From the NCBI RefSeq assembly GCF_016918855.1, contig NZ_JADKYB010000013.1, positions 62,001 to 126,000 of the forward strand: a stretch of DNA of 64,000 bases, written 5' to 3'. The notes under the pieces were generated by a model. It made no database searches and was not told the DNA's origin. It saw only the letters and a list, made by a program, of their open reading frames with translations. This DNA comes from Actinacidiphila acididurans (lineage in GTDB: Bacteria > Actinomycetota > Actinomycetes > Streptomycetales > Streptomycetaceae). This document shows, piece by piece, positions 1-64,000 of this stretch; the first letter of the stretch is position 1; each line of letters starts with the position of its first letter. The position numbers were made by a program, and so were the translations under genes.

Positions 1-242
1 GCCTGGGCCTGGCCAACCTCTTCCCGACCGCGATCGCCCGGGCCGGCGAGCTCACCGGCCCCAGTGGGGTCGCCGCCGCCTCCACCTTCGGCTACGGCGG
101 GATGCTCCTGGGCCCGCCCTCGATCGGCTTCCTCACCGACGCCTTCGGCCTGCCGACCGCGCTGACCACGGTCGCCGCCCTGGCCGCGGTCGCCGCGGGC
201 ATCGCCTGGTCGGTACGGCGCGAGGGCGCGGGCGCGCGCTGA
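1..242 (+). CDS. MFS transporter, C-terminal end (partial)
   Basis: Only the last 79 codons are present; the frame is open from base 3 and ends at TGA 240-242. The visible part has a glycine-rich loop (GGMLLGPPSIGFLTD) between two hydrophobic helices and a short basic tail. That is typical of the last two membrane segments of a 12-helix major facilitator with the GPPxIGxLxD pattern of the YfcJ/YybF-like group. Substrate cannot be inferred. The gene continues off the left edge. Confidence 0.8.
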   Translation, partial: LGLANLFPTAIARAGELTGPSGVAAASTFGYGGMLLGPPSIGFLTDAFGLPTALTTVAALAAVAAGIAWSVRREGAGAR

Positions 243-417
243 GCCGGGGCCGACCCGGGCCGGCGTACCGGGGAGCCGCAACGTACATCCACGGACGGAT
301 TTGACGTACGCCACAGGCGCTCTTCCGGCCCCGCGGCGGCATATTGGTCGGCACGCGGGAGGTGTTACCGCGCGTAGCACCCGCCCGCTCCGTACCGAGG
401 CGCCCGCAGGAGGAGCG

Positions 418-774
418 ATGCGCATACCGACGTGGGCGGCGGCCGCCGCCCGGAGCCTGCTGCGGGAACGGGTCTCCCGCGGCTATCTGTGGACGGTCGC
501 GATCGCGCTGGCCCTCGTGCTGGTCGACACCGCCGCGCGCTCGCACCTCCACCTGTCGCCCACCGAGGTGGTGCTGATGCTGCTGACCCTGCCCTGGACG
601 CCGCTGCTGTGGTCGCTGTTCGCCACGCTGGGCGGGATGAACGGGGGCGCCACGGCGTACGGCTGGTGGGGCTGGTCGTTGACGGTGCTGGCCGCGGTGG
701 TCTCGGCGGTGGTGAACGCGGGCCTGCTCGGCTGGCTGGCCCGGCTGCGCAGGCGCCGGATTCCGGCCGGCTGA
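418..774 (+). CDS. SCO4225-family small membrane protein
   Basis: Encodes 118 residues with three hydrophobic segments (about 22-40, 50-75 and 82-108) and basic ends, so it is probably an integral membrane protein. The pattern LLTLPWTPLLWSL resembles the SCO4225 family of Streptomyces hypothetical membrane proteins, whose function is unknown to me. The ATG at 418 is chosen because GCAGGAGGAGCG lies directly before it; the frame is open further upstream to 301 but has no good SD there. The next gene starts 35 bp downstream on the same strand. Confidence 0.75.
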   Translation: MRIPTWAAAAARSLLRERVSRGYLWTVAIALALVLVDTAARSHLHLSPTEVVLMLLTLPWTPLLWSLFATLGGMNGGATAYGWWGWSLTVLAAVVSAVVNAGLLGWLARLRRRRIPAG

Positions 775-809
775 CCCCGGGCGGAAGCCCCGTACTGCAC
801 AATCCCGGT

Positions 810-1544
810 ATGGAGACCGCCGAGTTCATCGACACACTGCGCCGGGAAGGGCCGTTGCTGGCCGACGCGGCGGCCGGGGCCGGGCTGGACGCCGAGGTGC
901 CGCCCTGTCCGGGCTGGCGGGTGCGCGATCTGGTGACGCACACCGCGTCGGTGCACCGCTGGGCGGCGGACTACGTGCTCACCGGCGCCATGGAACGCAA
1001 GGCCCTGGATCCGGCCGCACCGGACGACGGCGAACTCCTCGACTGGTACCTGCGGATGCACGGCCGGCTCACCGAGGCGCTGACCGCCGCCCCGGCGGAC
1101 CTGACCTGCTGGTTCTTCCTGACCGCACCCTCGGCGCTGGCCTTTTGGGCGCGCCGGCAGGCGCACGAGACCACCATGCACCGGATCGACGCCGAAAGGG
1201 CGCGTGGAATCGCGCTCTCCCCGGTGGACAGCGCCTTCGCGGCGGACGGGGTGGACGAGTTGCTCGCCGGCTTCCACGGCCGGCGGCGCAGCCAGGTCCG
1301 CACCGAGCAGCCGCGTACCCTGCGGATACGATCGACCGACACCGGGCACGACTGGCTGGTGCGTCTGTCCGCCGAGCAGCCGGTCACCGAGCGCGGAGCG
1401 GATGGGCCCGCGGACTGCACGATCAGCGGGCGGGCGAACGACCTCTACCGCGCGCTGTGGAACCGCGGCCCGTACGAAGCGCTGGCCGTCGAGGGCGACG
1501 GCTCGCTGGTGGAGCTGTGGCAGCGGACCGCCGCGATCGGCTGA
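810..1544 (+). CDS. Maleylpyruvate isomerase/DinB-family, mycothiol-dependent enzyme homologue
   Basis: Encodes 244 residues. The N-terminal half carries the hallmark CPGWRVRDLVTHTASVHRWA (about residues 31-50) followed by a conserved E/H helix bundle, as in the mycothiol-dependent maleylpyruvate isomerase N-terminal (DinB-like) domain. The C-terminal part matches the small MDMPI C-terminal domain. Members are actinobacterial thiol-dependent isomerases or transferases; the substrate here is not evident. The start ATG lies 35 bp after the previous gene and the SD is weak. It converges on the MarR gene that follows. Confidence 0.8.
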   Translation: METAEFIDTLRREGPLLADAAAGAGLDAEVPPCPGWRVRDLVTHTASVHRWAADYVLTGAMERKALDPAAPDDGELLDWYLRMHGRLTEALTAAPADLTCWFFLTAPSALAFWARRQAHETTMHRIDAERARGIALSPVDSAFAADGVDELLAGFHGRRRSQVRTEQPRTLRIRSTDTGHDWLVRLSAEQPVTERGADGPADCTISGRANDLYRALWNRGPYEALAVEGDGSLVELWQRTAAIG

Positions 1545-1587
1545 ACCCCGGCCGATCCAACCGCAGTGGCCCCGGGGCCCGCCTGCG

Positions 1588-2013
1588 TCAGGTGAGGCCG
1601 GTGCCGGTCAGCGGGTTCGCGCCCTTGGGCAGCATCCGCTCGAGTACGGCGAGGTGGCCAGGACGCGCCTTCTCGTAACGCTCCCAGCCCTCGGGGGTGA
1701 GGGCGACACGCACGCCGCGCCGGTCCTCGCTGCAGATGTCCCGGCCGACCAGGCCCTCCTTCTCCAGGCGGGCGACCAGGCGGGACAACGCGCTCTGGCT
1801 GAGGTGGACGCGGTCGGCGAGTTCCTGGACGCGGAAGGAGCATCCGCCGTCCTGGGGGTCGCCGTCGGCGAGTACGTCCAGCACCTCGAAGTCGCTGGCA
1901 CCCAGTCCGAACTGGTGCAGCTCACGGTCGATCTCACAGGCCGTGCGCGCGTGAACGGCGAGGATCTCTCGCCACTCCGTCACGAGCGCTCGCTCATTCC
2001 TGTCGCCGGTCAT
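1588..2013 (-). CDS. MarR-family transcriptional regulator
   Basis: Encodes 141 residues with a MarR winged helix: dimerisation helices, a recognition region around VHLSQSALSRLVARLEKEGL (about residues 65-84) and the wing DRRGVRVALTPEGW. The ATG at 2013 is chosen because it begins the conserved part; the longer reading runs back across the intergenic operators. It is divergent from the MFS exporter, sharing an 80-bp region with nested palindromes. It probably represses the exporter and itself until a ligand binds, the common arrangement for MarR/MFS pairs. Confidence 0.88.
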   Translation of the reverse strand: MTGDRNERALVTEWREILAVHARTACEIDRELHQFGLGASDFEVLDVLADGDPQDGGCSFRVQELADRVHLSQSALSRLVARLEKEGLVGRDICSEDRRGVRVALTPEGWERYEKARPGHLAVLERMLPKGANPLTGTGLT

Positions 2014-2041
2014 GCCCTGAGGGTAGCAGAAAACGGACCCG

Positions 2042-2085
2042 CATGCACGCACATTAAATGCATTTGCATTGGATGCGCGTGCATG
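2042..2085. promoter_or_regulatory. Nested palindromes between marR and MFS gene
   Basis: CATGCACGC (2042-2050) and GCGTGCATG (2077-2085) are perfect 9-bp inverted arms. Between them AATGCATTTGCATT (2057-2070) is a 6+2+6 inverted repeat. The segment is AT-richer than its surroundings and lies 8 bp before the MFS start and 28 bp before the MarR start. Most likely it is the MarR operator. Confidence 0.65.
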
Positions 2086-2092
2086 TAAACCT

Positions 2093-3622
2093 ATGGCCAT
2101 GACCTCTCCGTCAATCACCGTCCCCCGCACCACTCCGCAGTGGAGTGCCCGGCAGTGGGGCACGCTCTTCGTGCTCTGCGCCGCGCTGTTCCTGGACGCC
2201 CTCGACGTGTCCATGGTCGGCGTCGCACTCCCCTCGATCGGTGTCGACCTCCACCTGTCGACCTCCTCGCTCCAGTGGGTCGTCAGCGGTTACATCCTTG
2301 GTTACGGCGGTCTGCTGCTGCTCGGCGGCCGCGCGGCGGACCTGCTCGGCAGGCGCCGCGTCTTCCTGATCGCCCTCGGCATCTTCGCCGTGGCGTCCCT
2401 GCTGGGCGGCCTGGTGGACTCCGGTTCCCTGCTGATCGCCACCCGGTTCGTCAAGGGCCTGAGCGCCGCGTTCACCGCGCCGGCCGGCCTGTCGATCATC
2501 ACCACCTCGTTCGCCGAGGGGCCGATCCGCAACCGGGCCCTGACCATCTACTCCAGCTGCGGCGCCACCGGCTTCTCGATGGGCCTGGTGCTCTCCGGCT
2601 TCCTCACCGAGGCGGGCTGGCGCTGGACCATGCTGCTGCCCGCCCCCGTGGCGGTGATCGCGCTGATCGCCGGCCTGAGGCTGATCCCGAAGGCGCCGCG
2701 CGAGAAGCGCGAGGGGCGCGGATACGACCTGCCGGGCGCCGTCACCGGTACGGGAGCCATGCTCCTGCTGGTGTTCACCGTGGTCTCGGCGGGCAGCGCG
2801 GGCTGGGCCTCGGCCCGTACCCTCGGGTCCTTCGCCGGGGTCGCGGCCCTGCTGGCCGCCTTCGTCGTCGTCGAGAACCGCTCCGCCCACCCGCTGATCC
2901 GGCTCGGCGTGCTGCGCTCGTCGGAACAGGTGCGGGCCAACATCGGCGCGGCCACCTTCTTCGGCTCCTACGTGGCCTTCCAGTTCCTGGTCACGCAGTA
3001 CCTGCAGAACGTCCTCGGCTACAGCGCCATGCAGACCGCGCTCGCCTTCCTGCCGGCCGGATCGCTGGTGGCGATCCTGTCCACCCGGATGGGACCGATC
3101 GTCGACCGCTTCGGCACCCTGCGGGTGATCGCCTTCGGCTTCACCGCCCTGGTGATCGGGTACGTGCTGTTCCTGCGGATCAACCTGCACCCGAACTACG
3201 CCACGGTGATCCTGCCCTCGATGCTGCTGCTCGGCGCGGCCTTCGCCACCGCCTTCCCGTCGCTCAACATCCAGGCCACCAACGGCGTCCGCGACCACGA
3301 GCAGGGCATGGTCTCCGGCCTGCTCAACACCTCCTTCCAGGTCGGCGGGGCGATCTTCCTGGCCGTGGTGACCGCGGTGGTCACCTCCGGCTCCGGGGCG
3401 CACGCGGCGAGCAAGCAGGCGGTGCTCGACAGCTACCGGCCCGGCCTGTGGGTGGTCACCGGGATCGGCGCGGCCGGTCTGCTGATCACCATGTCCGGCC
3501 TGCTGCGCCGCCGCCAGGCCTCGTACGGCACGCTGCTCGCCACCTCCGAGGACGCCCAGGCCCAGGCGCACACCGACCGGACGGCCACCGACTCCTCCGA
3601 GCAGGTCGGCGCCCGCGACTGA
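2093..3622 (+). CDS. DHA2-type MFS drug exporter (14 TM)
   Basis: Encodes about 509 residues with 14 hydrophobic segments. Visible hallmarks are the DHA2 helix-1 motif LDALDVSMVGVALPSIG, the helix-4/loop motif RAADLLGRRRVF and the antiporter motif C-like GATGFSMGLVLSGFL. These proteins exchange protons for hydrophobic drugs across the plasma membrane. Start ATGs at 2093 and 2099 are equally possible; no clear SD is seen, which may indicate a short or leaderless transcript. A strong terminator follows at 3678-3714. The divergent MarR gene is the likely controller. Confidence 0.88.
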   Translation: MAMTSPSITVPRTTPQWSARQWGTLFVLCAALFLDALDVSMVGVALPSIGVDLHLSTSSLQWVVSGYILGYGGLLLLGGRAADLLGRRRVFLIALGIFAVASLLGGLVDSGSLLIATRFVKGLSAAFTAPAGLSIITTSFAEGPIRNRALTIYSSCGATGFSMGLVLSGFLTEAGWRWTMLLPAPVAVIALIAGLRLIPKAPREKREGRGYDLPGAVTGTGAMLLLVFTVVSAGSAGWASARTLGSFAGVAALLAAFVVVENRSAHPLIRLGVLRSSEQVRANIGAATFFGSYVAFQFLVTQYLQNVLGYSAMQTALAFLPAGSLVAILSTRMGPIVDRFGTLRVIAFGFTALVIGYVLFLRINLHPNYATVILPSMLLLGAAFATAFPSLNIQATNGVRDHEQGMVSGLLNTSFQVGGAIFLAVVTAVVTSGSGAHAASKQAVLDSYRPGLWVVTGIGAAGLLITMSGLLRRRQASYGTLLATSEDAQAQAHTDRTATDSSEQVGARD

Positions 3623-3677
3623 ACCCCGCGTCTCCCCGGTCCGTACTCAGGTACACGTCCCCGACCGGATGACGGTG

Positions 3678-3714
3678 AACGGCCCCGCGCGACGAGGGAG
3701 CGCGCGGGGCCGTT
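3678..3714. terminator. Rho-independent terminator (bidirectional)
   Basis: A perfect 14-bp stem (AACGGCCCCGCGCG, 3678-3691, with CGCGCGGGGCCGTT, 3701-3714) and a 9-nt loop lie between the convergent MFS and response-regulator genes. Confidence 0.85.
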
Positions 3715-3772
3715 TCGCGTCCGCGCCGCGGATGTTCCGTGGACGGCTGCGGATATTCCGTGGGGGTTCCGC

Positions 3773-4438
3773 TCAGCCGAGCCAGCCGGGGCGCACCAGC
3801 CCGGACTCGTAGGCGAGTACGACCAATTGCGCCCGGTCGCGGGCGCCGAGTTTCACCATGGCCCGGCTGACGTGCGTCTTCGCGGTGAGCGGGCTGACCA
3901 CCAGGCGGCGGGCGATCTCCTCGTTGGACAGGCCGATGCCGGCCAGGGCCATCACCTCGCGTTCGCGCTCGGTGAGCCGGTCGAGGGCAGCGGCGGCGGC
4001 CGGTTCCTTGGAGCGGGCGGCGAATTCCGCGATCAGGCGGCGGGTGACGCCCGGGGACAGCAGCGCGTCGCCGTCCACGACCGCGCGCACCGCCCGCAGC
4101 AGTTCGTCGGGCTCGGTGTCCTTGACCAGGAAGCCGGAGGCGCCGGCCCGGATCGCCTCGAAGACGTACTCGTCGAGTTCGAAGGTGGTGAGGATGACCA
4201 CCTTCACCCCGGCCAGATCCGGGTCCTCGGTGATCCGGCGGGTGGCGGCCAGCCCGTCCGTCACGGGCATGCGGATGTCCATCAGCACCGCGTCCGGCCG
4301 CAGCTCGCGTACCAGCCCCAGGGCCTGCTCTCCGTCGGCCGCCTCGCCGACCACCTCGATGTCGTCCTGGGCGTCGAGCAGCGCCCGGAAACCGGCCCGG
4401 ACCAGCACTTGGTCGTCGGCGAGCAGGACACGGATCAC
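3773..4438 (-). CDS. LuxR/NarL-family response regulator
   Basis: Encodes 221 residues from a GTG start. The receiver domain spans about 1-120, with acidic pair D8-D9, phospho-acceptor D54 (VLMDIRMP) and the lysine in FLVKD. The LuxR-type HTH spans about 155-215 (LTEREREVMALAGIGLSNEE). Its GTG overlaps the stop of the upstream kinase gene by 4 bp, so the pair is translationally coupled and cognate. It is a cytoplasmic transcription factor activated by phosphorylation; targets are not visible. Confidence 0.92.
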   Translation of the reverse strand: MIRVLLADDQVLVRAGFRALLDAQDDIEVVGEAADGEQALGLVRELRPDAVLMDIRMPVTDGLAATRRITEDPDLAGVKVVILTTFELDEYVFEAIRAGASGFLVKDTEPDELLRAVRAVVDGDALLSPGVTRRLIAEFAARSKEPAAAAALDRLTEREREVMALAGIGLSNEEIARRLVVSPLTAKTHVSRAMVKLGARDRAQLVVLAYESGLVRPGWLG

Positions 4439-5661
4439 GGGCGCTCCTCGGCGGCGCGGGTCGGCTTCGCGGGGCCGGCCGCGGCGGCGGCCGGGTGGTC
4501 GGGTGCGGTGAGCGGGAGCCGGGCGCGGACTTCGAAGCCGCCGCCGGGGCGGGGGCCGCACTCCACGGTGCCGCCCAGGGCCGCCGCGCGCTCGCGCATG
4601 CCGACCAGGCCGTTGCCGCCGCCGCTGTCGCCGCCCGTGACCGCCGGGCCGTCGTCCTCCACGCCGATGTCGAGCAGCCCGGGCAGGTAGCGCAGCCGGA
4701 CCCGGGCGGTACGGGCGCCGGAGTGCCGTACCACGTTGGTCAGCGCCTCCTGGACGATACGGAAGGCGGCCAGATCGGCGCCCGGCGGCAGCGCCGTCGC
4801 GGTGCCCTCGACCCGGACGTCGGCGGTGAGGCCGGCCGCGGTGGCCTGTTCGACCAGTTCCGGCAGCCGGTCCAGGCCCGGCGCGGGCGAGCGAGGCGCC
4901 TCGCCGGGGGCGCGCAGGGTGCTGAGCACCTGGCGGACCTCGCCCAACGCCTCCTTGCTGGCCGCCTTGATGGTGGTGAGCGCGGTGCGCGCCTGTTCGG
5001 GGCGCTCGTCCATCAGCGCCAGGGCGACGCCCGCCTGCACGTTGATGACCGAGATGCTGTGCGCGAGCACGTCGTGCAGTTCGCGGGCGATCCGCATCCG
5101 TTCCTCGCCGGCCCGCCGCCGCTGGGCCTCCTCGCGTTCCCGCCGGTCACGGGCGATCTGCTCGCGGCGCAACCGGAACAGTTCGGCCGCGGCCAGCACG
5201 GCCAGCAACCAGGCCGCACCGCCCGAGGTCTGGGCCCACGACGCGCCGTGATCATGCGCGGGCGGCAGCCACCGGTAGAGCCACTGGCCGATCAGCACGT
5301 GCCCGGCGTAGACCACGGCGGCCACGATCAGCACCGCCTTGCGGTGGCCCGCCGCGACCGCGCTGAAGAACGCCACCACCAAACTGGCGAAGACCGGGCC
5401 CCAGGGATACCCGAGCGCGACGTACGCCAGGGTGACCGCGCCCACGCCGGCGGCCACCGCGACCGGCCGACGCCTCCGCAGAAGCAGCAGCGCGGGCCCG
5501 GCGAGCAGCAGCACGTAACCCAGCGCGTCGAGCGACACCCGCTGCGGCTGATGCCTGCCGGCCACAGCGCTGCCGACCACCTGGAGCACGGCCAAACCGA
5601 CCACCGGAACCCACACCGGGCGCCGGCGGCGCGCCGTCCAGGGCGGCTCCTCGTACGTCAT
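4435..5661 (-). CDS. Two-component sensor histidine kinase (HisKA_3 type)
   Basis: Encodes 408 residues. An N-terminal membrane region of about five to six hydrophobic segments (residues 15-170) precedes a short coiled coil. The HisKA_3 phospho-acceptor box RMRIARELHDVLAHSISVIN follows (His near residue 207), then an HATPase domain with the N-box EALTNVVRHSG and G-boxes GVEDDGP and GNGLVGMRERA. The sensor lacks a large extracellular domain, so the signal is probably sensed in or near the membrane. The ATG at 5661 is preferred; an in-frame GTG at 5670 would add three residues. Confidence 0.9.
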   Translation of the reverse strand: MTYEEPPWTARRRRPVWVPVVGLAVLQVVGSAVAGRHQPQRVSLDALGYVLLLAGPALLLLRRRRPVAVAAGVGAVTLAYVALGYPWGPVFASLVVAFFSAVAAGHRKAVLIVAAVVYAGHVLIGQWLYRWLPPAHDHGASWAQTSGGAAWLLAVLAAAELFRLRREQIARDRREREEAQRRRAGEERMRIARELHDVLAHSISVINVQAGVALALMDERPEQARTALTTIKAASKEALGEVRQVLSTLRAPGEAPRSPAPGLDRLPELVEQATAAGLTADVRVEGTATALPPGADLAAFRIVQEALTNVVRHSGARTARVRLRYLPGLLDIGVEDDGPAVTGGDSGGGNGLVGMRERAAALGGTVECGPRPGGGFEVRARLPLTAPDHPAAAAAGPAKPTRAAEERP

Positions 5662-6031
5662 GCGTCCCACGCTAAACCGCGGCCCCCGCCCGGGCGTCCC
5701 CCGGCCGCGGGCGGTACGCCTACTCCGCCGGGAGTACGAAGCGGCTCCGCGACGGATACCCCAGGGGCGCGGGGCTGTACGGGTACACGGCCGGCGCCGC
5801 GTGGGCGCGACCGGCCCGGTCGGATGTCGACGACCCTCCCGCGCAGGTCGTGAACAATCCGTCCTCGATATCGTACGGACACATCCGCCTCAGCAATGTC
5901 TCCGGGATCAGGAGATTGATCGGAAACCTCTTACTTGTCGAAATCCATTGCGGACTTGACGGAATAAATGGTTGCGGATTGACCGCCGCAGACCCCCGAG
6001 GTTGGATTCCAGCACGAGATCGGGGGAACCA
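5662..6031. other. Intergenic upstream region of the nucleotidyltransferase operon
   Basis: This 370-bp gap is noticeably AT-richer from about 5840 onward than the flanking genes. It contains the direct-repeat element at 5948-5984 and a strong SD (CGGGGGAACC) before the 6032 start. A 61-codon open frame (5850-6035) ends in an ATGA overlap with that start, but it has a weak SD and no recognisable features, so I do not call it a gene. Confidence 0.6.
5948..5984 (+). promoter_or_regulatory. TTGAC-N18-TTGAC direct repeat, promoter of 6032 operon
   Basis: TTGCGGAcTTGAC (5948-5960) and TTGCGGATTGAC (5972-5983) form an extended direct repeat. The TTGAC cores start at 5956 and 5979, 23 bp apart. The second TTGACC, a 17-nt spacer and TTGGAT (6002-6007) could form -35 and -10 boxes. 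The same 23-bp spacing recurs upstream of 27451 and 29742, which argues for a common regulator. Confidence 0.6.
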
Positions 6032-7378
6032 ATGAACTCGGACAATCAATTTGTCGGTGTGCTATTGGCCGGCGGCCGGGGCGAGCGGGCCAAGCCGCTG
6101 ACCCTCGCCGGGCCCACGTACCTGCGGAGCAAGGCGCTGATTCCGTTCCTCGGCCGGCCGCTCATCGAGTGGACGGTCGAGCAGATCCACGAGCAGGGCG
6201 CGGACGACTTCTACGTCGTCGCGCACGGCCTGGAAAACCGGCTGCAGATCTCCTCGCTGCTGGGGGCCGGAGACCGGCACGGGGTCTCGGTGCGGTACTC
6301 GCGGACCCGGCTGGACCGCTACAACACCGGTTCGGGCGCGGCGACACTGCACAACATCGAGGCCTGGGACCTGACCGGCGACGCCCTGGTGCTGCCGGTC
6401 GACTCGGTCGTCGACCTGGACGTGGCCGCGATGCGGCGACGGCACCGGGAGTCGGGCGCGGTGGTGACGGTCGCCGTCGTCGAGCGTCCGGCGGCCGAGG
6501 TGGCCGGCAAGTACGGGACGATGTCGGCCGACGCCGACGGCCTGGTGTCCGAGTTCCTGGAGAAGCCGACCCGCGAGGTCGCCGACCGGCTGGCCCGCGA
6601 GCGCGAGGACCAGGGACTCGGCAGCGCCCTGCCGACCAGCGCGGGCCTCTACCTGGTCGACTGCGCCGCGCTGCGGGACGTGGTCCGGCGGGCGGGGCTC
6701 GTGCGGCGCGGGACGGGGACCCTGGACTGGGGCGGCGACCTGCTGCCCTGGCTGGTCGGCGTCGGCTGCCCGGTGGTCACGCACCCCATCGGCGAGATGG
6801 GCGACCTGGGCAGCGTCCCGGACTTCCTGCTCAGCGCCATCGGTGCGCTCGACGGCCGCTTCCCGCACGTCACACGGGCCCTGGGGCCCAGCCTGGACGG
6901 TGCCTCGGCGGTATGGATCGACCCGACGTCCCTGGCACTGCCCGACCCGCGGACCGGCCTGACGCTGGCCGAGAAGATCGTGACGGGGATGGTCGAGATC
7001 GGTCCCGGGGTACGGATCGGCCGGCACGTGGAGATCGGCCCCGGCGTGCGCCTGGACCATGCCGACCTCGGCGACGGGGTGGACGTGGCCGAAGGCGCGA
7101 CGGTGAGTCGCGCCGTGTGCGCCGACGGCGCGATCGTCGGGCCGCACGCTGTCGTCACCGACAGCTATCTCGGGCCGCTGGTCACCGTCGGCTCGAGCCG
7201 CCGCCGGCCGGCCCGGCTCCAGGCCTTCACCGCGCTCGGCGACGGTGCGGCCGTCCCGCCCGGGATCCGGCTGTCGCAGGTGACCGTCTACCCGGGCCTG
7301 CGCATCCCGCGCGAGGCGCGCGTTCCGGCCGGCTCCCGGCTGGCCAGCGCCCAGGAAGTCCTGGATCTCGCCGGCTGA
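6032..7378 (+). CDS. Sugar nucleotidyltransferase (NDP-sugar pyrophosphorylase) with beta-helix tail
   Basis: Encodes 448 residues. The N-terminal Rossmann-type nucleotidyltransferase domain (about 1-270) starts with VLLAGGRGERAKPLT, a variant of the family signature in which the usual TR is ER but the phosphate-binding glycines and arginine remain. Family activity is NTP plus sugar-1-phosphate giving NDP-sugar plus pyrophosphate. The C-terminal part (about 320-448) has hexapeptide-like repeats (EIGPGVRIGRHVEIGPGVRL), a left-handed beta-helix as in GlgC, GlmU and RmlA-long enzymes. The start is fixed by GGGGGAACCA before the ATG. It is first in an operon with an SDR and an AGE/STAS fusion. 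Product could be ADP- or another NDP-glucose feeding GlgM nearby (inference). Confidence 0.85.
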   Translation: MNSDNQFVGVLLAGGRGERAKPLTLAGPTYLRSKALIPFLGRPLIEWTVEQIHEQGADDFYVVAHGLENRLQISSLLGAGDRHGVSVRYSRTRLDRYNTGSGAATLHNIEAWDLTGDALVLPVDSVVDLDVAAMRRRHRESGAVVTVAVVERPAAEVAGKYGTMSADADGLVSEFLEKPTREVADRLAREREDQGLGSALPTSAGLYLVDCAALRDVVRRAGLVRRGTGTLDWGGDLLPWLVGVGCPVVTHPIGEMGDLGSVPDFLLSAIGALDGRFPHVTRALGPSLDGASAVWIDPTSLALPDPRTGLTLAEKIVTGMVEIGPGVRIGRHVEIGPGVRLDHADLGDGVDVAEGATVSRAVCADGAIVGPHAVVTDSYLGPLVTVGSSRRRPARLQAFTALGDGAAVPPGIRLSQVTVYPGLRIPREARVPAGSRLASAQEVLDLAG

Positions 7379-7415
7379 CAGCGGCCGGGAGCTCCGCAGC
7401 CACGGAAGGGGGAAC

Positions 7416-8117
7416 ATGATGAACCGTGTTGTGGTGATCGGGGGTGGAGGCCGGCTCGGCCGGCTGCTCGTCGGGGCTCTGGCCCGCCGGGGAGCGCAGG
7501 TCGAGGTGGTCAGCAGACAGCCCGCCGCGACCCGGCACCGACTGCCGCGCGGAGTCGGCGTGCACGGCGGCGACGTGCGCGACGCCCGGTCCCTGACCGG
7601 GCCGCTGGCCGGGTGCGGCGCCGTGGTCTTCGCGGCCGAGACCGGCTTCGCCGACGACGGTCCGGACAGCCCGCGCGCCACCCTCTACGAAGGCGTGGCC
7701 AACACCGTCGATGCCGCACGCACCGGAAGCAAGGCGCCCCGCGTGCTCCTGGTCAGCCAGATCTGCGTGACCCGGCCGGAGCATCCGACCAACGCCTACG
7801 GCCGGCTGCTGGACTGGCGGCTGGCCGGCGAGGAGGTGGTGCGCGACTCGGGGCTGCCGTACACCGTCGTGCGCCCCGGCTGGTTCGACGACGCCGCCCG
7901 GCACGGCGGCATCCGGCTCGACCAGGGCGACGCCATGAACGGCTTCATCCGCCGCGAGGACTGCGCCGAGACCATCGCCGAGGCGTTGGCGAGCCCGGCG
8001 ACCGTCGGCGTGACGTTCGAGGTCTTCAACGAACCGGCGCCGGCGGCCGCGGCCGGGGTCCACGACTGGCCGGCCATGTTCGGCGCGCTCGACGCCGACC
8101 TGGACCCGGTCCGGTGA
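7416..8117 (+). CDS. NAD(P)-binding SDR-like protein (atypical, NmrA/epimerase type)
   Basis: Encodes 233 residues. The glycine-rich nucleotide-binding motif VVVIGGGGRLGRLLVGAL is at the extreme N-terminus, and a basic residue after beta-2 (VVSRQ) suggests NADP(H). LLVSQICVTRP takes the place of the usual serine region, and YTVVRPGWFDD is the C-terminal hallmark of NAD(P)H-binding atypical SDRs. A canonical YxxxK pair is not obvious (NAYGRLLDWR), so it may be a reductase, epimerase or nucleotide-sensing protein. SD AAGGGGGAAC precedes the ATG. It is 37 bp after the nucleotidyltransferase gene and 98 bp before the AGE/STAS gene, so probably co-transcribed. Confidence 0.8.
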   Translation: MMNRVVVIGGGGRLGRLLVGALARRGAQVEVVSRQPAATRHRLPRGVGVHGGDVRDARSLTGPLAGCGAVVFAAETGFADDGPDSPRATLYEGVANTVDAARTGSKAPRVLLVSQICVTRPEHPTNAYGRLLDWRLAGEEVVRDSGLPYTVVRPGWFDDAARHGGIRLDQGDAMNGFIRREDCAETIAEALASPATVGVTFEVFNEPAPAAAAGVHDWPAMFGALDADLDPVR

Positions 8118-8215
8118 GACCTCCGGCGCACCGCGCGGGCGCCCCGGATCCGTCGGGGTCCGCTGTCCGCGCGGGCGCGGTGAACTCCTGAGGGTTGTAG
8201 AAAGGTGACGCAAAA

Positions 8216-10408
8216 ATGGCCAACCCATCGCCACGACTGACCTTTTCCGACACGCTTGCCGGTTACATCACTTCCTCGGACCCCGCGCGGCGCCGTTTCG
8301 AATTACGGACCGCCGACGGACGGCGGCACACCGTCGAGATCGCCGAGAACGCCGCGGCGCGCATCGTGCGCAACCTCGGCGAGGACTACCGCGACTGCAG
8401 CCACCGCCTGATCGACATGCTCGCCGAGGGCCGCTTCGTCTACGTCTACGCCATCTTCTACGAAGACCCCTCCGGGGTGGTCATCGAGGGCAAGGAGCTG
8501 ACGTTCCCGGAGGAGGATCGCGGCGTCTACGTGTTCGAGGACCCCGACTGGTGGCTGCGGCAGGTGACCGAGGTCGCCGATTTCTACCTGCGCGGCCATT
8601 TCCCCGACGGCAAGTACGACTGGCGGAAGTTCCGCACCAAGCTGACCCTGGCCGGCACCCACCTGCCCGAATTCGGCGGCCAGGACGTGCGGCAGGAGAC
8701 CGACACCATCTCCCGCCTCGTCTACGGCCTGGCGACCGCGTACCTCATGACCGGCAAGGAACGGTTCCTGGAGGCGGCCGAGACCGGCACGGACTATCTG
8801 CGCACCCAGATGAAGATCCACGACGCCGCCGCCGGGATCGCGTACTGGTACCACGGCATCGACATCACCGCGGCCGGCGACCGCAAGGTCCTGGCCTCGG
8901 AATTCGGCGACGACTACGACGCCATCCCCATGTACGAGCAGATATACGCGCTGGCCGGGCCGGTGCAGACCTACCGGGTCACCGGCGACCCGCGGATCGC
9001 CGAGGACCTGGACCAGACGCTGGCCCTGTTCCGCGAGCACTTCGCCGACCCGGTGCACGGCGGGTTCTTCTCCCACCTGGACCCCGTGGCGCTGGACCCC
9101 AAGGCCGACAAGCTGGGCCGCAACCGCGCCCGGAAGAACTGGAACTCCATCGGCGACCACGCCCCGGCGTACCTGATCAACGCCTTCCTGGCCACCGGCC
9201 GCCGCGACCTCGCGGACATGCTGGAGCAGACCGCCGACGCGATCGTGGCGCACTTCCCGGACGAGCCGGACAGCCCGTTCGTCCAGGAGCGATTCCACGA
9301 GGACTGGAGCCCGGACCGGAGCTGGGCCTGGCAGCAGGACCGGGCGGTGGTCGGCCACAACCTGAAGATCGCCTGGAACCTGACCCGGATCGCGGCGCTG
9401 CGGCCCAAGGCCGCGTACGGCGATCTGGCCCGGCGGCTCGCCGAGACGATGCCGGAGGCGGGATCCGACCTGCAGCGCGGCGGCTGGTACGACGTCGTCG
9501 AGCGCACGGCGTCCCACGGCCCGGCCGGGCACCGCTTCGTCTGGCACGACCGCAAGGCCTGGTGGCAGCAGGAGCAGGCGATCCTGGCCTACCTGATCCT
9601 GGCCGGCACCGGCGGCGACCCCGAGCACCTGCGGCAGGCACGGGAGTCCGCGTCCTTCTACAACGCGTTCTTCCTCGACCACGACGACGGCGGCGTCTAC
9701 TACAACGTGCTGGCGTCCGGGCTCCCGTACCTGCTCGGCAACGAGCGCCTCAAGGGCAGCCACGCGATGGCCGGCTACCACTCGGTGGAGCTGTGCTATC
9801 TGGCCGCGGTCTACACCGGACTGCTGCTCGGGCGGCATCCGCTGACGCTGCATTTCAAGCCCACGCCGGACTTCCTGCCCGGACGGCAGCTACGGGTGGC
9901 GCCGGACCTGCTGCCGGCCGGGCAGGTGCGGCTGGACGCGGTATGGGTCGACGACCGGCCCTGGCACGACTACGACCCGGAGGCCATGATCGTCAACCTG
10001 CCGGCCGGCGACCGGCCGACGCGCGTGCGGGTCATGCTGGTGCCCTCGACCATGCGCACGCATCTGACCGGCGACACCGACGGGAAGACCGCGCACGTCC
10101 ACGTGCGCGGCCCGGTGGGGGACGAGGAGCTGGGCCGGTTCCGGCGCGTTCTGGACTCGGCGCTGAGCGGGGATCCCGAGCGGGTCGAGGTGCACCTGGA
10201 GCGGGTGAACGCGATGTGCCGGCAGGCGGTCAACGAGTTGCTGGTGTCCCGTTCCAAGGCGCGGCTCGGCACCGAGTTCGCGATCGCCGGAAGCGCGGCG
10301 CCGCAGGTGGCGCTGGCGCTTGCGGCCACCGACGCCTTCGTGCTCGACCTCGACGTCGTCGAGGTGGGTGCCGCACTGCTGCCGGGTGACCGCGGCCCGA
10401 GCCGGTGA
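8216..10408 (+). CDS. AGE-family sugar epimerase/isomerase fused to a C-terminal STAS-like domain
   Basis: Encodes 730 residues with three parts. Residues about 1-115 form a separate N-terminal domain (DTLAGYITSSDPARRRFELR and DMLAEGRFVYVYAIFYED) that I cannot name. Residues about 150-555 resemble the alpha6/alpha6 barrel of N-acylglucosamine 2-epimerase and related aldose-ketose isomerases, with VVGHNLKIAWNL, WWQQEQAILAYL, GGVYYNV and GSHAMAGYHSVELCYL; the family histidines are kept. Residues about 624-712 read as a STAS/anti-sigma-antagonist-like fold (HVHVRGPVGDEELGRFRRVL). AGE enzymes alone are near 400 residues, so this is an unusual fusion. A relic of its N-terminal domain lies at 28984-29313. 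Substrate unknown. Confidence 0.75.
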   Translation: MANPSPRLTFSDTLAGYITSSDPARRRFELRTADGRRHTVEIAENAAARIVRNLGEDYRDCSHRLIDMLAEGRFVYVYAIFYEDPSGVVIEGKELTFPEEDRGVYVFEDPDWWLRQVTEVADFYLRGHFPDGKYDWRKFRTKLTLAGTHLPEFGGQDVRQETDTISRLVYGLATAYLMTGKERFLEAAETGTDYLRTQMKIHDAAAGIAYWYHGIDITAAGDRKVLASEFGDDYDAIPMYEQIYALAGPVQTYRVTGDPRIAEDLDQTLALFREHFADPVHGGFFSHLDPVALDPKADKLGRNRARKNWNSIGDHAPAYLINAFLATGRRDLADMLEQTADAIVAHFPDEPDSPFVQERFHEDWSPDRSWAWQQDRAVVGHNLKIAWNLTRIAALRPKAAYGDLARRLAETMPEAGSDLQRGGWYDVVERTASHGPAGHRFVWHDRKAWWQQEQAILAYLILAGTGGDPEHLRQARESASFYNAFFLDHDDGGVYYNVLASGLPYLLGNERLKGSHAMAGYHSVELCYLAAVYTGLLLGRHPLTLHFKPTPDFLPGRQLRVAPDLLPAGQVRLDAVWVDDRPWHDYDPEAMIVNLPAGDRPTRVRVMLVPSTMRTHLTGDTDGKTAHVHVRGPVGDEELGRFRRVLDSALSGDPERVEVHLERVNAMCRQAVNELLVSRSKARLGTEFAIAGSAAPQVALALAATDAFVLDLDVVEVGAALLPGDRGPSR

Positions 10409-10416
10409 GCCACCGC

Positions 10417-10464
10417 ACGGCCCGGGCGGCCCGCGCGCCTGAAGCGCCGGGCCGCCCGGGCCGT
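10417..10464. terminator. Strong terminator after the AGE/STAS gene
   Basis: A 17-bp stem (10417-10433 with 10448-10464, sequence core CGGCCCGGGCGGCCCG) ends the plus-strand operon. Confidence 0.85.
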
Positions 10465-10481
10465 CGGCTTCCCGCCTGCGT

Positions 10482-10509
10482 CGGCCCCGATCAGCCCTGA
10501 TCGGGGCCG
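10482..10509. terminator. Second hairpin, between convergent genes
   Basis: CGGCCCCGATCAG (10482-10494) pairs with CTGATCGGGGCCG (10497-10509). With the hairpin just before it, this separates the plus-strand operon from the minus-strand hydrolase gene. Confidence 0.75.
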
Positions 10510-10572
10510 TACGCGTGGCCGGCACGGTGGCCGGGGTCGGTTCGGTCCGGGCTTGCGGCCGACGGCGGCGTT

Positions 10573-11139
10573 TCAGCCGAGCAGCTCCCGGACCAGCCGC
10601 AGCGCCTCGGGCAGTTCCGGGCGCGTCGAGCCGTGGCTCGGGAAGTGGCCGCCGTCGGGCATGAGCAGGACCCGGGCTCCGAGCTTCCCGGCGAAGATCA
10701 TCATGTGCTCGGGGACGCGGGCGCCGGTGACCGGGTCGTCGACGGCGTGCAGCACCCGGGCGCCCCGCACGGCGGCGCGGATGCGCGGCCAGTCGAATCC
10801 CGGAGTGTAGAAGCCCTTGAGGTGCGAATAGCCGAGGTCGCCGGCCATCGAGGCGACCAGGAGCAGGCCGCGGAAGGGGCCGTGGGCCGCGACGTCATGG
10901 TTCTGCAGCAGCCGCAGCAGCGCGACGCCGCCGAGGCTGTGGCCGACCAGGACGGTGTCGGCCGGCGCGGCAGGCAGCGCGGTCTCAATGGTCTTCTGCC
11001 AGCCGTGGGGGTCAGGCTCCGCGGGGAGTGCCGGCACGGCCACCTCGTGCCCGTCGGCGCGAAGCCGCCCGGCGAGCCAGGGATACCAGTTGCCTCCCGG
11101 TGATCCGTTGACGCCGTGGCTGATCAGTACCCCGCCCAT
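10573..11139 (-). CDS. Small alpha/beta hydrolase (RBBP9/YdeN-like)
   Basis: Encodes 188 residues. The nucleophile elbow GHSLGG (about residues 68-73), an aspartate in the VLHAVDDPVTGARVP strand and a C-terminal histidine in GGHFPSHG give a full Ser-Asp-His triad. Size and layout match the RBBP9/YdeN serine hydrolases. The ATG at 11139 follows AGAGGATCGGCC. It is last in the minus-strand block and separated from the VOC gene by a hairpin at 11195-11223, so it may be expressed partly independently. Substrate unknown; an ester or lactone is a reasonable guess. Confidence 0.82.
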   Translation of the reverse strand: MGGVLISHGVNGSPGGNWYPWLAGRLRADGHEVAVPALPAEPDPHGWQKTIETALPAAPADTVLVGHSLGGVALLRLLQNHDVAAHGPFRGLLLVASMAGDLGYSHLKGFYTPGFDWPRIRAAVRGARVLHAVDDPVTGARVPEHMMIFAGKLGARVLLMPDGGHFPSHGSTRPELPEALRLVRELLG

Positions 11140-11194
11140 GGCCGATCCTCTCAATCATGACGATAACGTTGTGTTTTGCTGCAAGATGACACGT

Positions 11195-11223
11195 AACCGG
11201 CCCCGCCGTCGACGGGGCCGGTT
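11195..11223 (-). terminator. Hairpin after the VOC gene
   Basis: AACCGGCCCCG (11195-11205) and CGGGGCCGGTT (11213-11223) form a perfect 11-bp stem just downstream of the minus-strand VOC gene. Confidence 0.75.
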
Positions 11224-11238
11224 CCGTGAATCGCCGGT

Positions 11239-11697
11239 TCAGGACAGCTTCGCCAGTTCGGCGGGGTCCTGATCGCGGTAGCCCTGGCTGACCTCCACGA
11301 CCACACCGTCCGGATCGCTGACCCACACGGTCTTCCAGCCCGGGATGTACTCGTCGAAGCCCGCTGGGCCCAGGGTGATCGGCAACCGGCCGTCGGCGGC
11401 CGCCAGGAAGGCGTCCACGTCGTCCACCTGGAAGGCCAGGTGCCGCGCCAGGCCCGGCTGCCGCGGACCGTCGTCCTTCGCCTCGAAGGCGGCCTCGGCG
11501 TCGGTGCCGAACAGCTCCAGGTAGACATCGCCGCGCCGCAGGAACACGACCCGCCAGCCGTCTCCGGCGACCACCCGGGCCCGGCGGAAGCCGAACCAGT
11601 CGCGGTAGAACGCCTCGGTCGCGTCCTGGTTCCGGCAGTTCAGACCGACGTGCGACCAGCGGACCGTGCGCAGGACCGGGGCATCGGCAGCACTCAT
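11239..11697 (-). CDS. VOC-superfamily (glyoxalase/bleomycin-resistance fold) protein
   Basis: Encodes 152 residues with two beta-alpha-beta-beta-beta modules. Likely metal ligands sit at the positions usual for the family: His in WSHVGLNCRN, Glu in DVYLELFG, His in ARHLAFQVDD and Glu in GVVVEVSQGY. VOC enzymes are metal-dependent isomerases, dioxygenases, lyases or drug-binding proteins. The start is 2 bp after the stop of the upstream NTF2-fold gene, so translation is coupled. It is probably a tailoring enzyme of the cluster; the reaction is not inferable. Confidence 0.82.
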   Translation of the reverse strand: MSAADAPVLRTVRWSHVGLNCRNQDATEAFYRDWFGFRRARVVAGDGWRVVFLRRGDVYLELFGTDAEAAFEAKDDGPRQPGLARHLAFQVDDVDAFLAAADGRLPITLGPAGFDEYIPGWKTVWVSDPDGVVVEVSQGYRDQDPAELAKLS

Positions 11698-11699
11698 GG

Positions 11700-12080
11700 T
11701 CAGGCCCCCTGCGGCTGCTGGATCGGCGCGAACGGCACGCTGTCGTGGAAGTTCGCCATGTACGTGATGCGCCCGTCCTCGATCCGGAAGTAGTTGCACA
11801 CCCCGGCCTCGATGCCGGCGCCGGAGTGGGTCCGGGCTGTGATCGTGGAGATCACCGCCGCCTGCACGCCGTCGATGACCACGTGCACCGGCTTGTTGGC
11901 GAACACGGCGAACGTCTCGGGGAAGCCGCGCATCATCTCGCGCAGCGGCCCGATGCCCTCGACGTGCCCGGCCAGTTGCTCGTCCATCACCAGGTCCTCG
12001 GCGAACAGGTCGCACCAGGCGTCCCAGTCCCCGGCGTTGGCGAGTTCGTAGTAGCGGTCGACGACTTCCTTGATGTGCAT
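11700..12080 (-). CDS. NTF2-fold (SnoaL-like) protein
   Basis: Encodes 126 residues. It has the pattern of a cone-shaped NTF2 domain: N-terminal helix VVDRYYELANAGDWDAW, then FAEDLVMDE and the C-terminal strand block YFRIEDGRITYMANFHDS. SD CGGGAGGATTCCC precedes the ATG. Such proteins are isomerases, cyclases or dehydratases, or catalysis-free binders. It is one of three NTF2-fold genes in this operon. Confidence 0.8.
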   Translation of the reverse strand: MHIKEVVDRYYELANAGDWDAWCDLFAEDLVMDEQLAGHVEGIGPLREMMRGFPETFAVFANKPVHVVIDGVQAAVISTITARTHSGAGIEAGVCNYFRIEDGRITYMANFHDSVPFAPIQQPQGA

Positions 12081-12175
12081 GGGAATCCTCCCGTCTGTAA
12101 AGGGGTCGATCACTGGCATGGATCGCCGGCCCGCATGACCGGCCTGGATGAACGGCATCGGTCACCGAGGGCGGA

Positions 12176-12610
12176 TCACTCGGGGTCGGTCCAGCCCGGC
12201 AGCGGGTAGCCCATCTGCCCCAGCAGGCTCAGCAGGTCGTCGACCGCCCAGCGCTCGGCGAACCGGTCGCCGTCGAACCGCCAGATCTCGTGCGTGTACC
12301 AGCTGAGTTCGGCGCCGGTCGGCTCGATGCCCAGGAAGGTGCCGACATGCCGGCCGGTCAGTTTGATCCGGGTGTAGACCCGGTCGCCGGCACCGACCAC
12401 GTCCTCCGGTTCGGCCCGCATGTCCAGCGCGGTGATGACGGCGGCCAGGTTGCGCCGGTAGACATCCAGGCCGGTCACGTCGACCAGGCCCGGGTGGTGG
12501 TCGGTGAAGTCCGCGGTGAGCACATCGTCGAGGCGCTCGTACTCGCGGCGGTTGAACAGGTCCGCGAAGGCCAGGTACAGCTTCGCTCCGGAGTCGTCGG
12601 ACAGCGCCAT
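12176..12610 (-). CDS. SnoaL-like polyketide-cyclase-fold protein
   Basis: Encodes 144 residues. LYLAFADLFNRREYERLDDV, FTDHHPG and DRVYTRIKLTGRHVGTFLGI are typical of the SnoaL/ester-cyclase branch of NTF2-fold proteins, including the conserved DHHPG turn and the GRH strand; the C-terminal ERWAVDD supplies a usual acidic residue. The ATG at 12610 follows GAGGGGAGCGG. It lies 29 bp after the second GMC gene. With no PKS in the window, its substrate is unlikely to be a polyketide made here. Confidence 0.8.
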   Translation of the reverse strand: MALSDDSGAKLYLAFADLFNRREYERLDDVLTADFTDHHPGLVDVTGLDVYRRNLAAVITALDMRAEPEDVVGAGDRVYTRIKLTGRHVGTFLGIEPTGAELSWYTHEIWRFDGDRFAERWAVDDLLSLLGQMGYPLPGWTDPE

Positions 12611-12639
12611 CGCGCCGCTCCCCTCGTGGTCGGAATGTT

Positions 12640-14199
12640 TCACAACCCGCTGTCCGCGATGACCATGTCGGCCGCCTTCTCGCCGATCATGAGCGTTGCG
12701 GCATTGGTGTTGCCGGCGACGATCCGCGGCATGACGGACGCGTCGGCCACTCGCAGGCCGTCCACGCCGCGCACTCGCAGCCGCGGATCGACCACGGCGT
12801 CCTCGCCCGTGCCCATCCGGCAGGTGCCCACGGGATGCCACAGGGTGCCGGCGTATCCCCGTACGTATGCGATGAGCTCCGCTCGGGTCCGGGCGTGCGG
12901 CCCAGGGGCGATCTCGGCCTTGGCGAAGGGCTCGAACGCCCGGCTCGCCGCAAGCGCGCGGGCCGTCTCCACGCCCTCCAGGAAGGACTCGACATCGGCG
13001 CGGTCGGTCAGATAGCCGGGATCGACCGCCATCCGCTCGGCCGGGTCCCCCGACGTCAGGCGGACCGATCCGGTGCTGCGCGGCTGGGTGATCACCGGGG
13101 CGAAGGTGAAGCCGGGGCCGTCCTGGTCCAGGTCGGGCGGCACGAACTTCAGGCCGCCGAGGTTCATCTGGAGCCCGGGCGGCTCCTCGGCGGCCTGATC
13201 GCCGGTCCTGACGAAGAACCCTGTCTCCGCGATCAGCGTCGCCTCGGCGTCCCGGAACCCGGTGCTGAGGTACGCGACCGGAAGGATCATGTGGTCCTGC
13301 AGGTTCGCGCCGACTGCGGGCAGGTCCGCGACGACGCCGATCCCGTGCCGGCGCAACTGGCCGGCCGGGCCGATGCCGGAGAGCATCAGCAGGTGCGGGG
13401 ACTCGAAGGCACCGGCGCAGACGATGACCTCCCGCTCGGCGCGCGCGTACTCGTACCTGCCGTCCCGCACGTACGCGAGCCCGGTGACCCGCCCGCCGGC
13501 CACCGTCAGCCGGGTCGCCAGGCTCCGGTCCCGGACGGTCAGGTTCGGCAGGTCCAGCGCCGGGTGCAGGTAGGCGGTGGCCGAACTGGACCGGGTCAGG
13601 TCGGGGTTCTTCGTGGACTGGTAGAAGAAGACCGTGTCCTCCTGCTCGGCGGCGTTGTAGTCGAACGCCGCGCCGCCGTCCCGAAGGCCGATTTCGGCGC
13701 CGGCCGCGAACAGCGCCCGGGAGACCGGCGTGGCTTCGGCGTGCGTCAGGACGCTGACCGGACCTTCGGTGCCCCGGTAGTCCGACGCCTGGCCGCGGAA
13801 GGTCTCGGACCGCCGGAAGTACGGCAGTACATCCCGATACCCCCAGCCCTCGTTGCCGAGTGCGGCCCAGCGCTCGAAATCGCGCCGGTTGCCGCGCACA
13901 TGCAGCATCGCGTTGATCGAACTCGACCCGCCCCACACCTTGCCCCGGGCGATCGGCACGACGCGCCCGCCGAGTCCGGGCTGGGGCTCGGTGGCATAGC
14001 CCCAGTCCAGCTCGCCCGGCCCCCACAGCGACAGCACGCCGGACAGCGCCTGGTCGTGGATCTCCGGCCGGAGGTCCGGACCGCCGGCCTCGACCAGCAG
14101 CACCCGCGCCGCGGTGCGCGAGGCCAGCCGGTGCGCGACCACGCTCCCGGCCGATCCCGCGCCGACCACGACGAAGTCGTACCCCTCCTCGGCGGCCAC
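12640..14199 (-). CDS. GMC-family FAD-dependent oxidoreductase (choline dehydrogenase type)
   Basis: Encodes 519 residues from a GTG. The FAD dinucleotide motif FVVVGAGSAGSVVAHRLA is at residues 9-26, and GGSSSINAMLHVRGNRRDFE is the GMC signature 1. The C-terminal active-site block LWHPVGTCRMG carries the catalytic His, and GNTNAATLMIGEKAADMV the partner Asn. The family oxidises primary or secondary alcohols, passing electrons to oxygen or another acceptor. It starts 3 bp after the other GMC gene, so the two are coupled and could act sequentially on one substrate. Confidence 0.9.
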   Translation of the reverse strand: MAAEEGYDFVVVGAGSAGSVVAHRLASRTAARVLLVEAGGPDLRPEIHDQALSGVLSLWGPGELDWGYATEPQPGLGGRVVPIARGKVWGGSSSINAMLHVRGNRRDFERWAALGNEGWGYRDVLPYFRRSETFRGQASDYRGTEGPVSVLTHAEATPVSRALFAAGAEIGLRDGGAAFDYNAAEQEDTVFFYQSTKNPDLTRSSSATAYLHPALDLPNLTVRDRSLATRLTVAGGRVTGLAYVRDGRYEYARAEREVIVCAGAFESPHLLMLSGIGPAGQLRRHGIGVVADLPAVGANLQDHMILPVAYLSTGFRDAEATLIAETGFFVRTGDQAAEEPPGLQMNLGGLKFVPPDLDQDGPGFTFAPVITQPRSTGSVRLTSGDPAERMAVDPGYLTDRADVESFLEGVETARALAASRAFEPFAKAEIAPGPHARTRAELIAYVRGYAGTLWHPVGTCRMGTGEDAVVDPRLRVRGVDGLRVADASVMPRIVAGNTNAATLMIGEKAADMVIADSGL

Positions 14200-14202
14200 G
14201 GC

Positions 14203-15729
14203 TCAGCCCCGCTCGGGCGCGCGGCCGGCGATCAGGTCGGCGGCCCGCTCGGCGATCATCAGCACCGCGCTCTGCGGGTTGCCGCTGGTGACGTCCGGCA
14301 TGACCGAGGCGTCCACCACCCGCAGCCCGTCCACGCCGCGCACCCGCAGCTGCGGGTCCACGACCGCGAGTTCGTCGGTGCCCATCCGGGCCGTGCCCGT
14401 GTAGTGGAAGTACGAGCCCGCGTTCGCCCGTACGTACTCGGTGATCTCGGCCCTGGTCGCCACGCCGGGACCCGGCGTGACCTCCTTGACACCCCACTGG
14501 GCGAAGGCCGCGGTGCCCAGCAGTTCCCGGCCGATCTCGAAGCCGCGCACCAGCCGCTCCAAATCCAGTGGATGCGACAGATAGCGCGGGTCGGCCAGCG
14601 GGGCGTCCGCCGGATCGGCCGAGGCCAGGCGCAAGGTGCCGCGCGAGAGCGGACGCGTCACCCCCGGCAGCATCGTGGCCAGCTTCGGATCCGGAGCCGG
14701 CTGGAACTGGGCCCGGTGGATGAACCCGATCTCCAGGTCCGCCGTCGGCCAGCCGCCGGTGTTGAGGAACAGGCACGCCTCGGCGAGGTTCAGCCGGGGC
14801 TCCGGCGCCGCGCGCTCGGTCATCGCGACCGGCGCGACGACCAGCACGTGGTCGTGCAGGTTCTCGCCGACCCCTGGCAGCGCGACCGCGGTCGGGATCC
14901 CGAACTCGGCCAGGTGCTCGGGCCGGCCGATGCCGGAGAGCATCAGCAGCTTGGGCGACTGGAGGGCGCCGGCGCTCAGGATCACCTCGCGATCGGCGTG
15001 GGCCTGCATGGTCCGGCCGTCCTGCGTGTACTCCACGCCGATCGCGCGGCCACCGGACATCAGCACCCGGGACACCGGCGCTCCGGCGGCCAGCGTCGTG
15101 TTCGGCCGGGCCGTCGCAGGCTCCAGGTACGCCTTGCGCACGCCGTACCGCTTGCCGTCCGCGATGTGCAGGTGATGCCATCCCGCGCCGTTCAGCGTGG
15201 CGTTGAAGTCCGCGGTCTCCGGGTGTCCGAGTTCGACGCAGGCCTCGATGAAACTGCGCGAGAGGGGGTTGCCACCGTGGTCGGCCGGATTGACAACGGG
15301 GACGGGGCCGCCGGTGCCGGCGGACGGGTTGGCGCCGTCGTGCTGGTCCTCGAACCGCTGGAAGTACGGCAGGACGTCCTGCCACGACCAGCCGGGCGCG
15401 CCGTGGTGGGCCCAGCCGTCGAAGTCGGCCGCGGCGCCGCGCACATGGATCATGTGGTAGAGGTTGGTGGACCCGCCGATGCCCTTGCCCGCGGCCAGAT
15501 AGACCTTCCGGCCGTCCAGCGCGGCCTGTTCGGTCGAGAAGTACTGCCAGTCCAGGTCGGTGAAGTGGTGCTCGGCCCAGCGGTACGGGATGTCGACGGT
15601 CTCCGGGATGGACGTGCCGCCGGCTTCCAGCACCAGCACCGTGACGTCGGGGTCCGCGCTCAGCCGGGCGGCCAGCACGCTGCCCGCCGCTCCGGCGCCC
15701 ACCACGATGTAGTCGTAGTTCTCTGTCAT
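14203..15729 (-). CDS. GMC-family FAD-dependent oxidoreductase
   Basis: Encodes 508 residues. The FAD motif YIVVGAGAAGSVLAARLS lies at residues 7-24, and GGSTNLYHMIHVRGAAADFD is the GMC signature. The active-site block is divergent: YFHYTGTARMG keeps the catalytic His but replaces the normal WHP and Cys by FHY and Ala, and GNPQSAVLMIAERAADLI keeps the Asn. It is probably active with a different acceptor or substrate from its neighbour. It is second or third in the minus-strand operon, after an NTF2-fold gene. Confidence 0.88.
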   Translation of the reverse strand: MTENYDYIVVGAGAAGSVLAARLSADPDVTVLVLEAGGTSIPETVDIPYRWAEHHFTDLDWQYFSTEQAALDGRKVYLAAGKGIGGSTNLYHMIHVRGAAADFDGWAHHGAPGWSWQDVLPYFQRFEDQHDGANPSAGTGGPVPVVNPADHGGNPLSRSFIEACVELGHPETADFNATLNGAGWHHLHIADGKRYGVRKAYLEPATARPNTTLAAGAPVSRVLMSGGRAIGVEYTQDGRTMQAHADREVILSAGALQSPKLLMLSGIGRPEHLAEFGIPTAVALPGVGENLHDHVLVVAPVAMTERAAPEPRLNLAEACLFLNTGGWPTADLEIGFIHRAQFQPAPDPKLATMLPGVTRPLSRGTLRLASADPADAPLADPRYLSHPLDLERLVRGFEIGRELLGTAAFAQWGVKEVTPGPGVATRAEITEYVRANAGSYFHYTGTARMGTDELAVVDPQLRVRGVDGLRVVDASVMPDVTSGNPQSAVLMIAERAADLIAGRAPERG

Positions 15730-15760
15730 CCGGGTACTGCCTTCCGGCTCGGACCGGTGC

Positions 15761-16171
15761 TCAGACCGGTATCGGGGTCAGGGTGCCGACCTGGTAGTCG
15801 GCGATGCGCTGCTTGCCGTCGGGGCCGCCGGCGGTGAGCTTCCATGCCTGGTCGACCCGGAAGGCCAGGCGCTCGTCGTCGGCGAGCTGCCGGGCGGTCC
15901 ACACCACGGTCACGGTCACGTCGGTGCCCGACTCGGTCGGCACGGCGAGGAAGCGCTCGATGGTGTGCGTCTGGTCGGTGTAGATCCGGCCGACGGCGGC
16001 GTACCAGTCCTCGACGTCGGCGTGGCTGAGCAGCGTCCCCTCGGGGAAGGCCATGCGCAGGCCGTCGTCGACCACGAAGCCCAGCAGCTGCTCCACCGGT
16101 GCGCGATGGCTCAGGGCGTCGAACCAGTCCTGGGCGAAGGTGCGCAGCGCTGAGGTGTCCGGCTCGGTCAT
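15761..16171 (-). CDS. NTF2-fold (nuclear transport factor 2-like) protein
   Basis: Encodes 136 residues with an N-terminal helix FAQDWFDALSHRAPVEQLL, then strands VVDDGLRMAFPEG, VTVTVVWTARQL and a long C-terminal sheet ending in DYQVGTLTPIPV. Its ATG overlaps the MFS stop (ATGA, 16168-16171), so it is coupled to the exporter gene. The function is not recognisable beyond fold; it may bind or isomerise a cluster intermediate. Confidence 0.75.
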   Translation of the reverse strand: MTEPDTSALRTFAQDWFDALSHRAPVEQLLGFVVDDGLRMAFPEGTLLSHADVEDWYAAVGRIYTDQTHTIERFLAVPTESGTDVTVTVVWTARQLADDERLAFRVDQAWKLTAGGPDGKQRIADYQVGTLTPIPV

Positions 16172-17439
16172 GTCGTCTCCACTTCTTCTGGGGTGTCGGT
16201 CGGTGCGTGAACGGGAGCGGGATCCTTGGGCCGCGGCGCCCGGCCCTGGCGTACGGCGACGGCCAGGGCGACCAGTGCCAGCGCCTCGGCGACCGCGGCG
16301 GCGGCGCCGAGCCGGCCGGGGTTCCCGCCGAGCAACGCCCCGCCGGCCGCGCCGCCCACGGCCTGCCCGGCGTAGACGGCTGAGGCGGACAGCGAGAGCA
16401 CGACCGGGGCCTGCGGCAGGCCGGCCACCGCGACCAGGCGCTTTTGTTGCGCGGGATAGAACATCCAGCCGGTGAGCGCCCAGAACACGACGAGCGCGGC
16501 CAGGGCGACGGCGACGCCGGCCGAGGGGCGGGTGCGCCAGGCGAGCAGGCCCAGCGCGCCGTAGGCGACGACCAGCCCGCCGATGGAGAAGGCCGCGACG
16601 GCGCTCGGCGAGCGGTGGTCGGTCAGCCAGCCGGCGGCGGCGGTCGCGATCAGGGCGGCCACGCCGTAGCCGAAGTACACCGCGGCCAGGGCCCCGCCGC
16701 GGATACCGGCGGTGTGGCCGGCGAACCAGGCCAGGTAGGTGTAGAGGGTGTAGACGCCGGCGAGCGCCAGGACGATCGAGGTCAGCGTGGCCGGGACACC
16801 GCGGATCGCGGCGACGGCCAGTCGCTCGCGCAGCGACGCGGTGCCGCCGGCGGGGATCGGCGGCAGGGACGTGGCCAGGCCGATGAGGGCGACCAGGCCG
16901 AGGACGGTGACGAGCACAAAGGTCCAGCGCCAGCCCAGGTTCTGACCGACCAGCGTGCCGGCCGGGACGCCGAGCGCGCCGGCCAGTGTCAGGCCGCCCA
17001 GGACGGCGGCCAGGGCGCGGCCCCGCTCGTGCGGTGCGGCCAGGCCCGCGGCGACCGCGGTGGCCGCCGGGGTGTAGAGGCCCGCGCCGAGCGCGGCGAG
17101 CACCCGGGCCGCCGCCATGGTGCCGTAGTCCGGGGCCAGGGTCGCCACGACGTTGGCCGCGACGAAGACCGCCAGGGCCGTCGTCAGGAGCCTGCGCCGC
17201 TCGATACCGCCGCTGACGACCGCGAGGATCGGCGCGCCGAGTGCGTACACGGCGGAGAACACGGTGACCAGCAGGCCGGCGGCCGCCGTACCCACGTGCA
17301 GGCCGGAGGCGACGGCGGGCAGCACGCCGCTGATCACGTAGACGTCGGTGCCCAGCGCGAAGCTGCCGAGCGCGAGCAGCAGCACCGGGCGGCGGGCCGG
17401 CGGGCCGGGAAGCACCGCCGTGATCGAGCCGTTGCTCAT
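16168..17439 (-). CDS. MFS exporter (12 TM, AraJ/Cmx-like)
   Basis: Encodes 423 residues with twelve hydrophobic segments. Motif A is seen as VSGGIERRRLL and the motif-C region as LAALGAGLYTPAATAVAAGLA. It resembles the arabinose-efflux/chloramphenicol-exporter (AraJ, CmlR/Cmx) branch of the MFS. SD GGGGGAGTCCC precedes the ATG at 17439. It heads the operon that continues with NTF2, GMC, GMC and others, suggesting product export or self-protection. An 18-bp inverted repeat lies 21 bp upstream. Confidence 0.87.
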   Translation of the reverse strand: MSNGSITAVLPGPPARRPVLLLALGSFALGTDVYVISGVLPAVASGLHVGTAAAGLLVTVFSAVYALGAPILAVVSGGIERRRLLTTALAVFVAANVVATLAPDYGTMAAARVLAALGAGLYTPAATAVAAGLAAPHERGRALAAVLGGLTLAGALGVPAGTLVGQNLGWRWTFVLVTVLGLVALIGLATSLPPIPAGGTASLRERLAVAAIRGVPATLTSIVLALAGVYTLYTYLAWFAGHTAGIRGGALAAVYFGYGVAALIATAAAGWLTDHRSPSAVAAFSIGGLVVAYGALGLLAWRTRPSAGVAVALAALVVFWALTGWMFYPAQQKRLVAVAGLPQAPVVLSLSASAVYAGQAVGGAAGGALLGGNPGRLGAAAAVAEALALVALAVAVRQGRAPRPKDPAPVHAPTDTPEEVETT

Positions 17440-17459
17440 GGGACTCCCCCAGAGGTCCG

Positions 17460-17477
17460 CTGGTGTCTGCACACCAG
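17460..17477 (-). promoter_or_regulatory. Inverted repeat operator upstream of MFS/GMC operon
   Basis: CTGGTGT (17460-17466) and ACACCAG (17471-17477) are perfect arms with a 4-nt spacer, 21 bp before the start at 17439. On the minus strand an AATCTACT sequence lies directly upstream of it and may be a -10 box. The symmetry suits a dimeric repressor. The regulator is not identified. Confidence 0.55.
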
Positions 17478-17686
17478 AAAGTAGATTCGGCGGGGCGCCG
17501 GGAGGCGGCCGGCCCGGCGCGGGACGCGGACTGCGTCAATTGCGGGTGCCGACCTCGGAAAGTCGCGGGAGAAGTCGCGGGAGATTCGCGCCGGACGGCA
17601 AAGGGCGCGACCCGCGCACCCGGGCGGTGACGGCAGGGCACTGATGCCGTGCCGCCACTGCGCCGGGGCGCGAGTCGCGCCCTGGT

Positions 17687-18367
17687 TCAGCAGGTGAAGG
17701 CTTCCTCGCCCGCGGCACCGTCCTCGGCGTCGGCCCCGTCGGCGGCGGCCCGCTCCAGCAACTGCACGAACACGGCCACCTCCTGAGCGCCGGACACCGA
17801 CCACTTGCCGTCGACGACGAACGTCGGCACCGAGGAGACGCCCATGGCCCGGGCCGCGTCGACCTGCTCGCGGATCTCCTTCGCCCCCTCGTCGGAGGCG
17901 AGGTAGGCCGCCACACGCGTCCGGTCCATGCCGACCCCGACCGCCATGTCCGCCAGTTGCGCCACGTCGCCGATGTCGCCGCCCTCGGCGAAGCGGGCCG
18001 CGTACATCCGGGCCTTGAGCTCGGTCTGCGTCCGGCGGCCGTGTTCGAGCTCGGCCAGGCGCAGCAGCCGGTGGGCGAGCAGGGTGTTGCTGCTCAAGGC
18101 GGTGCGGGGGTTGTACGGGATGCCGTCGCGCCCGGTGATCCGGGTGACGCGTTCGACGATCTGCGCGGCCTGCTGCGGGCCGAACAGGCCGTCCAGGAAC
18201 TCCAGATGCGGCTTTGCCTCGGTGGGCAGCGAGGGGTCGAGCTGGAAGGGCCGGTGGATCACCTCCACCCGGTCCGCGCCCGGGAACCTCTCCAGCGCCC
18301 GCTTCAGACGGTGCATGCTGATGTAGCACCACACACAGCCGATGTCGCTGTAGAAATCGACCTTCAT
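17687..18367 (-). CDS. DsbA-family oxidoreductase (FrnE-like)
   Basis: Encodes 226 residues. A thioredoxin-fold CVWC active site is at C11-C14 (SDIGCVWCY), a long helical insertion follows, and GVSSVPTFVVDGKW contains the cis-proline loop. This is the layout of cytoplasmic FrnE/DsbA-like and 2-hydroxychromene-2-carboxylate isomerase-like proteins. There is no signal peptide, so it acts in the cytoplasm. SD AGGAGACAGGC precedes the ATG. It follows the DHA2 exporter gene by 48 bp and is probably co-transcribed with it. A single further Cys ends the protein. Confidence 0.85.
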   Translation of the reverse strand: MKVDFYSDIGCVWCYISMHRLKRALERFPGADRVEVIHRPFQLDPSLPTEAKPHLEFLDGLFGPQQAAQIVERVTRITGRDGIPYNPRTALSSNTLLAHRLLRLAELEHGRRTQTELKARMYAARFAEGGDIGDVAQLADMAVGVGMDRTRVAAYLASDEGAKEIREQVDAARAMGVSSVPTFVVDGKWSVSGAQEVAVFVQLLERAAADGADAEDGAAGEEAFTC

Positions 18368-18415
18368 GCCTGTCTCCTTGCCTCTTTGTCCTTCTCCCGG
18401 TGTCGCGGCGCGTGT

Positions 18416-19903
18416 TCAGGCTTCGAGTACCGGCTCGTCGGCGCCTTGGTCCGCGGCCTGGGCCGGCTCCTGGGCCTGGGGCTTCTGCCGTCCCGGCAGG
18501 TGGGTGAGCGCGATCAGCAGCGCCACCGCCTCGGCCGCGGCCGCGCCGACCAGGCCCCAGCGGTAGCCGCTGAGGACGGGGTCCGAGGCGCGGGCCAGCA
18601 CCTGCGAGTGGGTGTGGTTGGTGGCGATGGTGGTGAGGACGGCCAGCCCCAGCGCGGCGCCGACCTGGATGCTGGCGTCGAACAGGCCGGAGGCCAGGCC
18701 GGCTTCCTCCTGGGACACGAACGCGGTCGCGCCGACGGTCGCGCACACCCAGACGATGCCGCCTCCGGCGCCGATCAGCACCTCGGGGAAGAACTGCTGC
18801 GTGAAGAAGGCGCCGCCGTCGATCCGGGAACCCAGGAGCGCGCCGGAGAGCACCAGGACGTTGCCGAGCACCGCGGTGCCCTTGATGCCGATCCGCGGGA
18901 TCAGCCGGGCCACCAGCAGGGTCGCGGCGAGCACCAGTGACAGCGCGAGCGGAACCATGGACAGGCCCGCGCGCAGGGGCGAGAAGCCGCGCAACTGCTG
19001 GAGGTACAGGGTGAAGAAGAACATCGAGGGGATGATCCCGGCGGTGGTGAAGGCACCGACGAGGTTGCCGCCGCGCTGCACGGTGCGCTTGAAGATCCCC
19101 AGCGGCACCAACGGGTTGGAGGCGCGGGTCTGGATCACGGCGAACAGCGCCAGCAGGACGATCGCGGCCGCGCCGAAGCCCAGGGTGTGCGCGGAGCCCC
19201 AGCTGTAGCGGTCGGTCTCGACCAGGGTGTAGACGAGCAGCGACATGCCACCGGTCAGGGTCAGCGCGCCGGGCAGGTCGAAGCCGCCGGAGAAACCGGC
19301 CGACGGGGTACGCGGCAGGATGCGCGGGGCGATGAAGGCCGCGGCCAGCGCGATCGGCACATTGACGTAGAACACCGCCTGCCAGCCGAACCAGGTCACC
19401 AGCAGCCCGCCGAGGATCATGCCGGCCGCGCCGCCGGCGCCCGAGACGGCACCGTACAGCGTCAGGGCCTTGCCGCGCTCCGCCTGGTGGTCGGGTGTGT
19501 CGTCGGGGTAGACGGTGAGCACCAGGGACAGCGCGGCCGGCGCGGCGAAAGCGGAGGCCAGCCCCTGGAGGCTGCGCGCCGCCAGCAGCACACCCGGTGT
19601 GGTCGCCAGGCCGCCGACCAGCGAAGCGGCGGCGAAGAAGACCAGCGCGCCGATGAACAGCTGGCGCCGGCCGAACATGTCGGTCAGCCGCCCGCCCAGC
19701 AGCAGGAAGCCGCCGAACAGCAGCACGTAGGCGTTGGTCACCCAGGGCAGGTCCTGTTGCGCGAAACCCAGGTGCTTGGCCATCGACGGCAGCGCGACGC
19801 CGATGATCGTCGAGTCGAGGATGAGCATGAACTGCACGGTTAACAGCAGCGGCAGGGCGAACCTGTGGCGTTCGGCCCCGACCGCCGCACTCGGATGGGA
19901 CAT
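18416..19903 (-). CDS. DHA2-type MFS exporter (14 TM)
   Basis: Encodes 495 residues with fourteen hydrophobic segments. LDSTIIGVALPSMAKHLGF and GRLTDMFGRRQLF are the DHA2 helix-1 and loop motifs; SGAGGAAGMILGGLL is motif C. Proton-coupled export of a drug or cluster product is likely. It is divergent from a TetR gene with a perfect 12-bp palindrome between them, the normal arrangement for a TetR-controlled exporter. DsbA/FrnE follows downstream. Confidence 0.9.
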   Translation of the reverse strand: MSHPSAAVGAERHRFALPLLLTVQFMLILDSTIIGVALPSMAKHLGFAQQDLPWVTNAYVLLFGGFLLLGGRLTDMFGRRQLFIGALVFFAAASLVGGLATTPGVLLAARSLQGLASAFAAPAALSLVLTVYPDDTPDHQAERGKALTLYGAVSGAGGAAGMILGGLLVTWFGWQAVFYVNVPIALAAAFIAPRILPRTPSAGFSGGFDLPGALTLTGGMSLLVYTLVETDRYSWGSAHTLGFGAAAIVLLALFAVIQTRASNPLVPLGIFKRTVQRGGNLVGAFTTAGIIPSMFFFTLYLQQLRGFSPLRAGLSMVPLALSLVLAATLLVARLIPRIGIKGTAVLGNVLVLSGALLGSRIDGGAFFTQQFFPEVLIGAGGGIVWVCATVGATAFVSQEEAGLASGLFDASIQVGAALGLAVLTTIATNHTHSQVLARASDPVLSGYRWGLVGAAAAEAVALLIALTHLPGRQKPQAQEPAQAADQGADEPVLEA

Positions 19904-20009
19904 GGCGGGATCTCCTCGCGTGAGTGGGCTCCGGCGGACACCGAAGCCGGGTGATCCTGATGCAGGATGAGGAAGCCGCAGGTCACAGGCCCGAGGCTGA
20001 GATTCGAAT

Positions 20010-20021
20010 CGCTACGTAGCG
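20010..20021. promoter_or_regulatory. Palindrome between exporter and tetR
   Basis: CGCTACGTAGCG is a perfect 12-bp palindrome located between the divergent starts at 19903 and 20060, in an AT-richer stretch. It is a good candidate TetR operator. Confidence 0.6.
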
Positions 20022-20059
20022 TTCTATTCGAGCATAGTCCGGCTGCTACGCTGGTGTCC

Positions 20060-20689
20060 ATGCCGAGCTCCTCAGCCACCGCCACCCAGCCCAATCCCAA
20101 GCCCAGGCGCACCGGGGGCAGCGTCCGCAGCAAGGACGCGCACGCGGAGGTGCTGGCCGCCGCCGCCGAGCTGCTGGAGGAGTGCGGCTTCGGCGCTCTG
20201 ACGATCGAAGGCGTGGCGGCCCGCTCGGGCGTGGCCAAGAGCACGATCTACCGCTGGTGGAAGTCCAAGGCCGAGCTGATCATGGAGACGTTCAACACGA
20301 CGGTGACCCAGCGGCTGCGGGTCCCGGACACCGGCAGCGTCAAACGGGACCTGACCATCTTCATCCGCGAGCTGTACCGGATCAGTTCGTTCCCCTGGCG
20401 GGTCAACGCGCTGCGCGGCCTGATGACCGCGGCGCAGTTCGACGAGGCTTTCGCCGACGTCTTCCGGGGCTGGATCGGCGAGCGCCGCGCCGTGGTGGCC
20501 CAGATCCTGCAGCGCGGCCAGGAACGCGGCGAGATCGCCCCTGACATCGACCTCGAACACGCCGTCGACCTGGTGTTCGGCCCGTTCTGGTACCGGCTGC
20601 TGGTCCAGCACGCCCCGCTGAACGGCTCACTGGCCGGCGGACATGTGGCGCAGGTGCTCCAGGGACTGGCTCCGCAGACGCAGACCTGA
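20060..20689 (+). CDS. TetR/AcrR-family regulator
   Basis: Encodes 209 residues. The HTH is at about 30-75 (LTIEGVAARSGVAKSTIYRW, with WWKSKAEL completing the family hallmark), after a disordered N-terminal tail. The C-terminal ligand-binding domain resembles the common TetR_C type with FWYRLL near the end. It probably represses the divergent exporter and itself through the palindrome at 20010-20021. A 16-bp-stem terminator separates it from the following operon. Confidence 0.9.
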   Translation: MPSSSATATQPNPKPRRTGGSVRSKDAHAEVLAAAAELLEECGFGALTIEGVAARSGVAKSTIYRWWKSKAELIMETFNTTVTQRLRVPDTGSVKRDLTIFIRELYRISSFPWRVNALRGLMTAAQFDEAFADVFRGWIGERRAVVAQILQRGQERGEIAPDIDLEHAVDLVFGPFWYRLLVQHAPLNGSLAGGHVAQVLQGLAPQTQT

Positions 20690-20715
20690 CGCAGTCGAGC
20701 CCTGGAAATGCTCCT

Positions 20716-20754
20716 GTACGGCTCCGGGGCGCGTGATCCGCCCCGGAGCCGTAC
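20716..20754 (+). terminator. Terminator after tetR
   Basis: GTACGGCTCCGGGGCG (20716-20731) and CGCCCCGGAGCCGTAC (20739-20754) form a perfect 16-bp stem with a 7-nt loop. Confidence 0.88.
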
Positions 20755-20819
20755 CCCGCCCCGTATCCAGGAATCGGGCTTCGCCGACCCGCGAAGTGCC
20801 GACTGATTCGGAGGCGTGC

Positions 20820-21653
20820 ATGAGCAAGCGAATCCTGATCGTCCTGTCCGAGTACGGATACTGGGGCGAGGAGCTCATCGGCCCGCTGGAGGTCTTCCAG
20901 CGGGCAGGCTACGAACTGACGTTCGCCACCCCCACCGGCAAGCGCCCTGTCGCGCTGCCGCCGAGCTACGACCCGAACTACATCGACCCGCCGCTGGGCC
21001 GGTCGGTGACCACCCCGGAGATGGCCGACAAGGTCCGGGCGGTGGAGGCCTCGGACCTGCTGGACCGGCCGGTCGACCTGAATTCCTGGCTGCCGGACCG
21101 GCCCTACCGCAGCGACCCGGACTTCCTGCGCGCCTGGGAGGCCTACAACACGCTGCTGGACCAGGTCCGGGCGGACATCGCCGGGCGCTACGACGCGCTG
21201 CTGATCGTCGGCGGCAGCGGGCCGATCGTCGACCTGGCCAACAACTGGCGGGTCCACGACCTGATCCTGGCCTTCCACGACCTGGACCGGCCGATCGCCG
21301 CCGAGTGCTACGGCATCACCGCGCTGGCCTTCGCCCGCGACCAGGACTCCCGGGTCAGCATCCTGCGGAACAAGCACGTCACCGGACACTGCATCGAATA
21401 CGACTACAAGGACGGCACCGGCTTCATGGGCACCGACTTCGTGATCGGCCCGCCGCCGTACCCGCTGGAGTACATCCTGCGCGACGCCACCGCCCCGGAG
21501 GGCGCCTACCACGGCAACTTCGGCAAGGAGACGTCGGTCATCGTCGACTACCCGTTCATCACCGGGCGCTCGACCCCGGACTCGTACCTGACCGGGGAGA
21601 AGACCGTCGAAGTGCTCGAACAGGGCCTGCGCACATGGGGCTTCAAGGCCTGA
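20820..21653 (+). CDS. DJ-1/PfpI-superfamily protein (Hsp31-like)
   Basis: Encodes 277 residues. ILIVLSEYGYWGEELIGPLE begins the fold, YDALLIVGGSGPIVDL is the central strand, and the nucleophile-elbow Cys is in RPIAAECYGITALAF (Cys near residue 163). The larger size with an insertion (residues 55-110) resembles the Hsp31/glyoxalase III branch rather than compact PfpI proteases. Members hydrate or isomerise reactive carbonyls, deglycate, or hydrate isonitriles. The ATG at 20820 follows GGAGGC. It is first of five same-strand genes running to GlgM. Confidence 0.82.
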   Translation: MSKRILIVLSEYGYWGEELIGPLEVFQRAGYELTFATPTGKRPVALPPSYDPNYIDPPLGRSVTTPEMADKVRAVEASDLLDRPVDLNSWLPDRPYRSDPDFLRAWEAYNTLLDQVRADIAGRYDALLIVGGSGPIVDLANNWRVHDLILAFHDLDRPIAAECYGITALAFARDQDSRVSILRNKHVTGHCIEYDYKDGTGFMGTDFVIGPPPYPLEYILRDATAPEGAYHGNFGKETSVIVDYPFITGRSTPDSYLTGEKTVEVLEQGLRTWGFKA

Positions 21654-21698
21654 TCCGCGCCCGCCACCAGCGTCCCCGCATCCGCCCAGGAGGCATCC

Positions 21699-23369
21699 AT
21701 GTCCGATTTCCGGCCCGCGCGCGTCGCGCTGTTCGAGCAACTGCGCGCCGACGGGGTCCCGTTCCTGGTGGGCAACCCCGGCACCGTGGAGCAGGGGTTC
21801 CTCGACGAACAGCGCAACTTCTCCGACGTCGGCTACCTGCTGACGCTGCACGAGGCGGCGGCGGTCGGCATCGCCGACGGTTACGCCCGCGCCACCCGCC
21901 GGCCCGGCGTGGTGCAGTTGCACAGCGGCGTCGGGCTGGGCAACGGGATCGGCATGCTCTACCAGGCGATGCGGGGCCACGCGCCGCTGGTGGTCCTGGT
22001 CGGCGAGGCCGGCCTGCGCTACGAGCCGTTCGAGGCGCAGATGGCCGCCGATCTGGTGGGCATGGCCCGGCCGGTGACCAAGTGGGCGACCCGGGTCACC
22101 GACCCGAACTCGACACTGCGGGTGCTGCGCCGGGCCTACAAGACGGCCGCGACGCCGCCGTACGGACCGGTGCTGGTGGTCCTGCCGGCCGACGTCATGG
22201 ACGGCAGGACCGACGAGCCCGCCGTGCCCACCACCGTCCCGGACACGGCGGGCCGGCCCTCGGCCGCGGCGATCGGCCGGGCGGCGGCGCTGCTGGCCTC
22301 GGCGCGGCGGCCGATCGTCATCGCCGGGGACGGCGTGCACTTCTCCGGCGCGCAGGAGGAACTGGGCCGGCTGGCGACCCTGTGGGGCGCGCGGGTCTGG
22401 GGGGCGGACTGGTCCGAGGTGAACCTGGCGGCGAGCCATCCGGCGTACGCCGGGCAGCTCGGCCACATGTTCGGCGCCGCCAGCAGCGCGATCACCCGGG
22501 AGGCGGACGCGGTGCTGATCGTCGGGACCTACGTCTTCCCCGAGGTGTTCCCGGCCGGCGCGGGGGTGTTCGGCCCCGGCGCGCCGGTGGTGCACATCGA
22601 CCTGGACACCGACGCGATCGCCAAGAACTTCCCCGCCGACGTCGGGATCGCCGCCGACCCCAAGCAGGCACTGCGCGCCCTGGCCGACGCGCTGCTGCCG
22701 CGCATGTCGCCCGGGCACCGCTCGGCCGCCGCCGCGCGGATCGCGGCGATGACCGCCGACAAGCGCGCCGCCGAGCGGAGCGGCCGGGGCCCGGCCGCGG
22801 CCCCCGACGGCACGCTGCACGCCTCGCTGTTCGGCGCCGAACTGGCGCGCCGGCTGCCTGCCGACGCGATCCTGTTCGACGAGGCGCTGACGATGTCGCC
22901 GGACATCTTCCGGTACCTGCCGGCCGACGTGCCCGGCCGGTGGATGTCCACCCGCGGCGGATCGCTGGGCGTCGGCATCCCCGGCGCGATCGGCGCCAAG
23001 CTCGCGCGTCCGGACGCCACGGTCGTGGGCTTCACCGGCGACGGCGGCAGCCTCTACACCGCGCAGGCGCTGTGGACGGCGGCCCGCTACGACATCGGCG
23101 CCAAGTTCGTGATCTGCAACAACGGCTCCTACCAACTCCTGCGCGACAACATCCGGCAGTACTGGCGGGAGCAGGGCATCGACGAGCACGCCCTGCCGGA
23201 CATGTTCGACCTGACCCGGCCCCGGATCGACTTCCCGGCACTGTCGCGCTCCCTCGGGGTGCCGGCCCGCCGGGTCCTGGCGGCGAGCCACGTCGGGCCG
23301 GCCCTCGATGAAGCCCTGTCCACCCCCGGCCCGTTCCTGATCGACCTGGTCGCCTCCGCCGGGCGGTGA
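21699..23369 (+). CDS. Thiamine-diphosphate-dependent enzyme (benzoylformate decarboxylase/ALS-like)
   Basis: Encodes 556 residues with the usual three domains: Pyr (about 1-180; FLVGNPGTVEQGFLDE, and the activating Glu in TLHEAAAVGIADGYARAT), a central domain (about 195-340), and a PP domain (about 375-540). The cofactor motif GDGG begins near residue 447 and ends in NNGSYQLL. The N-terminal pattern is closest to MdlC-type decarboxylases. Expected chemistry is decarboxylation of a 2-oxo acid or carboligation. It sits between two DJ-1 genes with short gaps, suggesting the three work on related reactive carbonyl compounds (inference). Confidence 0.87.
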   Translation: MSDFRPARVALFEQLRADGVPFLVGNPGTVEQGFLDEQRNFSDVGYLLTLHEAAAVGIADGYARATRRPGVVQLHSGVGLGNGIGMLYQAMRGHAPLVVLVGEAGLRYEPFEAQMAADLVGMARPVTKWATRVTDPNSTLRVLRRAYKTAATPPYGPVLVVLPADVMDGRTDEPAVPTTVPDTAGRPSAAAIGRAAALLASARRPIVIAGDGVHFSGAQEELGRLATLWGARVWGADWSEVNLAASHPAYAGQLGHMFGAASSAITREADAVLIVGTYVFPEVFPAGAGVFGPGAPVVHIDLDTDAIAKNFPADVGIAADPKQALRALADALLPRMSPGHRSAAAARIAAMTADKRAAERSGRGPAAAPDGTLHASLFGAELARRLPADAILFDEALTMSPDIFRYLPADVPGRWMSTRGGSLGVGIPGAIGAKLARPDATVVGFTGDGGSLYTAQALWTAARYDIGAKFVICNNGSYQLLRDNIRQYWREQGIDEHALPDMFDLTRPRIDFPALSRSLGVPARRVLAASHVGPALDEALSTPGPFLIDLVASAGR

Positions 23370-23399
23370 CCCGGCGCGCCTGTCAACAAGGAGGTCAGC

Positions 23400-23986
23400 A
23401 TGCTGCTGTCCGGCCACAGGATCGCGATCCTGATGGAGAGCGATTACTTCGAACCCGAGATCTTCTACTACAAGCAGCGCTTCCCGGAGGAGGGTGCCGA
23501 GGTGCACTTCCTGAGCCGGCTGTGGGGCCACGACCGGCTCACCTTCAAAGGGCACGAATACGGTCTGCCGTTCGAAGTTCACGAGTCCTTCGAGGACATC
23601 GACGACTCCACGCTGCGCGGCTACTCGGCGGTGATCGTCCCCTCGGGGATCGTCGCCGACCGGCTCCGCTACACCGAGAACCCCAAGGCGATCCCGCCGG
23701 CGACGGCGTTCCTGCGCCGGGCGTTCGCCCACCGGAACATCGTCAAGGGCATCATCTGCCACGGCATGTGGCTGGCCGCGCCGATCCCGGAGTCGGTACG
23801 CGGACGGCGCGCCGTCGTCCACAACAACCTGCTGGGCGACTTCGCCAACATGGGCGGGAAGTTCGTGGACCAGGACGTCGTCGTCGACGGCGACCTGATC
23901 ACCGCCCGCACCGCCGAGGACGCCAACCGCTTCGCCCGTACCGTCATCGACCAGATCGCGGCCCGCAACCCGGCCGGGGGGCGGCC

Positions 23987-23990
<4 letters not shown>
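23400..23990 (+). CDS. DJ-1/PfpI-superfamily protein
   Basis: Encodes 196 residues, the compact PfpI size. IAILMESDYFEPEIFYYKQR starts the fold, the acidic residue of the triad lies in that segment, and VKGIICHGMWLAAP carries the Cys-His nucleophile elbow (Cys near residue 120). SD CAAGGAGGTCAGC is excellent. The last codons overlap the GlgE gene (GTGA at 23987-23990), so translation is coupled. Reaction not identifiable; glyoxalase-like, hydratase-like or deglycase roles are all known in the family. Confidence 0.85.
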
Positions 23991-26031
<2,041 letters not shown>

Positions 26032-26032
<1 letters not shown>

Positions 26033-27258
26033 TGCGTGTGGAACTGCTGACCCGTGAGTATCCGCCGCACGTCTACGGCGGCGCGGGGGTCCATGTCACC
26101 GAACTGGCCGCGGCACTGCGCGACCGGATCGGTCCGGCCGGCCCCGGCGCCGCCGGCGGCCCGGGCGGTCCCGGCGGCCTCGCCGACGTCACGGTGCGCT
26201 GTTTCGGACCGCCGCGCCCGGAGCCGTGGGTGGTCGGCTACCCCGAGCCTGCACTCGACCTCGGCATGGCACTGCGGACGCTCGCCGTCGCCGAGCGGAT
26301 CGCGGCCGACGCCGGCGCAGCCGACGTCGTGCACAGCCACACCTGGTACGCCAACGCCGCCGGCCACCTGGCGCAACTGGCGCACGGCGTCCGCCACGTC
26401 GTGACCACGCACAGCCTGGAGCCGCTGCGGCCGTGGAAGGCCGAGCAGCTCGGCACCGGCTACGCGGTGTCGCGCTGGATCGAGCGCTCGGCCGTCGAGG
26501 CGGCCGACGCGGTGATCGCCGTGTCCGAGGCGATGCGGCGCGACGTCCTCGCGGTGTATCCGCGGGTTAGGGCCGAACGGGTGCACGTCATCGGCAGCGG
26601 GATCGACACCGAGTCCTTCCGGCCCCAACCGGGCACCGAAGCCCTGGTCGCCGCCGGCGTCGACCCCGCACGGCCGTACGTCCTCTTCGTCGGGCGCGTC
26701 ACCCGGCAGAAGGGCCTGGCCCACCTGCTGGCCGCCGCCGAACAGCTGCTGCCCGGCACCCAGCTGGTGCTCGTCCTCGGCGCCGCCGACACCCCGCGGA
26801 TCGCCGCGGAGACCGACCGGGCCATCGCGGACCTGGCCGCCTCGCCGGTCACGGTCGTGCCGATCCGGCGCTTCGTCGACCGGCGCTCACTGTGCCAGCT
26901 CCTGACGCACGCGGTGGCCTTCGTCTGCCCGTCGCTGTACGAGCCGCAGGGCATCGTGAACCTGGAGGCGATGGCCTGCGGCACCGCCGTGGTGGCGACC
27001 GCGGTCGGCGGGATCCCGGACGTGGTCGTGGACAAGGAGACCGGGCTGCTGGTGCCGTTCGCCGCGGGCGACGACGCCACCGGTGAGCCGCGGGACCCGA
27101 CGGCCCTGGCCGGGCGGCTGGCGGAATCCCTCAACACCCTGATCGACGACCGCGATCTCGCTCGTGAGCTCGGAACGGCGGGTCGGGAGCGGGCTGTTGC
27201 GGAATTCTCCTGGAAGGAGATCGCCGGACGGGTGACCGAGGTCTACGCAAGCCTGTAG
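26032..27258 (+). CDS. glgM: GT4 glycosyltransferase, GlgM-type (maltose-1-phosphate synthase/glycogen synthase)
   Basis: Encodes 408 residues. LLTREYPPHVYGGAGVHVTE is the N-terminal hallmark of the actinobacterial GlgM group; FVGRVTRQKG and the EX7E motif (EPQGIVNLE) in SLYEPQGIVNLEAMACGT define GT4. In mycobacteria this enzyme makes maltose-1-phosphate from ADP-glucose and glucose-1-phosphate, which is the donor for GlgE. A Gly/Pro/Ala-rich insert (about residues 39-53) is unusual. The nucleotidyltransferase at 6032 might supply NDP-glucose (inference). Last gene of the coupled operon. Confidence 0.88.
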
Positions 27259-27297
27259 GACCGCCGGAGCGACGCCCGATATCCCCGGGGCCAATTC

Positions 27298-27312
27298 GAT
27301 CAATTCTTGATC
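27298..27312. other. Short hairpin after glgM
   Basis: GATCAA (27298-27303) and TTGATC (27307-27312) are a 6-bp inverted repeat in an AT-rich patch between glgM and the peptide promoter. It could be an attenuating hairpin or a binding site; the evidence is only the symmetry. Confidence 0.35.
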
Positions 27313-27357
27313 TCCGGGCGGCGGACCCGGGCCCCGGGAATTGTTTCCGGGCCGCCG

Positions 27358-27427
27358 TTGACTGCATCGCCGCACTGGTGTTGACTCCCCCTCTGAGATG
27401 CAAAATTCTCACGTGAAATCACTGTGA
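27358..27427 (+). promoter_or_regulatory. Promoter region of the small peptide gene
   Basis: TTGACT at 27358-27363 and again at 27381-27386 are 23 bp apart, the same spacing as upstream of 6032 and 29742. The second could be a -35 box; the -10 is unclear, with AATTCT at 27404-27409 the best placed. TCACGTGA (27409-27416) and TCACTGTGA (27419-27427) are adjacent small palindromes close to the likely transcription start. The segment is markedly AT-rich for this genome. Confidence 0.6.
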
Positions 27428-27450
27428 ATTATTGAACGGGGGACTCAATT

Positions 27451-27597
27451 GTGGAGGCTGGACTCCGATTGATTGTGGCCTGCGCGCTGGCCGCGGCGGC
27501 ACTCTTATCACTGGTCGGTGACTTGTCGCCGCAGGGCCACCACCCGTACCCGACGATTGGCGTCGGCCTGTACGGCAACACCGAGGCCTGCTGCTGA
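27451..27597 (+). CDS. Small peptide with hydrophobic leader and Cys-Cys C-terminus
   Basis: A 48-codon gene from a GTG, preceded by GAACGGGGGACTCAATT, the same SD style as 6032 and 7416. The product has a short charged N-terminus (MEAGLR), a hydrophobic stretch at residues 7-23 (LIVACALAAAALLSLVG) and a 25-residue polar tail ending in YGNTEACC that includes two adjacent His and PYP. It could be a secreted or membrane-anchored signalling peptide, or a modified-peptide precursor; no RiPP maturase is visible. It has its own upstream repeat element and a 15-bp-stem terminator, so it is an independent transcription unit. I know no homologue. Confidence 0.7.
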   Translation: MEAGLRLIVACALAAAALLSLVGDLSPQGHHPYPTIGVGLYGNTEACC

Positions 27598-27606
27598 GGA
27601 TCGACA

Positions 27607-27639
27607 GCGGCGCCCTCCCCGCACCGGGGAGGGCGCCGC
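27607..27639 (+). terminator. Terminator of the small peptide gene
   Basis: GCGGCGCCCTCCCCG (27607-27621) pairs with CGGGGAGGGCGCCGC (27625-27639), a perfect 15-bp stem with a 3-nt loop, beginning 10 bp after the peptide stop codon. Confidence 0.88.
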
Positions 27640-27709
27640 CCCATTCCGCTTCGATCTCGCGCCGGGTGAACTCGGGATATCACCGGTGGAGTTCTTTGCG
27701 CATCGAAGG

Positions 27710-28987
27710 TCAATAACCTTCATCGGCCCGGGCCATGGCCAGCAGGCCGAAGCCGAAAGCCACGGACGCCAGTGTGACGTGGTGGTGCCAGCCACGGAAG
27801 GAGCGGCCCTCGAAGTCCTGGAGTCCGGCCGTTCGCAGCATTTGCTCGAGCGCGGAGCGGGACGAGTCGCCGAGCTTCGCCAGCCCCACGACTCCTGCCG
27901 GCTGGCGGGTGTCGAGATTCGTGAACCAGTAGTTCCGCGGCCGGTCCCGCCCCGCTGGCCACTCCATCAGCAACCATCGCGGCTGGCGCAGCGAACGAGG
28001 GCCGCCTGAGGACTCCGAGGCGAGGCAGCTGAGGAACTGGGTCTGCCGCAACCGCGGCGGATCGCCCTCGCGCCAGGCCACGGTGGTGTGTTTCGTCCGC
28101 CCCTGGGCCTGGCGCCCCAAGTCGTACGCGGTCGACAGCCGCCCGCCCGCATGGCGGCCTACGGCCGACCGTATCCCGGTCGAGCTGTCGATCCGCACCA
28201 GGTACCCCAGGCCGCGTTCCTCGAACCCGCGCAGAAGGTCATCGAGGCCCTCGTCGGGGAACCGCCGCCAGTCCACGAGCACCGGGCGCGGTGACAGTGC
28301 CCAGTCCACCAGCAGTTCGTCCACCAACTGGAGCCCGTACTGCCAGTCCGGAAGGTGGCGCGCCTCGCTCGGCACGTGCGCGCAGGTTCTGCGTTTCGCG
28401 TCCTGGTCCCACTCGGCGGGGAGCATGAGCTGCCAGTCCACCGGCACGGCGCAGCCATCGCCCACCAGCGAGGCGGCCATGCCGAGCTGGCAGTTCAGCA
28501 CTTTGCCGTCGGCGGCCGAGTACTGCCGGGACACCCCGACCGAACATTTCCCGGTCTTCGGGAAGGCCACGGTGTCCAGGGCCCAGGCGCGCACGGGGAG
28601 CGAGGCGGCGCACGCTCCGGCGAGCCGGCCGAGAACCTGGAGGTGGTCCCACGGACTCTGGTTCACGAACTGCTGGAGCTGTGCGACCGCGGGCTTGCCG
28701 ACGATGTGTTCCGATATCCGCGCCGGAGTCTTGCGCCCCGGCACGGTCAGCAGCCCCCGCACGTAGACCTCGGCCCAGGCCCGCTGGTCGGAGCGCGGCA
28801 GCTCGGAGAACAGATCCCGGCAGTACTCGGCGAGCAGGCCATCGGCTTCGCCGCCTCGGACGTTGAGTTCCCGCAGCAGCGCCCCTGCGGGGGACCGCCG
28901 GCGCCTGCCGGGCTGTCTGCTGTTCCGGCCGGCTTCGCCGTGCGTTCCGGCACCTCGGAGCTCCCGAATTGCGGCGGCGGCGCTCAT
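27710..28987 (-). CDS. IS701-family transposase
   Basis: Encodes 425 residues, about full length for the family. Hallmarks are WAEVYVRGLLTVPGRK near residue 65, NQSPWD, the first Asp in AWALDTVAFPKTGK, SVGVSRQYS, the second Asp in PVLVDWRRFP, and FEGRSFRGWHHHVTL with the terminal Glu, so the DDE triad appears intact. Flanking terminal inverted repeats were not recognised. The ATG at 28987 (after GGGGGGTGCG) overlaps the stop of the relic reading frame upstream (ATGA). It marks a rearranged cluster flank. Confidence 0.88.
   Translation of the reverse strand: MSAAAAIRELRGAGTHGEAGRNSRQPGRRRRSPAGALLRELNVRGGEADGLLAEYCRDLFSELPRSDQRAWAEVYVRGLLTVPGRKTPARISEHIVGKPAVAQLQQFVNQSPWDHLQVLGRLAGACAASLPVRAWALDTVAFPKTGKCSVGVSRQYSAADGKVLNCQLGMAASLVGDGCAVPVDWQLMLPAEWDQDAKRRTCAHVPSEARHLPDWQYGLQLVDELLVDWALSPRPVLVDWRRFPDEGLDDLLRGFEERGLGYLVRIDSSTGIRSAVGRHAGGRLSTAYDLGRQAQGRTKHTTVAWREGDPPRLRQTQFLSCLASESSGGPRSLRQPRWLLMEWPAGRDRPRNYWFTNLDTRQPAGVVGLAKLGDSSRSALEQMLRTAGLQDFEGRSFRGWHHHVTLASVAFGFGLLAMARADEGY
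27710..28987 (-). mobile_element. IS701-like insertion element, ends undefined
   Basis: The transposase gene occupies nearly all of the presumed element. No convincing inverted ends or target duplication could be read by eye within about 100 bp on either side, so only the coding extent is given. It adjoins the truncated AGE/STAS relic directly, which suggests insertion or recombination at this point. Confidence 0.6.
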
Positions 28988-29313
28988 CGCACCCCCCGCG
29001 GGTACTTTCCGGGTTCCTCGGATTCCGGCACGGGTCCGTCCTCCAGCCGTGTCCGGGAGACGGAGCGGCCCTCGGCGAGCATGCCGAGGGCCGCATGGCC
29101 GGTATCCCGGTGACTGGTATTCCGGTACTCGTCGCCCGGTTTGCGGACGGCGCGCGAGACCCGTTTCTGCGTCCCCCCGACGGTGTGTCGGCGGCAGTCG
29201 GCGGTACGCGGGCCGAAACGGCGCCCGGCGGGAGAACAGTGGATGAGGTATCCGGCCGAACTGTCGGATAAGGTGCGGCCGGTCTTGTGGTCTGAGATCA
29301 TCTGTTTGGTCAT
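28984..29313 (-). pseudogene. Degenerate copy of the N-terminal domain of the AGE/STAS protein
   Basis: In the minus strand an open frame of 109 codons aligns with residues about 8-75 of the 8216 gene product. Matches include SDSSAGYLIHCSPAGRRF against SDTLAGYITSSDPARRRF, RTADCRRHTV against RTADGRRHTV, and MLAEGRSV against MLAEGRFV; by eye about half of 68 positions agree, with one five-residue insertion. DNA similarity is also direct (shared CATGCTCGCCGAGGGCCGCT). Everything beyond about residue 75, including the epimerase and STAS parts, is missing. The frame ends overlapping the transposase start. A decayed paralogue is the simplest reading. Confidence 0.75.
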
Positions 29314-29505
29314 CTGCTCGGTCAGCTTTCTGGCGAAATTCTGGCGAAGTGCGCATGGGTGCTGGAACCGCGCCCGTGGGCGCTGGGGCTTGACGCATCC
29401 CTCGGGGCCAGGTCCGGCGGACGCCGGCGCGGCCGTCGGCACGGTGTGACCGTGACGGCTCATGGCCGGGTGACCCGGTGCCGGATCAGGGGCCGGTGTG
29501 CGGCA

Positions 29506-29742
29506 TCAGCCCACTCGTGCGGAGTCCGTGCCCCGGCAGGTCGTGACCTGCGGACTTTCCGGCCCGGTGGCCACACCGCGCAGGTCCGCGCAGCGCCGCC
29601 CCGGACAGACGCGCCCCGGCGCGGACTTGCGCCCCGTCGTGGACTTGTCGCGCCGTCGCCGAGGGCAGTCGCCCCCGGGCGTTCGGCTCGGCCCCTTCCC
29701 CCGGCCGCCTGCCAGAACGATCGCAGCATTACGGTCAGTCAT
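29506..29742 (-). pseudogene. Possible relic of a nucleotidyltransferase start
   Basis: The minus-strand frame from ATG 29742 begins MTDRNAAIVLAGGRGKG, which matches the nucleotidyltransferase signature at the start of the 6032 product (VLLAGGRGER) and of GlgC. No similarity is visible after about 20 residues; the rest of the 78-codon frame is low-complexity Arg/Gly/Pro. The match is short, but position and direction fit: it lies upstream of the AGE/STAS relic and downstream of a third copy of the TTGAC repeat, the same order as in the intact operon. Confidence 0.4.
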
Positions 29743-29817
29743 ATGTGGCCTGCACCCCCGACTTCTCAGGCCTTGGCAATTGACTTAGCCATCAGTAGAC
29801 GGTCGCGCCAGCAGGAG

Positions 29818-29846
29818 TGTCAACCGAATCAATGACACTCAGTCAA
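29818..29846 (-). promoter_or_regulatory. Third TTGAC-N18-TTGAC element
   Basis: Read on the minus strand, TTGACT (29846-29841), a 17-nt gap and TTGACA (29823-29818) again have starts 23 bp apart. TTGACA, an 18-nt gap and TCTACT (29799-29794) may form the core promoter. It faces the decayed operon at 29742-28984. Confidence 0.55.
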
Positions 29847-29916
29847 GTCGTGGGGCGCGGCTGCCAACAGCCGGGGCACGCGCCGCCGGGCAGGGTTTCG
29901 AGGCGCGGACGAGCCG

Positions 29917-31266
29917 CTACGGCTGCTCCAGCGGTGGCCGCACGGGCGCCCCGTGCTGTTCGCGCACGCCGGCCGCGCCCAGTCCCGCCTGGTAGGCCCT
30001 GACCGCCTCGCCTTCGCGGCCGGCCCGCAGCCAGACATCGCCGATCTGCCGCCAGATCCCGGCCGCGTCGCGGACGGGGGAAATGCCGTGCGCGGCCTCG
30101 GCCGCGGCGTGGAGGGACGCTTCGGCGTCCTCCTGTTCACCGGTCGCCATCTGGGCCTCGGCGAGCAGGACCAATACCTCCGCATGGTGCGGGTGCGAGG
30201 TGTGCCCGATCCGGCCGATGCAGGACTGCGCGTGTTCGCGGGCTGCCGCGTAGTTGCCGAGCGCCAGTTCGGCCCGGCCCAGGCGGACCTCGCAGCCGGC
30301 CTGCTCGAAGAGGTTGCCGGTGGCCCGGAGTGTCTCCATCGCCTCGGTCAGGAAGGTCCGCGCGGCACGCGGCTGGGGCGGGTCGGTCTCCAGCAGCAGA
30401 CTGCCGTAGACCCGCTTGACCAGGCCCAGATGCCGTTCGTTGTCCCCTTCGCTGATCAGGGCCAGGGCACGTTCGGCGAAGGCGACCGCCTGGTTCAGGG
30501 ACCCCCGCGAGCGGGCCACCAGGCTCGCGTTCCAGTACACCGAGCCACGGGCCGCCGGGGACGCGTGTGTGGCGGCGATCTCCAGCATCCGGTGCAGTTG
30601 GTACTGCGCGGTGGCCAGGTCACCGCGGGCCCAGTGCGCGCCCGCCACGGCGACTCCCAGCAGGATGTAGTCGTCCGACGTGTCGAGGCCGAGCGCGCGG
30701 ATCTCGCGCAGCGCCCGCTCGCCGATCTCGATGCTCGCGGTGTAGTCGCCGACGGTACGCAGGCAGCGTACGAGTGCGACCACGGCTTCGGCCCAGGGGA
30801 CGGTGCCGGGGACCAGGTCCCCTTCGTCGAGCAGTCCCTGGAGGTTGGGAATCGCGGCCTCCAGCCGGCCGAGCCGTTCCAGCGCCCGGGCCTGGCCGAG
30901 CCTGGCCCTGCGGGTGAGGTCGGAGGGCAGGAGACGCGGGAACTCCAGGGCCACGCTGAAGGACGCGAGGGCCGATTCGGCGTCACCCCTGGCCAGCAGC
31001 ACCTCGCCGCTGGTCACCTGGAGCCGGGCACTGTCGACCTGGCTTCGGTCCCTTCCGGTCAGGAGATACTCGGGTTCGCAGCCGAGCCGGGCCGCCAGCA
31101 GCTCGACCACCGCCTTGGACGGCAGGCGCTTGCCCGCCTCGATCAAGGAGACGTAGCTGGGGGAGATCTCCTCGGAGGAGATGTCCTGCTGGGACAGGCC
31201 GGACTCGAGGCGTAATTTGCGGACGCGGGCGCCGACGCCGCTCTCCGGCTGCTGTTGCGCGGTCAC
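29917..31266 (-). CDS. XRE-HTH / tetratricopeptide-repeat transcriptional regulator
   Basis: Encodes 449 residues from a GTG with SD AAGGGGTGG. An XRE-type HTH occupies about 13-68 (VRKLRLESGLSQQDI and PSYVSLIEAGKRLPS). The rest (about 75-440) is a run of alpha-alpha repeats with TPR character, for example ALASFSVALEFPRLL, YTASIEIGERAL and YAAAREHAQSCIG. This HTH-TPR layout is shared with RRNPP regulators of Firmicutes that bind exported peptides, and with many uncharacterised streptomycete regulators. A 48-residue peptide gene with a shared promoter element lies 2.3 kb away. Ligand and targets are unknown. Probably the cluster-situated regulator. Confidence 0.85.
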   Translation of the reverse strand: MTAQQQPESGVGARVRKLRLESGLSQQDISSEEISPSYVSLIEAGKRLPSKAVVELLAARLGCEPEYLLTGRDRSQVDSARLQVTSGEVLLARGDAESALASFSVALEFPRLLPSDLTRRARLGQARALERLGRLEAAIPNLQGLLDEGDLVPGTVPWAEAVVALVRCLRTVGDYTASIEIGERALREIRALGLDTSDDYILLGVAVAGAHWARGDLATAQYQLHRMLEIAATHASPAARGSVYWNASLVARSRGSLNQAVAFAERALALISEGDNERHLGLVKRVYGSLLLETDPPQPRAARTFLTEAMETLRATGNLFEQAGCEVRLGRAELALGNYAAAREHAQSCIGRIGHTSHPHHAEVLVLLAEAQMATGEQEDAEASLHAAAEAAHGISPVRDAAGIWRQIGDVWLRAGREGEAVRAYQAGLGAAGVREQHGAPVRPPLEQP

Positions 31267-31313
31267 GTAACCACCCCTTACGCCTCGGCGCTGTGCATCA
31301 CGCCCGGTCTTTG

Positions 31314-31342
31314 ATGTCATGCCCACCGGCCCCCCCTGTCAA
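31314..31342 (-). promoter_or_regulatory. Promoter of the XRE-TPR regulator
   Basis: Minus-strand TTGACA (31342-31337), a 17-nt spacer and TGACAT (31319-31314) place a start site about 40 bp before the GTG at 31266. GATGTCAT at 31313-31320 recurs at 31398-31405, where it is part of the perfect palindrome TGTCATGACA (31400-31409); these may be binding sites for autoregulation. The rest of 31343-31570 shows nothing else I can support. Confidence 0.5.
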
Positions 31343-31570
31343 GACGGCAGTCACTACGACCCCCGCGGCCCTGCACTCCCTGTCTCAGTCTGCCATCGAT
31401 GTCATGACAAGCGGATGGGTTGCATCCAGATCCTCGGCGGTGCCCCCGCGCCGACGGGGGCCCGGCGAACCGTTCCGCCGCCCAGCGGGCCCGCAGGGCA
31501 GGGAGCGGGGGTTCGCCGGGCGAGTCCGAGCCGGAGCGGGCCCGGCAACGAGGCGTGGCCGAGCCCGTCG

Positions 31571-32818
31571 TCAAGCCCGGTCAAAAGCCTCCAGGGCGCG
31601 GCGGGCCAACGGACGCGTCCGGACAAGCTCGGCCAGCGTGATCTTGCCGCGGGTGATGCTGGCGAACGCCCGCCAGGCCGGCGGGAAGGTGGTGAGCGCG
31701 GCGTGCAGCATTCCCGGGCGCTTCTCGAAGAGGGCGAGCATGCGGCGCCCGATGCCCATCTCGACGCCGAGGCCGGCCTTGACGGCGAAGGCGTAGTTCA
31801 GGGCCTGGCGCCGGGCGTCCACCGCGTCGTGGGACTCGGCGATGCGCACCGCCCACTCCCCCGCCAGCCGTCCCGAGCGCAGGGCGTACGAGATGCCCTC
31901 GCGGGTCCAGGGCTCCAGCAGTCCGGCCGCGTCGCCGCAGACCAGGACCCGGCCGCGGGAGAGGGGGGAGTCGTCGGCCCGGCAGCGGGTCAGGTGGCCG
32001 GAGGAGACGCTCGGCTCGAAGCCGGCCAGGCCCAGGCGGGCGACGAAGTCCTCGAAGTAGCGTTTGGTGGCGGCGCCGTCACCGCGCGCGGAGATCACGC
32101 CCACGGTGAGGGAATCGCCCTTGGGGAAGACCCAGCCGTAACTGCCGGGCAGCGGGCCCCAGTCGATGTGCACCCGGCCCGCCCAGTCCTCGGCGACCGG
32201 GGCCGGCACCGGGATCTCCGCCTCCAGGCCGAGGTCCACCTGGTCCAGCTTGACCCCGACGTGGGCTCCTATCCGGCTGGCGCTGCCGTCGGCGCCGACC
32301 ACTGCGCGCGCGTAGACGACCTCCTCGCGATTGCCGTCCGCGCCGCCGCTGTTGAGTATGACCGCGACCGTACGGCGGTCGGGGACACCGGGGCCGTGCT
32401 GCTCCACCCGGGAGACCGTGGCGCCGGTGCGCACCACCGCGCCGGCCGCGCGGGCCGCCTCGACCAGCCCGGCGTCGAACTCCGGCCGGTTGATGAGGCC
32501 GAACAGCATCTGCCGGGAGCGCTTGGTGCGGCTGAGCCGGCCGTTGAGGCTGAAGGTGACGGCGTGCACCCGGTCGCGCAACGGCAGTTCGAAGCCGGGC
32601 GGCAGGGCGTCCCGGGACGGCCCGATGATTCCGCCGCCGCAGGTCTTGTACCGGGGCAGTTCGGATTTCTCCAGCAGCAGCACCCGGCGGCCGGTCACCG
32701 CCGCCGCGTGCGCGGCCGACGCTCCGGCCGGGCCCGCCCCGACCACCACCACGTCCCAGACCGTGGCGGCCTCGCCGTCCCCCGCGCCGCTGTCCTGCGC
32801 TGCCTGCTCACCGCTCAC
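31571..32818 (-). CDS. FAD-dependent geranylgeranyl reductase-family oxidoreductase
   Basis: Encodes 415 residues from a GTG. The FAD motif VVVVGAGPAGASAAHAAAVT is at about 23-42 and the substrate-side motif KTCGGGI follows; CGDAAGLLEPWTREGISYAL is the second FAD contact. The family reduces isoprenoid double bonds, for example in menaquinone (MenJ-like) or archaeal lipids, so a prenyl-quinone or prenyl-lipid substrate is likely. Divergent from the M20 peptidase gene. No clear link to the cluster on the left. Confidence 0.85.
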   Translation of the reverse strand: MSGEQAAQDSGAGDGEAATVWDVVVVGAGPAGASAAHAAAVTGRRVLLLEKSELPRYKTCGGGIIGPSRDALPPGFELPLRDRVHAVTFSLNGRLSRTKRSRQMLFGLINRPEFDAGLVEAARAAGAVVRTGATVSRVEQHGPGVPDRRTVAVILNSGGADGNREEVVYARAVVGADGSASRIGAHVGVKLDQVDLGLEAEIPVPAPVAEDWAGRVHIDWGPLPGSYGWVFPKGDSLTVGVISARGDGAATKRYFEDFVARLGLAGFEPSVSSGHLTRCRADDSPLSRGRVLVCGDAAGLLEPWTREGISYALRSGRLAGEWAVRIAESHDAVDARRQALNYAFAVKAGLGVEMGIGRRMLALFEKRPGMLHAALTTFPPAWRAFASITRGKITLAELVRTRPLARRALEAFDRA

Positions 32819-32974
32819 GTCCGTTTCCGCTCCCGCTCGCCAGGTCCGCCTGTTGTCGCTGTTCAGCGCATCCTATTGCGCCCGGCCCCGCCGACTCGCT
32901 GTGGCACCATCGGCAGGGCACCGTTGGGTGACCAACGACCGAGCTACCTGCCGGATTCCTGCGAGGAGCACTTC

Positions 32975-34351
32975 ATGTCCACCGTTCCGCTTTCCGAGAC
33001 CGTCACCGCGCTGATCCCGCGGGCCCATGCCGAACTGGCGGAGCTGGTGTCGTTCGCGTCGGTGGCCGACTGGCGCCAGTTCCCGCGCAGCGAGTCGGAG
33101 AAGGCGGCGGCCTGGATCCTCCAGGCGCTGACCGCCGAGGGTTTCCGGGACGTGGCGCTGCTCGACACGCCCGACGGCACCCAGTCGGTCTACGGCTACC
33201 TGCCCGGCCCGGCCGACGCGCCGACCGTGCTCCTGTACGCGCACTACGACGTGCAGCCGCCGCTGGAGGAGGAGGCGTGGCTGACCCCGCCGTTCGAGCT
33301 GACCGAGCGCGAGGACGGCCGGTGGTACGGACGCGGCGCCGCGGACTGCAAGGGCGGGCTGCTGATGCACCTGACCGCGCTGCGGGCGCTGAAGGAGCAG
33401 GGCGGAGTGCCGGTCAACGTCAAGATGATCGTGGAGGGTTCGGAGGAGCAGGGCACCGGCGGGCTGGAGCGGTACGCCGAGCAGCACCCGGAGCTGCTGG
33501 CCGCCGACACCATCGTGATCGGTGACGCGGGCAACTTCCGGCCCGGGCTGCCCACGGTGACCTCCTCGCTGCGCGGCATGGTGCTGATGGACCTGCGGGT
33601 GGCCACGCTGGCGGGCAACCTGCACTCCGGTCAGTTCGGCGGCGTGGCGCCCGACGCGCTGGGCGCCCTCATCCACATCCTGGCCTCCCTGCGGGACGCG
33701 TCGGGCGCCACCACGGTGGCCGGCCTGGACGCGGACGGCACCTGGCCGGGGCTCGACTACACCGAGGCCGACTTCCGGGGCGACGCCGGGGTGCTGGACG
33801 GGGTGGACCTGATCGGGAACGGCTCGGTCTCGGACCGGCTGTGGGCCCGCCCGGCGGTCACCATCCTCGGCATCGACGCACCTCCGGTGGTCGGCGCCAC
33901 CCCCTCCGTACAGGCCAAGGCGGGGGCCCTGGTGAGCCTGCGGGTGCCGCCGGGCGTGGACGCCGCCCGCGCCGCCGAGGCGCTGGAGGCGCACCTGCGG
34001 GCGGCGGCCCCCTGGGGCGCGACCGTGGAGACCGCGCTGCGCGGCAGCGGCCAGCCGTTCGCCGCGGACACCACCAGTCCCGCGTACACCGCGATGGCCG
34101 AGGCGATGCGCGAGGCGTACGGCCAGGAGATGGCGGTGGCCGGCCAGGGCGGCTCCATCCCGCTGTGCAACACGCTGGCCACCCTCTACCCGCGGGCCGA
34201 GATCCTGCTGATCGGCCTGAGCGAGCCGGAGGCCCGCATCCACGCGGTCAACGAGAGCCTGGACCCGCGGGAGTTCGAACTCATGTCGCTGACCGAGGCG
34301 CTGTTCCTGACCCGTTACGCGGTGTCGCAGACCGCCGGGCAGGGCGTCTGA
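32975..34351 (+). CDS. M20-family dipeptidase (carnosinase-like metallopeptidase)
   Basis: Encodes 458 residues. Metal-site motifs are all visible: YAHYDVQPP, GRGAADCKGG, the catalytic Glu pair EGSEEQGTGG, and a C-terminal His in EARIHAVNESLD. The central lid domain includes the dimer-interface pattern NLHSGQFGG. Zinc- or cobalt-dependent hydrolysis of dipeptides or N-acyl amino acids in the cytoplasm is expected. SD GAGGAGC precedes the ATG. No signal peptide. Confidence 0.9.
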   Translation: MSTVPLSETVTALIPRAHAELAELVSFASVADWRQFPRSESEKAAAWILQALTAEGFRDVALLDTPDGTQSVYGYLPGPADAPTVLLYAHYDVQPPLEEEAWLTPPFELTEREDGRWYGRGAADCKGGLLMHLTALRALKEQGGVPVNVKMIVEGSEEQGTGGLERYAEQHPELLAADTIVIGDAGNFRPGLPTVTSSLRGMVLMDLRVATLAGNLHSGQFGGVAPDALGALIHILASLRDASGATTVAGLDADGTWPGLDYTEADFRGDAGVLDGVDLIGNGSVSDRLWARPAVTILGIDAPPVVGATPSVQAKAGALVSLRVPPGVDAARAAEALEAHLRAAAPWGATVETALRGSGQPFAADTTSPAYTAMAEAMREAYGQEMAVAGQGGSIPLCNTLATLYPRAEILLIGLSEPEARIHAVNESLDPREFELMSLTEALFLTRYAVSQTAGQGV

Positions 34352-34434
34352 GGGACGAAGTCCCGGGCGGGAAGCCCGGGAGCGGGAAGCCGAGGCAGGA
34401 AGCCCCGAGTGGGACCGGGCAGGGCCGGCCGCGC

Positions 34435-35466
34435 TCAGCGCACCGGCTGGCCCGCCTCCAGATTGAGCGGGCGGCCCTGCTCACGGGCGCGCAGGGCCCA
34501 GCGCAGGCGGTCGAGGCGGACCTGGGGCAGCAGGCCCGCCGCTTCGTCCTCGGTGACGAAGCGCCAGTCGCGCAGTTCTGCGTCGGGCAGGAGCAGGCGG
34601 CCGATGTCGGCGCGAGGCATGCGGCCGCCGTCGAAGATCAGCCGCAGGCCGCCGTGGCCGGGCGGCTGCGGGGGTTCCCAGTCCACGACGAGGAGTTCGA
34701 GGCCGCGGGTGAGCTCGATGCCGAGTTCCTCGGCGACCTCGCGGTGCCCGGCCCGGGTCGGCGACTCGCCGCGTTCGACCACTCCGCCGGGGAACTCCCA
34801 GCCGGGCTTGTAGGTGGGGTCGACCAGCAGGACCCGGTCGGCGTCGTCGAAGAGCAGCACCCCGGCGGCGACGGTCTCGGCGCGGGGCGCCGGGGTCTGC
34901 ACGATGTCGCAGACGCCCTCGCCCCGGCCGACCGCCTCGGTCACCGCGAGCGCGGTCTGCCGCGGGGTGAGCCCGGCGGTCCGCACCACGTGCGCGTCGA
35001 GGGCGAGCCAGGGCAGCGCCGCCAGGTACTCCTCGACCCGGTCCTGCGCCCGGCGGCGGGCCGTCTCGTCGTCGCCGTCCTCGGGGTCGTCCCCGCGCGC
35101 GGCGATCCGCTCGCGCAGGATCGTTTCTCCGGGATCGAGCAGGACATGTCGGACATCGATGCCGCGGGCGGCGAGCCCGCCGAACACCTCGTCGCGGTGC
35201 TCCTGCCGCAGCAGCGTCATCGGGACCACCAGAGCGCCGCCGACCTCCGCCAGCAGCGCCGCCGCGGTGTCCACCACCAGGCGCCGCCACAGCGGCATCT
35301 CCCAGCAGTCGGCGGCCTCCGGCAGCCGCTTCTCGGGCAGCAGTCCGCGCAGGAAGGCGCCCAGCACCTCGGGGTCGTAGAGCGTGCTCTGCGGTATCAG
35401 GTCCAGCATTTCCCGCGCGGCACGGCTCTTGCCCGCGCCGAACGCCCCGTTCACCCAGATGATCAC
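34435..35466 (-). CDS. P-loop kinase-like / Nudix hydrolase fusion protein
   Basis: Encodes 343 residues from a GTG (SD AAGGGGG). Residues about 1-170 are an AAA/adenylate-kinase-like P-loop domain with Walker A WVNGAFGAGKS. Residues about 195-325 are a Nudix domain with the complete box starting GGVVERGESP and continuing REVAEELG. The first domain may phosphorylate a small molecule and the second hydrolyse a nucleoside diphosphate derivative. Separately encoded in most genomes that I know, so the fusion hints at linked salvage or house-cleaning steps. Confidence 0.82.
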   Translation of the reverse strand: MIIWVNGAFGAGKSRAAREMLDLIPQSTLYDPEVLGAFLRGLLPEKRLPEAADCWEMPLWRRLVVDTAAALLAEVGGALVVPMTLLRQEHRDEVFGGLAARGIDVRHVLLDPGETILRERIAARGDDPEDGDDETARRRAQDRVEEYLAALPWLALDAHVVRTAGLTPRQTALAVTEAVGRGEGVCDIVQTPAPRAETVAAGVLLFDDADRVLLVDPTYKPGWEFPGGVVERGESPTRAGHREVAEELGIELTRGLELLVVDWEPPQPPGHGGLRLIFDGGRMPRADIGRLLLPDAELRDWRFVTEDEAAGLLPQVRLDRLRWALRAREQGRPLNLEAGQPVR

Positions 35467-35701
35467 GGTGCCCCCTTATCCGTTGCCCCCTACGAATTGC
35501 CCGGATCATCGCACCCGGCAAACGCACGCGGCCGCCTCACCGCCCGCCGGCCGCCCGCGCCGGATTCCGGGAACCGCCGACGGCGGGCGCGCATCCGAAC
35601 GCCGCGCCCCGTGCCGGGCGGTGCGACCGCGGTGGGCCTCCGGCCTGCCCGGACGCGGAAATTCGGATGCCCCGGCCCGCCGCAGCCCCCGACAATGACG
35701 C

Positions 35702-36355
35702 ATGATCAGCGACCACTGGCCCCTGCTCGGACTGCGGCTGACCACCCCGCGCCTGGAGCTGCGCCTGCCCGGTGCGGACGAACTCGCCGACCTGGCCGAC
35801 CTCGCGGCTCAAGGCGTTCACGACCCGGACCGTATGCCCTTCATAGTGCCGTGGACCGACCTGCCGCCCGCCGACCGGGCGCGCTCGGTGGTGCAGCACC
35901 ACTGGCTGTGCCTCGGCAACTGGTCCCCGAACGACTGGGCCCTGAACCTCGCCGTCTTCGAGAACGGCCGGGTGGTCGGCCTCCAGACCGTCGAGGCCCG
36001 GGACTTCGCCGTGCTGCGGCAGGTGACCACCGGCTCCTGGCTCGGGACCCGGTTCCAGGGGCAGGGAATCGGCACCGAGATGCGCGCCGCGGTGCTGCAC
36101 CTGGCCTTCGCCGGCCTGGACGCCCACGAGGCGGCATCCGGCGCCTTCGAGGACAACCCCTCCTCGTTCGCCGTGTCCATGAAGCACGGTTACGAACCCG
36201 ACGGCATCGAACTGCACGCGGTGCGCGGCCGCAGGGTGACAATGCGCCGGCTTCGCCTGACCCGGTCCCGCTGGGAACAGCACCGGTCCGTCCCGGTCAC
36301 GGTCAGCGGCCTGCCCCGGTGCCTGCCCATGTTCGGCCCGGCAGGGGCGACCTGA
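35702..36355 (+). CDS. GNAT-family N-acetyltransferase (RimJ/RimL type)
   Basis: Encodes 217 residues. RLTTPRLELRLPGADEL is the usual RimJ/L-type beginning; the acetyl-CoA pyrophosphate loop is TRFQGQGIGTEMRAAV, and AFEDNPSSFAVSMKHGYEPDG contains the NxxS strand that ends the fold. Acetyl transfer to an amine, often an N-terminal or antibiotic amine, is expected. The region right of it is a tandem repeat with no gene. Confidence 0.85.
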   Translation: MISDHWPLLGLRLTTPRLELRLPGADELADLADLAAQGVHDPDRMPFIVPWTDLPPADRARSVVQHHWLCLGNWSPNDWALNLAVFENGRVVGLQTVEARDFAVLRQVTTGSWLGTRFQGQGIGTEMRAAVLHLAFAGLDAHEAASGAFEDNPSSFAVSMKHGYEPDGIELHAVRGRRVTMRRLRLTRSRWEQHRSVPVTVSGLPRCLPMFGPAGAT

Positions 36356-36974
36356 GAGCGCACTTCGGGCGACGGGCCACCAGGAGGCGGCGGGTCGACG
36401 ACCACCGACGGGCACGCCCGTTGTACGCCCTGACGTACGCCGCCCCACCCGACCGTTGCCAGCGCCTACCTGGAGGCCGCGGCCCGAGGGGCATTCGGCC
36501 ACGGCCCGACGGACGCCTGCCAGGAAGCCACGTCGTCACGACCCCCGGCGACCACTCCCGCCGTACTCCCCGACGTACACCGCCCCACCCGACCGTTGCC
36601 GGCCCCAACCTGGAGGCCGCGGCCCGAGGGGCATTCGGCCACGGCCCGACGGGCGGCTGGCAGGAAGCCACGTCCCCCGGCGGCCACTCCCGTCGAACGC
36701 CCTGACGTACACCGCCTCACCCTGGCCGTCGTGGGCTCCTTACGCGATCGGATGACGACCGCGTCGGCCGGCTGACGGTACGCGCCCGCGGACGATCACC
36801 GTACCGGCCCGTACGTACCCGGGCCCGATGGCGTCCACCCGACCGGGAGCGGGCGAACACGGCCTACCCGCCACCGCGTTCGCCCGTGCCTGTACGTCCG
36901 GTGCCGACAGCCGCGTACCCGCGGGCGTGGCCCCGTACCGGTACGGCCACGCCCGTCCACGCCCGGCGCGAGCC
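36356..36974. other. Gene-free region carrying the 140-bp repeats
   Basis: This 619-bp interval between the GNAT and ROK genes holds the tandem repeats and then a stretch rich in GTAC/CGTACG words (36770-36960). No start with an SD and no recognisable protein were found on either strand. Confidence 0.6.
36400..36725. repeat. 140-bp tandem repeat, about 2.3 copies
   Basis: The unit containing GACGTACACCGCCCCACCC and CCTGGAGGCCGCGGCCCGAG recurs with an exact 140-bp offset (for example 36441-36460 and 36581-36600; 36468-36510 and 36608-36650). A third start (TGACGTAC at 36703) is offset by 132 bp owing to an 8-bp deletion. Near-identity of the first two units indicates recent duplication. Frames crossing it are low-complexity, so I do not call a gene. 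Confidence 0.8.
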
Positions 36975-37949
36975 CTACGCGGACAGCGCGAACGCCTCCA
37001 GCCGAAGCGCCTCGGCCGCCGCCGCGGCGGCACCGACCAGGCCCGCGTCCGTGCCGAGCTTGGCCGGGACGACCTGGACGCCGGAGGCGAAGGAGAGGGT
37101 GGCGTACTGGGTGAGGTGGGCGCGCAGGGGGTCGAAGAGGATGGGGCCGGCGCCCGCCACGCCCCCGCCGATCACCGCGACATTGATCTCCACCAGCGTG
37201 GCGGTCGCCGCGATGCCGGCCGCGAGGGCCTGGGCGGCGCGGTCGAAGGAGGCCAGGGCGAGCGGGTCGCCCTCGCGCGCGGAGGCGGCGACGGCGGCCG
37301 CCGTGGGCTGGGTGCCCTCCGGCGGGCGCCAGCCGGTGGCCACGGCGCGGCGGGCGATGTTGGGGCCGCTGGCGATGCGTTCGACGCAGCCGCGCGACCC
37401 GCACGGGCAGGGATCGCCGTCGAGGTCCACGCTGATGTGCCCGATGTGGCCGGCGTTGCCGGTCGGTCCGGGCAGCAGCGCGCCGCCCAGCACCAGGCCG
37501 CCGCCGACGCCGGTGGACACCACCATGCACAGGGCGTTGTCGAAGCCGCGGGCAGCGCCCTGCCAGTGCTCGGCCGCGGTCATCGCCACGCCGTCGCCGG
37601 TGAGCACCACCGGCAGGTCACCGGCGGACTCGCCGACCCGGGGCACGAGCGGAAAGTCGCGCCAGCCGGGCACGTTGACCGGGCTGACGGTGCCGTGCGC
37701 GGCGTCCACCGGGCCGGCACTGCCGATGCCGACCGCGACGGCCGCGTCCCAGCGCGGGTCCGCCCGCAGGTCCGAGAGGACTTCGGCGACGGCCTTCATC
37801 ACCGTGTCGCCGTCCTCGCCGGCGGGGGTCGGTCGCAGCGCCCGCAGCAGAATTCTGCCCTGGGTGTCGACGAGTCCCCCGGCGATCTTGGTTCCGCCGA
37901 TGTCCAGTGCGGCCACGAGTGGACCGGTCGCGCCGTGTGGGGGCTGCAT
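36975..37949 (-). CDS. ROK-family sugar kinase
   Basis: Encodes 324 residues. The phosphate-binding ALDIGGTKIAGGLVD is at about 14-28, the sugar-binding GHIGH near 155, and the zinc motif CPCGSRGCVE follows, so this is an enzyme rather than a ROK repressor (no HTH). Glucokinase or N-acetylmannosamine/glucosamine kinase activity is likely. The ATG at 37949 has AGGAG 11 bp upstream; an ATG at 37973 is less likely. Divergent from a LacI regulator with a perfect operator between them. Confidence 0.88.
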   Translation of the reverse strand: MQPPHGATGPLVAALDIGGTKIAGGLVDTQGRILLRALRPTPAGEDGDTVMKAVAEVLSDLRADPRWDAAVAVGIGSAGPVDAAHGTVSPVNVPGWRDFPLVPRVGESAGDLPVVLTGDGVAMTAAEHWQGAARGFDNALCMVVSTGVGGGLVLGGALLPGPTGNAGHIGHISVDLDGDPCPCGSRGCVERIASGPNIARRAVATGWRPPEGTQPTAAAVAASAREGDPLALASFDRAAQALAAGIAATATLVEINVAVIGGGVAGAGPILFDPLRAHLTQYATLSFASGVQVVPAKLGTDAGLVGAAAAAAEALRLEAFALSA

Positions 37950-38038
37950 CGCTCGGAGGTCTCCTGTCGTCATTCCTGCGCACCATTGTGTCGCGGGGGT
38001 TCCGCGGGAGCGGTACCGGGAGTAGTCTCGCCTGTTCT

Positions 38039-38050
38039 GACAACGTTGTC
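38039..38050. promoter_or_regulatory. LacI-type operator between ROK kinase and LacI genes
   Basis: GACAACGTTGTC is a perfect 12-bp palindrome with a central CG, the usual symmetry for LacI/GalR-family operators. It sits in the divergent promoter region, 29 bp before the lacI start. Confidence 0.75.
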
Positions 38051-38079
38051 CATCTCCGGCCGCAGGGAATACTACGACC

Positions 38080-39105
38080 GTGACCCAAACACCTGGACGC
38101 ACCCCCCGCCCCACCATGAAGGATGTCGCCGCGCGCGCGGGCGTCGGCCTCAAGACGGTCTCCCGCGTGGTGAACGAGGAGCCCGGGGTCACACCCGACA
38201 CCGCCGCGCGGGTGCAGGCCGCCATCGACGCCCTGGGCTTCCGTCGCAACGACAGCGCACGCCTGCTGCGCACCCGCCGCACCGCCAGCGTCGGCCTGGT
38301 GCTGGAGGACGTCGCCGACCCGTTCTACGCCGGGCTCAGCCGCGCGGTGGAGGACGTGGCGCGCTCGCACGGCGCGCTGCTGTTCACCGGTTCCAGCGCC
38401 GAGGACCCGCGCCGGGAGCAGGAGTTGGTGCTCGCCTTCTGCGCCCGCCGGGTCGACGGGCTGGTGGTCGTGCCGGCCGGCGACGACCACCGCTATCTGA
38501 CCCCGGAGATCGACGCGGGCGTGGCCACGGTGTTCGTGGACCGCCCGGCCGGCCGGCTGAACGCGGACGTGGTGCTGACCGACAACGCGGGCGGGGTGCG
38601 CGAGGGCGTGGCCCACCTGATCGCGCACGGCCACCGCAGGATCGGCTTCATCGGCGACCTGCCGGTCATCCACACCGCGGCCGAACGGCTGCGCGGCTAC
38701 CGCGAGGCGATGGCCGCGGCCGGGCTCCAGGTCGCGCCGGAGTGGTACACGATGGGGCCCACCACCCCGGACCGGGTACGGGCCGCGCTCGCCTCGATGC
38801 TGTCCGGCCCGGAGCCGGTGACCGCGCTTTTCGCCGGCAACAACCGGGTCACCGTAACCGCGGTGCGTGTGCTGTCCGGTCAGCCCCGCCCGATCGCGCT
38901 GGTCGGCTTCGACGACTTCGAACTGGCCGACCTGCTCGATCCCGCGGTCACCGTGGTCGCCCAGGACGCTCCCGGAATGGGCCGCAGCGCCGCCCAGTTG
39001 CTCTTCCGCCGGCTGGACGGACTGGCCCCGCCGGAGCCGGCCCGGGTGGTACTGCCGGTGCGCCTGATCACCCGCGGCTCCGGCGAGTTGCCGCCCGCCC
39101 CCTGA
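38080..39105 (+). CDS. LacI/GalR-family transcriptional regulator
   Basis: Encodes 341 residues from a GTG. The LacI HTH is at about 12-60 (MKDVAARAGVGLKTVSRVVN and the hinge ARLLRTRRTASVGLVL). A periplasmic-binding-type sensor domain follows with DPFYAGLSRAVEDVA and ALVGFDDFELADLLDP. It likely senses a sugar or sugar phosphate and represses the divergent ROK kinase and itself at 38039-38050. Confidence 0.92.
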   Translation: MTQTPGRTPRPTMKDVAARAGVGLKTVSRVVNEEPGVTPDTAARVQAAIDALGFRRNDSARLLRTRRTASVGLVLEDVADPFYAGLSRAVEDVARSHGALLFTGSSAEDPRREQELVLAFCARRVDGLVVVPAGDDHRYLTPEIDAGVATVFVDRPAGRLNADVVLTDNAGGVREGVAHLIAHGHRRIGFIGDLPVIHTAAERLRGYREAMAAAGLQVAPEWYTMGPTTPDRVRAALASMLSGPEPVTALFAGNNRVTVTAVRVLSGQPRPIALVGFDDFELADLLDPAVTVVAQDAPGMGRSAAQLLFRRLDGLAPPEPARVVLPVRLITRGSGELPPAP

Positions 39106-39123
39106 GCGCATGGCCGGCCGGTC

Positions 39124-40398
39124 TCAGCGGGCCGGCCGGCCGGCGAGTGCGGCCAGGTCGGCCGGGCCCAGCCCGGTGCGGCCGGTGACCTCGGCCGGGT
39201 CGAGCGCGCCGCAGTCCAGGCCGCGCAGCAGGTCGCCGCTGAGCGCGCGGGCGGTGGCGGGTTCGTCCAGCACCTCGCCGCCGGTCCGGGCCACGTAGGC
39301 GGCCAGACGCGCGGCGGTCGCGTCCAGGCCCTCGCGGTAGTAGGCGTAGACCGCGGCGTAACGGGTGGGCAGATGGCCCGGGTGCATGTCCCAGCCCTGG
39401 TAATAGGCGCGGGCCAGTGCGCGGCGGACCAGGCCGTAGTGCAGCCGCCAGGCGGCGTGCACCCGCTCGGTGGGGCCGACGGGCAGCACATTGGTGGAGC
39501 CGTCGGACAGCCGTACGCCGGTGCCCGCGGCGGCGGCCTGCATGACGGCCTTGGCGAAGTCGGCCACCGGGTGGTCCGGGGACTGGTGGGCGGCGCCGAC
39601 CCCGCAGGCGGCGCTGTAGTCGAAGGTGCCGTAGTGCAGGGCGGTGGCCCGGCCGCCGGCGGCGTCGATGAGCCGGGGCACCCCGGCGGCGCCGTCCGGG
39701 CCGAGGATCGCCTGGGTGGTCTCGATCTGGATCTCGAAGCGGATCCGCCCGTTCGGCAGTCCCGCGGCCCGCTCGAACTCCCCGCACAGCGCGGCCATCG
39801 CGGCCACCTGCTCGGGGAAGGTGACCTTGGGCAGGGTGAGCACCAGGCCGTCCGGGAGGCCGCCGCCGGCCAGCAGCCCGGTCAGGAACAGGTCGAGGGT
39901 GCGGATCCCCCGGTCGCGGACCGCGGCCTCCAGGCACTTCATGCGGATGCCGAGGTACGGCGGGGCGGTCCCGGCTGCCACCACGGCGGTCACGGTACGG
40001 GCGGCGGCCACCGCGGCCGCGTCCTCCTCGGCGTCCGGGCGGTTGCCGTACCCGTCCTCGAAGTCGATCCGCAGGTCCTCCACGGGCTCGCGGCGCAGCT
40101 TGGCCCGCACCCGCTCGTGCACCGTCCCGGCCACGTCAGCGGGCAGGCCCAGGACGCCGGCCAGCGCGGCGGCGTCGGGCGCGTGGGCGTCGAGGGCGGC
40201 CAGCGCCTGGTCGCCCCAGGAGCGCACGGTGTCCTCGGCGAAGGCGTCGGCGGGCACGTAGACGGTGTGCACGGGCTGGCGGGTGCCGGGGTCGCCGGGG
40301 TAACGGCGGGCCAGTTCCGCGTCGGTGGCGGCGAGCCGGGCGCCGATCCGCTCGCGCACCGCGTCCGCCAGTGTCGTCCCGCCCGAACCGTCCGGCAT
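39124..40398 (-). CDS. HpcH/HpaI aldolase / citrate-lyase-family protein (DUF6986-like)
   Basis: Encodes 424 residues. LRIDFEDGYG and FEIQIETTQAIL carry the acidic metal and enolate ligands of the CitE-like TIM barrel, and the C-terminal RAYYQGWDMHPGHLPTRYAA block is typical of the longer DUF6986 group. Expected chemistry is reversible C-C cleavage of a hydroxy- or oxo-acid or a CoA thioester. The ATG at 40398 is chosen for its SD GGGAGGTGCGG; an upstream ATG at 40425 lies inside the operator palindrome. Confidence 0.8.
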   Translation of the reverse strand: MPDGSGGTTLADAVRERIGARLAATDAELARRYPGDPGTRQPVHTVYVPADAFAEDTVRSWGDQALAALDAHAPDAAALAGVLGLPADVAGTVHERVRAKLRREPVEDLRIDFEDGYGNRPDAEEDAAAVAAARTVTAVVAAGTAPPYLGIRMKCLEAAVRDRGIRTLDLFLTGLLAGGGLPDGLVLTLPKVTFPEQVAAMAALCGEFERAAGLPNGRIRFEIQIETTQAILGPDGAAGVPRLIDAAGGRATALHYGTFDYSAACGVGAAHQSPDHPVADFAKAVMQAAAAGTGVRLSDGSTNVLPVGPTERVHAAWRLHYGLVRRALARAYYQGWDMHPGHLPTRYAAVYAYYREGLDATAARLAAYVARTGGEVLDEPATARALSGDLLRGLDCGALDPAEVTGRTGLGPADLAALAGRPAR

Positions 40399-40414
40399 GG
40401 CCGCACCTCCCGCG

Positions 40415-40437
40415 CGCTTCAACATTTCGTTGAAGCG
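40415..40437 (-). promoter_or_regulatory. Perfect inverted repeat upstream of the aldolase-family gene
   Basis: CGCTTCAAC (40415-40423) and GTTGAAGCG (40429-40437) flank ATTTC. The 9-bp arms with a 5-bp spacer directly overlap the likely transcription start region, 17 bp before the ATG, so this is probably a repressor site. Confidence 0.7.
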
Positions 40438-40592
40438 ACGCTAGCGGGGGCGTATCGGCCGGTCAACAGGCCCTCGGTCCCGCCGGGGCGGGGCGTGTCG
40501 CCGGTACGGTGCCGGGTGGCGCCGTGGTGCGGACCGTCGGCGCGGGCCGGGTCGCGCGCGCCGTACGTCCCCCCGGCGTACGGAAACGCGGC

Positions 40593-40623
40593 GGCCCCCG
40601 TACGCCGCGGGCGTACGGGGGCC
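40593..40623 (-). terminator. Terminator after etfA
   Basis: GGCCCCCGTACGCC (40593-40606) and GGCGTACGGGGGCC (40610-40623) form a 14-bp stem with a 3-nt loop, 59 bp beyond the etfA stop. Confidence 0.85.
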
Positions 40624-40681
40624 GGGACCGGCCGGAGCGGGGCTCGGGGCCGGTCGGCGCGCCGGGGTGCCGCGCGAGGGG

Positions 40682-41644
40682 TCAGCCCTTGCGGGCCTTG
40701 ACCTCCTCGGTGAGCTGCGGGACGACCTGGAACAGGTCGCCGACCACGCCGTAGTCCGCCAGGTCGAAGATCGGCGCCTCGGGGTCCTTGTTGACCGCGA
40801 CGATGGTCTTCGAGGTCTGCATGCCGGCCCGGTGCTGGATGGCGCCGGAGATGCCGTTGGCGATGTAGAGCTGCGGCGAGACCGACTTGCCGGTCTGGCC
40901 GACCTGGTTGGAGTGCGGGTACCAGCCGGCGTCGACCGCCGCCCGGGAGGCGCCGACGGCCGCGCCGAGGGAGTCGGCCAGCGCCTCGACGACCGCGAAG
41001 TTCTCCGCGCCGCCCACGCCGCGCCCGCCGGAGACCACGATCGCGGCCTCGGTCAGCTCCGGGCGCCCGGTGGACTCGCGCGGGGTGCGGGAGACCACCT
41101 TGGTGCCGCGGGCCAGGTCGCCGAAGGTGACCTCCAGGGCCTCGACGGCGCCGGCCGCGGGGGCGGTCTCGACCGGGGCGGAGTTGGGCTTGACCGTGAT
41201 CACCGGAGTGCCGCGGGTGATGCGGGACTTGGTGGTGAATGCGGCGGCGAACGCCGACTGGGTGGCCACCGGGCCCTGCTCGCCGGCCTCGACGTCCACC
41301 GCGTCGGTGATGACGCCCGAGCCCAGGCGCAGCGCGAGGCGGGCGGCGATCTCCTTGCCCTCACCGGAGGACGGCACCAGCACCGCGGCCGGCTGCACGG
41401 CCTGCGCGGCGGCCTCCAGGGCGTCCACCTTGGGTACGACCAGGTAGTCGGCGAACTCCGGCGCGTCGGCGGCCAGGACGCGGGTGGCGCCGTGCTCGGC
41501 CAGCACCGGGGCGGCGGTCTCGGCGCCGGGGCCGAGGTGGACCGCCACCGGCTCGCCCAGCCGGCGGGCCAGGGTCAGCAGTTCCAGGGTCGGCTTGCGG
41601 ACGGCGCCGTCGACGTGGTCGACGTAGACGAGGACTTCAGCCAT
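40682..41644 (-). CDS. etfA: Electron transfer flavoprotein subunit alpha
   Basis: Encodes 320 residues. The C-terminal FAD-binding domain contains [35 protein letters not shown] and [20 protein letters not shown], the classical ETF-alpha signature. With EtfB it forms the FAD/AMP-containing heterodimer that carries electrons from acyl-CoA and other dehydrogenases to the ETF:quinone oxidoreductase. It lies 123 bp after etfB in one operon. Confidence 0.95.
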
Positions 41645-41767
41645 GACAATCGTTCTCCTGCACAGATCCGGGGAAAGTCCGGGCGGACCCGGGGATTTCC
41701 GCGTCAGAGGGGGTCCAGCGGCGGGGCCGCGGTCGCGCCGGGCGGTCCGGGCGGCGGCCGGGCCGGT

Positions 41768-42553
41768 TCAGATGAACTTCTGGCTCGCCAGGAACTCCGC
41801 GAGCTGCTTGCCGCCCTCGCCCTCGTCCTTCACGATCGTGCCCGCGGTACGGGCCGGACGCGCGGTCGCCTCGTCGACGGCGCTCCAGGCGCCGCCCAGG
41901 CCCACCTCGGACGCGTCGATGCCGAGGTCCGACAGGTCCAGCGACTCCACCGGCTTCTTCTTGGCCGCCATGATCCCCTTGAACGAGGGGTAGCGGGCCT
42001 CGCCGGACTGGTCGGTCACCGACACCAGCGCAGGCAGCGACGCCTGGAGCTGCTCGCTGGCCGCGTCGCCGTCCCGGCGCCCGGTCACGGTGCCGTCCTC
42101 GACGCTCACCTGCGACAGCAGCGTCACCTGCGGCACGCCCAGGCGCTCGGCCAGCAGCGCCGGAAGCACGCCCATGGTGCCGTCGGTGGACGCCATGCCG
42201 GTGACCACCAGGTCGAACCCGGTGTGCTCAACGGCCTTGGCCAGCACCAGCGAGGTGCCGATCACGTCGGTGCCGTGCAGCGCGTCGTCCTCCACGTGCA
42301 CGGCCTTGTGCGCGCCCATGGACAGCGCCTTGCGCAGCGCGTCCTTGGCGTCCTCCGGGCCCACGGTCACCACGGTGATCTCGGCGTCGTCGGCAGCCTC
42401 CGCGATCTGCAGCGCCTGCTCCACCGCGTACTCGTCCAGCTCGGACAGCAGGCCGTCCACCGCGTCGCGGTCGGTGGTCAGGTCCGCGGCGAAGCGCCGG
42501 TCCCCCGTGGCATCGGGCACGTACTTCACGGCCACTACGATCCTCAAGCTCAC
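41768..42553 (-). CDS. etfB: Electron transfer flavoprotein subunit beta
   Basis: Encodes 261 residues from a GTG (SD GGAGAGCAGGC). VAVKYVPDAT at the N-terminus, DEYAVEQALQIAE, and the ETF-beta signature region VVTGMASTDGTMGVLPALLAERLG plus a C-terminal membrane-dehydrogenase recognition loop (AAKKKPVESLDLSDLG) identify it. It binds AMP and pairs with EtfA downstream. A small inverted repeat at 42729-42741 may be the site of a fatty-acid-responsive TetR factor. Confidence 0.95.
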   Translation of the reverse strand: MSLRIVVAVKYVPDATGDRRFAADLTTDRDAVDGLLSELDEYAVEQALQIAEAADDAEITVVTVGPEDAKDALRKALSMGAHKAVHVEDDALHGTDVIGTSLVLAKAVEHTGFDLVVTGMASTDGTMGVLPALLAERLGVPQVTLLSQVSVEDGTVTGRRDGDAASEQLQASLPALVSVTDQSGEARYPSFKGIMAAKKKPVESLDLSDLGIDASEVGLGGAWSAVDEATARPARTAGTIVKDEGEGGKQLAEFLASQKFI

Positions 42554-42919
42554 GCCTGCTCTCCTACTGCTTCGTCCTGCACGTCATCGTCCAGTTGACC
42601 GGCGCGGGGTGCCGCCCCGGTACGGCGTCCGCCGCGGTCGCGGCTCGGGAAAAGGCCCCGTCAGGGCAGCATAGGCGCCTGTGGCAGCGGCTCCCGGCCA
42701 GGGCGCGGGAACTGCCCCCACCGAAATATTACTCGTCAGTACACAGAGCTCCTGCCCCATTCGCAAGGTCCGTGAACTGTGACCTGTCCGACGCTCGCCG
42801 GCCCGGTCCGGGCGCGCCCGCGGGGGCGGCCGGACCGGGCCGGGGTGAGGCACCGGGTGCGGTGCCAGGGCCGGTTGGGCTCAGTGATTGGGCCCAATGC
42901 TTCGGCCCAGTGGTTCGGC
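42554..42919. other. Intergenic region upstream of etfB
   Basis: This 366-bp gap contains an AT-rich island around 42722-42745 with TTACTCGTCAGTA (42729-42741), a near-palindrome of the kind bound by TetR-type regulators of fatty-acid genes, and short CAGTG repeats at 42882-42922. No gene is supported. Confidence 0.45.
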
Positions 42920-43576
42920 TCAGTGCGGCAGCCGGTGGAAGGCGCCCTGGTGGTAGAGCAACGGGCGGCCGGGGCCGTGCGGGTCGGCGGCCACCGCCTG
43001 GGCGATCACGATCCGGTGGTCGCCGGCGGGCACCCGGTGCAGCACCCGCCCGACCAGCCAGGCCGGGACCGCGTCCAGCAGCGGCACTCCGTACGGGCCG
43101 GTGGTCCAGGCGGTCCCGGGCCCGAACCGGTCGGCGCCGCTGCGGGCGAAGACCGCCGCCAGTTCCTCCTGGTGGTCGCCCAGTATGTGGACGCCGACGT
43201 GGTCCGCCCGGGCGAGGACCGGCCAGCTCGACGCGCCCAGGCTGATGCCGAAGGACAGCAGCGGCGGCTCGGCGGCGACCGAGGTGAGCGAGGTGGCGGT
43301 GAAGCCGACCGGGCCGCCTGGGCCGGCGGCGGTGATCACGGCGACGCCGGCGGCGTGCCGGCGGAAGACGGAGCGGAAGAGGCCGGGGTCCAGACCGGGA
43401 TCCAAGCCGGGGTCCGTGCCGGGACCGGACGCGGGCCGGGAGGCGGGGCCGGGCTCCGGTCCGGGTCCGGCGGCGGGCCGGGAGGCGGGTCCCGAAGGGG
43501 ACGACGAGGCCGTAGCGGGCGCGGAGGGCGTGGCGTCGGGCCCTCCGGGCGTGCGGAGGTGGGTCGGTGCGGTCAC
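42920..43576 (-). CDS. Flavin reductase-family (FMN-binding split-barrel) protein
   Basis: Encodes about 218 residues from the GTG at 43576 (SD AAGGACGAACTCC). A Pro/Gly/Ala-rich, probably disordered N-terminus of 65 residues (with GP-GL repeats such as DPGLDPGLDPGL) precedes the flavin reductase domain: FRRHAAGVAVITAAG, GFTATSLTSVAAEPPLLSFG, FARSGADRF and HRIVIAQAV. NAD(P)H-dependent FMN or FAD reduction for a partner monooxygenase is expected; no partner is adjacent. Confidence 0.83.
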   Translation of the reverse strand: MTAPTHLRTPGGPDATPSAPATASSSPSGPASRPAAGPGPEPGPASRPASGPGTDPGLDPGLDPGLFRSVFRRHAAGVAVITAAGPGGPVGFTATSLTSVAAEPPLLSFGISLGASSWPVLARADHVGVHILGDHQEELAAVFARSGADRFGPGTAWTTGPYGVPLLDAVPAWLVGRVLHRVPAGDHRIVIAQAVAADPHGPGRPLLYHQGAFHRLPH

Positions 43577-43948
43577 GGAGTTCGTCCTTCTGGAGCGGGC
43601 TGAAGCGGGCCGGCGGTGCGGGCGGATGCGCTCAGCGACCCGGACAGCGCGCGCTGGAGTGCCGTCCGAAGTCGACGTCGGCACGCGCGACCAGAAGGGG
43701 GTCTCGGGACATAACGTCAGAGTGACGATTCGGGCGGGTCCGCGTCAAGGCTCCCCGGCCAGGTGGAATGTCCGTCACAACTGCGCCGGCGCGGGTTTGT
43801 CCGGCCCAGGGCACGGTACGGCGCCGCGTGCGCCCCATCCGTCGCACGTGGGGATCCACACCGGAAGCCGCGGCCGCGGCCCTTCGGCGAACCGTCCCCG
43901 AAGCCATCCCCGCGGCCTTTCCCGGCGCCATGGCGTCGCGGCCGCCGT

Positions 43949-44275
43949 TCAGATCGCCGCGCCCAGGGCCGCGATCACGTCGACCGGGCGGGGCTGACCG
44001 GCCGCGCGCCGCACCACCGCGCCCTGTGCGTCGAGCACCAGCACGGTCGGGGTCCGCACGATGTCCAGCTTCCGCACCAGGTCGAGGTGCCCCTCCGCGT
44101 CGATCTCGACGTGCCGGACGCCCTCGACCATGCCGGCCACCTCGCCCAGCACCCGCCGGGTGGCCCGGCAGGGCACGCAGAAGGCGGTGGAGAACTGGAC
44201 CAGTGTGGCCCGCTCCCCCAGCGGCGCGCCGATCTCCGCCGCTGTCAGCCGCTGCCCACCGTCGTCGTCCCGCAC
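43949..44275 (-). CDS. Thioredoxin-fold protein
   Basis: Encodes 108 residues from a GTG (SD GGGAGGACCGG). The active site is C33-V-P-C36 (STAFCVPCRATRRVL), and the cis-proline loop is VRTPTVLVLDAQG. Size and motif fit a cytoplasmic thioredoxin-like protein; the VPC dipeptide differs from the GPC of canonical TrxA, implying a different redox potential. It precedes the transglutaminase gene on neither operon clearly. Confidence 0.87.
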   Translation of the reverse strand: MRDDDGGQRLTAAEIGAPLGERATLVQFSTAFCVPCRATRRVLGEVAGMVEGVRHVEIDAEGHLDLVRKLDIVRTPTVLVLDAQGAVVRRAAGQPRPVDVIAALGAAI

Positions 44276-44398
44276 CCGGTCCTCCCGTTCCGCTCCGGGC
44301 CCGCGCCCCGCGGCGCCCGCCGTCCATGGTCTCCCCGGTCGTCACGGGTCAGCGTTCCCGGGGCGGGGTTTGATTCCCGGCGGCCCGCGCGGTGGCCG

Positions 44399-45010
44399 TC
44401 ACTGCCCGGGAGCGCCTGGGAGGTCGGCGGGGAGGTCGATGGCACTGGCCCGGGTGGCGCGCCGCAGGCAGTCCAGTACGGGCGCGGGCGGCGCGGCGTG
44501 GACCAGCGGGTAGGCGTACTCGCCGAGGGCCGGGCGCACCGGCCAGGCCAGGTGCTCCTCGTCCAGGTCGAAGCGGGCGTCGATGCCGGGCTTGTTGCCG
44601 CGCGGGTCCAGCCGGGACCAGGCGGCGCGGCCGGGCAGCAGCAGGGCGATCAGGCCGTGGATCACCGGCTCGGTTCCGTCGTCCTCGGTCAGGCGCTGGT
44701 AGCACAGCCCGGCGGGGATGCCCTCGGCCCGCAGCAGCGCGACCAGGGCGTGCGACTTGGCGTAGCAGATGCCGGTGCGCAGGGTGAGCACGTCGGAGGC
44801 GCGCCAGGTCACCCGTTCGTCGCGGCTGTCGTACGAATGCGGCACCTGGTCGCGGACGAACTCGAAGGCGGCGCGCGCGTAGCCGTACGGGTCCGGAGCC
44901 GCGGCCCGCAGCCGCGCGGCGGTCTCCCGTACGACCCGGTGATCGTGGTCGACGGCCTCGTCGGCGGCGAGAAAGGCGGAGCGGTCGGAGGTCTCCGGAA
45001 TCGGCTGCAT
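44399..45010 (-). CDS. Transglutaminase-like cysteine protein
   Basis: Encodes 203 residues. The papain-like transglutaminase core shows Cys in RTGICYAKSHALVALLR, His in PVIHGLIALLL and Asp in SRLDPRGNK, so the triad is complete. Such cytoplasmic proteins act as amidases, peptidases or crosslinkers; the substrate is unknown. No signal peptide. Confidence 0.85.
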   Translation of the reverse strand: MQPIPETSDRSAFLAADEAVDHDHRVVRETAARLRAAAPDPYGYARAAFEFVRDQVPHSYDSRDERVTWRASDVLTLRTGICYAKSHALVALLRAEGIPAGLCYQRLTEDDGTEPVIHGLIALLLPGRAAWSRLDPRGNKPGIDARFDLDEEHLAWPVRPALGEYAYPLVHAAPPAPVLDCLRRATRASAIDLPADLPGAPGQ

Positions 45011-45099
45011 GCGCCGACCCTAGGAGGCTCCCGACCGCCCGTCCACTCAATATTCCGCTCCCCGCATATTTATGCAGACAGAGGCTGAGCCCCGACCGC

Positions 45100-46239
45100 T
45101 CAGGCCGCCATTTCCTCCGCAATGGCGGCGGCGAAGCCGTCCACGTCCGCCTCGGTGGTGTCGAAGGAGCACATCCAGCGCACCTCGCCGGTGGCCTCGT
45201 TCCAGAAGTAGAAGCGGTAGCGCTTCTGGAGCCGCTCGCTGACCTCGCGCGGCAGCAGCGCGAAGACGGCGTTGGCCTGCACCGGGCGCACCACGCTCAC
45301 CCCGTCGATGCCGCGCACCGCCTGCTCGAGGCGGCGGGCCATCGCGTTGGCGTGGGCGGCGCTGCGCAGCCACAGGTCGCCGGCCAGCAGGGCCTCGAAC
45401 TGCACCGACACGAAGCGCATCTTGGAGGCGAGTTGCATGGACATCTTGCGCAGGTAGCGGATGGAGCGCACGCCCTCCGGGCGGAGCACCACCACGCACT
45501 CGCCGAGCAGCAGGCCGTTCTTGGTGCCGCCGAAGGACAGCAGGTCCACCCCGGCGTCGGTGGTGAAGCGGGCCATCGGCACGCCGAGGGCCGCCGCGGC
45601 GTTGGCGATCCGGGAGCCGTCCATGTGGACGGTCAGGCCCAGTTCGTGGGCGTGGTCGCAGATCGCCGTGATCTCCTCGGGCGTGTACAGGGTGCCCAGT
45701 TCGGTGCTCTGGGTGATCGACAGCACCTGGGGCTGTGCCCGATGCTCGTCGTCCAGGCCGTACGCCTGCCGGTCGATGAGCCCGGGGGTGAGCTTGCCGT
45801 CCGGGGTGGGCACGGTCAGCAGCTTCAGGCCGCCCATGCGCTCGGGCGCGCCGCACTCGTCGGTGTTGATGTGGGCGCTGTCGGCGCAGATCACCGCGCC
45901 CCAGCGCTCGGTGACCGCTTGGAGCGCGGTCACGTTCGCGCCGGTGCCGTTGAACACCGGGAAGACCTCGGCGGCCGGTCCGAAGTGGGCCCGGAAGACT
46001 TCCTGGAGGGCTTGCGTGTACACGTCCGCGCCGTAGGAGACCTGGTGGCCGCCATTGGCGAGGGCTATCGCCGCGAGCACCTCGGGGTGCACCCCGGCGT
46101 AATTGTCGCTGGCGAAACCGCGCATCTGGGGGTCGTGCCGCCGTACGGCGTCGGTGTGCGGGGCGGCGCCGTTCTCGGTGTTCCGGGCGTTCTCGGTGTT
46201 CTGGTCGTTCTGGTCGGTCACGGTTGAGGCGTCAGCCAC
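45100..46239 (-). CDS. Low-specificity L-threonine aldolase (PLP, fold type I)
   Basis: Encodes 379 residues from a GTG. GFASDNYAGVHPEVL and SYGADVYTQALQEVF form the N-terminal signature, and the Schiff-base lysine is K240 in SFGGTKNG; HMDGSRIANAA supplies the PLP aspartate. It cleaves L-threonine or allo-threonine to glycine and acetaldehyde. A short Asn/Glu/Asp repeat (DQNDQNTENARNTENG) precedes the fold. Its start lies inside the end of the SDR gene (22-bp overlap). Confidence 0.9.
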   Translation of the reverse strand: MADASTVTDQNDQNTENARNTENGAAPHTDAVRRHDPQMRGFASDNYAGVHPEVLAAIALANGGHQVSYGADVYTQALQEVFRAHFGPAAEVFPVFNGTGANVTALQAVTERWGAVICADSAHINTDECGAPERMGGLKLLTVPTPDGKLTPGLIDRQAYGLDDEHRAQPQVLSITQSTELGTLYTPEEITAICDHAHELGLTVHMDGSRIANAAAALGVPMARFTTDAGVDLLSFGGTKNGLLLGECVVVLRPEGVRSIRYLRKMSMQLASKMRFVSVQFEALLAGDLWLRSAAHANAMARRLEQAVRGIDGVSVVRPVQANAVFALLPREVSERLQKRYRFYFWNEATGEVRWMCSFDTTEADVDGFAAAIAEEMAA

Positions 46240-46976
46240 TGTCGGGTCCCGTTCACTTCCGTTGGGCTCTGGTTCCAGACGTCGGCGATGGCGTCGGCCA
46301 GGTCGCGGACGTCGGTGAAACCGGCGAATTTGGCGTTCGGGCGCTGGGCCCGCAGTTCATCGTGCACCAGCGCCTTGATCACCAGAACGGTGGCCGCCGC
46401 CCTGGGGCCGTCGTCGCCGCCGAGCTTGCGGAAGGAGTCGCCCATCGCCAGGGTCCACGCCTCGGCCGCGGCCTTGGCGGCGGCGTAGGCGGCGTTGCCC
46501 GCGGTGGGCTTGGTGGCACCGGCCGCGCTGATCAGCACGTACCGGCCGCCATGGCTGCGCAGCAGCCCGTCGTGGAAGGCGAGCGACGTGTTCTGCACGG
46601 TGCGGATCAGCAGCTTCTCCAGCACGTCCCAGTCGGCCGGGTCGGTCTCCGGGAAGGAGGCGGAGCCGCGCCAGCCACCGACCAGGTGCACCACCCCGTC
46701 CACCCGGCCGTGGTCCTTCTCGACCCGGTCCGCCCAGTCCCGGGTCACCTCCAGGTCGAGCAGGTCCACGACCTCGCCGGTGATGTCCGCGCCTCCCGCG
46801 TCGTACTGCGCGGCGTCCACGGCCTGCGCCAGCCGCTCGGCGTCGGCGTCGGCGGCGATCACGTGGCCGCCGGCCCGCGCGAGCCGCTGGAGCACGGCGC
46901 GCCCGGCCGGTCCCCCGGCGCCGGCCACCGCGATCACCGCACCGCTCAGGCCACCTGTGTACGTGTCGGTCGTCAT
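46218..46976 (-). CDS. Short-chain dehydrogenase/reductase
   Basis: Encodes 252 residues. The nucleotide motif AVIAVAGAGGPAGRAVLQRL replaces the classic TGxxxGxG; VHLVGGW stands for NAG, and the catalytic Ser and YxxxK pair are SAAGATKPTAGNAAYAAAKA. Probably NAD(P)-dependent, but the divergent Rossmann motif makes activity less certain. SD GGAGGCGCAG. Coupled to the DUF6421 gene upstream (23 bp) and the aldolase downstream. Confidence 0.85.
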   Translation of the reverse strand: MTTDTYTGGLSGAVIAVAGAGGPAGRAVLQRLARAGGHVIAADADAERLAQAVDAAQYDAGGADITGEVVDLLDLEVTRDWADRVEKDHGRVDGVVHLVGGWRGSASFPETDPADWDVLEKLLIRTVQNTSLAFHDGLLRSHGGRYVLISAAGATKPTAGNAAYAAAKAAAEAWTLAMGDSFRKLGGDDGPRAAATVLVIKALVHDELRAQRPNAKFAGFTDVRDLADAIADVWNQSPTEVNGTRQWLTPQP

Positions 46977-46999
46977 CTGCGCCTCCTCGGCCGGACCGG

Positions 47000-48397
47000 T
47001 CACGCGGCGCCCCGCAGCGCGCTCTCGCCGGTGATGCCCTTGGTAGAGGCGATCACTGTACGCAGCTTCTTGGCAAGGGCCTCGTAGAACATGCTGAGCG
47101 GGAACTCGTCCGGCAGCACGTCGTCCACCAGCTTGCGGGGCGGGAGCGAGAGGTCCAGGGCCCGCGGGCCCCGGGCCCAGACCGAGCCGGGGTGCGGGGA
47201 GAGGTACCGGGCGACCAGTTCGTAGGCGGCGAACCAGTGCACGAGCTTGGGCCGGTCGATCCCGTCCCGGTACAGCGTCTCGATCTCGGCGCAGAGCTGG
47301 TTGGTGACCTGCGGCGCGCGCTCCCAGTCGATGTGCAGGGTGTTGTCCGTCCAGCGTACGGCGTCGTGCTGGTGCAGGTAGGCGAACAGCAACTGGCCGC
47401 CGAGGCCGTCGTAGTTGCGCACGCGGTCGCCGGTGACCGGGAAGCGGAACAGCCGGTCGAAGAGGATCGCGTACTGCACGCCCAGGCCCATCGGGTGGCC
47501 CTCGGCCTGCAGTTTCACCGCTTCCTTGAACGCGGTCAGGTCGCAGCGCAGCTCTTCCAGGCCGTACATCCAGAACGGCGCGCGCTGTTTGATCATGAAG
47601 GGGTCGAACGGCAGGTCGCCGTGGCTGTGGGTGCGGTCGTGGATCATGTCCCACAGCACATAGGTCTGCTGGGCCACCTCCTGGTCGGCCACCAGGCGGG
47701 CGGCGTCCTCGGGCAGTTCCAGGCCGAGGACGTCCACGGCGGCGGCGGTCACCGAGCGGAAGCGGGCGGCCTCGCGGTCGCAGAAGATGGCGCCCCAGGT
47801 CCAGCGGTCGGGAGCCTCGCGGACGGCGACGGTCTCCGGGAAGAGGACCGCGGAGTTGGTGTCGTAGCCCGGGGTGAAGTCCTCGAAGGTGATGGGCACG
47901 AACATCGGGTTGTCGTACCGGGTGCGCTCCAGCTCGGCGAGCCACTGCGGCCACACCACGCGCAGCACGACCGCCTCCAGGTTGCGGTCGGGGTTGCCGT
48001 TCTGGGTGTACATCGGGAAGACCACCAGGTGCTGGAGGCCGTCCCGGCGGTCGGCGGCGGGCCGGAAGGCCAGCAGCGAGTCGAGGAAGTCGGGGACGGC
48101 GAAGCCGCCGCCGGCCCAGCGGCGCAGGTCGGCGACCAGAGCGCGGTGGTAGTCGGCGTCGTGCGGGAGCAGCGGGGAGAGCTGCTCGACCGCGTCCACC
48201 GCGCGGCCCAGGGTGCGCTCGGCGTCCGCGCGGGACGGCGCGTCCTCGGCGTCGAAGTCGATCGAGCCGTCCTTGCGCTGCCAGGGGCGGATCGCCTCGA
48301 CGGCCTGCTTCAGCACGCCCCACTGGGGGTGGCCGGTGACGCTCCCGCCGGATATCCCGTCCTCTCCCGCCACCTTCGGCGAAAGAACTTCAGCCAT
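47000..48397 (-). CDS. DUF6421-family protein
   Basis: Encodes 465 residues without signal peptide or membrane segments. LQHLVVFPMYTQNGNPDRNL, FVPITFEDFTPGYDTNSAVL and WDMIHDRTHSHGDLPFDPFM are strongly patterned, with several His, Asp and Glu residues that could bind a metal (HDRTHSHGD). I recognise the family only as a conserved actinobacterial protein without assigned function. It leads an operon with an SDR and threonine aldolase, suggesting a step in amino-acid or small-carbonyl metabolism (inference). Confidence 0.8.
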   Translation of the reverse strand: MAEVLSPKVAGEDGISGGSVTGHPQWGVLKQAVEAIRPWQRKDGSIDFDAEDAPSRADAERTLGRAVDAVEQLSPLLPHDADYHRALVADLRRWAGGGFAVPDFLDSLLAFRPAADRRDGLQHLVVFPMYTQNGNPDRNLEAVVLRVVWPQWLAELERTRYDNPMFVPITFEDFTPGYDTNSAVLFPETVAVREAPDRWTWGAIFCDREAARFRSVTAAAVDVLGLELPEDAARLVADQEVAQQTYVLWDMIHDRTHSHGDLPFDPFMIKQRAPFWMYGLEELRCDLTAFKEAVKLQAEGHPMGLGVQYAILFDRLFRFPVTGDRVRNYDGLGGQLLFAYLHQHDAVRWTDNTLHIDWERAPQVTNQLCAEIETLYRDGIDRPKLVHWFAAYELVARYLSPHPGSVWARGPRALDLSLPPRKLVDDVLPDEFPLSMFYEALAKKLRTVIASTKGITGESALRGAA

Positions 48398-48662
48398 GAC
48401 CCCTCCTTCGCAAGAGAACCTTCCGTCAAGACACCGTATCCATCGCGTCGGCGTGTCATCAAGAGGAGCACCCGAAGATTGTCCTGTCGTATCCTTCGCC
48501 AGCCGTAATTTTTGCGGCCAGTGCCCAGGGAGCGGCCCGTAAAATTTGTGGAATGCGGCGTACGGGGAAAGGGTGACGGGACGCGGGACGGCGGCCGGGT
48601 GAACGCCGAGTCGTCACGGCGCGTTCGGCTGGCCGACGCCCGCGGTCGCTAGGGTGACGGCC

Positions 48663-49340
48663 ATGAGCTTCCTCACCGTCGGTCACCGCGGGGTCATGGG
48701 CGTGGAGCCGGAGAACACCCTGCGGTCCTTCCGCCGCGCCGAGCAGGCGGGCATGGACCAGATCGAACTCGACCTGCACCTGAGCAAGGACGGCGCCCTG
48801 GTCGTCATGCACGACGCCACGGTGGACCGCACCACCGACGGCACCGGCCGGATCCGCGACCTCACGATCGCGGAGATCCGCGGCCTGGACGCCGGGCTCG
48901 GCGAGCGGGTGCCGGTCTTCGAGGAGGTCCTGGACGCGGTGGGCAAGCCCGTTCAGGCCGAGATCAAGGACGTGGCCGCGGCGCGTGCCGTCGCCGATGT
49001 GCTGCGCGAGCGCGGCGAGACCGGCCGAGTCAGTGTGCTGTCCTTCCACGACGAGGCCCTGGCCGAGATCCACGCGCTGCTGCCCGAGGTGCGCACCGTG
49101 CTGGTGGCGAGCGACCTCGGCCCGGACATCGTCACCCGCGCCGAGGCGGTGGGCGCCCGCCTGGTCAGCCTGGACCTCACCCGGCTCAGCCTGGACATCG
49201 TCCGCCGCTGCCAGGCCGCCGGCATCGCCGTGATGGCCTGGACCGTCAACACCGCCCAGGACTGGGCCCTGGCCCGCGCCCTGGGCCTGGACGGCGCCGC
49301 CACCGACCTCCCCGAGGAACCGGCCCCGGCGGCCCGGTAG
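48663..49340 (+). CDS. Glycerophosphodiester phosphodiesterase
   Basis: Encodes 225 residues, a single GDPD TIM-barrel domain. HRGVMGVEPENT and IELDLHLSKDGALVVMHD provide the metal and catalytic residues, and MAWTVNTAQDW is the C-terminal hallmark. It hydrolyses glycerophosphodiesters to glycerol-3-phosphate and alcohol; without signal peptide it is cytoplasmic. The ATG at 48663 is preferred to one at 48654 because the conserved fold begins directly there. Confidence 0.9.
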   Translation: MSFLTVGHRGVMGVEPENTLRSFRRAEQAGMDQIELDLHLSKDGALVVMHDATVDRTTDGTGRIRDLTIAEIRGLDAGLGERVPVFEEVLDAVGKPVQAEIKDVAAARAVADVLRERGETGRVSVLSFHDEALAEIHALLPEVRTVLVASDLGPDIVTRAEAVGARLVSLDLTRLSLDIVRRCQAAGIAVMAWTVNTAQDWALARALGLDGAATDLPEEPAPAAR

Positions 49341-49365
49341 GGGCGCGTACTGCCCCGCGGACGCC

Positions 49366-49387
49366 CGTAGGGTACCGTCACCCTACG
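49366..49387. promoter_or_regulatory. Inverted repeat between GDPD and ABC transporter genes
   Basis: CGTAGGGT (49366-49373) and ACCCTACG (49380-49387) with a 6-bp spacer lie about 120 bp before the binding-protein gene. Spacing suits an operator for a GntR- or TetR-type dimer; a weak terminator is the alternative. Confidence 0.45.
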
Positions 49388-49504
49388 TGCCGGCCCGGCC
49401 ACTTCACGCGACCGTCCGCAACACAGCGGACACAAAGGTCCGCCATCCGGACCCGGGCCCCAACCGCGTGGACAGCGGTGCCGCCGCGGTGCCAAGGTCC
49501 GGCC

Positions 49505-50407
49505 ATGCTTCTGCCGATGCGCACGTCCCCACACCGTACGCCCCTTGCGGCGGCGGCCCTGCTGACCGCCACCCTCGCCCTGGCCGCGTGCTCCCCGCAG
49601 GACGACGGCAAGGCGTCCGGCCCAGGGCCGGGCACGGCTGCGGCGAGCGCCGCCTCCTGCTCGGCCGCGTCGCTGCCCACCCGCGCCCAGGGCAAGCTCA
49701 CGGTGGGCACCGACGACCCGGCGTACGACCCGTGGTTCTCCGGCAACAAGCCTTCCAACGGCAAGGGCTACGAGTCGGCCGTCGCCTACGCGGTGGCCAA
49801 GCACCTGGGCTTCACCGCGGACCGGGTGGTCTGGCGCAAGGTGCCGTTCAACTCGGCCTTCTCCCCCGGCGTGAAGGACTTCGACTTCGACATCAACCAG
49901 GTGTCCATCAACGCCGACCGCCGCAAGGCCGTCGACTTCTCGCCCGGCTACTACGACGTGCGCCAGGCGCTCGTGGTCCGCAAGGACTCCCCCGCCGCCA
50001 AGGCCCGCACCCTGGCCGACCTGAGGAACGCGAAACTCGGCGCCCAGGTGGGCACCACCAGCCTCGACACCATCACCGACGTGGTGAAGCCGGACCGGCA
50101 GCCGGCCGTCTACCAGCGCAACGACCTCGCCGTGGCAGCGCTCAAGAACGGCCAGGTGGACGGGATCGTGGTGGACCTGCCGACCGCCTTCTACATCACC
50201 GGCGCCGAGGTGCCCGACGCCAGGGTCGCCGGGCAGTTCGCCTCGACCGGCGGCACGCCCGAGCAGTTCGGGCTCGTGCTGGACAAGGGCAGCCCGCTCA
50301 CCCGCTGCGTCTCCCAGGCGGTGACCGCGCTGCGCGGCGACGGCACACTGGCCGCGCTCGAGAAGCAGTGGCTGTCGGACGCGGTCGACGCACCGGTGCT
50401 CAAGTGA
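49505..50407 (+). CDS. Amino-acid ABC transporter substrate-binding lipoprotein
   Basis: Encodes 300 residues. A lipoprotein signal peptide ends in LALAAC with the lipidated Cys29. The mature part is a family-3 solute-binding protein: GKLTVGTDDPAYDPWF, FDFDINQVSINADRRKAVDF and AKLGAQVGTTSLDTI. It binds an amino acid or derivative outside the cell. The stop overlaps the permease start (GTGA). Confidence 0.9.
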   Translation: MLLPMRTSPHRTPLAAAALLTATLALAACSPQDDGKASGPGPGTAAASAASCSAASLPTRAQGKLTVGTDDPAYDPWFSGNKPSNGKGYESAVAYAVAKHLGFTADRVVWRKVPFNSAFSPGVKDFDFDINQVSINADRRKAVDFSPGYYDVRQALVVRKDSPAAKARTLADLRNAKLGAQVGTTSLDTITDVVKPDRQPAVYQRNDLAVAALKNGQVDGIVVDLPTAFYITGAEVPDARVAGQFASTGGTPEQFGLVLDKGSPLTRCVSQAVTALRGDGTLAALEKQWLSDAVDAPVLK

Positions 50408-51351
50408 CCGTCTCGGACGACGCGGACGACCGGCCCGGCGACATGGCCGGCGGCAAGGGCGAAGACGTGACCGGCGGGCCGCCCGACGTCAAGGCCACGC
50501 CAGCGGCGTACGTCCCTTCGGCGCGGCGGATCGCGCGGGAGCGCTACCGGCGGGCCCGCACCCGCCGGTCGTTCGCCGTCGCGGCGGTCAGTTCGGCGGC
50601 GACCGCGGCCGTCCTGGTCGCCCTGGTGGTGAACGCCCCGGGCTGGCAGCGCACTCGGGCCACCTTCCTGAACGCGCACTACGCGCGGGTCGCGCTGCCC
50701 AAGGTGCTCGACGGCCTGTGGCTGAACCTGCGACTGCTCGTGGTGTGCGGCGCCATTGTGCTGGTCGCGGGGTTGCTGCTGGCGATGCTGCGCACCCTGC
50801 GCGGCCCGGTGTTCTTCCCGGTACGCGCGCTGGCCACCGTGTATGTCGACTTCTTCCGCGGGCTGCCGCTGATCATCTGCATCCTGGTCTGCGTGTTCGG
50901 CGTCCCGGCATTGCGGCTGAGCGGGGTCACCCACGACCCGGTGCTGCTCGGCGGGTTCGCGCTGTGCCTGACGTACACCGCGTACGTGGCCGAGGTGTTC
51001 CGGGCCGGCATCGAGTCGGTCCACCCGGGTCAGCGCGCGGCGGCCCGCTCTCTCGGCCTGACCACCGCGCAGACCATGCGGCACGTGGTCCTGCCGCAGG
51101 CGGTGCGCCTGGTGGTGCCGGCCCTGCTCAACGACATGGTGTCGCTTCAGAAGGACACCGGCCTGGTGTCGATCGGCGGCGCCGTGGACGCGGTCTACGC
51201 GGCGGAGATCATCGCCAGCCGGGACTTCAACTACACGCCGTATGTCGTGGCGGGCCTGATCTTCGTGGTGATCACCATTCCGATGACGAGGTTCACCGAC
51301 TGGGTGGCGGCCCGGATGAACGCCCGGCAGTCGCAAGGAGGCGCCGTATGA
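50404..51351 (+). CDS. Amino-acid ABC transporter permease
   Basis: Encodes 315 residues from a GTG. A basic cytoplasmic N-terminus of about 55 residues precedes five to six membrane segments. The EAA loop AARSLGLTTAQTMRHVVLPQ and YVDFFRGLPLII mark the HisM/GlnP type. Translationally coupled to the binding protein before it and the ATPase after it (ATGA at 51348). Confidence 0.92.
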   Translation: MTVSDDADDRPGDMAGGKGEDVTGGPPDVKATPAAYVPSARRIARERYRRARTRRSFAVAAVSSAATAAVLVALVVNAPGWQRTRATFLNAHYARVALPKVLDGLWLNLRLLVVCGAIVLVAGLLLAMLRTLRGPVFFPVRALATVYVDFFRGLPLIICILVCVFGVPALRLSGVTHDPVLLGGFALCLTYTAYVAEVFRAGIESVHPGQRAAARSLGLTTAQTMRHVVLPQAVRLVVPALLNDMVSLQKDTGLVSIGGAVDAVYAAEIIASRDFNYTPYVVAGLIFVVITIPMTRFTDWVAARMNARQSQGGAV

Positions 51352-52139
51352 CCGTCGACGCACCCGGACCGGCCGGAGCCGAATCCGCGGCCGGCGAGCC
51401 CGTACTGCGCCTGGAGGAGGTGCGCAAGGGCTACGGCTCCTCGCTGGTGCTGCGGGATGTGACGCTGGAGGTGCCGGTACACACCGTGACCGCGCTCATC
51501 GGTGCCTCGGGTTCGGGCAAGTCCACGCTGCTGCGGTGCGTCAACCTGCTGGAGGAGGTGGACGACGGGGGGATCTTCCTGGACGGCGCCGAGATCACCG
51601 CTCCGCGAGTCGACCAGGACGCGGTGCGCCGCCGGATCGGCGTGGTCTTCCAGTCGTACAACCTCTTCCCGCACATGACCGTGCTCGACAACATCACGCT
51701 GGCGCCGCGCCGGGTGCACCGCGTGCCCCGGGACCGGGCCGAGGCCGAGGCCCTGGAGTTGCTGGCCCGGCTGGGACTGGCCGACAGGGCGGGCGCGTAT
51801 CCCGACCGGCTCAGCGGGGGCCAGCAGCAGCGGGTGGCGATCCTGCGGGCAGTGGCGACCCGGCCCCGGCTGCTGCTGCTCGACGAGGTCACCGCGGCCC
51901 TCGATCCGGAGCTGGTGGGCGAAGTACTTGCGGTGATCCGGGACCTGAAGGAGGAGGGCATGACCATGGTGCTCGCGACCCACGAGATGGCTTTCGCCCG
52001 GGACGTCGCCGACCAGGTGTGCTTCCTGGACGCGGGCGTGGTCCTGGAACGCGGTACTCCTGCCGAGGTGTTCGGCGCCCCGCGGCAGCAGCGCACTCGG
52101 GACTTCCTGCGGCGGCTGACCGAGGCGGGCCGGCTGTGA
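51348..52139 (+). CDS. Amino-acid ABC transporter ATP-binding protein
   Basis: Encodes 263 residues. Walker A GASGSGKS, Q-loop FQSYNLFPHMTVLDNI, signature LSGGQQQRV, Walker B LLLLDEVTAALDPE and the switch His in ATHEMAFA are all present. With the two genes before it, it makes a complete GlnQ/HisP-type importer powered by ATP. Confidence 0.95.
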   Translation: MTVDAPGPAGAESAAGEPVLRLEEVRKGYGSSLVLRDVTLEVPVHTVTALIGASGSGKSTLLRCVNLLEEVDDGGIFLDGAEITAPRVDQDAVRRRIGVVFQSYNLFPHMTVLDNITLAPRRVHRVPRDRAEAEALELLARLGLADRAGAYPDRLSGGQQQRVAILRAVATRPRLLLLDEVTAALDPELVGEVLAVIRDLKEEGMTMVLATHEMAFARDVADQVCFLDAGVVLERGTPAEVFGAPRQQRTRDFLRRLTEAGRL

Positions 52140-52195
52140 CCGGCAGTGCTGTGCCCGGCGGTGCTGGGCCCGGACGACCGTGACGAGGCGGCCCG

Positions 52196-52729
52196 TCAGG
52201 GCAGCTTCTTGGTGAGCAGCTCGAACTGGAGGTCGTCGCGGGTCGGCAGGCCGAAGCGCTCGTCGCCGTACGGGAAGGGGCTCATCCGGCCGGTGCGGGC
52301 GTAGCCGCGGCGCTCGTACCAGGCGATCAGGTCCTCGCGGACCGAGATCACCGTCATGTGCATCTCGGCAACGCCCCACTCGTCGCGGGCGAATCGTTCC
52401 GCCTCGGCGATGATCATCTTGCCCAGCCCCGCTCCCTGGAGCTCCGGGCGCACCGCGAACATGCCGAAGTACGCGTGCTCCCCGCGGTGCTCCAACTGGC
52501 AGCAGGCCACCAGTTCGCCGTCGGTCTCGACCGCCACCAGCCGGCTGTCCGGCTTCTCGATGACCTCCAGCACGCCCCTGGGGTCCGTGCGCTGCCCCTC
52601 CAGGATGTCCGCCTCGGTGGTCCAGCCGGCCCGGCTGGAGTCGCCCCGGTAGGCGGACTCGATCAGGGCGACCAGGGCGGGCACGTCGTCGGGGGTGGCG
52701 GGGCGGAAGGCGGGCGCGGCGATGTCCAT
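52196..52729 (-). CDS. GNAT-family N-acetyltransferase
   Basis: Encodes 177 residues. FRPATPDDVPALVALIESAY is a standard start, the acetyl-CoA loop is VRPELQGAGLGKMIIAEAE and the C-terminal strand WYERRGYARTGRM is typical. Substrate unknown. The ATG at 52729 begins the conserved fold. Convergent with the ABC transporter. Confidence 0.87.
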   Translation of the reverse strand: MDIAAPAFRPATPDDVPALVALIESAYRGDSSRAGWTTEADILEGQRTDPRGVLEVIEKPDSRLVAVETDGELVACCQLEHRGEHAYFGMFAVRPELQGAGLGKMIIAEAERFARDEWGVAEMHMTVISVREDLIAWYERRGYARTGRMSPFPYGDERFGLPTRDDLQFELLTKKLP

Positions 52730-53001
52730 GGCGGACAGGCTATCCCGGGGCGCCGACACGGCATCCGGCCCGGCAGCCGGGCCTGCGGTGACCGCCCGCG
52801 ATCGGGGCCTGCAACGGTCCGCGGCGGACATTTTCTCCCAGATTGCCGGGGGTAGTGCGGGGCGCACGGAAAGCAGCAGGTCAACCCCGCGCGCGCCGCC
52901 AGGGATTCCGTGCGCGAGGTTGTGCGCCATATGGTCCGGGCATCTGATTGACGGGCCGTCGTTCACGGCAGGGGAACGGCCCGCCGCGAACTGGAGGCTC
53001 C

Positions 53002-53583
53002 ATGCACGGACCACCGCTCGTCGCGTGGCTGCTCGTGGTGCTCAGCGCCGCGGCGGCGACCACCTGCCTGGTGCGCCGCGAGTCCACCGACGAAGCGCTG
53101 ATGGGCACGGGCATGGCCGTGATGGCGGTCCCGCTGTCCGTCTTCGACCCGTGGCCGTGGTGCGCCCCGGTCTTCACCGCGGTCTTCGCCCTGGCCGGCG
53201 CGCGCTCCCTGTGGGCGGCCCGCGGCCGCGGCGGACACCATCTGCACCACTCGGTGTGCTCGGCGGCGATGGTCTACGTCGCGCTGTCCATGGCCCGCCC
53301 GGGAGCGGCGCATTCGGCGCACGCCGAGCACGCGGGACACGCCGCCCCCGGCGTCCCGCTGCTGACCGGACTCCTGCTGCTCTACTTCGCCGGATACGTG
53401 CTGCGCGCCGGAATGCTCCTGGTGGCCGCGCCCGCCCACCGGCATGCGCTGTCCCTGATACCCGCGGGAGCCGGGGCGGGAGTGCGGGCCGACGGCGTCT
53501 CCGCCCGGTACGCCCCCGAAGTGGCCATCGCCTGCCGGGTGACGATGGCCCTCGGCATGCTGGCGATGCTGCTCGCGATGTGA
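53002..53583 (+). CDS. DUF5134-family integral membrane protein
   Basis: Encodes 193 residues with about five hydrophobic segments, a His/Ala-rich loop (HSAHAEHAGHAAPG) that might bind metal, and a C-terminal helix near RVTMALGMLAMLLAM. The family is common in actinobacteria and of unknown role. SD CTGGAGGCTCC precedes the ATG. Confidence 0.8.
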   Translation: MHGPPLVAWLLVVLSAAAATTCLVRRESTDEALMGTGMAVMAVPLSVFDPWPWCAPVFTAVFALAGARSLWAARGRGGHHLHHSVCSAAMVYVALSMARPGAAHSAHAEHAGHAAPGVPLLTGLLLLYFAGYVLRAGMLLVAAPAHRHALSLIPAGAGAGVRADGVSARYAPEVAIACRVTMALGMLAMLLAM

Positions 53584-53782
53584 CGGCCGGGGTCTGACCT
53601 GCGGTCAAGCAATCGCCGCGAGTCGGATGGGAGAGAAGGTCGATGCCGCCGTCCACCTCTTCGGCGGGGCGGAAGGCCGTGCGGCCCGGACGAGGGTCTC
53701 GGACCGCACGGGGCAGGCGTCGCCTTCTGACAGCGGCCTGCGGGCCACGCAGCACAGGCGCGGCGATCGTGGGGTCAGGCGG

Positions 53783-54379
53783 TCAGGGGATACGCCATTC
53801 GCCGACCTCGTCGGCGAACCCGGAGTCCATCGTGAACTGCACCGCCGTGATCGTGCTTGCCTTGGGAACCTCGAATGTGATCCAGCCCAATGCCTTGTCC
53901 CCAGGCTTCAACGTCACGCTGGACGCCATCGACGGGCCGGCGGTCACGTCGGCGAATGTGGAGTCGAACCGCTGCCCCGAGCCATCGGCGACCTGCGCCC
54001 CGTTGGACGGACTGTCCGAGTAGGCGGCGGTCCCGGTGTTGGTGATGCGGATCTGCGCCGCGGCGTACCGCTTCCCCGCGTCGGGGGTCATGAACTCGTC
54101 GCTGCTCTTCGCGGTGGGCAGCCATTTGACGAGGGTGACGGCCAGTTGGGAGCCGTTCTCGTAGCCGTGGACGGTGAGCGTGTCGCCGACGTGCGCGACG
54201 GCTGGCTTGGGCTTCGCGGTAGTGGGCTTCGCCGTCGGCGCGACCGCCTTCTTCGTTGGGGCAGCCGCCTTGGTGGTGGCCTTGTCCGGGGTGTTGTTGA
54301 CGCTGGTGCCGCCGCTGTTGCAGGCCGCGAGCAGGACGACGAGTGTGGCTGTGGTAATGGTGACGCCGATTCGGCGCAT
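53783..54379 (-). CDS. Secreted lipoprotein with DUF4352-type domain
   Basis: Encodes 198 residues. The lipobox is VLLAAC with Cys20, followed by a Thr/Ala/Lys/Pro linker (about 25-65, for example TTAKPKPAVAHVGD) that suits passage through the cell wall. The C-terminal Ig-like domain shows YAAAQIRITNTGTAAYSDSP and KALGWITFEVPK, as in DUF4352 (Telomeric-repeat-like immunoprotective fold). Anchored on the outer face of the membrane. SD AAGGGGGGACTC. Confidence 0.85.
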   Translation of the reverse strand: MRRIGVTITTATLVVLLAACNSGGTSVNNTPDKATTKAAAPTKKAVAPTAKPTTAKPKPAVAHVGDTLTVHGYENGSQLAVTLVKWLPTAKSSDEFMTPDAGKRYAAAQIRITNTGTAAYSDSPSNGAQVADGSGQRFDSTFADVTAGPSMASSVTLKPGDKALGWITFEVPKASTITAVQFTMDSGFADEVGEWRIP

Positions 54380-54623
54380 GAGTCCCCCCTTGAGCTGATC
54401 CGCTTGGATTCGGCTCATTGTGGTAGAGACCAACCATCCGCCCCGGGTGAGTTCACGGCCTGTGATCCATCCGCTACCGGCCCGTGGCCTGGCCGTCACA
54501 CCGCTGTATGGACGCGCTGGCCGCGTCGACGGGTTGGCCACTACCGACACATGCTGTGAGTGATGCGTCACATGTGGTCCACGGCCGTGCCAAGGCATTA
54601 CCCCGCCTCCTAGGGTGATCGGC

Positions 54624-55568
54624 ATGACGGTCCCGTTCGTGCTGCTGATTCTCGGCGCACTTGCGGCGGCAATGGCGCCGCGTCTGTTCGCCCGTGCCGA
54701 CTGGCCGGAGCGAGAACCCGTGCTGGCCCTGTGGGTCTGGCAGTGCGTGGTCGCCGCGGTGCTGCTGTGCTGTGTGTCGGCGATGGCGCTGCTGGCCTCC
54801 GCGGCCTGGTGGCAGGTGCGCGGGCATGTCTTCGCCTTCGCGCCGCGCGGCGCGGCGGACGCCTACGGGCTCTCCGCGCACGGCCGCTGGGCGGGCGCCC
54901 TGGCCATCCTGCTGGCGCTGGGTGGGCTGTGGACCGCGGCGATGCTCACCCGCGAGGTGCGGGCCGCACGTGCCAGGCGGCGGCAGCGCCGGGCCGAACT
55001 GCGGGCGCGCGCCCCCCGGTTGCCCGGCGAGTGGGCCGAGCCGGCGCCCGGCGAGCGCCTGGTGGTACTGGAGGACCCGCGCTCGGACGCCTGGTGGCTG
55101 TCCGGCGCCGACCAGCGGCTGGTCATCACCACCGCCGCGCTCGACCGGCTGCGCGGCCGCCAGTTGGACGCGGTGCTGGAGCACGAGCAGGGGCACGTAC
55201 GGGCCCGGCACGACGTCCTTCTGCACTGCGCGGGGGCGCTGGCCGGAGCCTTCCCCCAGGTGCCGGTTTTCGCGGCCTTCCGCGACCAGGTGCACCACCT
55301 GGTGGAACTGGCCGCCGACGACACCGCGTCTCGCCGGGTGGGACGCCTGAACACCGCGCTCGCCCTGGTCCAGCTCAACGAGGAACGCGGGGTGTTCGGG
55401 CCGGGTGCGGCCACCGGCGCGGTGCTGCCCGGCCGGGTGCACCGACTGCTGGACCCCGCGCCCAGACTGCCGCTGGCCCGCCGGGTACAGATCACCGCGT
55501 ACGCGCTGCTGATCCCGGCGGTGCCGCTGCTGATCGCCTTCGGCCCGGGCATCAGCGCGCTCACCTAG
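54624..55568 (+). CDS. M56-family membrane metallopeptidase
   Basis: Encodes 314 residues with two N-terminal and one or two C-terminal hydrophobic segments. HEQGH (from H187) is the zinc motif HExxH, with downstream ELAADD as the third ligand region. M56 peptidases such as BlaR1 usually sit next to a BlaI/MecI repressor, which is missing here on both sides. Its role is probably regulated proteolysis at the membrane. The ATG at 54624 is chosen; one at 54615 is possible. Confidence 0.85.
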   Translation: MTVPFVLLILGALAAAMAPRLFARADWPEREPVLALWVWQCVVAAVLLCCVSAMALLASAAWWQVRGHVFAFAPRGAADAYGLSAHGRWAGALAILLALGGLWTAAMLTREVRAARARRRQRRAELRARAPRLPGEWAEPAPGERLVVLEDPRSDAWWLSGADQRLVITTAALDRLRGRQLDAVLEHEQGHVRARHDVLLHCAGALAGAFPQVPVFAAFRDQVHHLVELAADDTASRRVGRLNTALALVQLNEERGVFGPGAATGAVLPGRVHRLLDPAPRLPLARRVQITAYALLIPAVPLLIAFGPGISALT

Positions 55569-55687
55569 CGGCGGTCCCCGCACCACGGGACGGGGGCAGG
55601 CCCGGCGGCCGACCCCGGCCGTACGACGGCCCCCCGACGACTCAGGGCGCACGGAATTGCGCACGACAACGAGGACAGGACGAGCCG

Positions 55688-56380
55688 ATGACGGTCAAGG
55701 GCTGCATGGTCGACTTCTCCGGGACCCTCTTCCGCATGGAGCCCGCCGCGGCCTGGCTGGGGGCGGTGCTGGCCGAACAGGGCGTGCCGGCCACCGAGGA
55801 CGAGATCCCGGGCTGGGCGCGGCGGCTCGAGGAAGCCGGCGCGCAGCCGGGCGGCGCGCTTCCCCGCGAGGTGCCCGCGGCCCTGGCCGCCACCTGGCGG
55901 GACCGCGACCTGAACGCCGAGCGGCACCGGGCCGCGTACACCGGCCTGTCGCGCACCACGGGCCTGCCCTGGGACGTCCACGACGCGCTCTACGCGCGCC
56001 ACCACGACCCCGCGGCGTGGCAGCCGTACCCGGACGCCGGGCAGGTGCTCGGCGAACTGCGGGCGCGCGGAGTGCCGGTGGCGGTGGTCAGCAACATCGG
56101 CTGGGACCTGCGTCCGGTCTTCCGCGCGCACGGTCTGGACGGATATGTCGACGCCTTTGTGCTCAGTTGCGAGCACGGCGTCATGAAGCCCGATGCGCGG
56201 ATCTTCCGGATCGCCTGCGAAGCGCTGGGGGTGGCGCCGGAGGACGCCGTGATGGTCGGCGACAGCGCGCGGGCCGACGGCGCCGCGGCGGCACTGGGCT
56301 CCCGGGTGCTCCTGGTGGACCCGCTGCCCGTCGCGCAGCGGCCGTACGCCTTGCGCGGCGTACTGGACCTGCTCGGCTGA
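55688..56380 (+). CDS. HAD-superfamily hydrolase with Ser in motif I
   Basis: Encodes 230 residues. Nucleophile D9 lies in CMVDFSGTL; position 11 is Ser instead of the Asp found in phosphatases (DxD). Motif II is AVVSNIGWDL, the lysine motif VMKPDARIF and motif IV VMVGDSARADG. The cap (about 20-85) is helical, subfamily I. Lack of the second Asp weakens a phosphatase assignment; a dehalogenase-like or other hydrolase is possible. Confidence 0.85.
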   Translation: MTVKGCMVDFSGTLFRMEPAAAWLGAVLAEQGVPATEDEIPGWARRLEEAGAQPGGALPREVPAALAATWRDRDLNAERHRAAYTGLSRTTGLPWDVHDALYARHHDPAAWQPYPDAGQVLGELRARGVPVAVVSNIGWDLRPVFRAHGLDGYVDAFVLSCEHGVMKPDARIFRIACEALGVAPEDAVMVGDSARADGAAAALGSRVLLVDPLPVAQRPYALRGVLDLLG

Positions 56381-56602
56381 GGCGTACCGTGCACGGGGGA
56401 GCAGGGGCACGGGCGACCGTGCCGCGACACCGGGTACGAGGACCGGCACCGGGCCGCGACCGGCCCGTTCGAGCCGGAACCGGCACGGGCAGGCCCTACG
56501 TACGACGAACGCCGATCCCGACGATCCCCCGCGTCGCCGGGACCGGCGTCCATCATTGGATTCCCGCACGGTCCGTGGTCCGGCGGGACGCGCTGAGTAT
56601 AT

Positions 56603-56615
56603 TGGCTCGCAGCCA
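56603..56615 (+). promoter_or_regulatory. Small palindrome upstream of the TetR gene at 56635
   Basis: TGGCTCGCAGCCA is a 5+3+5 inverted repeat, 19 bp before the start codon and overlapping the likely promoter (GTATAT, about 56597). Possible autoregulatory site. Confidence 0.4.
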
Positions 56616-56634
56616 GTCAACGCAGGAGTAAAGC

Positions 56635-57288
56635 ATGTCCCCTCGCAGCGCATCGGTCAATGAAGCCATGCGTCAGCGTTCCCGGGAGCGGCTGTTGCAG
56701 GCCACTGTCGAGCTGGTCGAGGAACGCGGCTACGAGGCCACGACCTTGGCCGACATCACCCAGCGCGCCGGCTCCGCCCGCGGCCTGGTCTCGTACTACT
56801 TCTCCGGCAAGCGCGCGCTCCTGCAGTCCGCCGTGCACCGGCTGATGCACACGGAACTGGCGGCGGCGCTGGACGCCGAGCCGCCGGCCGTCGACGGGGA
56901 CGAAGTGCTGGCCCGGGCCATCGACGCGATCCTGCAGCTGACGCAGACGCACACCAGGCTGATGCGCACCCACATGGCCTCGATCCTGCAGGAAGGGTTC
57001 ATCCAGTGCCCCGAGCAGCAGCGACTCGCCGCCCTGCTGCGGGGCGCGGTGGAGGCCTGGGGCGCGGCGGACGACGCGGAGGAGGAGTACCGGCTGCTGC
57101 GCGCGCTGCTGATGGGTGCCACGGTGGCGTTGCTGCTGCCCGGCGCGCCCATGCCGGTGGCCCGGCTGCGGGCCGAACTCTTCCAGCGGTTTGACTTGAA
57201 ATGGTCCCTCGGCCGGCCGCCGAGCGAGGAGGAGGCGGACCTTCCGGCGGTCGGCACCCGCCTCCCGGCGGACTTCCCAGCACTGTGA
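56635..57288 (+). CDS. TetR/AcrR-family regulator
   Basis: Encodes 217 residues. HTH at about 17-62 with LLQATVELVEERGYEATTLA and SARGLVSYYFSGKRAL. The ligand domain contains THMASILQEGF. No adjacent exporter or oxidoreductase in divergent orientation, so the target is unknown. SD CAGGAG. Confidence 0.9.
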   Translation: MSPRSASVNEAMRQRSRERLLQATVELVEERGYEATTLADITQRAGSARGLVSYYFSGKRALLQSAVHRLMHTELAAALDAEPPAVDGDEVLARAIDAILQLTQTHTRLMRTHMASILQEGFIQCPEQQRLAALLRGAVEAWGAADDAEEEYRLLRALLMGATVALLLPGAPMPVARLRAELFQRFDLKWSLGRPPSEEEADLPAVGTRLPADFPAL

Positions 57289-57416
57289 CCTGCCCGCGGC
57301 ACATGCACGCGGCACAGCCGTCCGGCGGGCGGCCCGGAAACCGGTGAGCGTCGGCTACCGGCCACCGACGGGCGGCCCGCTGCCCGCGCAGCGCCCGGCG
57401 CCGACCGCTCCGGGCG

Positions 57417-57794
57417 TCACCGCTCGCCCATGCGCCGCGCCTGGGCGTCCGCGGCGGCCAGGACGCTGTCGAGCAGCCCCGGGAAGAGCCGGTCCAGGTC
57501 GTCGCGGCGCAGGGCGTTCATCTTCGAGGTGCCCCGGTAGATCTGGGTGATCACCCCTGCCTCGCGCAGCACCCGGTAGTGATGCGTGGTCGTGGACTTG
57601 GTGACCGGCAGCGGCACATCGGAACAGGTGAGTTCGGTGCGGGCGCCGGCCAGCGCGCGGACCACGGTCAGCCGCACCGGGTCGGACAGGGCGTGCAGCA
57701 CGTCCGTGAGCCGGATGTCCGCGGGGGCGGGGTGGGCGAGCATGCGCCCCGGGGCGGCTCCGGCGGGGGCGGTGACCAGCGGCCGGGCAGTCAT
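57417..57794 (-). CDS. ArsR-type winged-helix regulator
   Basis: Encodes 125 residues. The winged helix has LTDVLHALSDPVRLTVVRAL, VPLPVTKSTTTHHYRVLREA (recognition helix with the SxxxHH pattern) and VITQIYRGTSKMNALR in the wing. No cysteine metal cluster is evident except one Cys, so it probably senses a non-metal ligand. Divergent from the Old Yellow Enzyme gene with a direct repeat between them. Start ATG 57794, alternative 57803. Confidence 0.86.
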   Translation of the reverse strand: MTARPLVTAPAGAAPGRMLAHPAPADIRLTDVLHALSDPVRLTVVRALAGARTELTCSDVPLPVTKSTTTHHYRVLREAGVITQIYRGTSKMNALRRDDLDRLFPGLLDSVLAAADAQARRMGER

Positions 57795-57830
57795 GCGGAC
57801 CATGATACGAAGGCACCTTGGTTCGACGCA

Positions 57831-57887
57831 CGGCGTAGTTCGACGTCCGGCGTAGTTTGACAGATACCGTACTACGGCGCCTATCGT
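57831..57887. promoter_or_regulatory. Direct repeats and promoter between arsR-type and OYE genes
   Basis: CGGCGTAGTTCGAC (57831-57844) and CGGCGTAGTTTGAC (57848-57861) are 13 of 14 identical, 17 bp apart. TTGACA (57857-57862) and TATCGT (57882-57887) may be the plus-strand -35 and -10 boxes. The repeats would let the regulator occlude the promoter. Confidence 0.55.
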
Positions 57888-57948
57888 GACAGCCGGGTCC
57901 ATGGCCTCAGCCGGGCCCTTTGCCCGACCCCCTGACGAGGAGCGTGCG

Positions 57949-59049
57949 ATGAGCGCCTTGTTCGAGCCGTTGACCCTGCGGTCGCTGACCGTCCCCAACC
58001 GGGTCTGGATGGCCCCGATGTGCCAGTACTCGGCCGCCGCGGACGGCGAGGAGCAAGGCGTCCCCACCGACTGGCACTTCGCGCACTACGGCGCCAGAGC
58101 CGCCGGTGGCGCCGGGCTGCTGCTCACCGAGGCCACCGCGGTCGCCCCCGAGGGCCGGATCAGCGCGCACGACCTCGGCATCTGGAACGACCGCCAGGCC
58201 GAGGCGTTCGCCCGGATCACCGCCTTCGTCAAGGCCCAGGGAGCGGTCCCGGGCATCCAGCTCGCACATGCCGGGCGCAAGGCGTCCGTGCGGCGGCCGT
58301 GGGACGGCGGCGCGGCCCTGGGGGCCGGCGAAGGCGCCTGGCAGACGGTCGCACCGAGCGCGGTGCCCTTCTCCGACCGGCACCCGGTGCCCGTGCAGCT
58401 CTCCGAGGCGGGTATCCAGCAGGTCGTCGCGCAGTTCGCGGCCGCCGCCCGGCGGGCACTCGCGGCCGGCTTCCAGGTCGCCGAGGTGCACGGCGCCCAC
58501 GGCTACCTGGTCGGCGAGTTCCTGTCCCCGCACAGCAACCGCCGCACCGACGGCTACGGCGGCCCGTTCGAGAACCGGATCCGCTTCGCGCTGGAAGTGG
58601 TGGACGCGGTACGCGAGGTGTGGCCGGACGACCTGCCGCTGTTCTTCCGGATCTCCGCCACCGACTGGCTCGACGAGGGCGGCTGGACGGCCGACGAGAC
58701 AGTGCGGTTCGCCAAGGAGCTGCTGGCCCGGGGCGTGGACCTGCTCGACGTCTCGACCGGCGGCAACGCGGCCACCGCGACCGTCCCCACCGGCCCCGGC
58801 TACCAGGTGCCGTTCGCCGCGCGGGTGAAGGCGGCCACCGACCTGCCGGTCGCCGCGGTCGGCGAGATCACCCAGCCCCGCCAGGCCGAGACGGTCCTCG
58901 CCACCGGACAGGCCGACGCCGTACTGCTCGGCCGGGAGCTGCTGCGCCACCCGACCTGGCCGCTGGACGCGGCACGCGAACTCGGCGTGCCCGAGGCGGC
59001 GCGGATCCCGGCGCAGTACCTGCGGGGATACCCGCGGGCCGCGCGCTGA
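57949..59049 (+). CDS. Old Yellow Enzyme-family NADH:flavin oxidoreductase (YqjM-like)
   Basis: Encodes 366 residues. MAPMCQYSA carries the YqjM-type redox Cys, IQLAHAGRKAS the FMN contacts, and HGAHGYLVGEFLSPHSN with NRRTDGYGG the active-site His pair and second contact. FMN-dependent reduction of activated C=C bonds with NAD(P)H. Often controlled by a divergent ArsR/TetR repressor sensing electrophiles, which matches the layout here. Confidence 0.92.
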   Translation: MSALFEPLTLRSLTVPNRVWMAPMCQYSAAADGEEQGVPTDWHFAHYGARAAGGAGLLLTEATAVAPEGRISAHDLGIWNDRQAEAFARITAFVKAQGAVPGIQLAHAGRKASVRRPWDGGAALGAGEGAWQTVAPSAVPFSDRHPVPVQLSEAGIQQVVAQFAAAARRALAAGFQVAEVHGAHGYLVGEFLSPHSNRRTDGYGGPFENRIRFALEVVDAVREVWPDDLPLFFRISATDWLDEGGWTADETVRFAKELLARGVDLLDVSTGGNAATATVPTGPGYQVPFAARVKAATDLPVAAVGEITQPRQAETVLATGQADAVLLGRELLRHPTWPLDAARELGVPEAARIPAQYLRGYPRAAR

Positions 59050-59056
59050 CCGCGGC

Positions 59057-59093
59057 GGGCCGTTCGTACCCCGGGCCGGCGTACGAACGGCCC
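59057..59093 (+). terminator. Terminator after the OYE gene
   Basis: GGGCCGTTCGTAC (59057-59069) and GTACGAACGGCCC (59081-59093) form a perfect 13-bp stem 8 bp after the stop codon. Confidence 0.85.
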
Positions 59094-59249
59094 GTCCCGC
59101 ACCGGCGGTTTCCGGCCGCCCGCGTACCCGCGTACGAGCCCACGGCTCGTCCCTGATCTGCGGTGATCCGCCGAATGGGGGCCTTTGTCAGTGGCCGGGT
59201 GCAGACTCTGTGATGGGGGACACACCGATCATCACGGAGGTGAGGCGCC

Positions 59250-60350
59250 ATGGCGGACGTGCTGCTCGCGGTGGGCACGCAGAAGGGACTGTTCCTGGGC
59301 CGGCGCGGCCGCGGGCGGGGCGGCCGGCACTGGGAGTTCTCCGGGCCGCACTTCCCGATGCAGGCGGTGTACTCGCTGGCGATCGACACCCGCGGCGGGA
59401 CGCCGAGACTGCTGGCGGGTGCGGACAGTTCGCACTGGGGGCCGTCGGTCTTCCGCTCGGACGACCTCGGCGCCTCCTGGCACGAACCGGCCCGCCCCGC
59501 CGTGAAGTTCCCCGAGGACACCGGCGTCTCGCTGGAGCGGGTCTGGCAGTTGCACCCGGCGGGCCCGGCCGCGCCCGGCGTGGTGTACGCCGGGACCCAG
59601 CCCGGCGCGTTGTTCCGCTCCGAGGACGGCGGTGAGACCTTCGGCTTCGTGCGCAGTCTCTGGGAGCACCCGCAACGCCCGCAGTGGGAGGCGGGATTCG
59701 GCGGCCAGGCGGTGCACACGGTGGTCACCCATCCCGCGGACGCGGACCTGGTCACCGTCGCGGTCTCCACCGGCGGGGTGTACCGATCGAAGGACGGCGG
59801 CGGGCACTGGTCGCCGTCCAACACCGGCGTGCAGGCCACCTTCCTGCCCGAGGAGCGCCGCTTCCCGGAGTTCGGGCAGTGCGTCCACAAGATCGCCCAG
59901 GACGCGGTGGACCCGGACCGGCTCTACCTGCAGAATCACGGCGGCGTCTACCGCAGTGACGACGGCGGCGCCACCTGGCAGGACATCGGCGGCGGCCTGC
60001 CGGCCGACTTCGGCTTCGCCGTGGCCACGCACAGGCATCGCGGCGACGTCGCCTACGTCTTCCCGCTGCGCGCGGACGCGTACCGGATGCCGCCGGACCA
60101 CCGCTGCCGGGTGTTCCGCACCGAGGACGCCGGGGCCACCTGGGCGGCGCTGTCCGCCGGGCTGCCCGAGGAGCCGTGCTACGGCGTGGTGCTGCGCGAC
60201 GCCATGAGCACCGACGACGGCGACCCGGGCGGGGTCTACTTCGGCAACCGCAACGGGGAGGTGTACGCCAGCGCCGACCAGGGCGACACCTGGGAGCAGG
60301 CCGCGGCCCACCTGCCGGACGTGCTCTGCGTACGGGCGGCGGTGGTGTAG
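59250..60350 (+). CDS. BNR/Asp-box repeat beta-propeller protein
   Basis: Encodes 366 residues, with at least six Asp-box repeats of the form SxDxGxxW: RSDDLGASW, RSEDGGETF, RSKDGGGHW, RSDDGGATW, RTEDAGATW and ASADQGDTW. This makes a sialidase-like or Vps10/photosystem-assembly-like propeller without a signal peptide. The conserved start MADVLLAVGTQKGLFLG is common to the actinobacterial glycosyl-hydrolase-annotated group, but catalytic residues of sialidases are not apparent. SD CGGAGGTGAGG. Confidence 0.82.
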   Translation: MADVLLAVGTQKGLFLGRRGRGRGGRHWEFSGPHFPMQAVYSLAIDTRGGTPRLLAGADSSHWGPSVFRSDDLGASWHEPARPAVKFPEDTGVSLERVWQLHPAGPAAPGVVYAGTQPGALFRSEDGGETFGFVRSLWEHPQRPQWEAGFGGQAVHTVVTHPADADLVTVAVSTGGVYRSKDGGGHWSPSNTGVQATFLPEERRFPEFGQCVHKIAQDAVDPDRLYLQNHGGVYRSDDGGATWQDIGGGLPADFGFAVATHRHRGDVAYVFPLRADAYRMPPDHRCRVFRTEDAGATWAALSAGLPEEPCYGVVLRDAMSTDDGDPGGVYFGNRNGEVYASADQGDTWEQAAAHLPDVLCVRAAVV

Positions 60351-60521
60351 CCGGGCCGGACCGCACCCGAAAACGCCGCCGGGAGCGGAGGAAGAGTGGG
60401 GAATTGACGCCGGGGCCGAGGACGGGATCGCCGGCCGGGCGGGGCGCTTGCCCGCAATTGCCCACAGCCCCGGCCGACACCCGTGCCGGGCACGGTCGTT
60501 CAGCCAGTAGAGTGACGGACC

Positions 60522-61199
60522 GTGACTGCACGACCATTGCACGAGATCGTCGAGGCGGGCTGGGCGAAGGCGCTCGAACCCGTGGCAAGCCGGATCGCAT
60601 CGATGGGGGACTTCCTCCGCGCCGAGATCGCCGGCGGCCGCACCTATCTGCCGTCGGGAGCGAATGTGCTGCGGGCCTTCCAGCAGCCGTTCGACGAGGT
60701 ACGGGTGCTGATCGTCGGCCAGGACCCGTATCCGACGCCCGGCCACGCGGTGGGGCTCAGCTTCTCCGTCGCGCCGCACGTCAACCCGCTGCCCGGCAGT
60801 CTGGAGAACATCTTCCGGGAGATGAACGCCGACCTGGGCCTGCCCCGGCCGTCCAACGGCGACCTGACCCCGTGGACCCGGCAGGGCGTGCTGCTGCTCA
60901 ACAGGGCGCTGACCACCGCGCCCCGGCAGCCGGCCGCCCACCGCGGCAAGGGCTGGGAAGAGGTGACCGAGCAGGCGATCCGCGCGCTGGCCGGGCGCGG
61001 CCGCCCGCTGGTGTCGATACTGTGGGGCCGCGACGCCCGCAACTTGCGGCCGCTGCTGGGCCACCTGCCGGCCATCGAGTCCGCGCACCCCTCGCCGATG
61101 TCGGCCGACCGCGGCTTCTTCGGGTCGCGCCCGTTCAGCCGGGCCAACGACATGCTGGCCCAGCAGGGCGCGCAGCCGGTGAACTGGCAGCTTCCCTGA
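60522..61199 (+). CDS. ung: Uracil-DNA glycosylase, family 1
   Basis: Encodes 225 residues from a GTG. The water-activating motif [16 protein letters not shown] (Asp near residue 68) and the minor-groove loop [18 protein letters not shown] are both present, diagnostic for family 1 UDG. It removes uracil from DNA in base-excision repair. Start chosen to keep the conserved fold; a clear SD is lacking. Confidence 0.95.
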
Positions 61200-61279
61200 A
61201 TCCTGCGCCCGGCGTCCCCAGGGCCCTTGCCGCACCGCGGCCGGGGCCCGTAAGGGGCGCGCCACGATACCCTGCCCGG

Positions 61280-62122
61280 GTGACGACGCATCCCACTCCC
61301 CCCGCGGGCTGGTACGCCGACCCGCAAGGCACACCGAATCTGCTCAGATACTGGGACGGCGCCCAGTGGACCGAGCACACCAATCCCGGGCAGGTGCAGC
61401 AGCCGCAGCAGCAGGGCGGCGGGAACGCCTGGGAGCTGAACGTCAGCAGGCCGCCGGAGCCGGCGAAGGTCCAGAAGCAGGTGCAGCAACAGGCCGGCAT
61501 AGCGCCGACGGCGTTCGGCGGCGGCACCCTGTTCTCCGAGCCGGTCCTGGTCGTCAACCAGAAGGCCAAACTGATCGAACTCGTCAACGAATACAGCGTG
61601 TTCGACCAGAACGGCAACACCCTCGGCTCGGTGGTCGAGGTCGGGCAGAGCACCGCGAAGAAGGTGCTGCGGTTCGTCTCCAGCGTGGACCAGTTCCTCA
61701 CCCACAAGCTGGAGGTCCGGGACGCGCACGGGCAACCGCAGCTCGTGCTGACCCGGCCGGCCAAGTTCATCAAGTCCAAGGTGCTGGTGCAGCGGCCCAG
61801 CGGCGAGCCGCTCGGCGAGATCGTGCAGCAGAACGCCATCGGCAAGATCAACTTCGCGTTCATGTACAACGGCCAGAAGATCGGCGCCATCAAGGCGGAG
61901 AACTGGCGGGCCTGGAACTTCGCGATCGTCGACCACACCGAGACCGAGATCGGCCGGATCACCAAGACGTGGGAGGGCCTGGCGAAGACCATGTTCACCA
62001 CGGCCGACAACTATGTGCTGCAGATCCACCGGCCGCTCGACGACCCGCTGCTGAGCATGGTGGTCGCCTCGGCGCTCACCGTGGACACCGCGCTCAAGCA
62101 GGACTCCCGCGGGCTCGGATGA
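61280..62122 (+). CDS. DUF2510 / phospholipid-scramblase-like protein
   Basis: Encodes 280 residues from a GTG. An N-terminal DUF2510 module (PAGWYADPQGTPNLLRYWDG) is joined by a Gln/Pro linker to a scramblase-like beta-barrel: LVVNQKAKLIELVNEYSVFD, VVEVGQSTAKKVLRF and AWNFAIVDHTETEIGRITKT. Tubby/scramblase-fold proteins bind membranes or lipids; bacterial roles are unclear. Its stop overlaps the next start (ATGA). Confidence 0.85.
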   Translation: MTTHPTPPAGWYADPQGTPNLLRYWDGAQWTEHTNPGQVQQPQQQGGGNAWELNVSRPPEPAKVQKQVQQQAGIAPTAFGGGTLFSEPVLVVNQKAKLIELVNEYSVFDQNGNTLGSVVEVGQSTAKKVLRFVSSVDQFLTHKLEVRDAHGQPQLVLTRPAKFIKSKVLVQRPSGEPLGEIVQQNAIGKINFAFMYNGQKIGAIKAENWRAWNFAIVDHTETEIGRITKTWEGLAKTMFTTADNYVLQIHRPLDDPLLSMVVASALTVDTALKQDSRGLG

Positions 62123-63156
62123 CGGCGGGTCCGGCGTCCCCGGACCCGGCGGCCGGGCCGCCGCCCGCCGCCGCCGGCGCGTCCGGCGACACCTGGGTGC
62201 TGGGCGTGGACTCCGGCGGCTCCGGCCTGCGCGTGGCGCTGGCCCGCGCCGACGGCTCCTACGCGGCCGCCCCGCTGACCTCCGGCCGGCCCGCGGTGAC
62301 CGGCGCCCACGGCATCGACGCCGCCGACCTGCTGTCCCTCGCGCTGCCGCTGGCCGAGTCCCTGCTGCGCGAGGTGGGCGCGCGGCGCACGGTCGCGGCC
62401 TGCGTGGGCGCGGCCGGCATGGCGTCGCTCGGCGAGGACCTGCGGGCCCGGCTGCCCGGCGCGCTGCGCGAGCGCCTGGGAGTGCGCCGGCTGGCGCTCG
62501 CCGGCGACGCGGTCACGGCCTACGCGGGGGCGCTGGGCCTGCGCGCGGGCGTGGTGGTCGCGGCCGGCACCGGCATGATCGCGCTGGGCACGGCCGCTGA
62601 CGGCACCGGCTGGCGGCGCGCAGACGGCTGGGGCCACCTGCTGGGCGACGCGGGCGGCGGCGCCTGGATCGGCCGGGCCGGGCTGGAGGCCGCCATGCGG
62701 GCGTACGACGGCCGGGCCGGCGGTTCGGACGCCCTGCTGGCCCGGGCGCACAAACGGTTCGGTCCGCCGGCCACGCTGCCCGGACAGCTCTACCCGCGCC
62801 CCGAGCGGCCCGCCGTGCTGGCCTCGTTCGCGCCCGACGTGGCCGACTGCGCCGCGCAGGACCCGGTCGCCTCGGACATCCTGCGCCGGGCCGCGGCCCA
62901 CGTCCTGGAGTCCGCCGCGGCCGTCCGGCCCGGTCCCGGCGAGGTCGAAGTGGCGCTGACCGGCGGGCTGTTCCGGCTCGGCGAGCCGCTGCTCGGTCCG
63001 CTGCGCGACCAGGCCCAGTGGCTGCTGCCCGACGCCGTGCTCGTCCCGGCCGCGGGCGACCCGCTGGACGGCGCCCTGCTGATCGCCGGCGCCCTGCACC
63101 GCGGCGACCTCCCACTGCCCGCCGACCCTGCGCTGCTCACCCTCACCGCGTCGTGA
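62119..63156 (+). CDS. BadF/BadG-type ATPase, N-acetylglucosamine-kinase-like
   Basis: Encodes 345 residues. ASKHA-fold phosphate-1 motif LGVDSGGSGLRVALA (about 28-42), VVVAAGTGMIALG and the adenosine motif GGLFRLGEPLLGPL. DGWGHLLGDAGGGAWIGRAG is typical of GlcNAc/glucosamine kinases of the BadF family. Phosphorylation of an amino sugar is likely. The start overlaps the scramblase-like gene, so the pair is co-translated. Confidence 0.85.
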   Translation: MTAGPASPDPAAGPPPAAAGASGDTWVLGVDSGGSGLRVALARADGSYAAAPLTSGRPAVTGAHGIDAADLLSLALPLAESLLREVGARRTVAACVGAAGMASLGEDLRARLPGALRERLGVRRLALAGDAVTAYAGALGLRAGVVVAAGTGMIALGTAADGTGWRRADGWGHLLGDAGGGAWIGRAGLEAAMRAYDGRAGGSDALLARAHKRFGPPATLPGQLYPRPERPAVLASFAPDVADCAAQDPVASDILRRAAAHVLESAAAVRPGPGEVEVALTGGLFRLGEPLLGPLRDQAQWLLPDAVLVPAAGDPLDGALLIAGALHRGDLPLPADPALLTLTAS

Positions 63157-63437
63157 GCACCGGGCCGAACCCGGGCCGAGGAGTCAACGCACCTGCCATC
63201 ACCGAGGCGGAATCCACCGCATCGGAAGCCGCCGAACCGGAGATCGACCGAGGTTCCGGACGCCGGTGGAAGCGGCCGGATCGGGTGCCCGGCGGGCACT
63301 CGGATTCGGATACGTGTACGTGCCCGGCTCGTGCCATGACCCGTCGTGACCAGCGAAACGGACAGTTCCGGACAGGACCGGCCGCCCTCGTACCCACGCG
63401 AACACGTAGGCGCCGCAACGCGTTAGCATGCGTCGCC

Positions 63438-64000
63438 ATGAGCACTGCCACAGGCCCCGGTTCCGGCCTCCCCGTTCGAATGCCGCGTCCGCGCCAGCCC
63501 GGGCGACACCGCCGTCCTGAGGCGCTGTCCGCGCCCGAGGGCGCGCCGGTGCTGGTTCTCGCCGTCCCCGGCACTCCGACCGCCGCCGCGCTGAGCCTGG
63601 CCGAGGAGGTCGTGAGCATCGCCCGGTCGGAGCTGTCCGGGCTCGATCCGCGGATCGCGTTCGTCGACGGCGACGACGAGGAGTTCCCCGCCCTGCGCTC
63701 GGTGCTGGACCAGGTGGCGGCCGACCGGCCCGGGGAGGACACCGCCGCGGTCGTGGTGCCGCTGCTGGCCGGCCCGGAGGGGGCGGTGCTGCGCCGGATC
63801 CGGCAGGCCATCGCCGACAGCAAGGCGCAGGTGGACCTCACCGAGGTGCTCGGCCCGCATCCGCTGCTCGCCGAGGCGCTGCACGTGCGGCTGTCCGAGG
63901 CGGGGCTGGCCCGGGCCGACCGGGCCCGGCTGTTCACCGTGGCGACCGCGGCCGACGGGATCATCCTGGCCACGGTGGGCGGCGAGGAGGCCGCGCAGGC
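63438..64000 (+). CDS. CbiX/SirB-type chelatase-like protein (partial)
   Basis: The ATG at 63438 opens a frame that runs to the window edge (187 codons visible). A basic, probably disordered N-terminus of about 35 residues precedes APVLVLAVPGTPTAAAL, then DRPGEDTAAVVVPLLAG and EVLGPHPLLAEALHVRLSEA, which has the GPHPLL pattern of sirohydrochlorin cobalto-/ferrochelatases. The expected first His of the chelatase site (usually HGSR) is absent, replaced by VPGTP, so enzyme activity is doubtful. The 281-bp gap before it holds nothing I can support. Confidence 0.65.
   Translation, partial: MSTATGPGSGLPVRMPRPRQPGRHRRPEALSAPEGAPVLVLAVPGTPTAAALSLAEEVVSIARSELSGLDPRIAFVDGDDEEFPALRSVLDQVAADRPGEDTAAVVVPLLAGPEGAVLRRIRQAIADSKAQVDLTEVLGPHPLLAEALHVRLSEAGLARADRARLFTVATAADGIILATVGGEEAAQ

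What the first reader, a model, noticed from the sequence alone, without database searches (positions are those of the whole stretch)
5956..29846. Three cluster promoters share a TTGAC repeat with identical 23-bp spacing
TTGAC pairs start at 5956/5979 (upstream of the nucleotidyltransferase operon), 27358/27381 (upstream of the small peptide) and 29846/29823 on the minus strand (upstream of the decayed copy). In all three the gap is 23 bp start to start, the base after the first hexamer is G, and the second is preceded by a G-rich pair. I did not find it at other cluster promoters I inspected. It looks like a dedicated regulator site or a special promoter class.
Basis: partly seen in the sequence, partly recalled or inferred. 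Interest (0 to 1): 0.8.

Follow-up and report, generated by a model that had tools for sequence, protein, structure and literature searches.

The report
Candidate peptide switch and its operator
The repeated TTGAC pair looks like the docking site of a regulator that travels, in many related soil bacteria, with a gene for a tiny exported peptide ending in two cysteines, which suggests a peptide-based cell-to-cell signalling circuit of a kind best known from a different bacterial group.

Summary
TTGAC-N18-TTGAC occurs five times in this 9.69 Mb genome, three of them in one 24-kb cluster at the reported places, spaced exactly 23 bp. The regulator at 29917-31326 (HTH + TPR) explains it. Homologues found by protein similarity alone (41-46% identical) carry the same pair upstream in 24 of 28 loci. 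In relatives it is usually two 17-bp palindromes, TTGAC-N7-GTCAA, in front of a short gene for a peptide with an export-like N-terminus and C-terminal Cys-Cys; the window's own such gene, 27451-27597, lies behind the second site. In 28 family loci plus the window, 24 of 484 short ORFs end in CC, and all 24 are this gene. In 39 loci of other families, 31 have such a peptide within 700 bp of the regulator (33 of 690 short ORFs near, 1 of 4289 elsewhere). Nine family loci also hold an oligopeptide permease. Best reading: an RRNPP-like circuit (exported peptide, re-import, HTH-TPR receptor, doubled operator) beside alpha-glucan genes. The window's sites keep only half of each palindrome. Binding, export, import and sensing are inferred, not shown.

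The parts
5956..5983 (+). site 1: TTGAC-N18-TTGAC upstream of the nucleotidyltransferase gene (ATG 76 bp after the first TTGAC); a weaker third repeat TTGGAT follows at 6002, again 23 bp on
   Evidence: third-best half-site PWM score in the window
27358..27385 (+). site 2: TTGAC-N18-TTGAC upstream of the CC-ended peptide gene (start codon 93 bp after the first TTGAC; 66-89 bp in homologous loci)
   Evidence: best half-site PWM score in the window
29819..29846 (-). site 3: TTGAC-N18-TTGAC upstream of the degenerate second operon copy
   Evidence: second-best half-site PWM score
27451..27597 (+). 48-aa small peptide gene (GTG start, GGGGGA upstream): hydrophobic export-like N-terminus, C-terminal Cys-Cys; followed by an inverted repeat at about 27607-27639
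   Evidence: inverted repeat as a blastn self-match
29917..31326 (-). regulator: N-terminal XRE helix-turn-helix and C-terminal TPR array (GTG 31326; the coding score favours GTG 31266); the only member of its family in this genome at E up to 1e-6
   Evidence: AlphaFold2 mean pLDDT 79
6032..7378 (+). sugar-phosphate nucleotidyltransferase-like gene, first gene of the operon behind site 1
7416..10408 (+). NAD(P)-binding epimerase-like gene (7416-8117) and GlcNAc 2-epimerase-like gene (8216-10408)
29059..29742 (-). degenerate copy behind site 3: nucleotidyltransferase-like start (ATG about 29742, read by eye) and epimerase N-terminal remnant (29274-29059, 50% identity to the 8216 protein, tblastn)
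20820..27258 (+). PfpI-like, TPP enzyme, DJ-1-like, GlgE-type and GlgA-type GT4 genes, members of the gene set that accompanies the regulator in the family
27710..28987 (-). IS701/DDE_5 transposase-like gene between peptide and regulator; the same protein family sits in 9 of 28 homologous neighbourhoods

Best explanation
The TTGAC pairs are operator half-sites for the cluster's own HTH-TPR regulator (29917-31326). In relatives the full operator is two adjacent 17-bp palindromes, TTGAC-N7-GTCAA, offset by 23 bp (about two helical turns), which would seat two regulator dimers side by side. The regulator is the receiver of a peptide circuit. The short gene at 27451, behind one of these sites, makes a prepeptide that is exported and trimmed to a C-terminal fragment ending in Cys-Cys. 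The fragment accumulates outside, is taken back up by an oligopeptide permease (encoded alongside in some relatives), binds the TPR domain and changes the regulator's grip on the operator. That switches the peptide gene itself (feedback), the nucleotidyltransferase-epimerase operon and probably the adjoining alpha-glucan genes. Shown by sequence: site, spacing, conservation, linkage and peptide anatomy. Inferred: binding, export, processing, import, sensing, and the sign of regulation.
For: Homologues found by protein similarity only: 24 of 28 loci have TTGAC-N18-TTGAC within 700 bp upstream; of the 28 TTGAC pairs within 80 bp on the peptide-side strand of those upstream regions, 24 are at 23 bp and the other four each at a different spacing. 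Strict operator in 22 of 28 regulator genomes vs 8 of 366 others; reversed control 7 hits in 394 genomes. Doubled palindrome: right arm GTCAA exact in 14 of 23 first and 22 of 23 second palindromes at peptide promoters. Peptide: in 28 loci + window, 24 of 484 short ORFs end in CC, all 24 being this gene, plus L087, missed by the filter. Other families: 33 of 690 short ORFs near vs 1 of 4289 far, in 31 of 39 loci, in divergent, convergent and same-strand layouts. OppABC-type permease genes in 9 of 28 loci (Pfam SBP_bac_5, OppC_N, oligo_HPY on members from L074 and L071). The regulator model aligns over nearly its whole TPR part with Rap and NprR structures, some peptide-bound. The window sites are the top three half-site PWM hits: 21.6, 20.8, 16.2; next 8.3, which overlaps site 1.
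Against: The window's own sites keep only the left half-sites: no right GTCAA arm is left, and on the full PWM they score 0.2, -4.2 and -12.2 (ranks 1, 2, 5 in the window) against 47-74 for the 23 family sites. In the window the peptide gene lies 2.3 kb from the regulator. Two of the three sites probably descend from one duplicated operon. No permease gene was recognised in the window; all nine permease loci are in one genus, and one of them (L093) has no peptide. L083 has the peptide without an exact site, L091 a site without a peptide, and L093, L096 and L098 have neither. Only 2 of 39 loci of other families (L174, L180) show the exact pair beside the peptide. Loci are related by descent, so counts are not independent. 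47 of 57 peptide genes end in the same nine bases TGCTGCTGA, so codon evidence that CC is kept as protein is thin. Among seven equal-length peptides of family f19, third codon positions differ most (292/180/367) but non-synonymous codon differences outnumber synonymous ones, 377 to 155. TPR fold matches are not specific.
Confidence: 0.6

Rival explanations
1. The sites are the regulator's operators, but the CC peptide is an output, not a signal: a secreted metal- or thiol-binding peptide, bacteriocin or wall factor whose gene the HTH-TPR protein simply represses, the TPR domain sensing something else.
For: Operator and peptide are linked but nothing here shows that the peptide returns to the cell. 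A C-terminal vicinal Cys pair would suit metal or thiol chemistry (inference). Permease genes are adjacent in only 9 of 28 loci.
Against: A short exported propeptide gene beside an intracellular TPR receptor is the layout by which RRNPP circuits are defined (PMC10075063); the pairing persists in other families while the neighbouring genes change, and permease genes appear beside it in one genus.
Confidence: 0.25
2. The pair is only a promoter: with 23 bp start to start (6 + 17), the first TTGAC is a -35 box and the second a -10-like hexamer, or the second is a -35 box.
For: The spacing equals a sigma-70 spacer of 17; start codons follow 66-93 bp after the first TTGAC.
Against: A second TTGAC is a poor -10 box; no consensus sigma-70 promoter was found on the + strand at 27259-27700 (the other two sites were not scanned); the pattern is at background elsewhere in the genus; in relatives most TTGACs have an inverted partner GTCAA, which a promoter does not need. 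The site may still overlap the core promoter.
Confidence: 0.1
3. Chance or plain duplication: three copies by descent of one segment, or a fluke of TTGAC spacing.
For: Sites 1 and 3 appear to precede copies of the same operon.
Against: Site 2 precedes an unrelated gene; blastn at E 0.01 finds no similarity between the three upstream regions; random placement gives this about once in 10,000; other genomes keep the same spacing.
Confidence: 0.05

Closest known systems
RRNPP peptide-sensing systems of Firmicutes (Rap, Rgg, NprR, PlcR, PrgX; member names and mechanism partly recalled)
   Same: TPR receptor (here with HTH) next to a short propeptide gene, operator at the propeptide promoter, oligopeptide permease nearby in some loci; the regulator model aligns with RapJ, RapF, phage Rap and NprR structures
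   Different: not in Firmicutes; peptides end in Cys-Cys; no clear sequence relation of the TPR part (profile reaches PlcR and ComR only through the HTH, RapJ weakly); sensing untested
NsdA family TPR-like regulatory proteins (NCBIfam NF053720)
   Same: TPR-type regulators (Streptomyces NsdA recalled)
   Different: The window regulator scores 25.1 against a cut-off of 75; no linked CC peptide is recalled for NsdA
BldK oligopeptide permease and its extracellular signal in S. coelicolor (recalled; title seen in the reference list of PMC3543389)
   Same: An extracellular signal imported by an oligopeptide permease in Streptomyces
   Different: No receptor or operator of the kind found here is recalled for it; no sequence link was tested
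GlgE alpha-glucan pathway of Streptomyces (PMC5042117, start of abstract seen in the listing)
   Same: GlgE, maltokinase and GlgB families accompany the regulator in 23, 24 and 19 of 28 loci
   Different: Here joined with TPP-enzyme, DJ-1-like and GlgA-type genes and the regulator-peptide pair

Membership tests
RRNPP peptide-sensing systems | TPR array in a cytosolic receptor (in DNA-binding members with an N-terminal HTH) | tested here: met
   Pfam HTH_3 and several TPR models; helical array, pLDDT 79, pTM 0.69. Cytosolic location is inferred
RRNPP peptide-sensing systems | adjacent short gene for an exported propeptide | tested here: met
   CC-ended peptide with hydrophobic N-terminus beside the regulator in 24 of 28 family loci and 31 of 39 loci of other families; in the window it lies 2.3 kb away. 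Export itself untested; judged by hydrophobicity only
RRNPP peptide-sensing systems | import of the mature peptide by an oligopeptide permease | tested here: inconclusive
   Permease genes within the fetched neighbourhood in 9 of 28 loci, one genus; none recognised in the window
RRNPP peptide-sensing systems | mature peptide binds the TPR domain and alters activity | not testable with these tools
   needs biochemistry
RRNPP peptide-sensing systems | common descent of the receptor with Rap/NprR/PlcR/Rgg | tested here: inconclusive
   PDB profile search: PlcR E 4e-6 and ComR E 2e-4 through the HTH only, RapJ E 2e-4, among many generic TPR and XRE hits; VIA alignment RapJ Z 25.4 (345 aligned, rmsd 6.3), NprR Z 23.6 (349, 6.5), but APPBP2, APC/C and MalT rank alongside
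NsdA family (NF053720) | score above the curated cut-off | tested here: not met
   25.1 bits against 75
FxSxx-COOH system TPR protein (NF040586) | score above the curated cut-off | tested here: not met
   31.9 bits against 300
sigma-70-type promoter (site 2 only) | -35 and -10 hexamers with A2 and T6 in the -10 box at 16-18 spacing | tested here: not met
   No such match on the + strand of 27259-27700; one on the minus strand. Sites 1 and 3 were not scanned with that tool

The most novel reading that the evidence does not exclude
A class-wide actinomycete signalling family: short exported peptides with a C-terminal Cys-Cys, paired with a dedicated HTH-TPR receptor and, in the window's family, a doubled operator of 23-bp period, acting as RRNPP-like pheromone circuits that control different local gene sets, alpha-glucan metabolism among them.
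Probability: 0.5. Interest if true: 0.92.

Novelty: new variant of a known kind. Interest (0 to 1): 0.82.

Why it matters
Peptide pheromones read by TPR receptors are known from Firmicutes and their phages; the RRNPP survey seen here scanned Firmicutes and viruses only and says that signals in Actinomycetota typically are small molecules made by enzymes (PMC10075063, passages). If this pairing is a signalling circuit, such communication exists in several actinomycete families, the main antibiotic producers. It would supply a ligand family (Cys-Cys peptides), a receptor and an operator that can be tested directly, and candidates for the old question of what oligopeptide permeases import as signals in Streptomyces (recalled). 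The operator pattern also offers a way to find what each circuit controls.

Tried and rejected
Chance was set aside by random placement, whole-genome counts and homologues. A genome-wide regulon or promoter class: 37 matches in 35 genus genomes against 52 for the reversed control. Strict-pattern hits in the 8 genomes without the regulator (reversed control: 7 hits in 394 genomes): five are one conserved site between what I read by eye as an acyl carrier protein gene and an enoyl-reductase-like gene; none of the eight loci has a CC-ended short ORF in its 3 kb. The full-palindrome PWM fits the window's sites poorly, so I rely on half-sites. The search for related loci in named genomes gave one weak, unhelpful hit. 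The phylum search gave 2 further genomes of 295 at E <= 1e-50 and no CC-ended ORF in their 4.3 kb, so spread beyond the class is not shown. Of the 8 of 39 class loci without a peptide, L165 ends at a contig edge and 7 (L173, L176, L187-L190, L198) gave no convincing candidate. Plasmid records: of 16 with a match I read 6; S. goshikiensis L203 (annotated WP_008741297.1, 71 aa, just downstream on the same strand), S. sp. NBC_01707 L204 (WP_331750220.1, about 1.9 kb away) and Nonomuraea gerenzanensis L206 carry CC-ended peptides; L201, L202 and L205 do not. Upstream of the regulator's own start in the window there is a single TTGAC at 31342. Foldseek's 50 best PDB rows for the regulator (of 317 at E <= 0.001) hold designed and eukaryotic TPR proteins and no RRNPP member; these appear only after realignment.

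Nine paper searches on RRNPP/RNPP, HTH-TPR regulators with peptides, or pheromone/permease work in Streptomyces or Actinobacteria listed nothing that describes this pairing. I saw listings, plus passages of two papers. The library lacks most subscription journals and all preprints, and one search listed only 5 of 15,156 loose matches, so this is no proof of absence from print.
Full report
WHAT IS THERE. The three TTGAC pairs are at 5956/5979 (+), 27358/27381 (+) and 29846/29823 (-), each 23 bp start to start. The window has 66 TTGACs (29 + 37). Seven pairs lie within 60 bp, three of them at 23 bp and no other spacing twice. Placing the same numbers at random gave three or more pairs at any one spacing in about 1 of 10,000 trials. 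In the whole 9,687,523-base genome TTGAC-N18-TTGAC occurs five times, three in this cluster. In 35 genus genomes the 23-bp form has 37 matches and the reversed control 52. So the pattern stands out in this cluster and not elsewhere.

WHAT THE SITES PRECEDE. Site 1 precedes a nucleotidyltransferase-like, an epimerase-like and a GlcNAc 2-epimerase-like gene. Site 3 precedes decayed remains that include a stretch 50% identical to the N-terminus of the 8216 protein (tblastn) and, by eye only, a nucleotidyltransferase start. blastn at E 0.01 finds no similarity between the three upstream regions. Site 2 precedes a 48-codon gene, 27451-27597, with a hydrophobic N-terminus and a C-terminal Cys-Cys, followed by an inverted repeat. 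The regulator at 29917-31326 has an XRE-type helix-turn-helix and TPR repeats and is the only match of its family in the genome at E up to 1e-6.

THE SAME PAIR IN RELATIVES. I searched for the regulator protein, not the motif. In 394 genomes of the family, 28 have a match at E <= 1e-85, the window's genome included; the others are 41-46% identical. Weaker homologues were not examined. I fetched stretches of up to 20 kb around 28 regulator loci in the 27 other genomes. TTGAC-N18-TTGAC lies within 700 bp upstream of the regulator in 24 of 28 (not in L083, L093, L096, L098). On the peptide-side strand of those upstream regions there are 28 TTGAC pairs within 80 bp: 24 at 23 bp and one each at four other spacings. 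A stricter form, TTGAC-N18-TTGAC-N7-GTCAA, searched in the same 394 genomes, hit 30: 22 of the 28 with the regulator and 8 of the 366 without; the reversed control hit 7 times. At 23 peptide-side promoters the first right arm GTCAA is exact in 14 and the second in 22. The full operator is therefore two 17-bp palindromes offset by 23 bp, which suits two HTH dimers on one face of the helix (inference).

THE WINDOW'S SITES ARE A REDUCED FORM. They keep the two left half-sites and the spacing, and are the three best half-site matches in the window (21.6, 20.8, 16.2; next 8.3, overlapping site 1), but have lost the right arms: on the full matrix they score 0.2, -4.2 and -12.2 (ranks 1, 2 and 5) against 47-74 for the 23 family sites. 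That the window regulator reads them is an inference from family conservation and location.

THE PEPTIDE. In the relatives the operator lies between the regulator and a divergent gene of 46-61 codons that starts 66-89 bp after the first TTGAC. It encodes a peptide with an export-like N-terminus, a variable middle and C-terminal Cys-Cys. Among 484 short ORFs (40-65 aa with a ribosome-binding-like sequence) in 28 loci plus the window, 24 end in CC; all 24 are this gene, 23 of them behind an exact site (L083 lacks it). L087 has one too that the filter missed. So 24 of 28 loci have it; L091, L093, L096 and L098 do not. Outside the family, a profile of 19 regulators matched 47 of 296 class genomes at E <= 1e-70, the window's included, at 48 other places. 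I took longer stretches for 39 of these 48. There, CC-ended short ORFs with a hydrophobic stretch make up 33 of 690 short ORFs within 700 bp of the regulator and 1 of 4289 elsewhere (CC-ended alone: 34 of 690 and 5 of 4289), and occur in 31 of 39 loci, in divergent, convergent and same-strand layouts. The nine places left out all show a divergent CC peptide in their 4.3-kb loci. That call, on 58 loci overlapping these sets, found a divergent CC peptide in 49, and elsewhere 8 CC-ended of 1581 short ORFs, of which I count 5 as peptide genes (four second peptides and L158). Of 57 peptide genes 47 end in TGCTGCTGA and 10 use other Cys or stop codons, so protein-level selection on the ending is suggested, not proven; in seven equal-length peptides third codon positions differ most, but non-synonymous codon differences outnumber synonymous ones, 377 to 155. 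Named examples are Streptomyces goshikiensis (L203) and Nonomuraea gerenzanensis (L206). The exact TTGAC pair lies beside the peptide in only 2 of the 39 loci of other families (L174, L180); the rest must use other sequences.

NEIGHBOURS. In the family the pair sits with alpha-glucan genes: GlgE in 23, maltokinase in 24, GlgB in 19, GlgA-type GT4 in 18, a TPP enzyme in 24 and a DJ-1-like protein in 24 of 28 loci; the window has the TPP, DJ-1, GlgE, GT4 and PfpI members (names from Pfam and NCBIfam on window proteins and on members from L079). In other families the neighbours differ, so the regulator-peptide pair is the constant part. In 9 of 28 loci, all of one genus, oligopeptide-permease genes lie close by (SBP_bac_5, two BPD_transp_1 permeases, one with OppC_N, and an ATPase with oligo_HPY, by Pfam on members from L074 and L071); 8 of these 9 have the peptide, L093 does not.

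HOW IT MOST LIKELY WORKS. Exported short peptide, importer, HTH-TPR protein and an operator at the peptide's own promoter form the layout of RRNPP circuits. The single-sequence model of the regulator (pLDDT 79, pTM 0.69) aligns over 330-349 residues with RapJ (Z 25.4, rmsd 6.3), phage Rap with peptide (24.9, 5.3), RapF with peptide (24.6, 6.8) and NprR (23.6, 6.5); by my reading 12 of the 50 rows shown are of this group. Unrelated TPR proteins score as high, and Foldseek's own 50 best rows hold none of the group, so the fold is compatible, not diagnostic. I put 0.6 on the operator-plus-peptide-sensing reading; the operator part alone I would put near 0.8. Whether the regulator activates or represses is open: no consensus promoter was found at 27259-27700 on the + strand.

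KNOWN OR NEW. The RRNPP survey seen here covered Firmicutes and viruses only (PMC10075063, passages). Nine searches found no description of this pairing in the library (listed under Tried and rejected). NCBIfam has no family above cut-off for the two regulators tested and no match for the two peptides tested. I file it as a new variant of a known kind, by layout, not as a proven RRNPP member.

LIMITS. Loci share descent, so counts are not independent trials. Genes in the loci were called by a script of mine. Signal peptides were judged by hydrophobicity. Nothing here measures binding, secretion or sensing.

Noticed in passing
L168 and L171 (also L142, L148, L149, L150): Several loci of family f19 carry a second CC-ended, export-like peptide on the other side of the regulator with a different C-terminus, as if one receptor had two peptides.
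   Followed up: partly
window 27710-28987: An IS701/DDE_5 transposase-like gene recurs in 9 of 28 homologous neighbourhoods, in 8 of them together with the permease genes, which suggests a retained rather than passing element.
   Followed up: partly
window 6002: A third, weaker repeat TTGGAT follows site 1 at another 23 bp.
   Followed up: no
L087, L090, L097: A second copy of the HTH-TPR regulator lies directly downstream of the first.
   Followed up: no
L091 (9855-11440): A second regulator of genome G259 has an operator but no CC peptide; it faces what reads by eye like a thioesterase gene, so it may serve another gene cluster.
   Followed up: no
L120, L122, L123, L124, L128: A conserved TTGAC-N18-TTGAC-N7-GTCAA site between an acyl-carrier-protein-like and an enoyl-reductase-like gene in five genomes without this regulator at the search cut-off; its reader is unknown.
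   Followed up: partly
window 31342 (minus strand): A single TTGAC lies just upstream of the regulator's GTG at 31326, possibly a half-site for self-control.
   Followed up: no
G000:C29:7240 and G000:C29:57325 (L099): The only two other TTGAC-N18-TTGAC places in the genome both lie on contig C29; whether they are chance or further targets was not tested.
   Followed up: no
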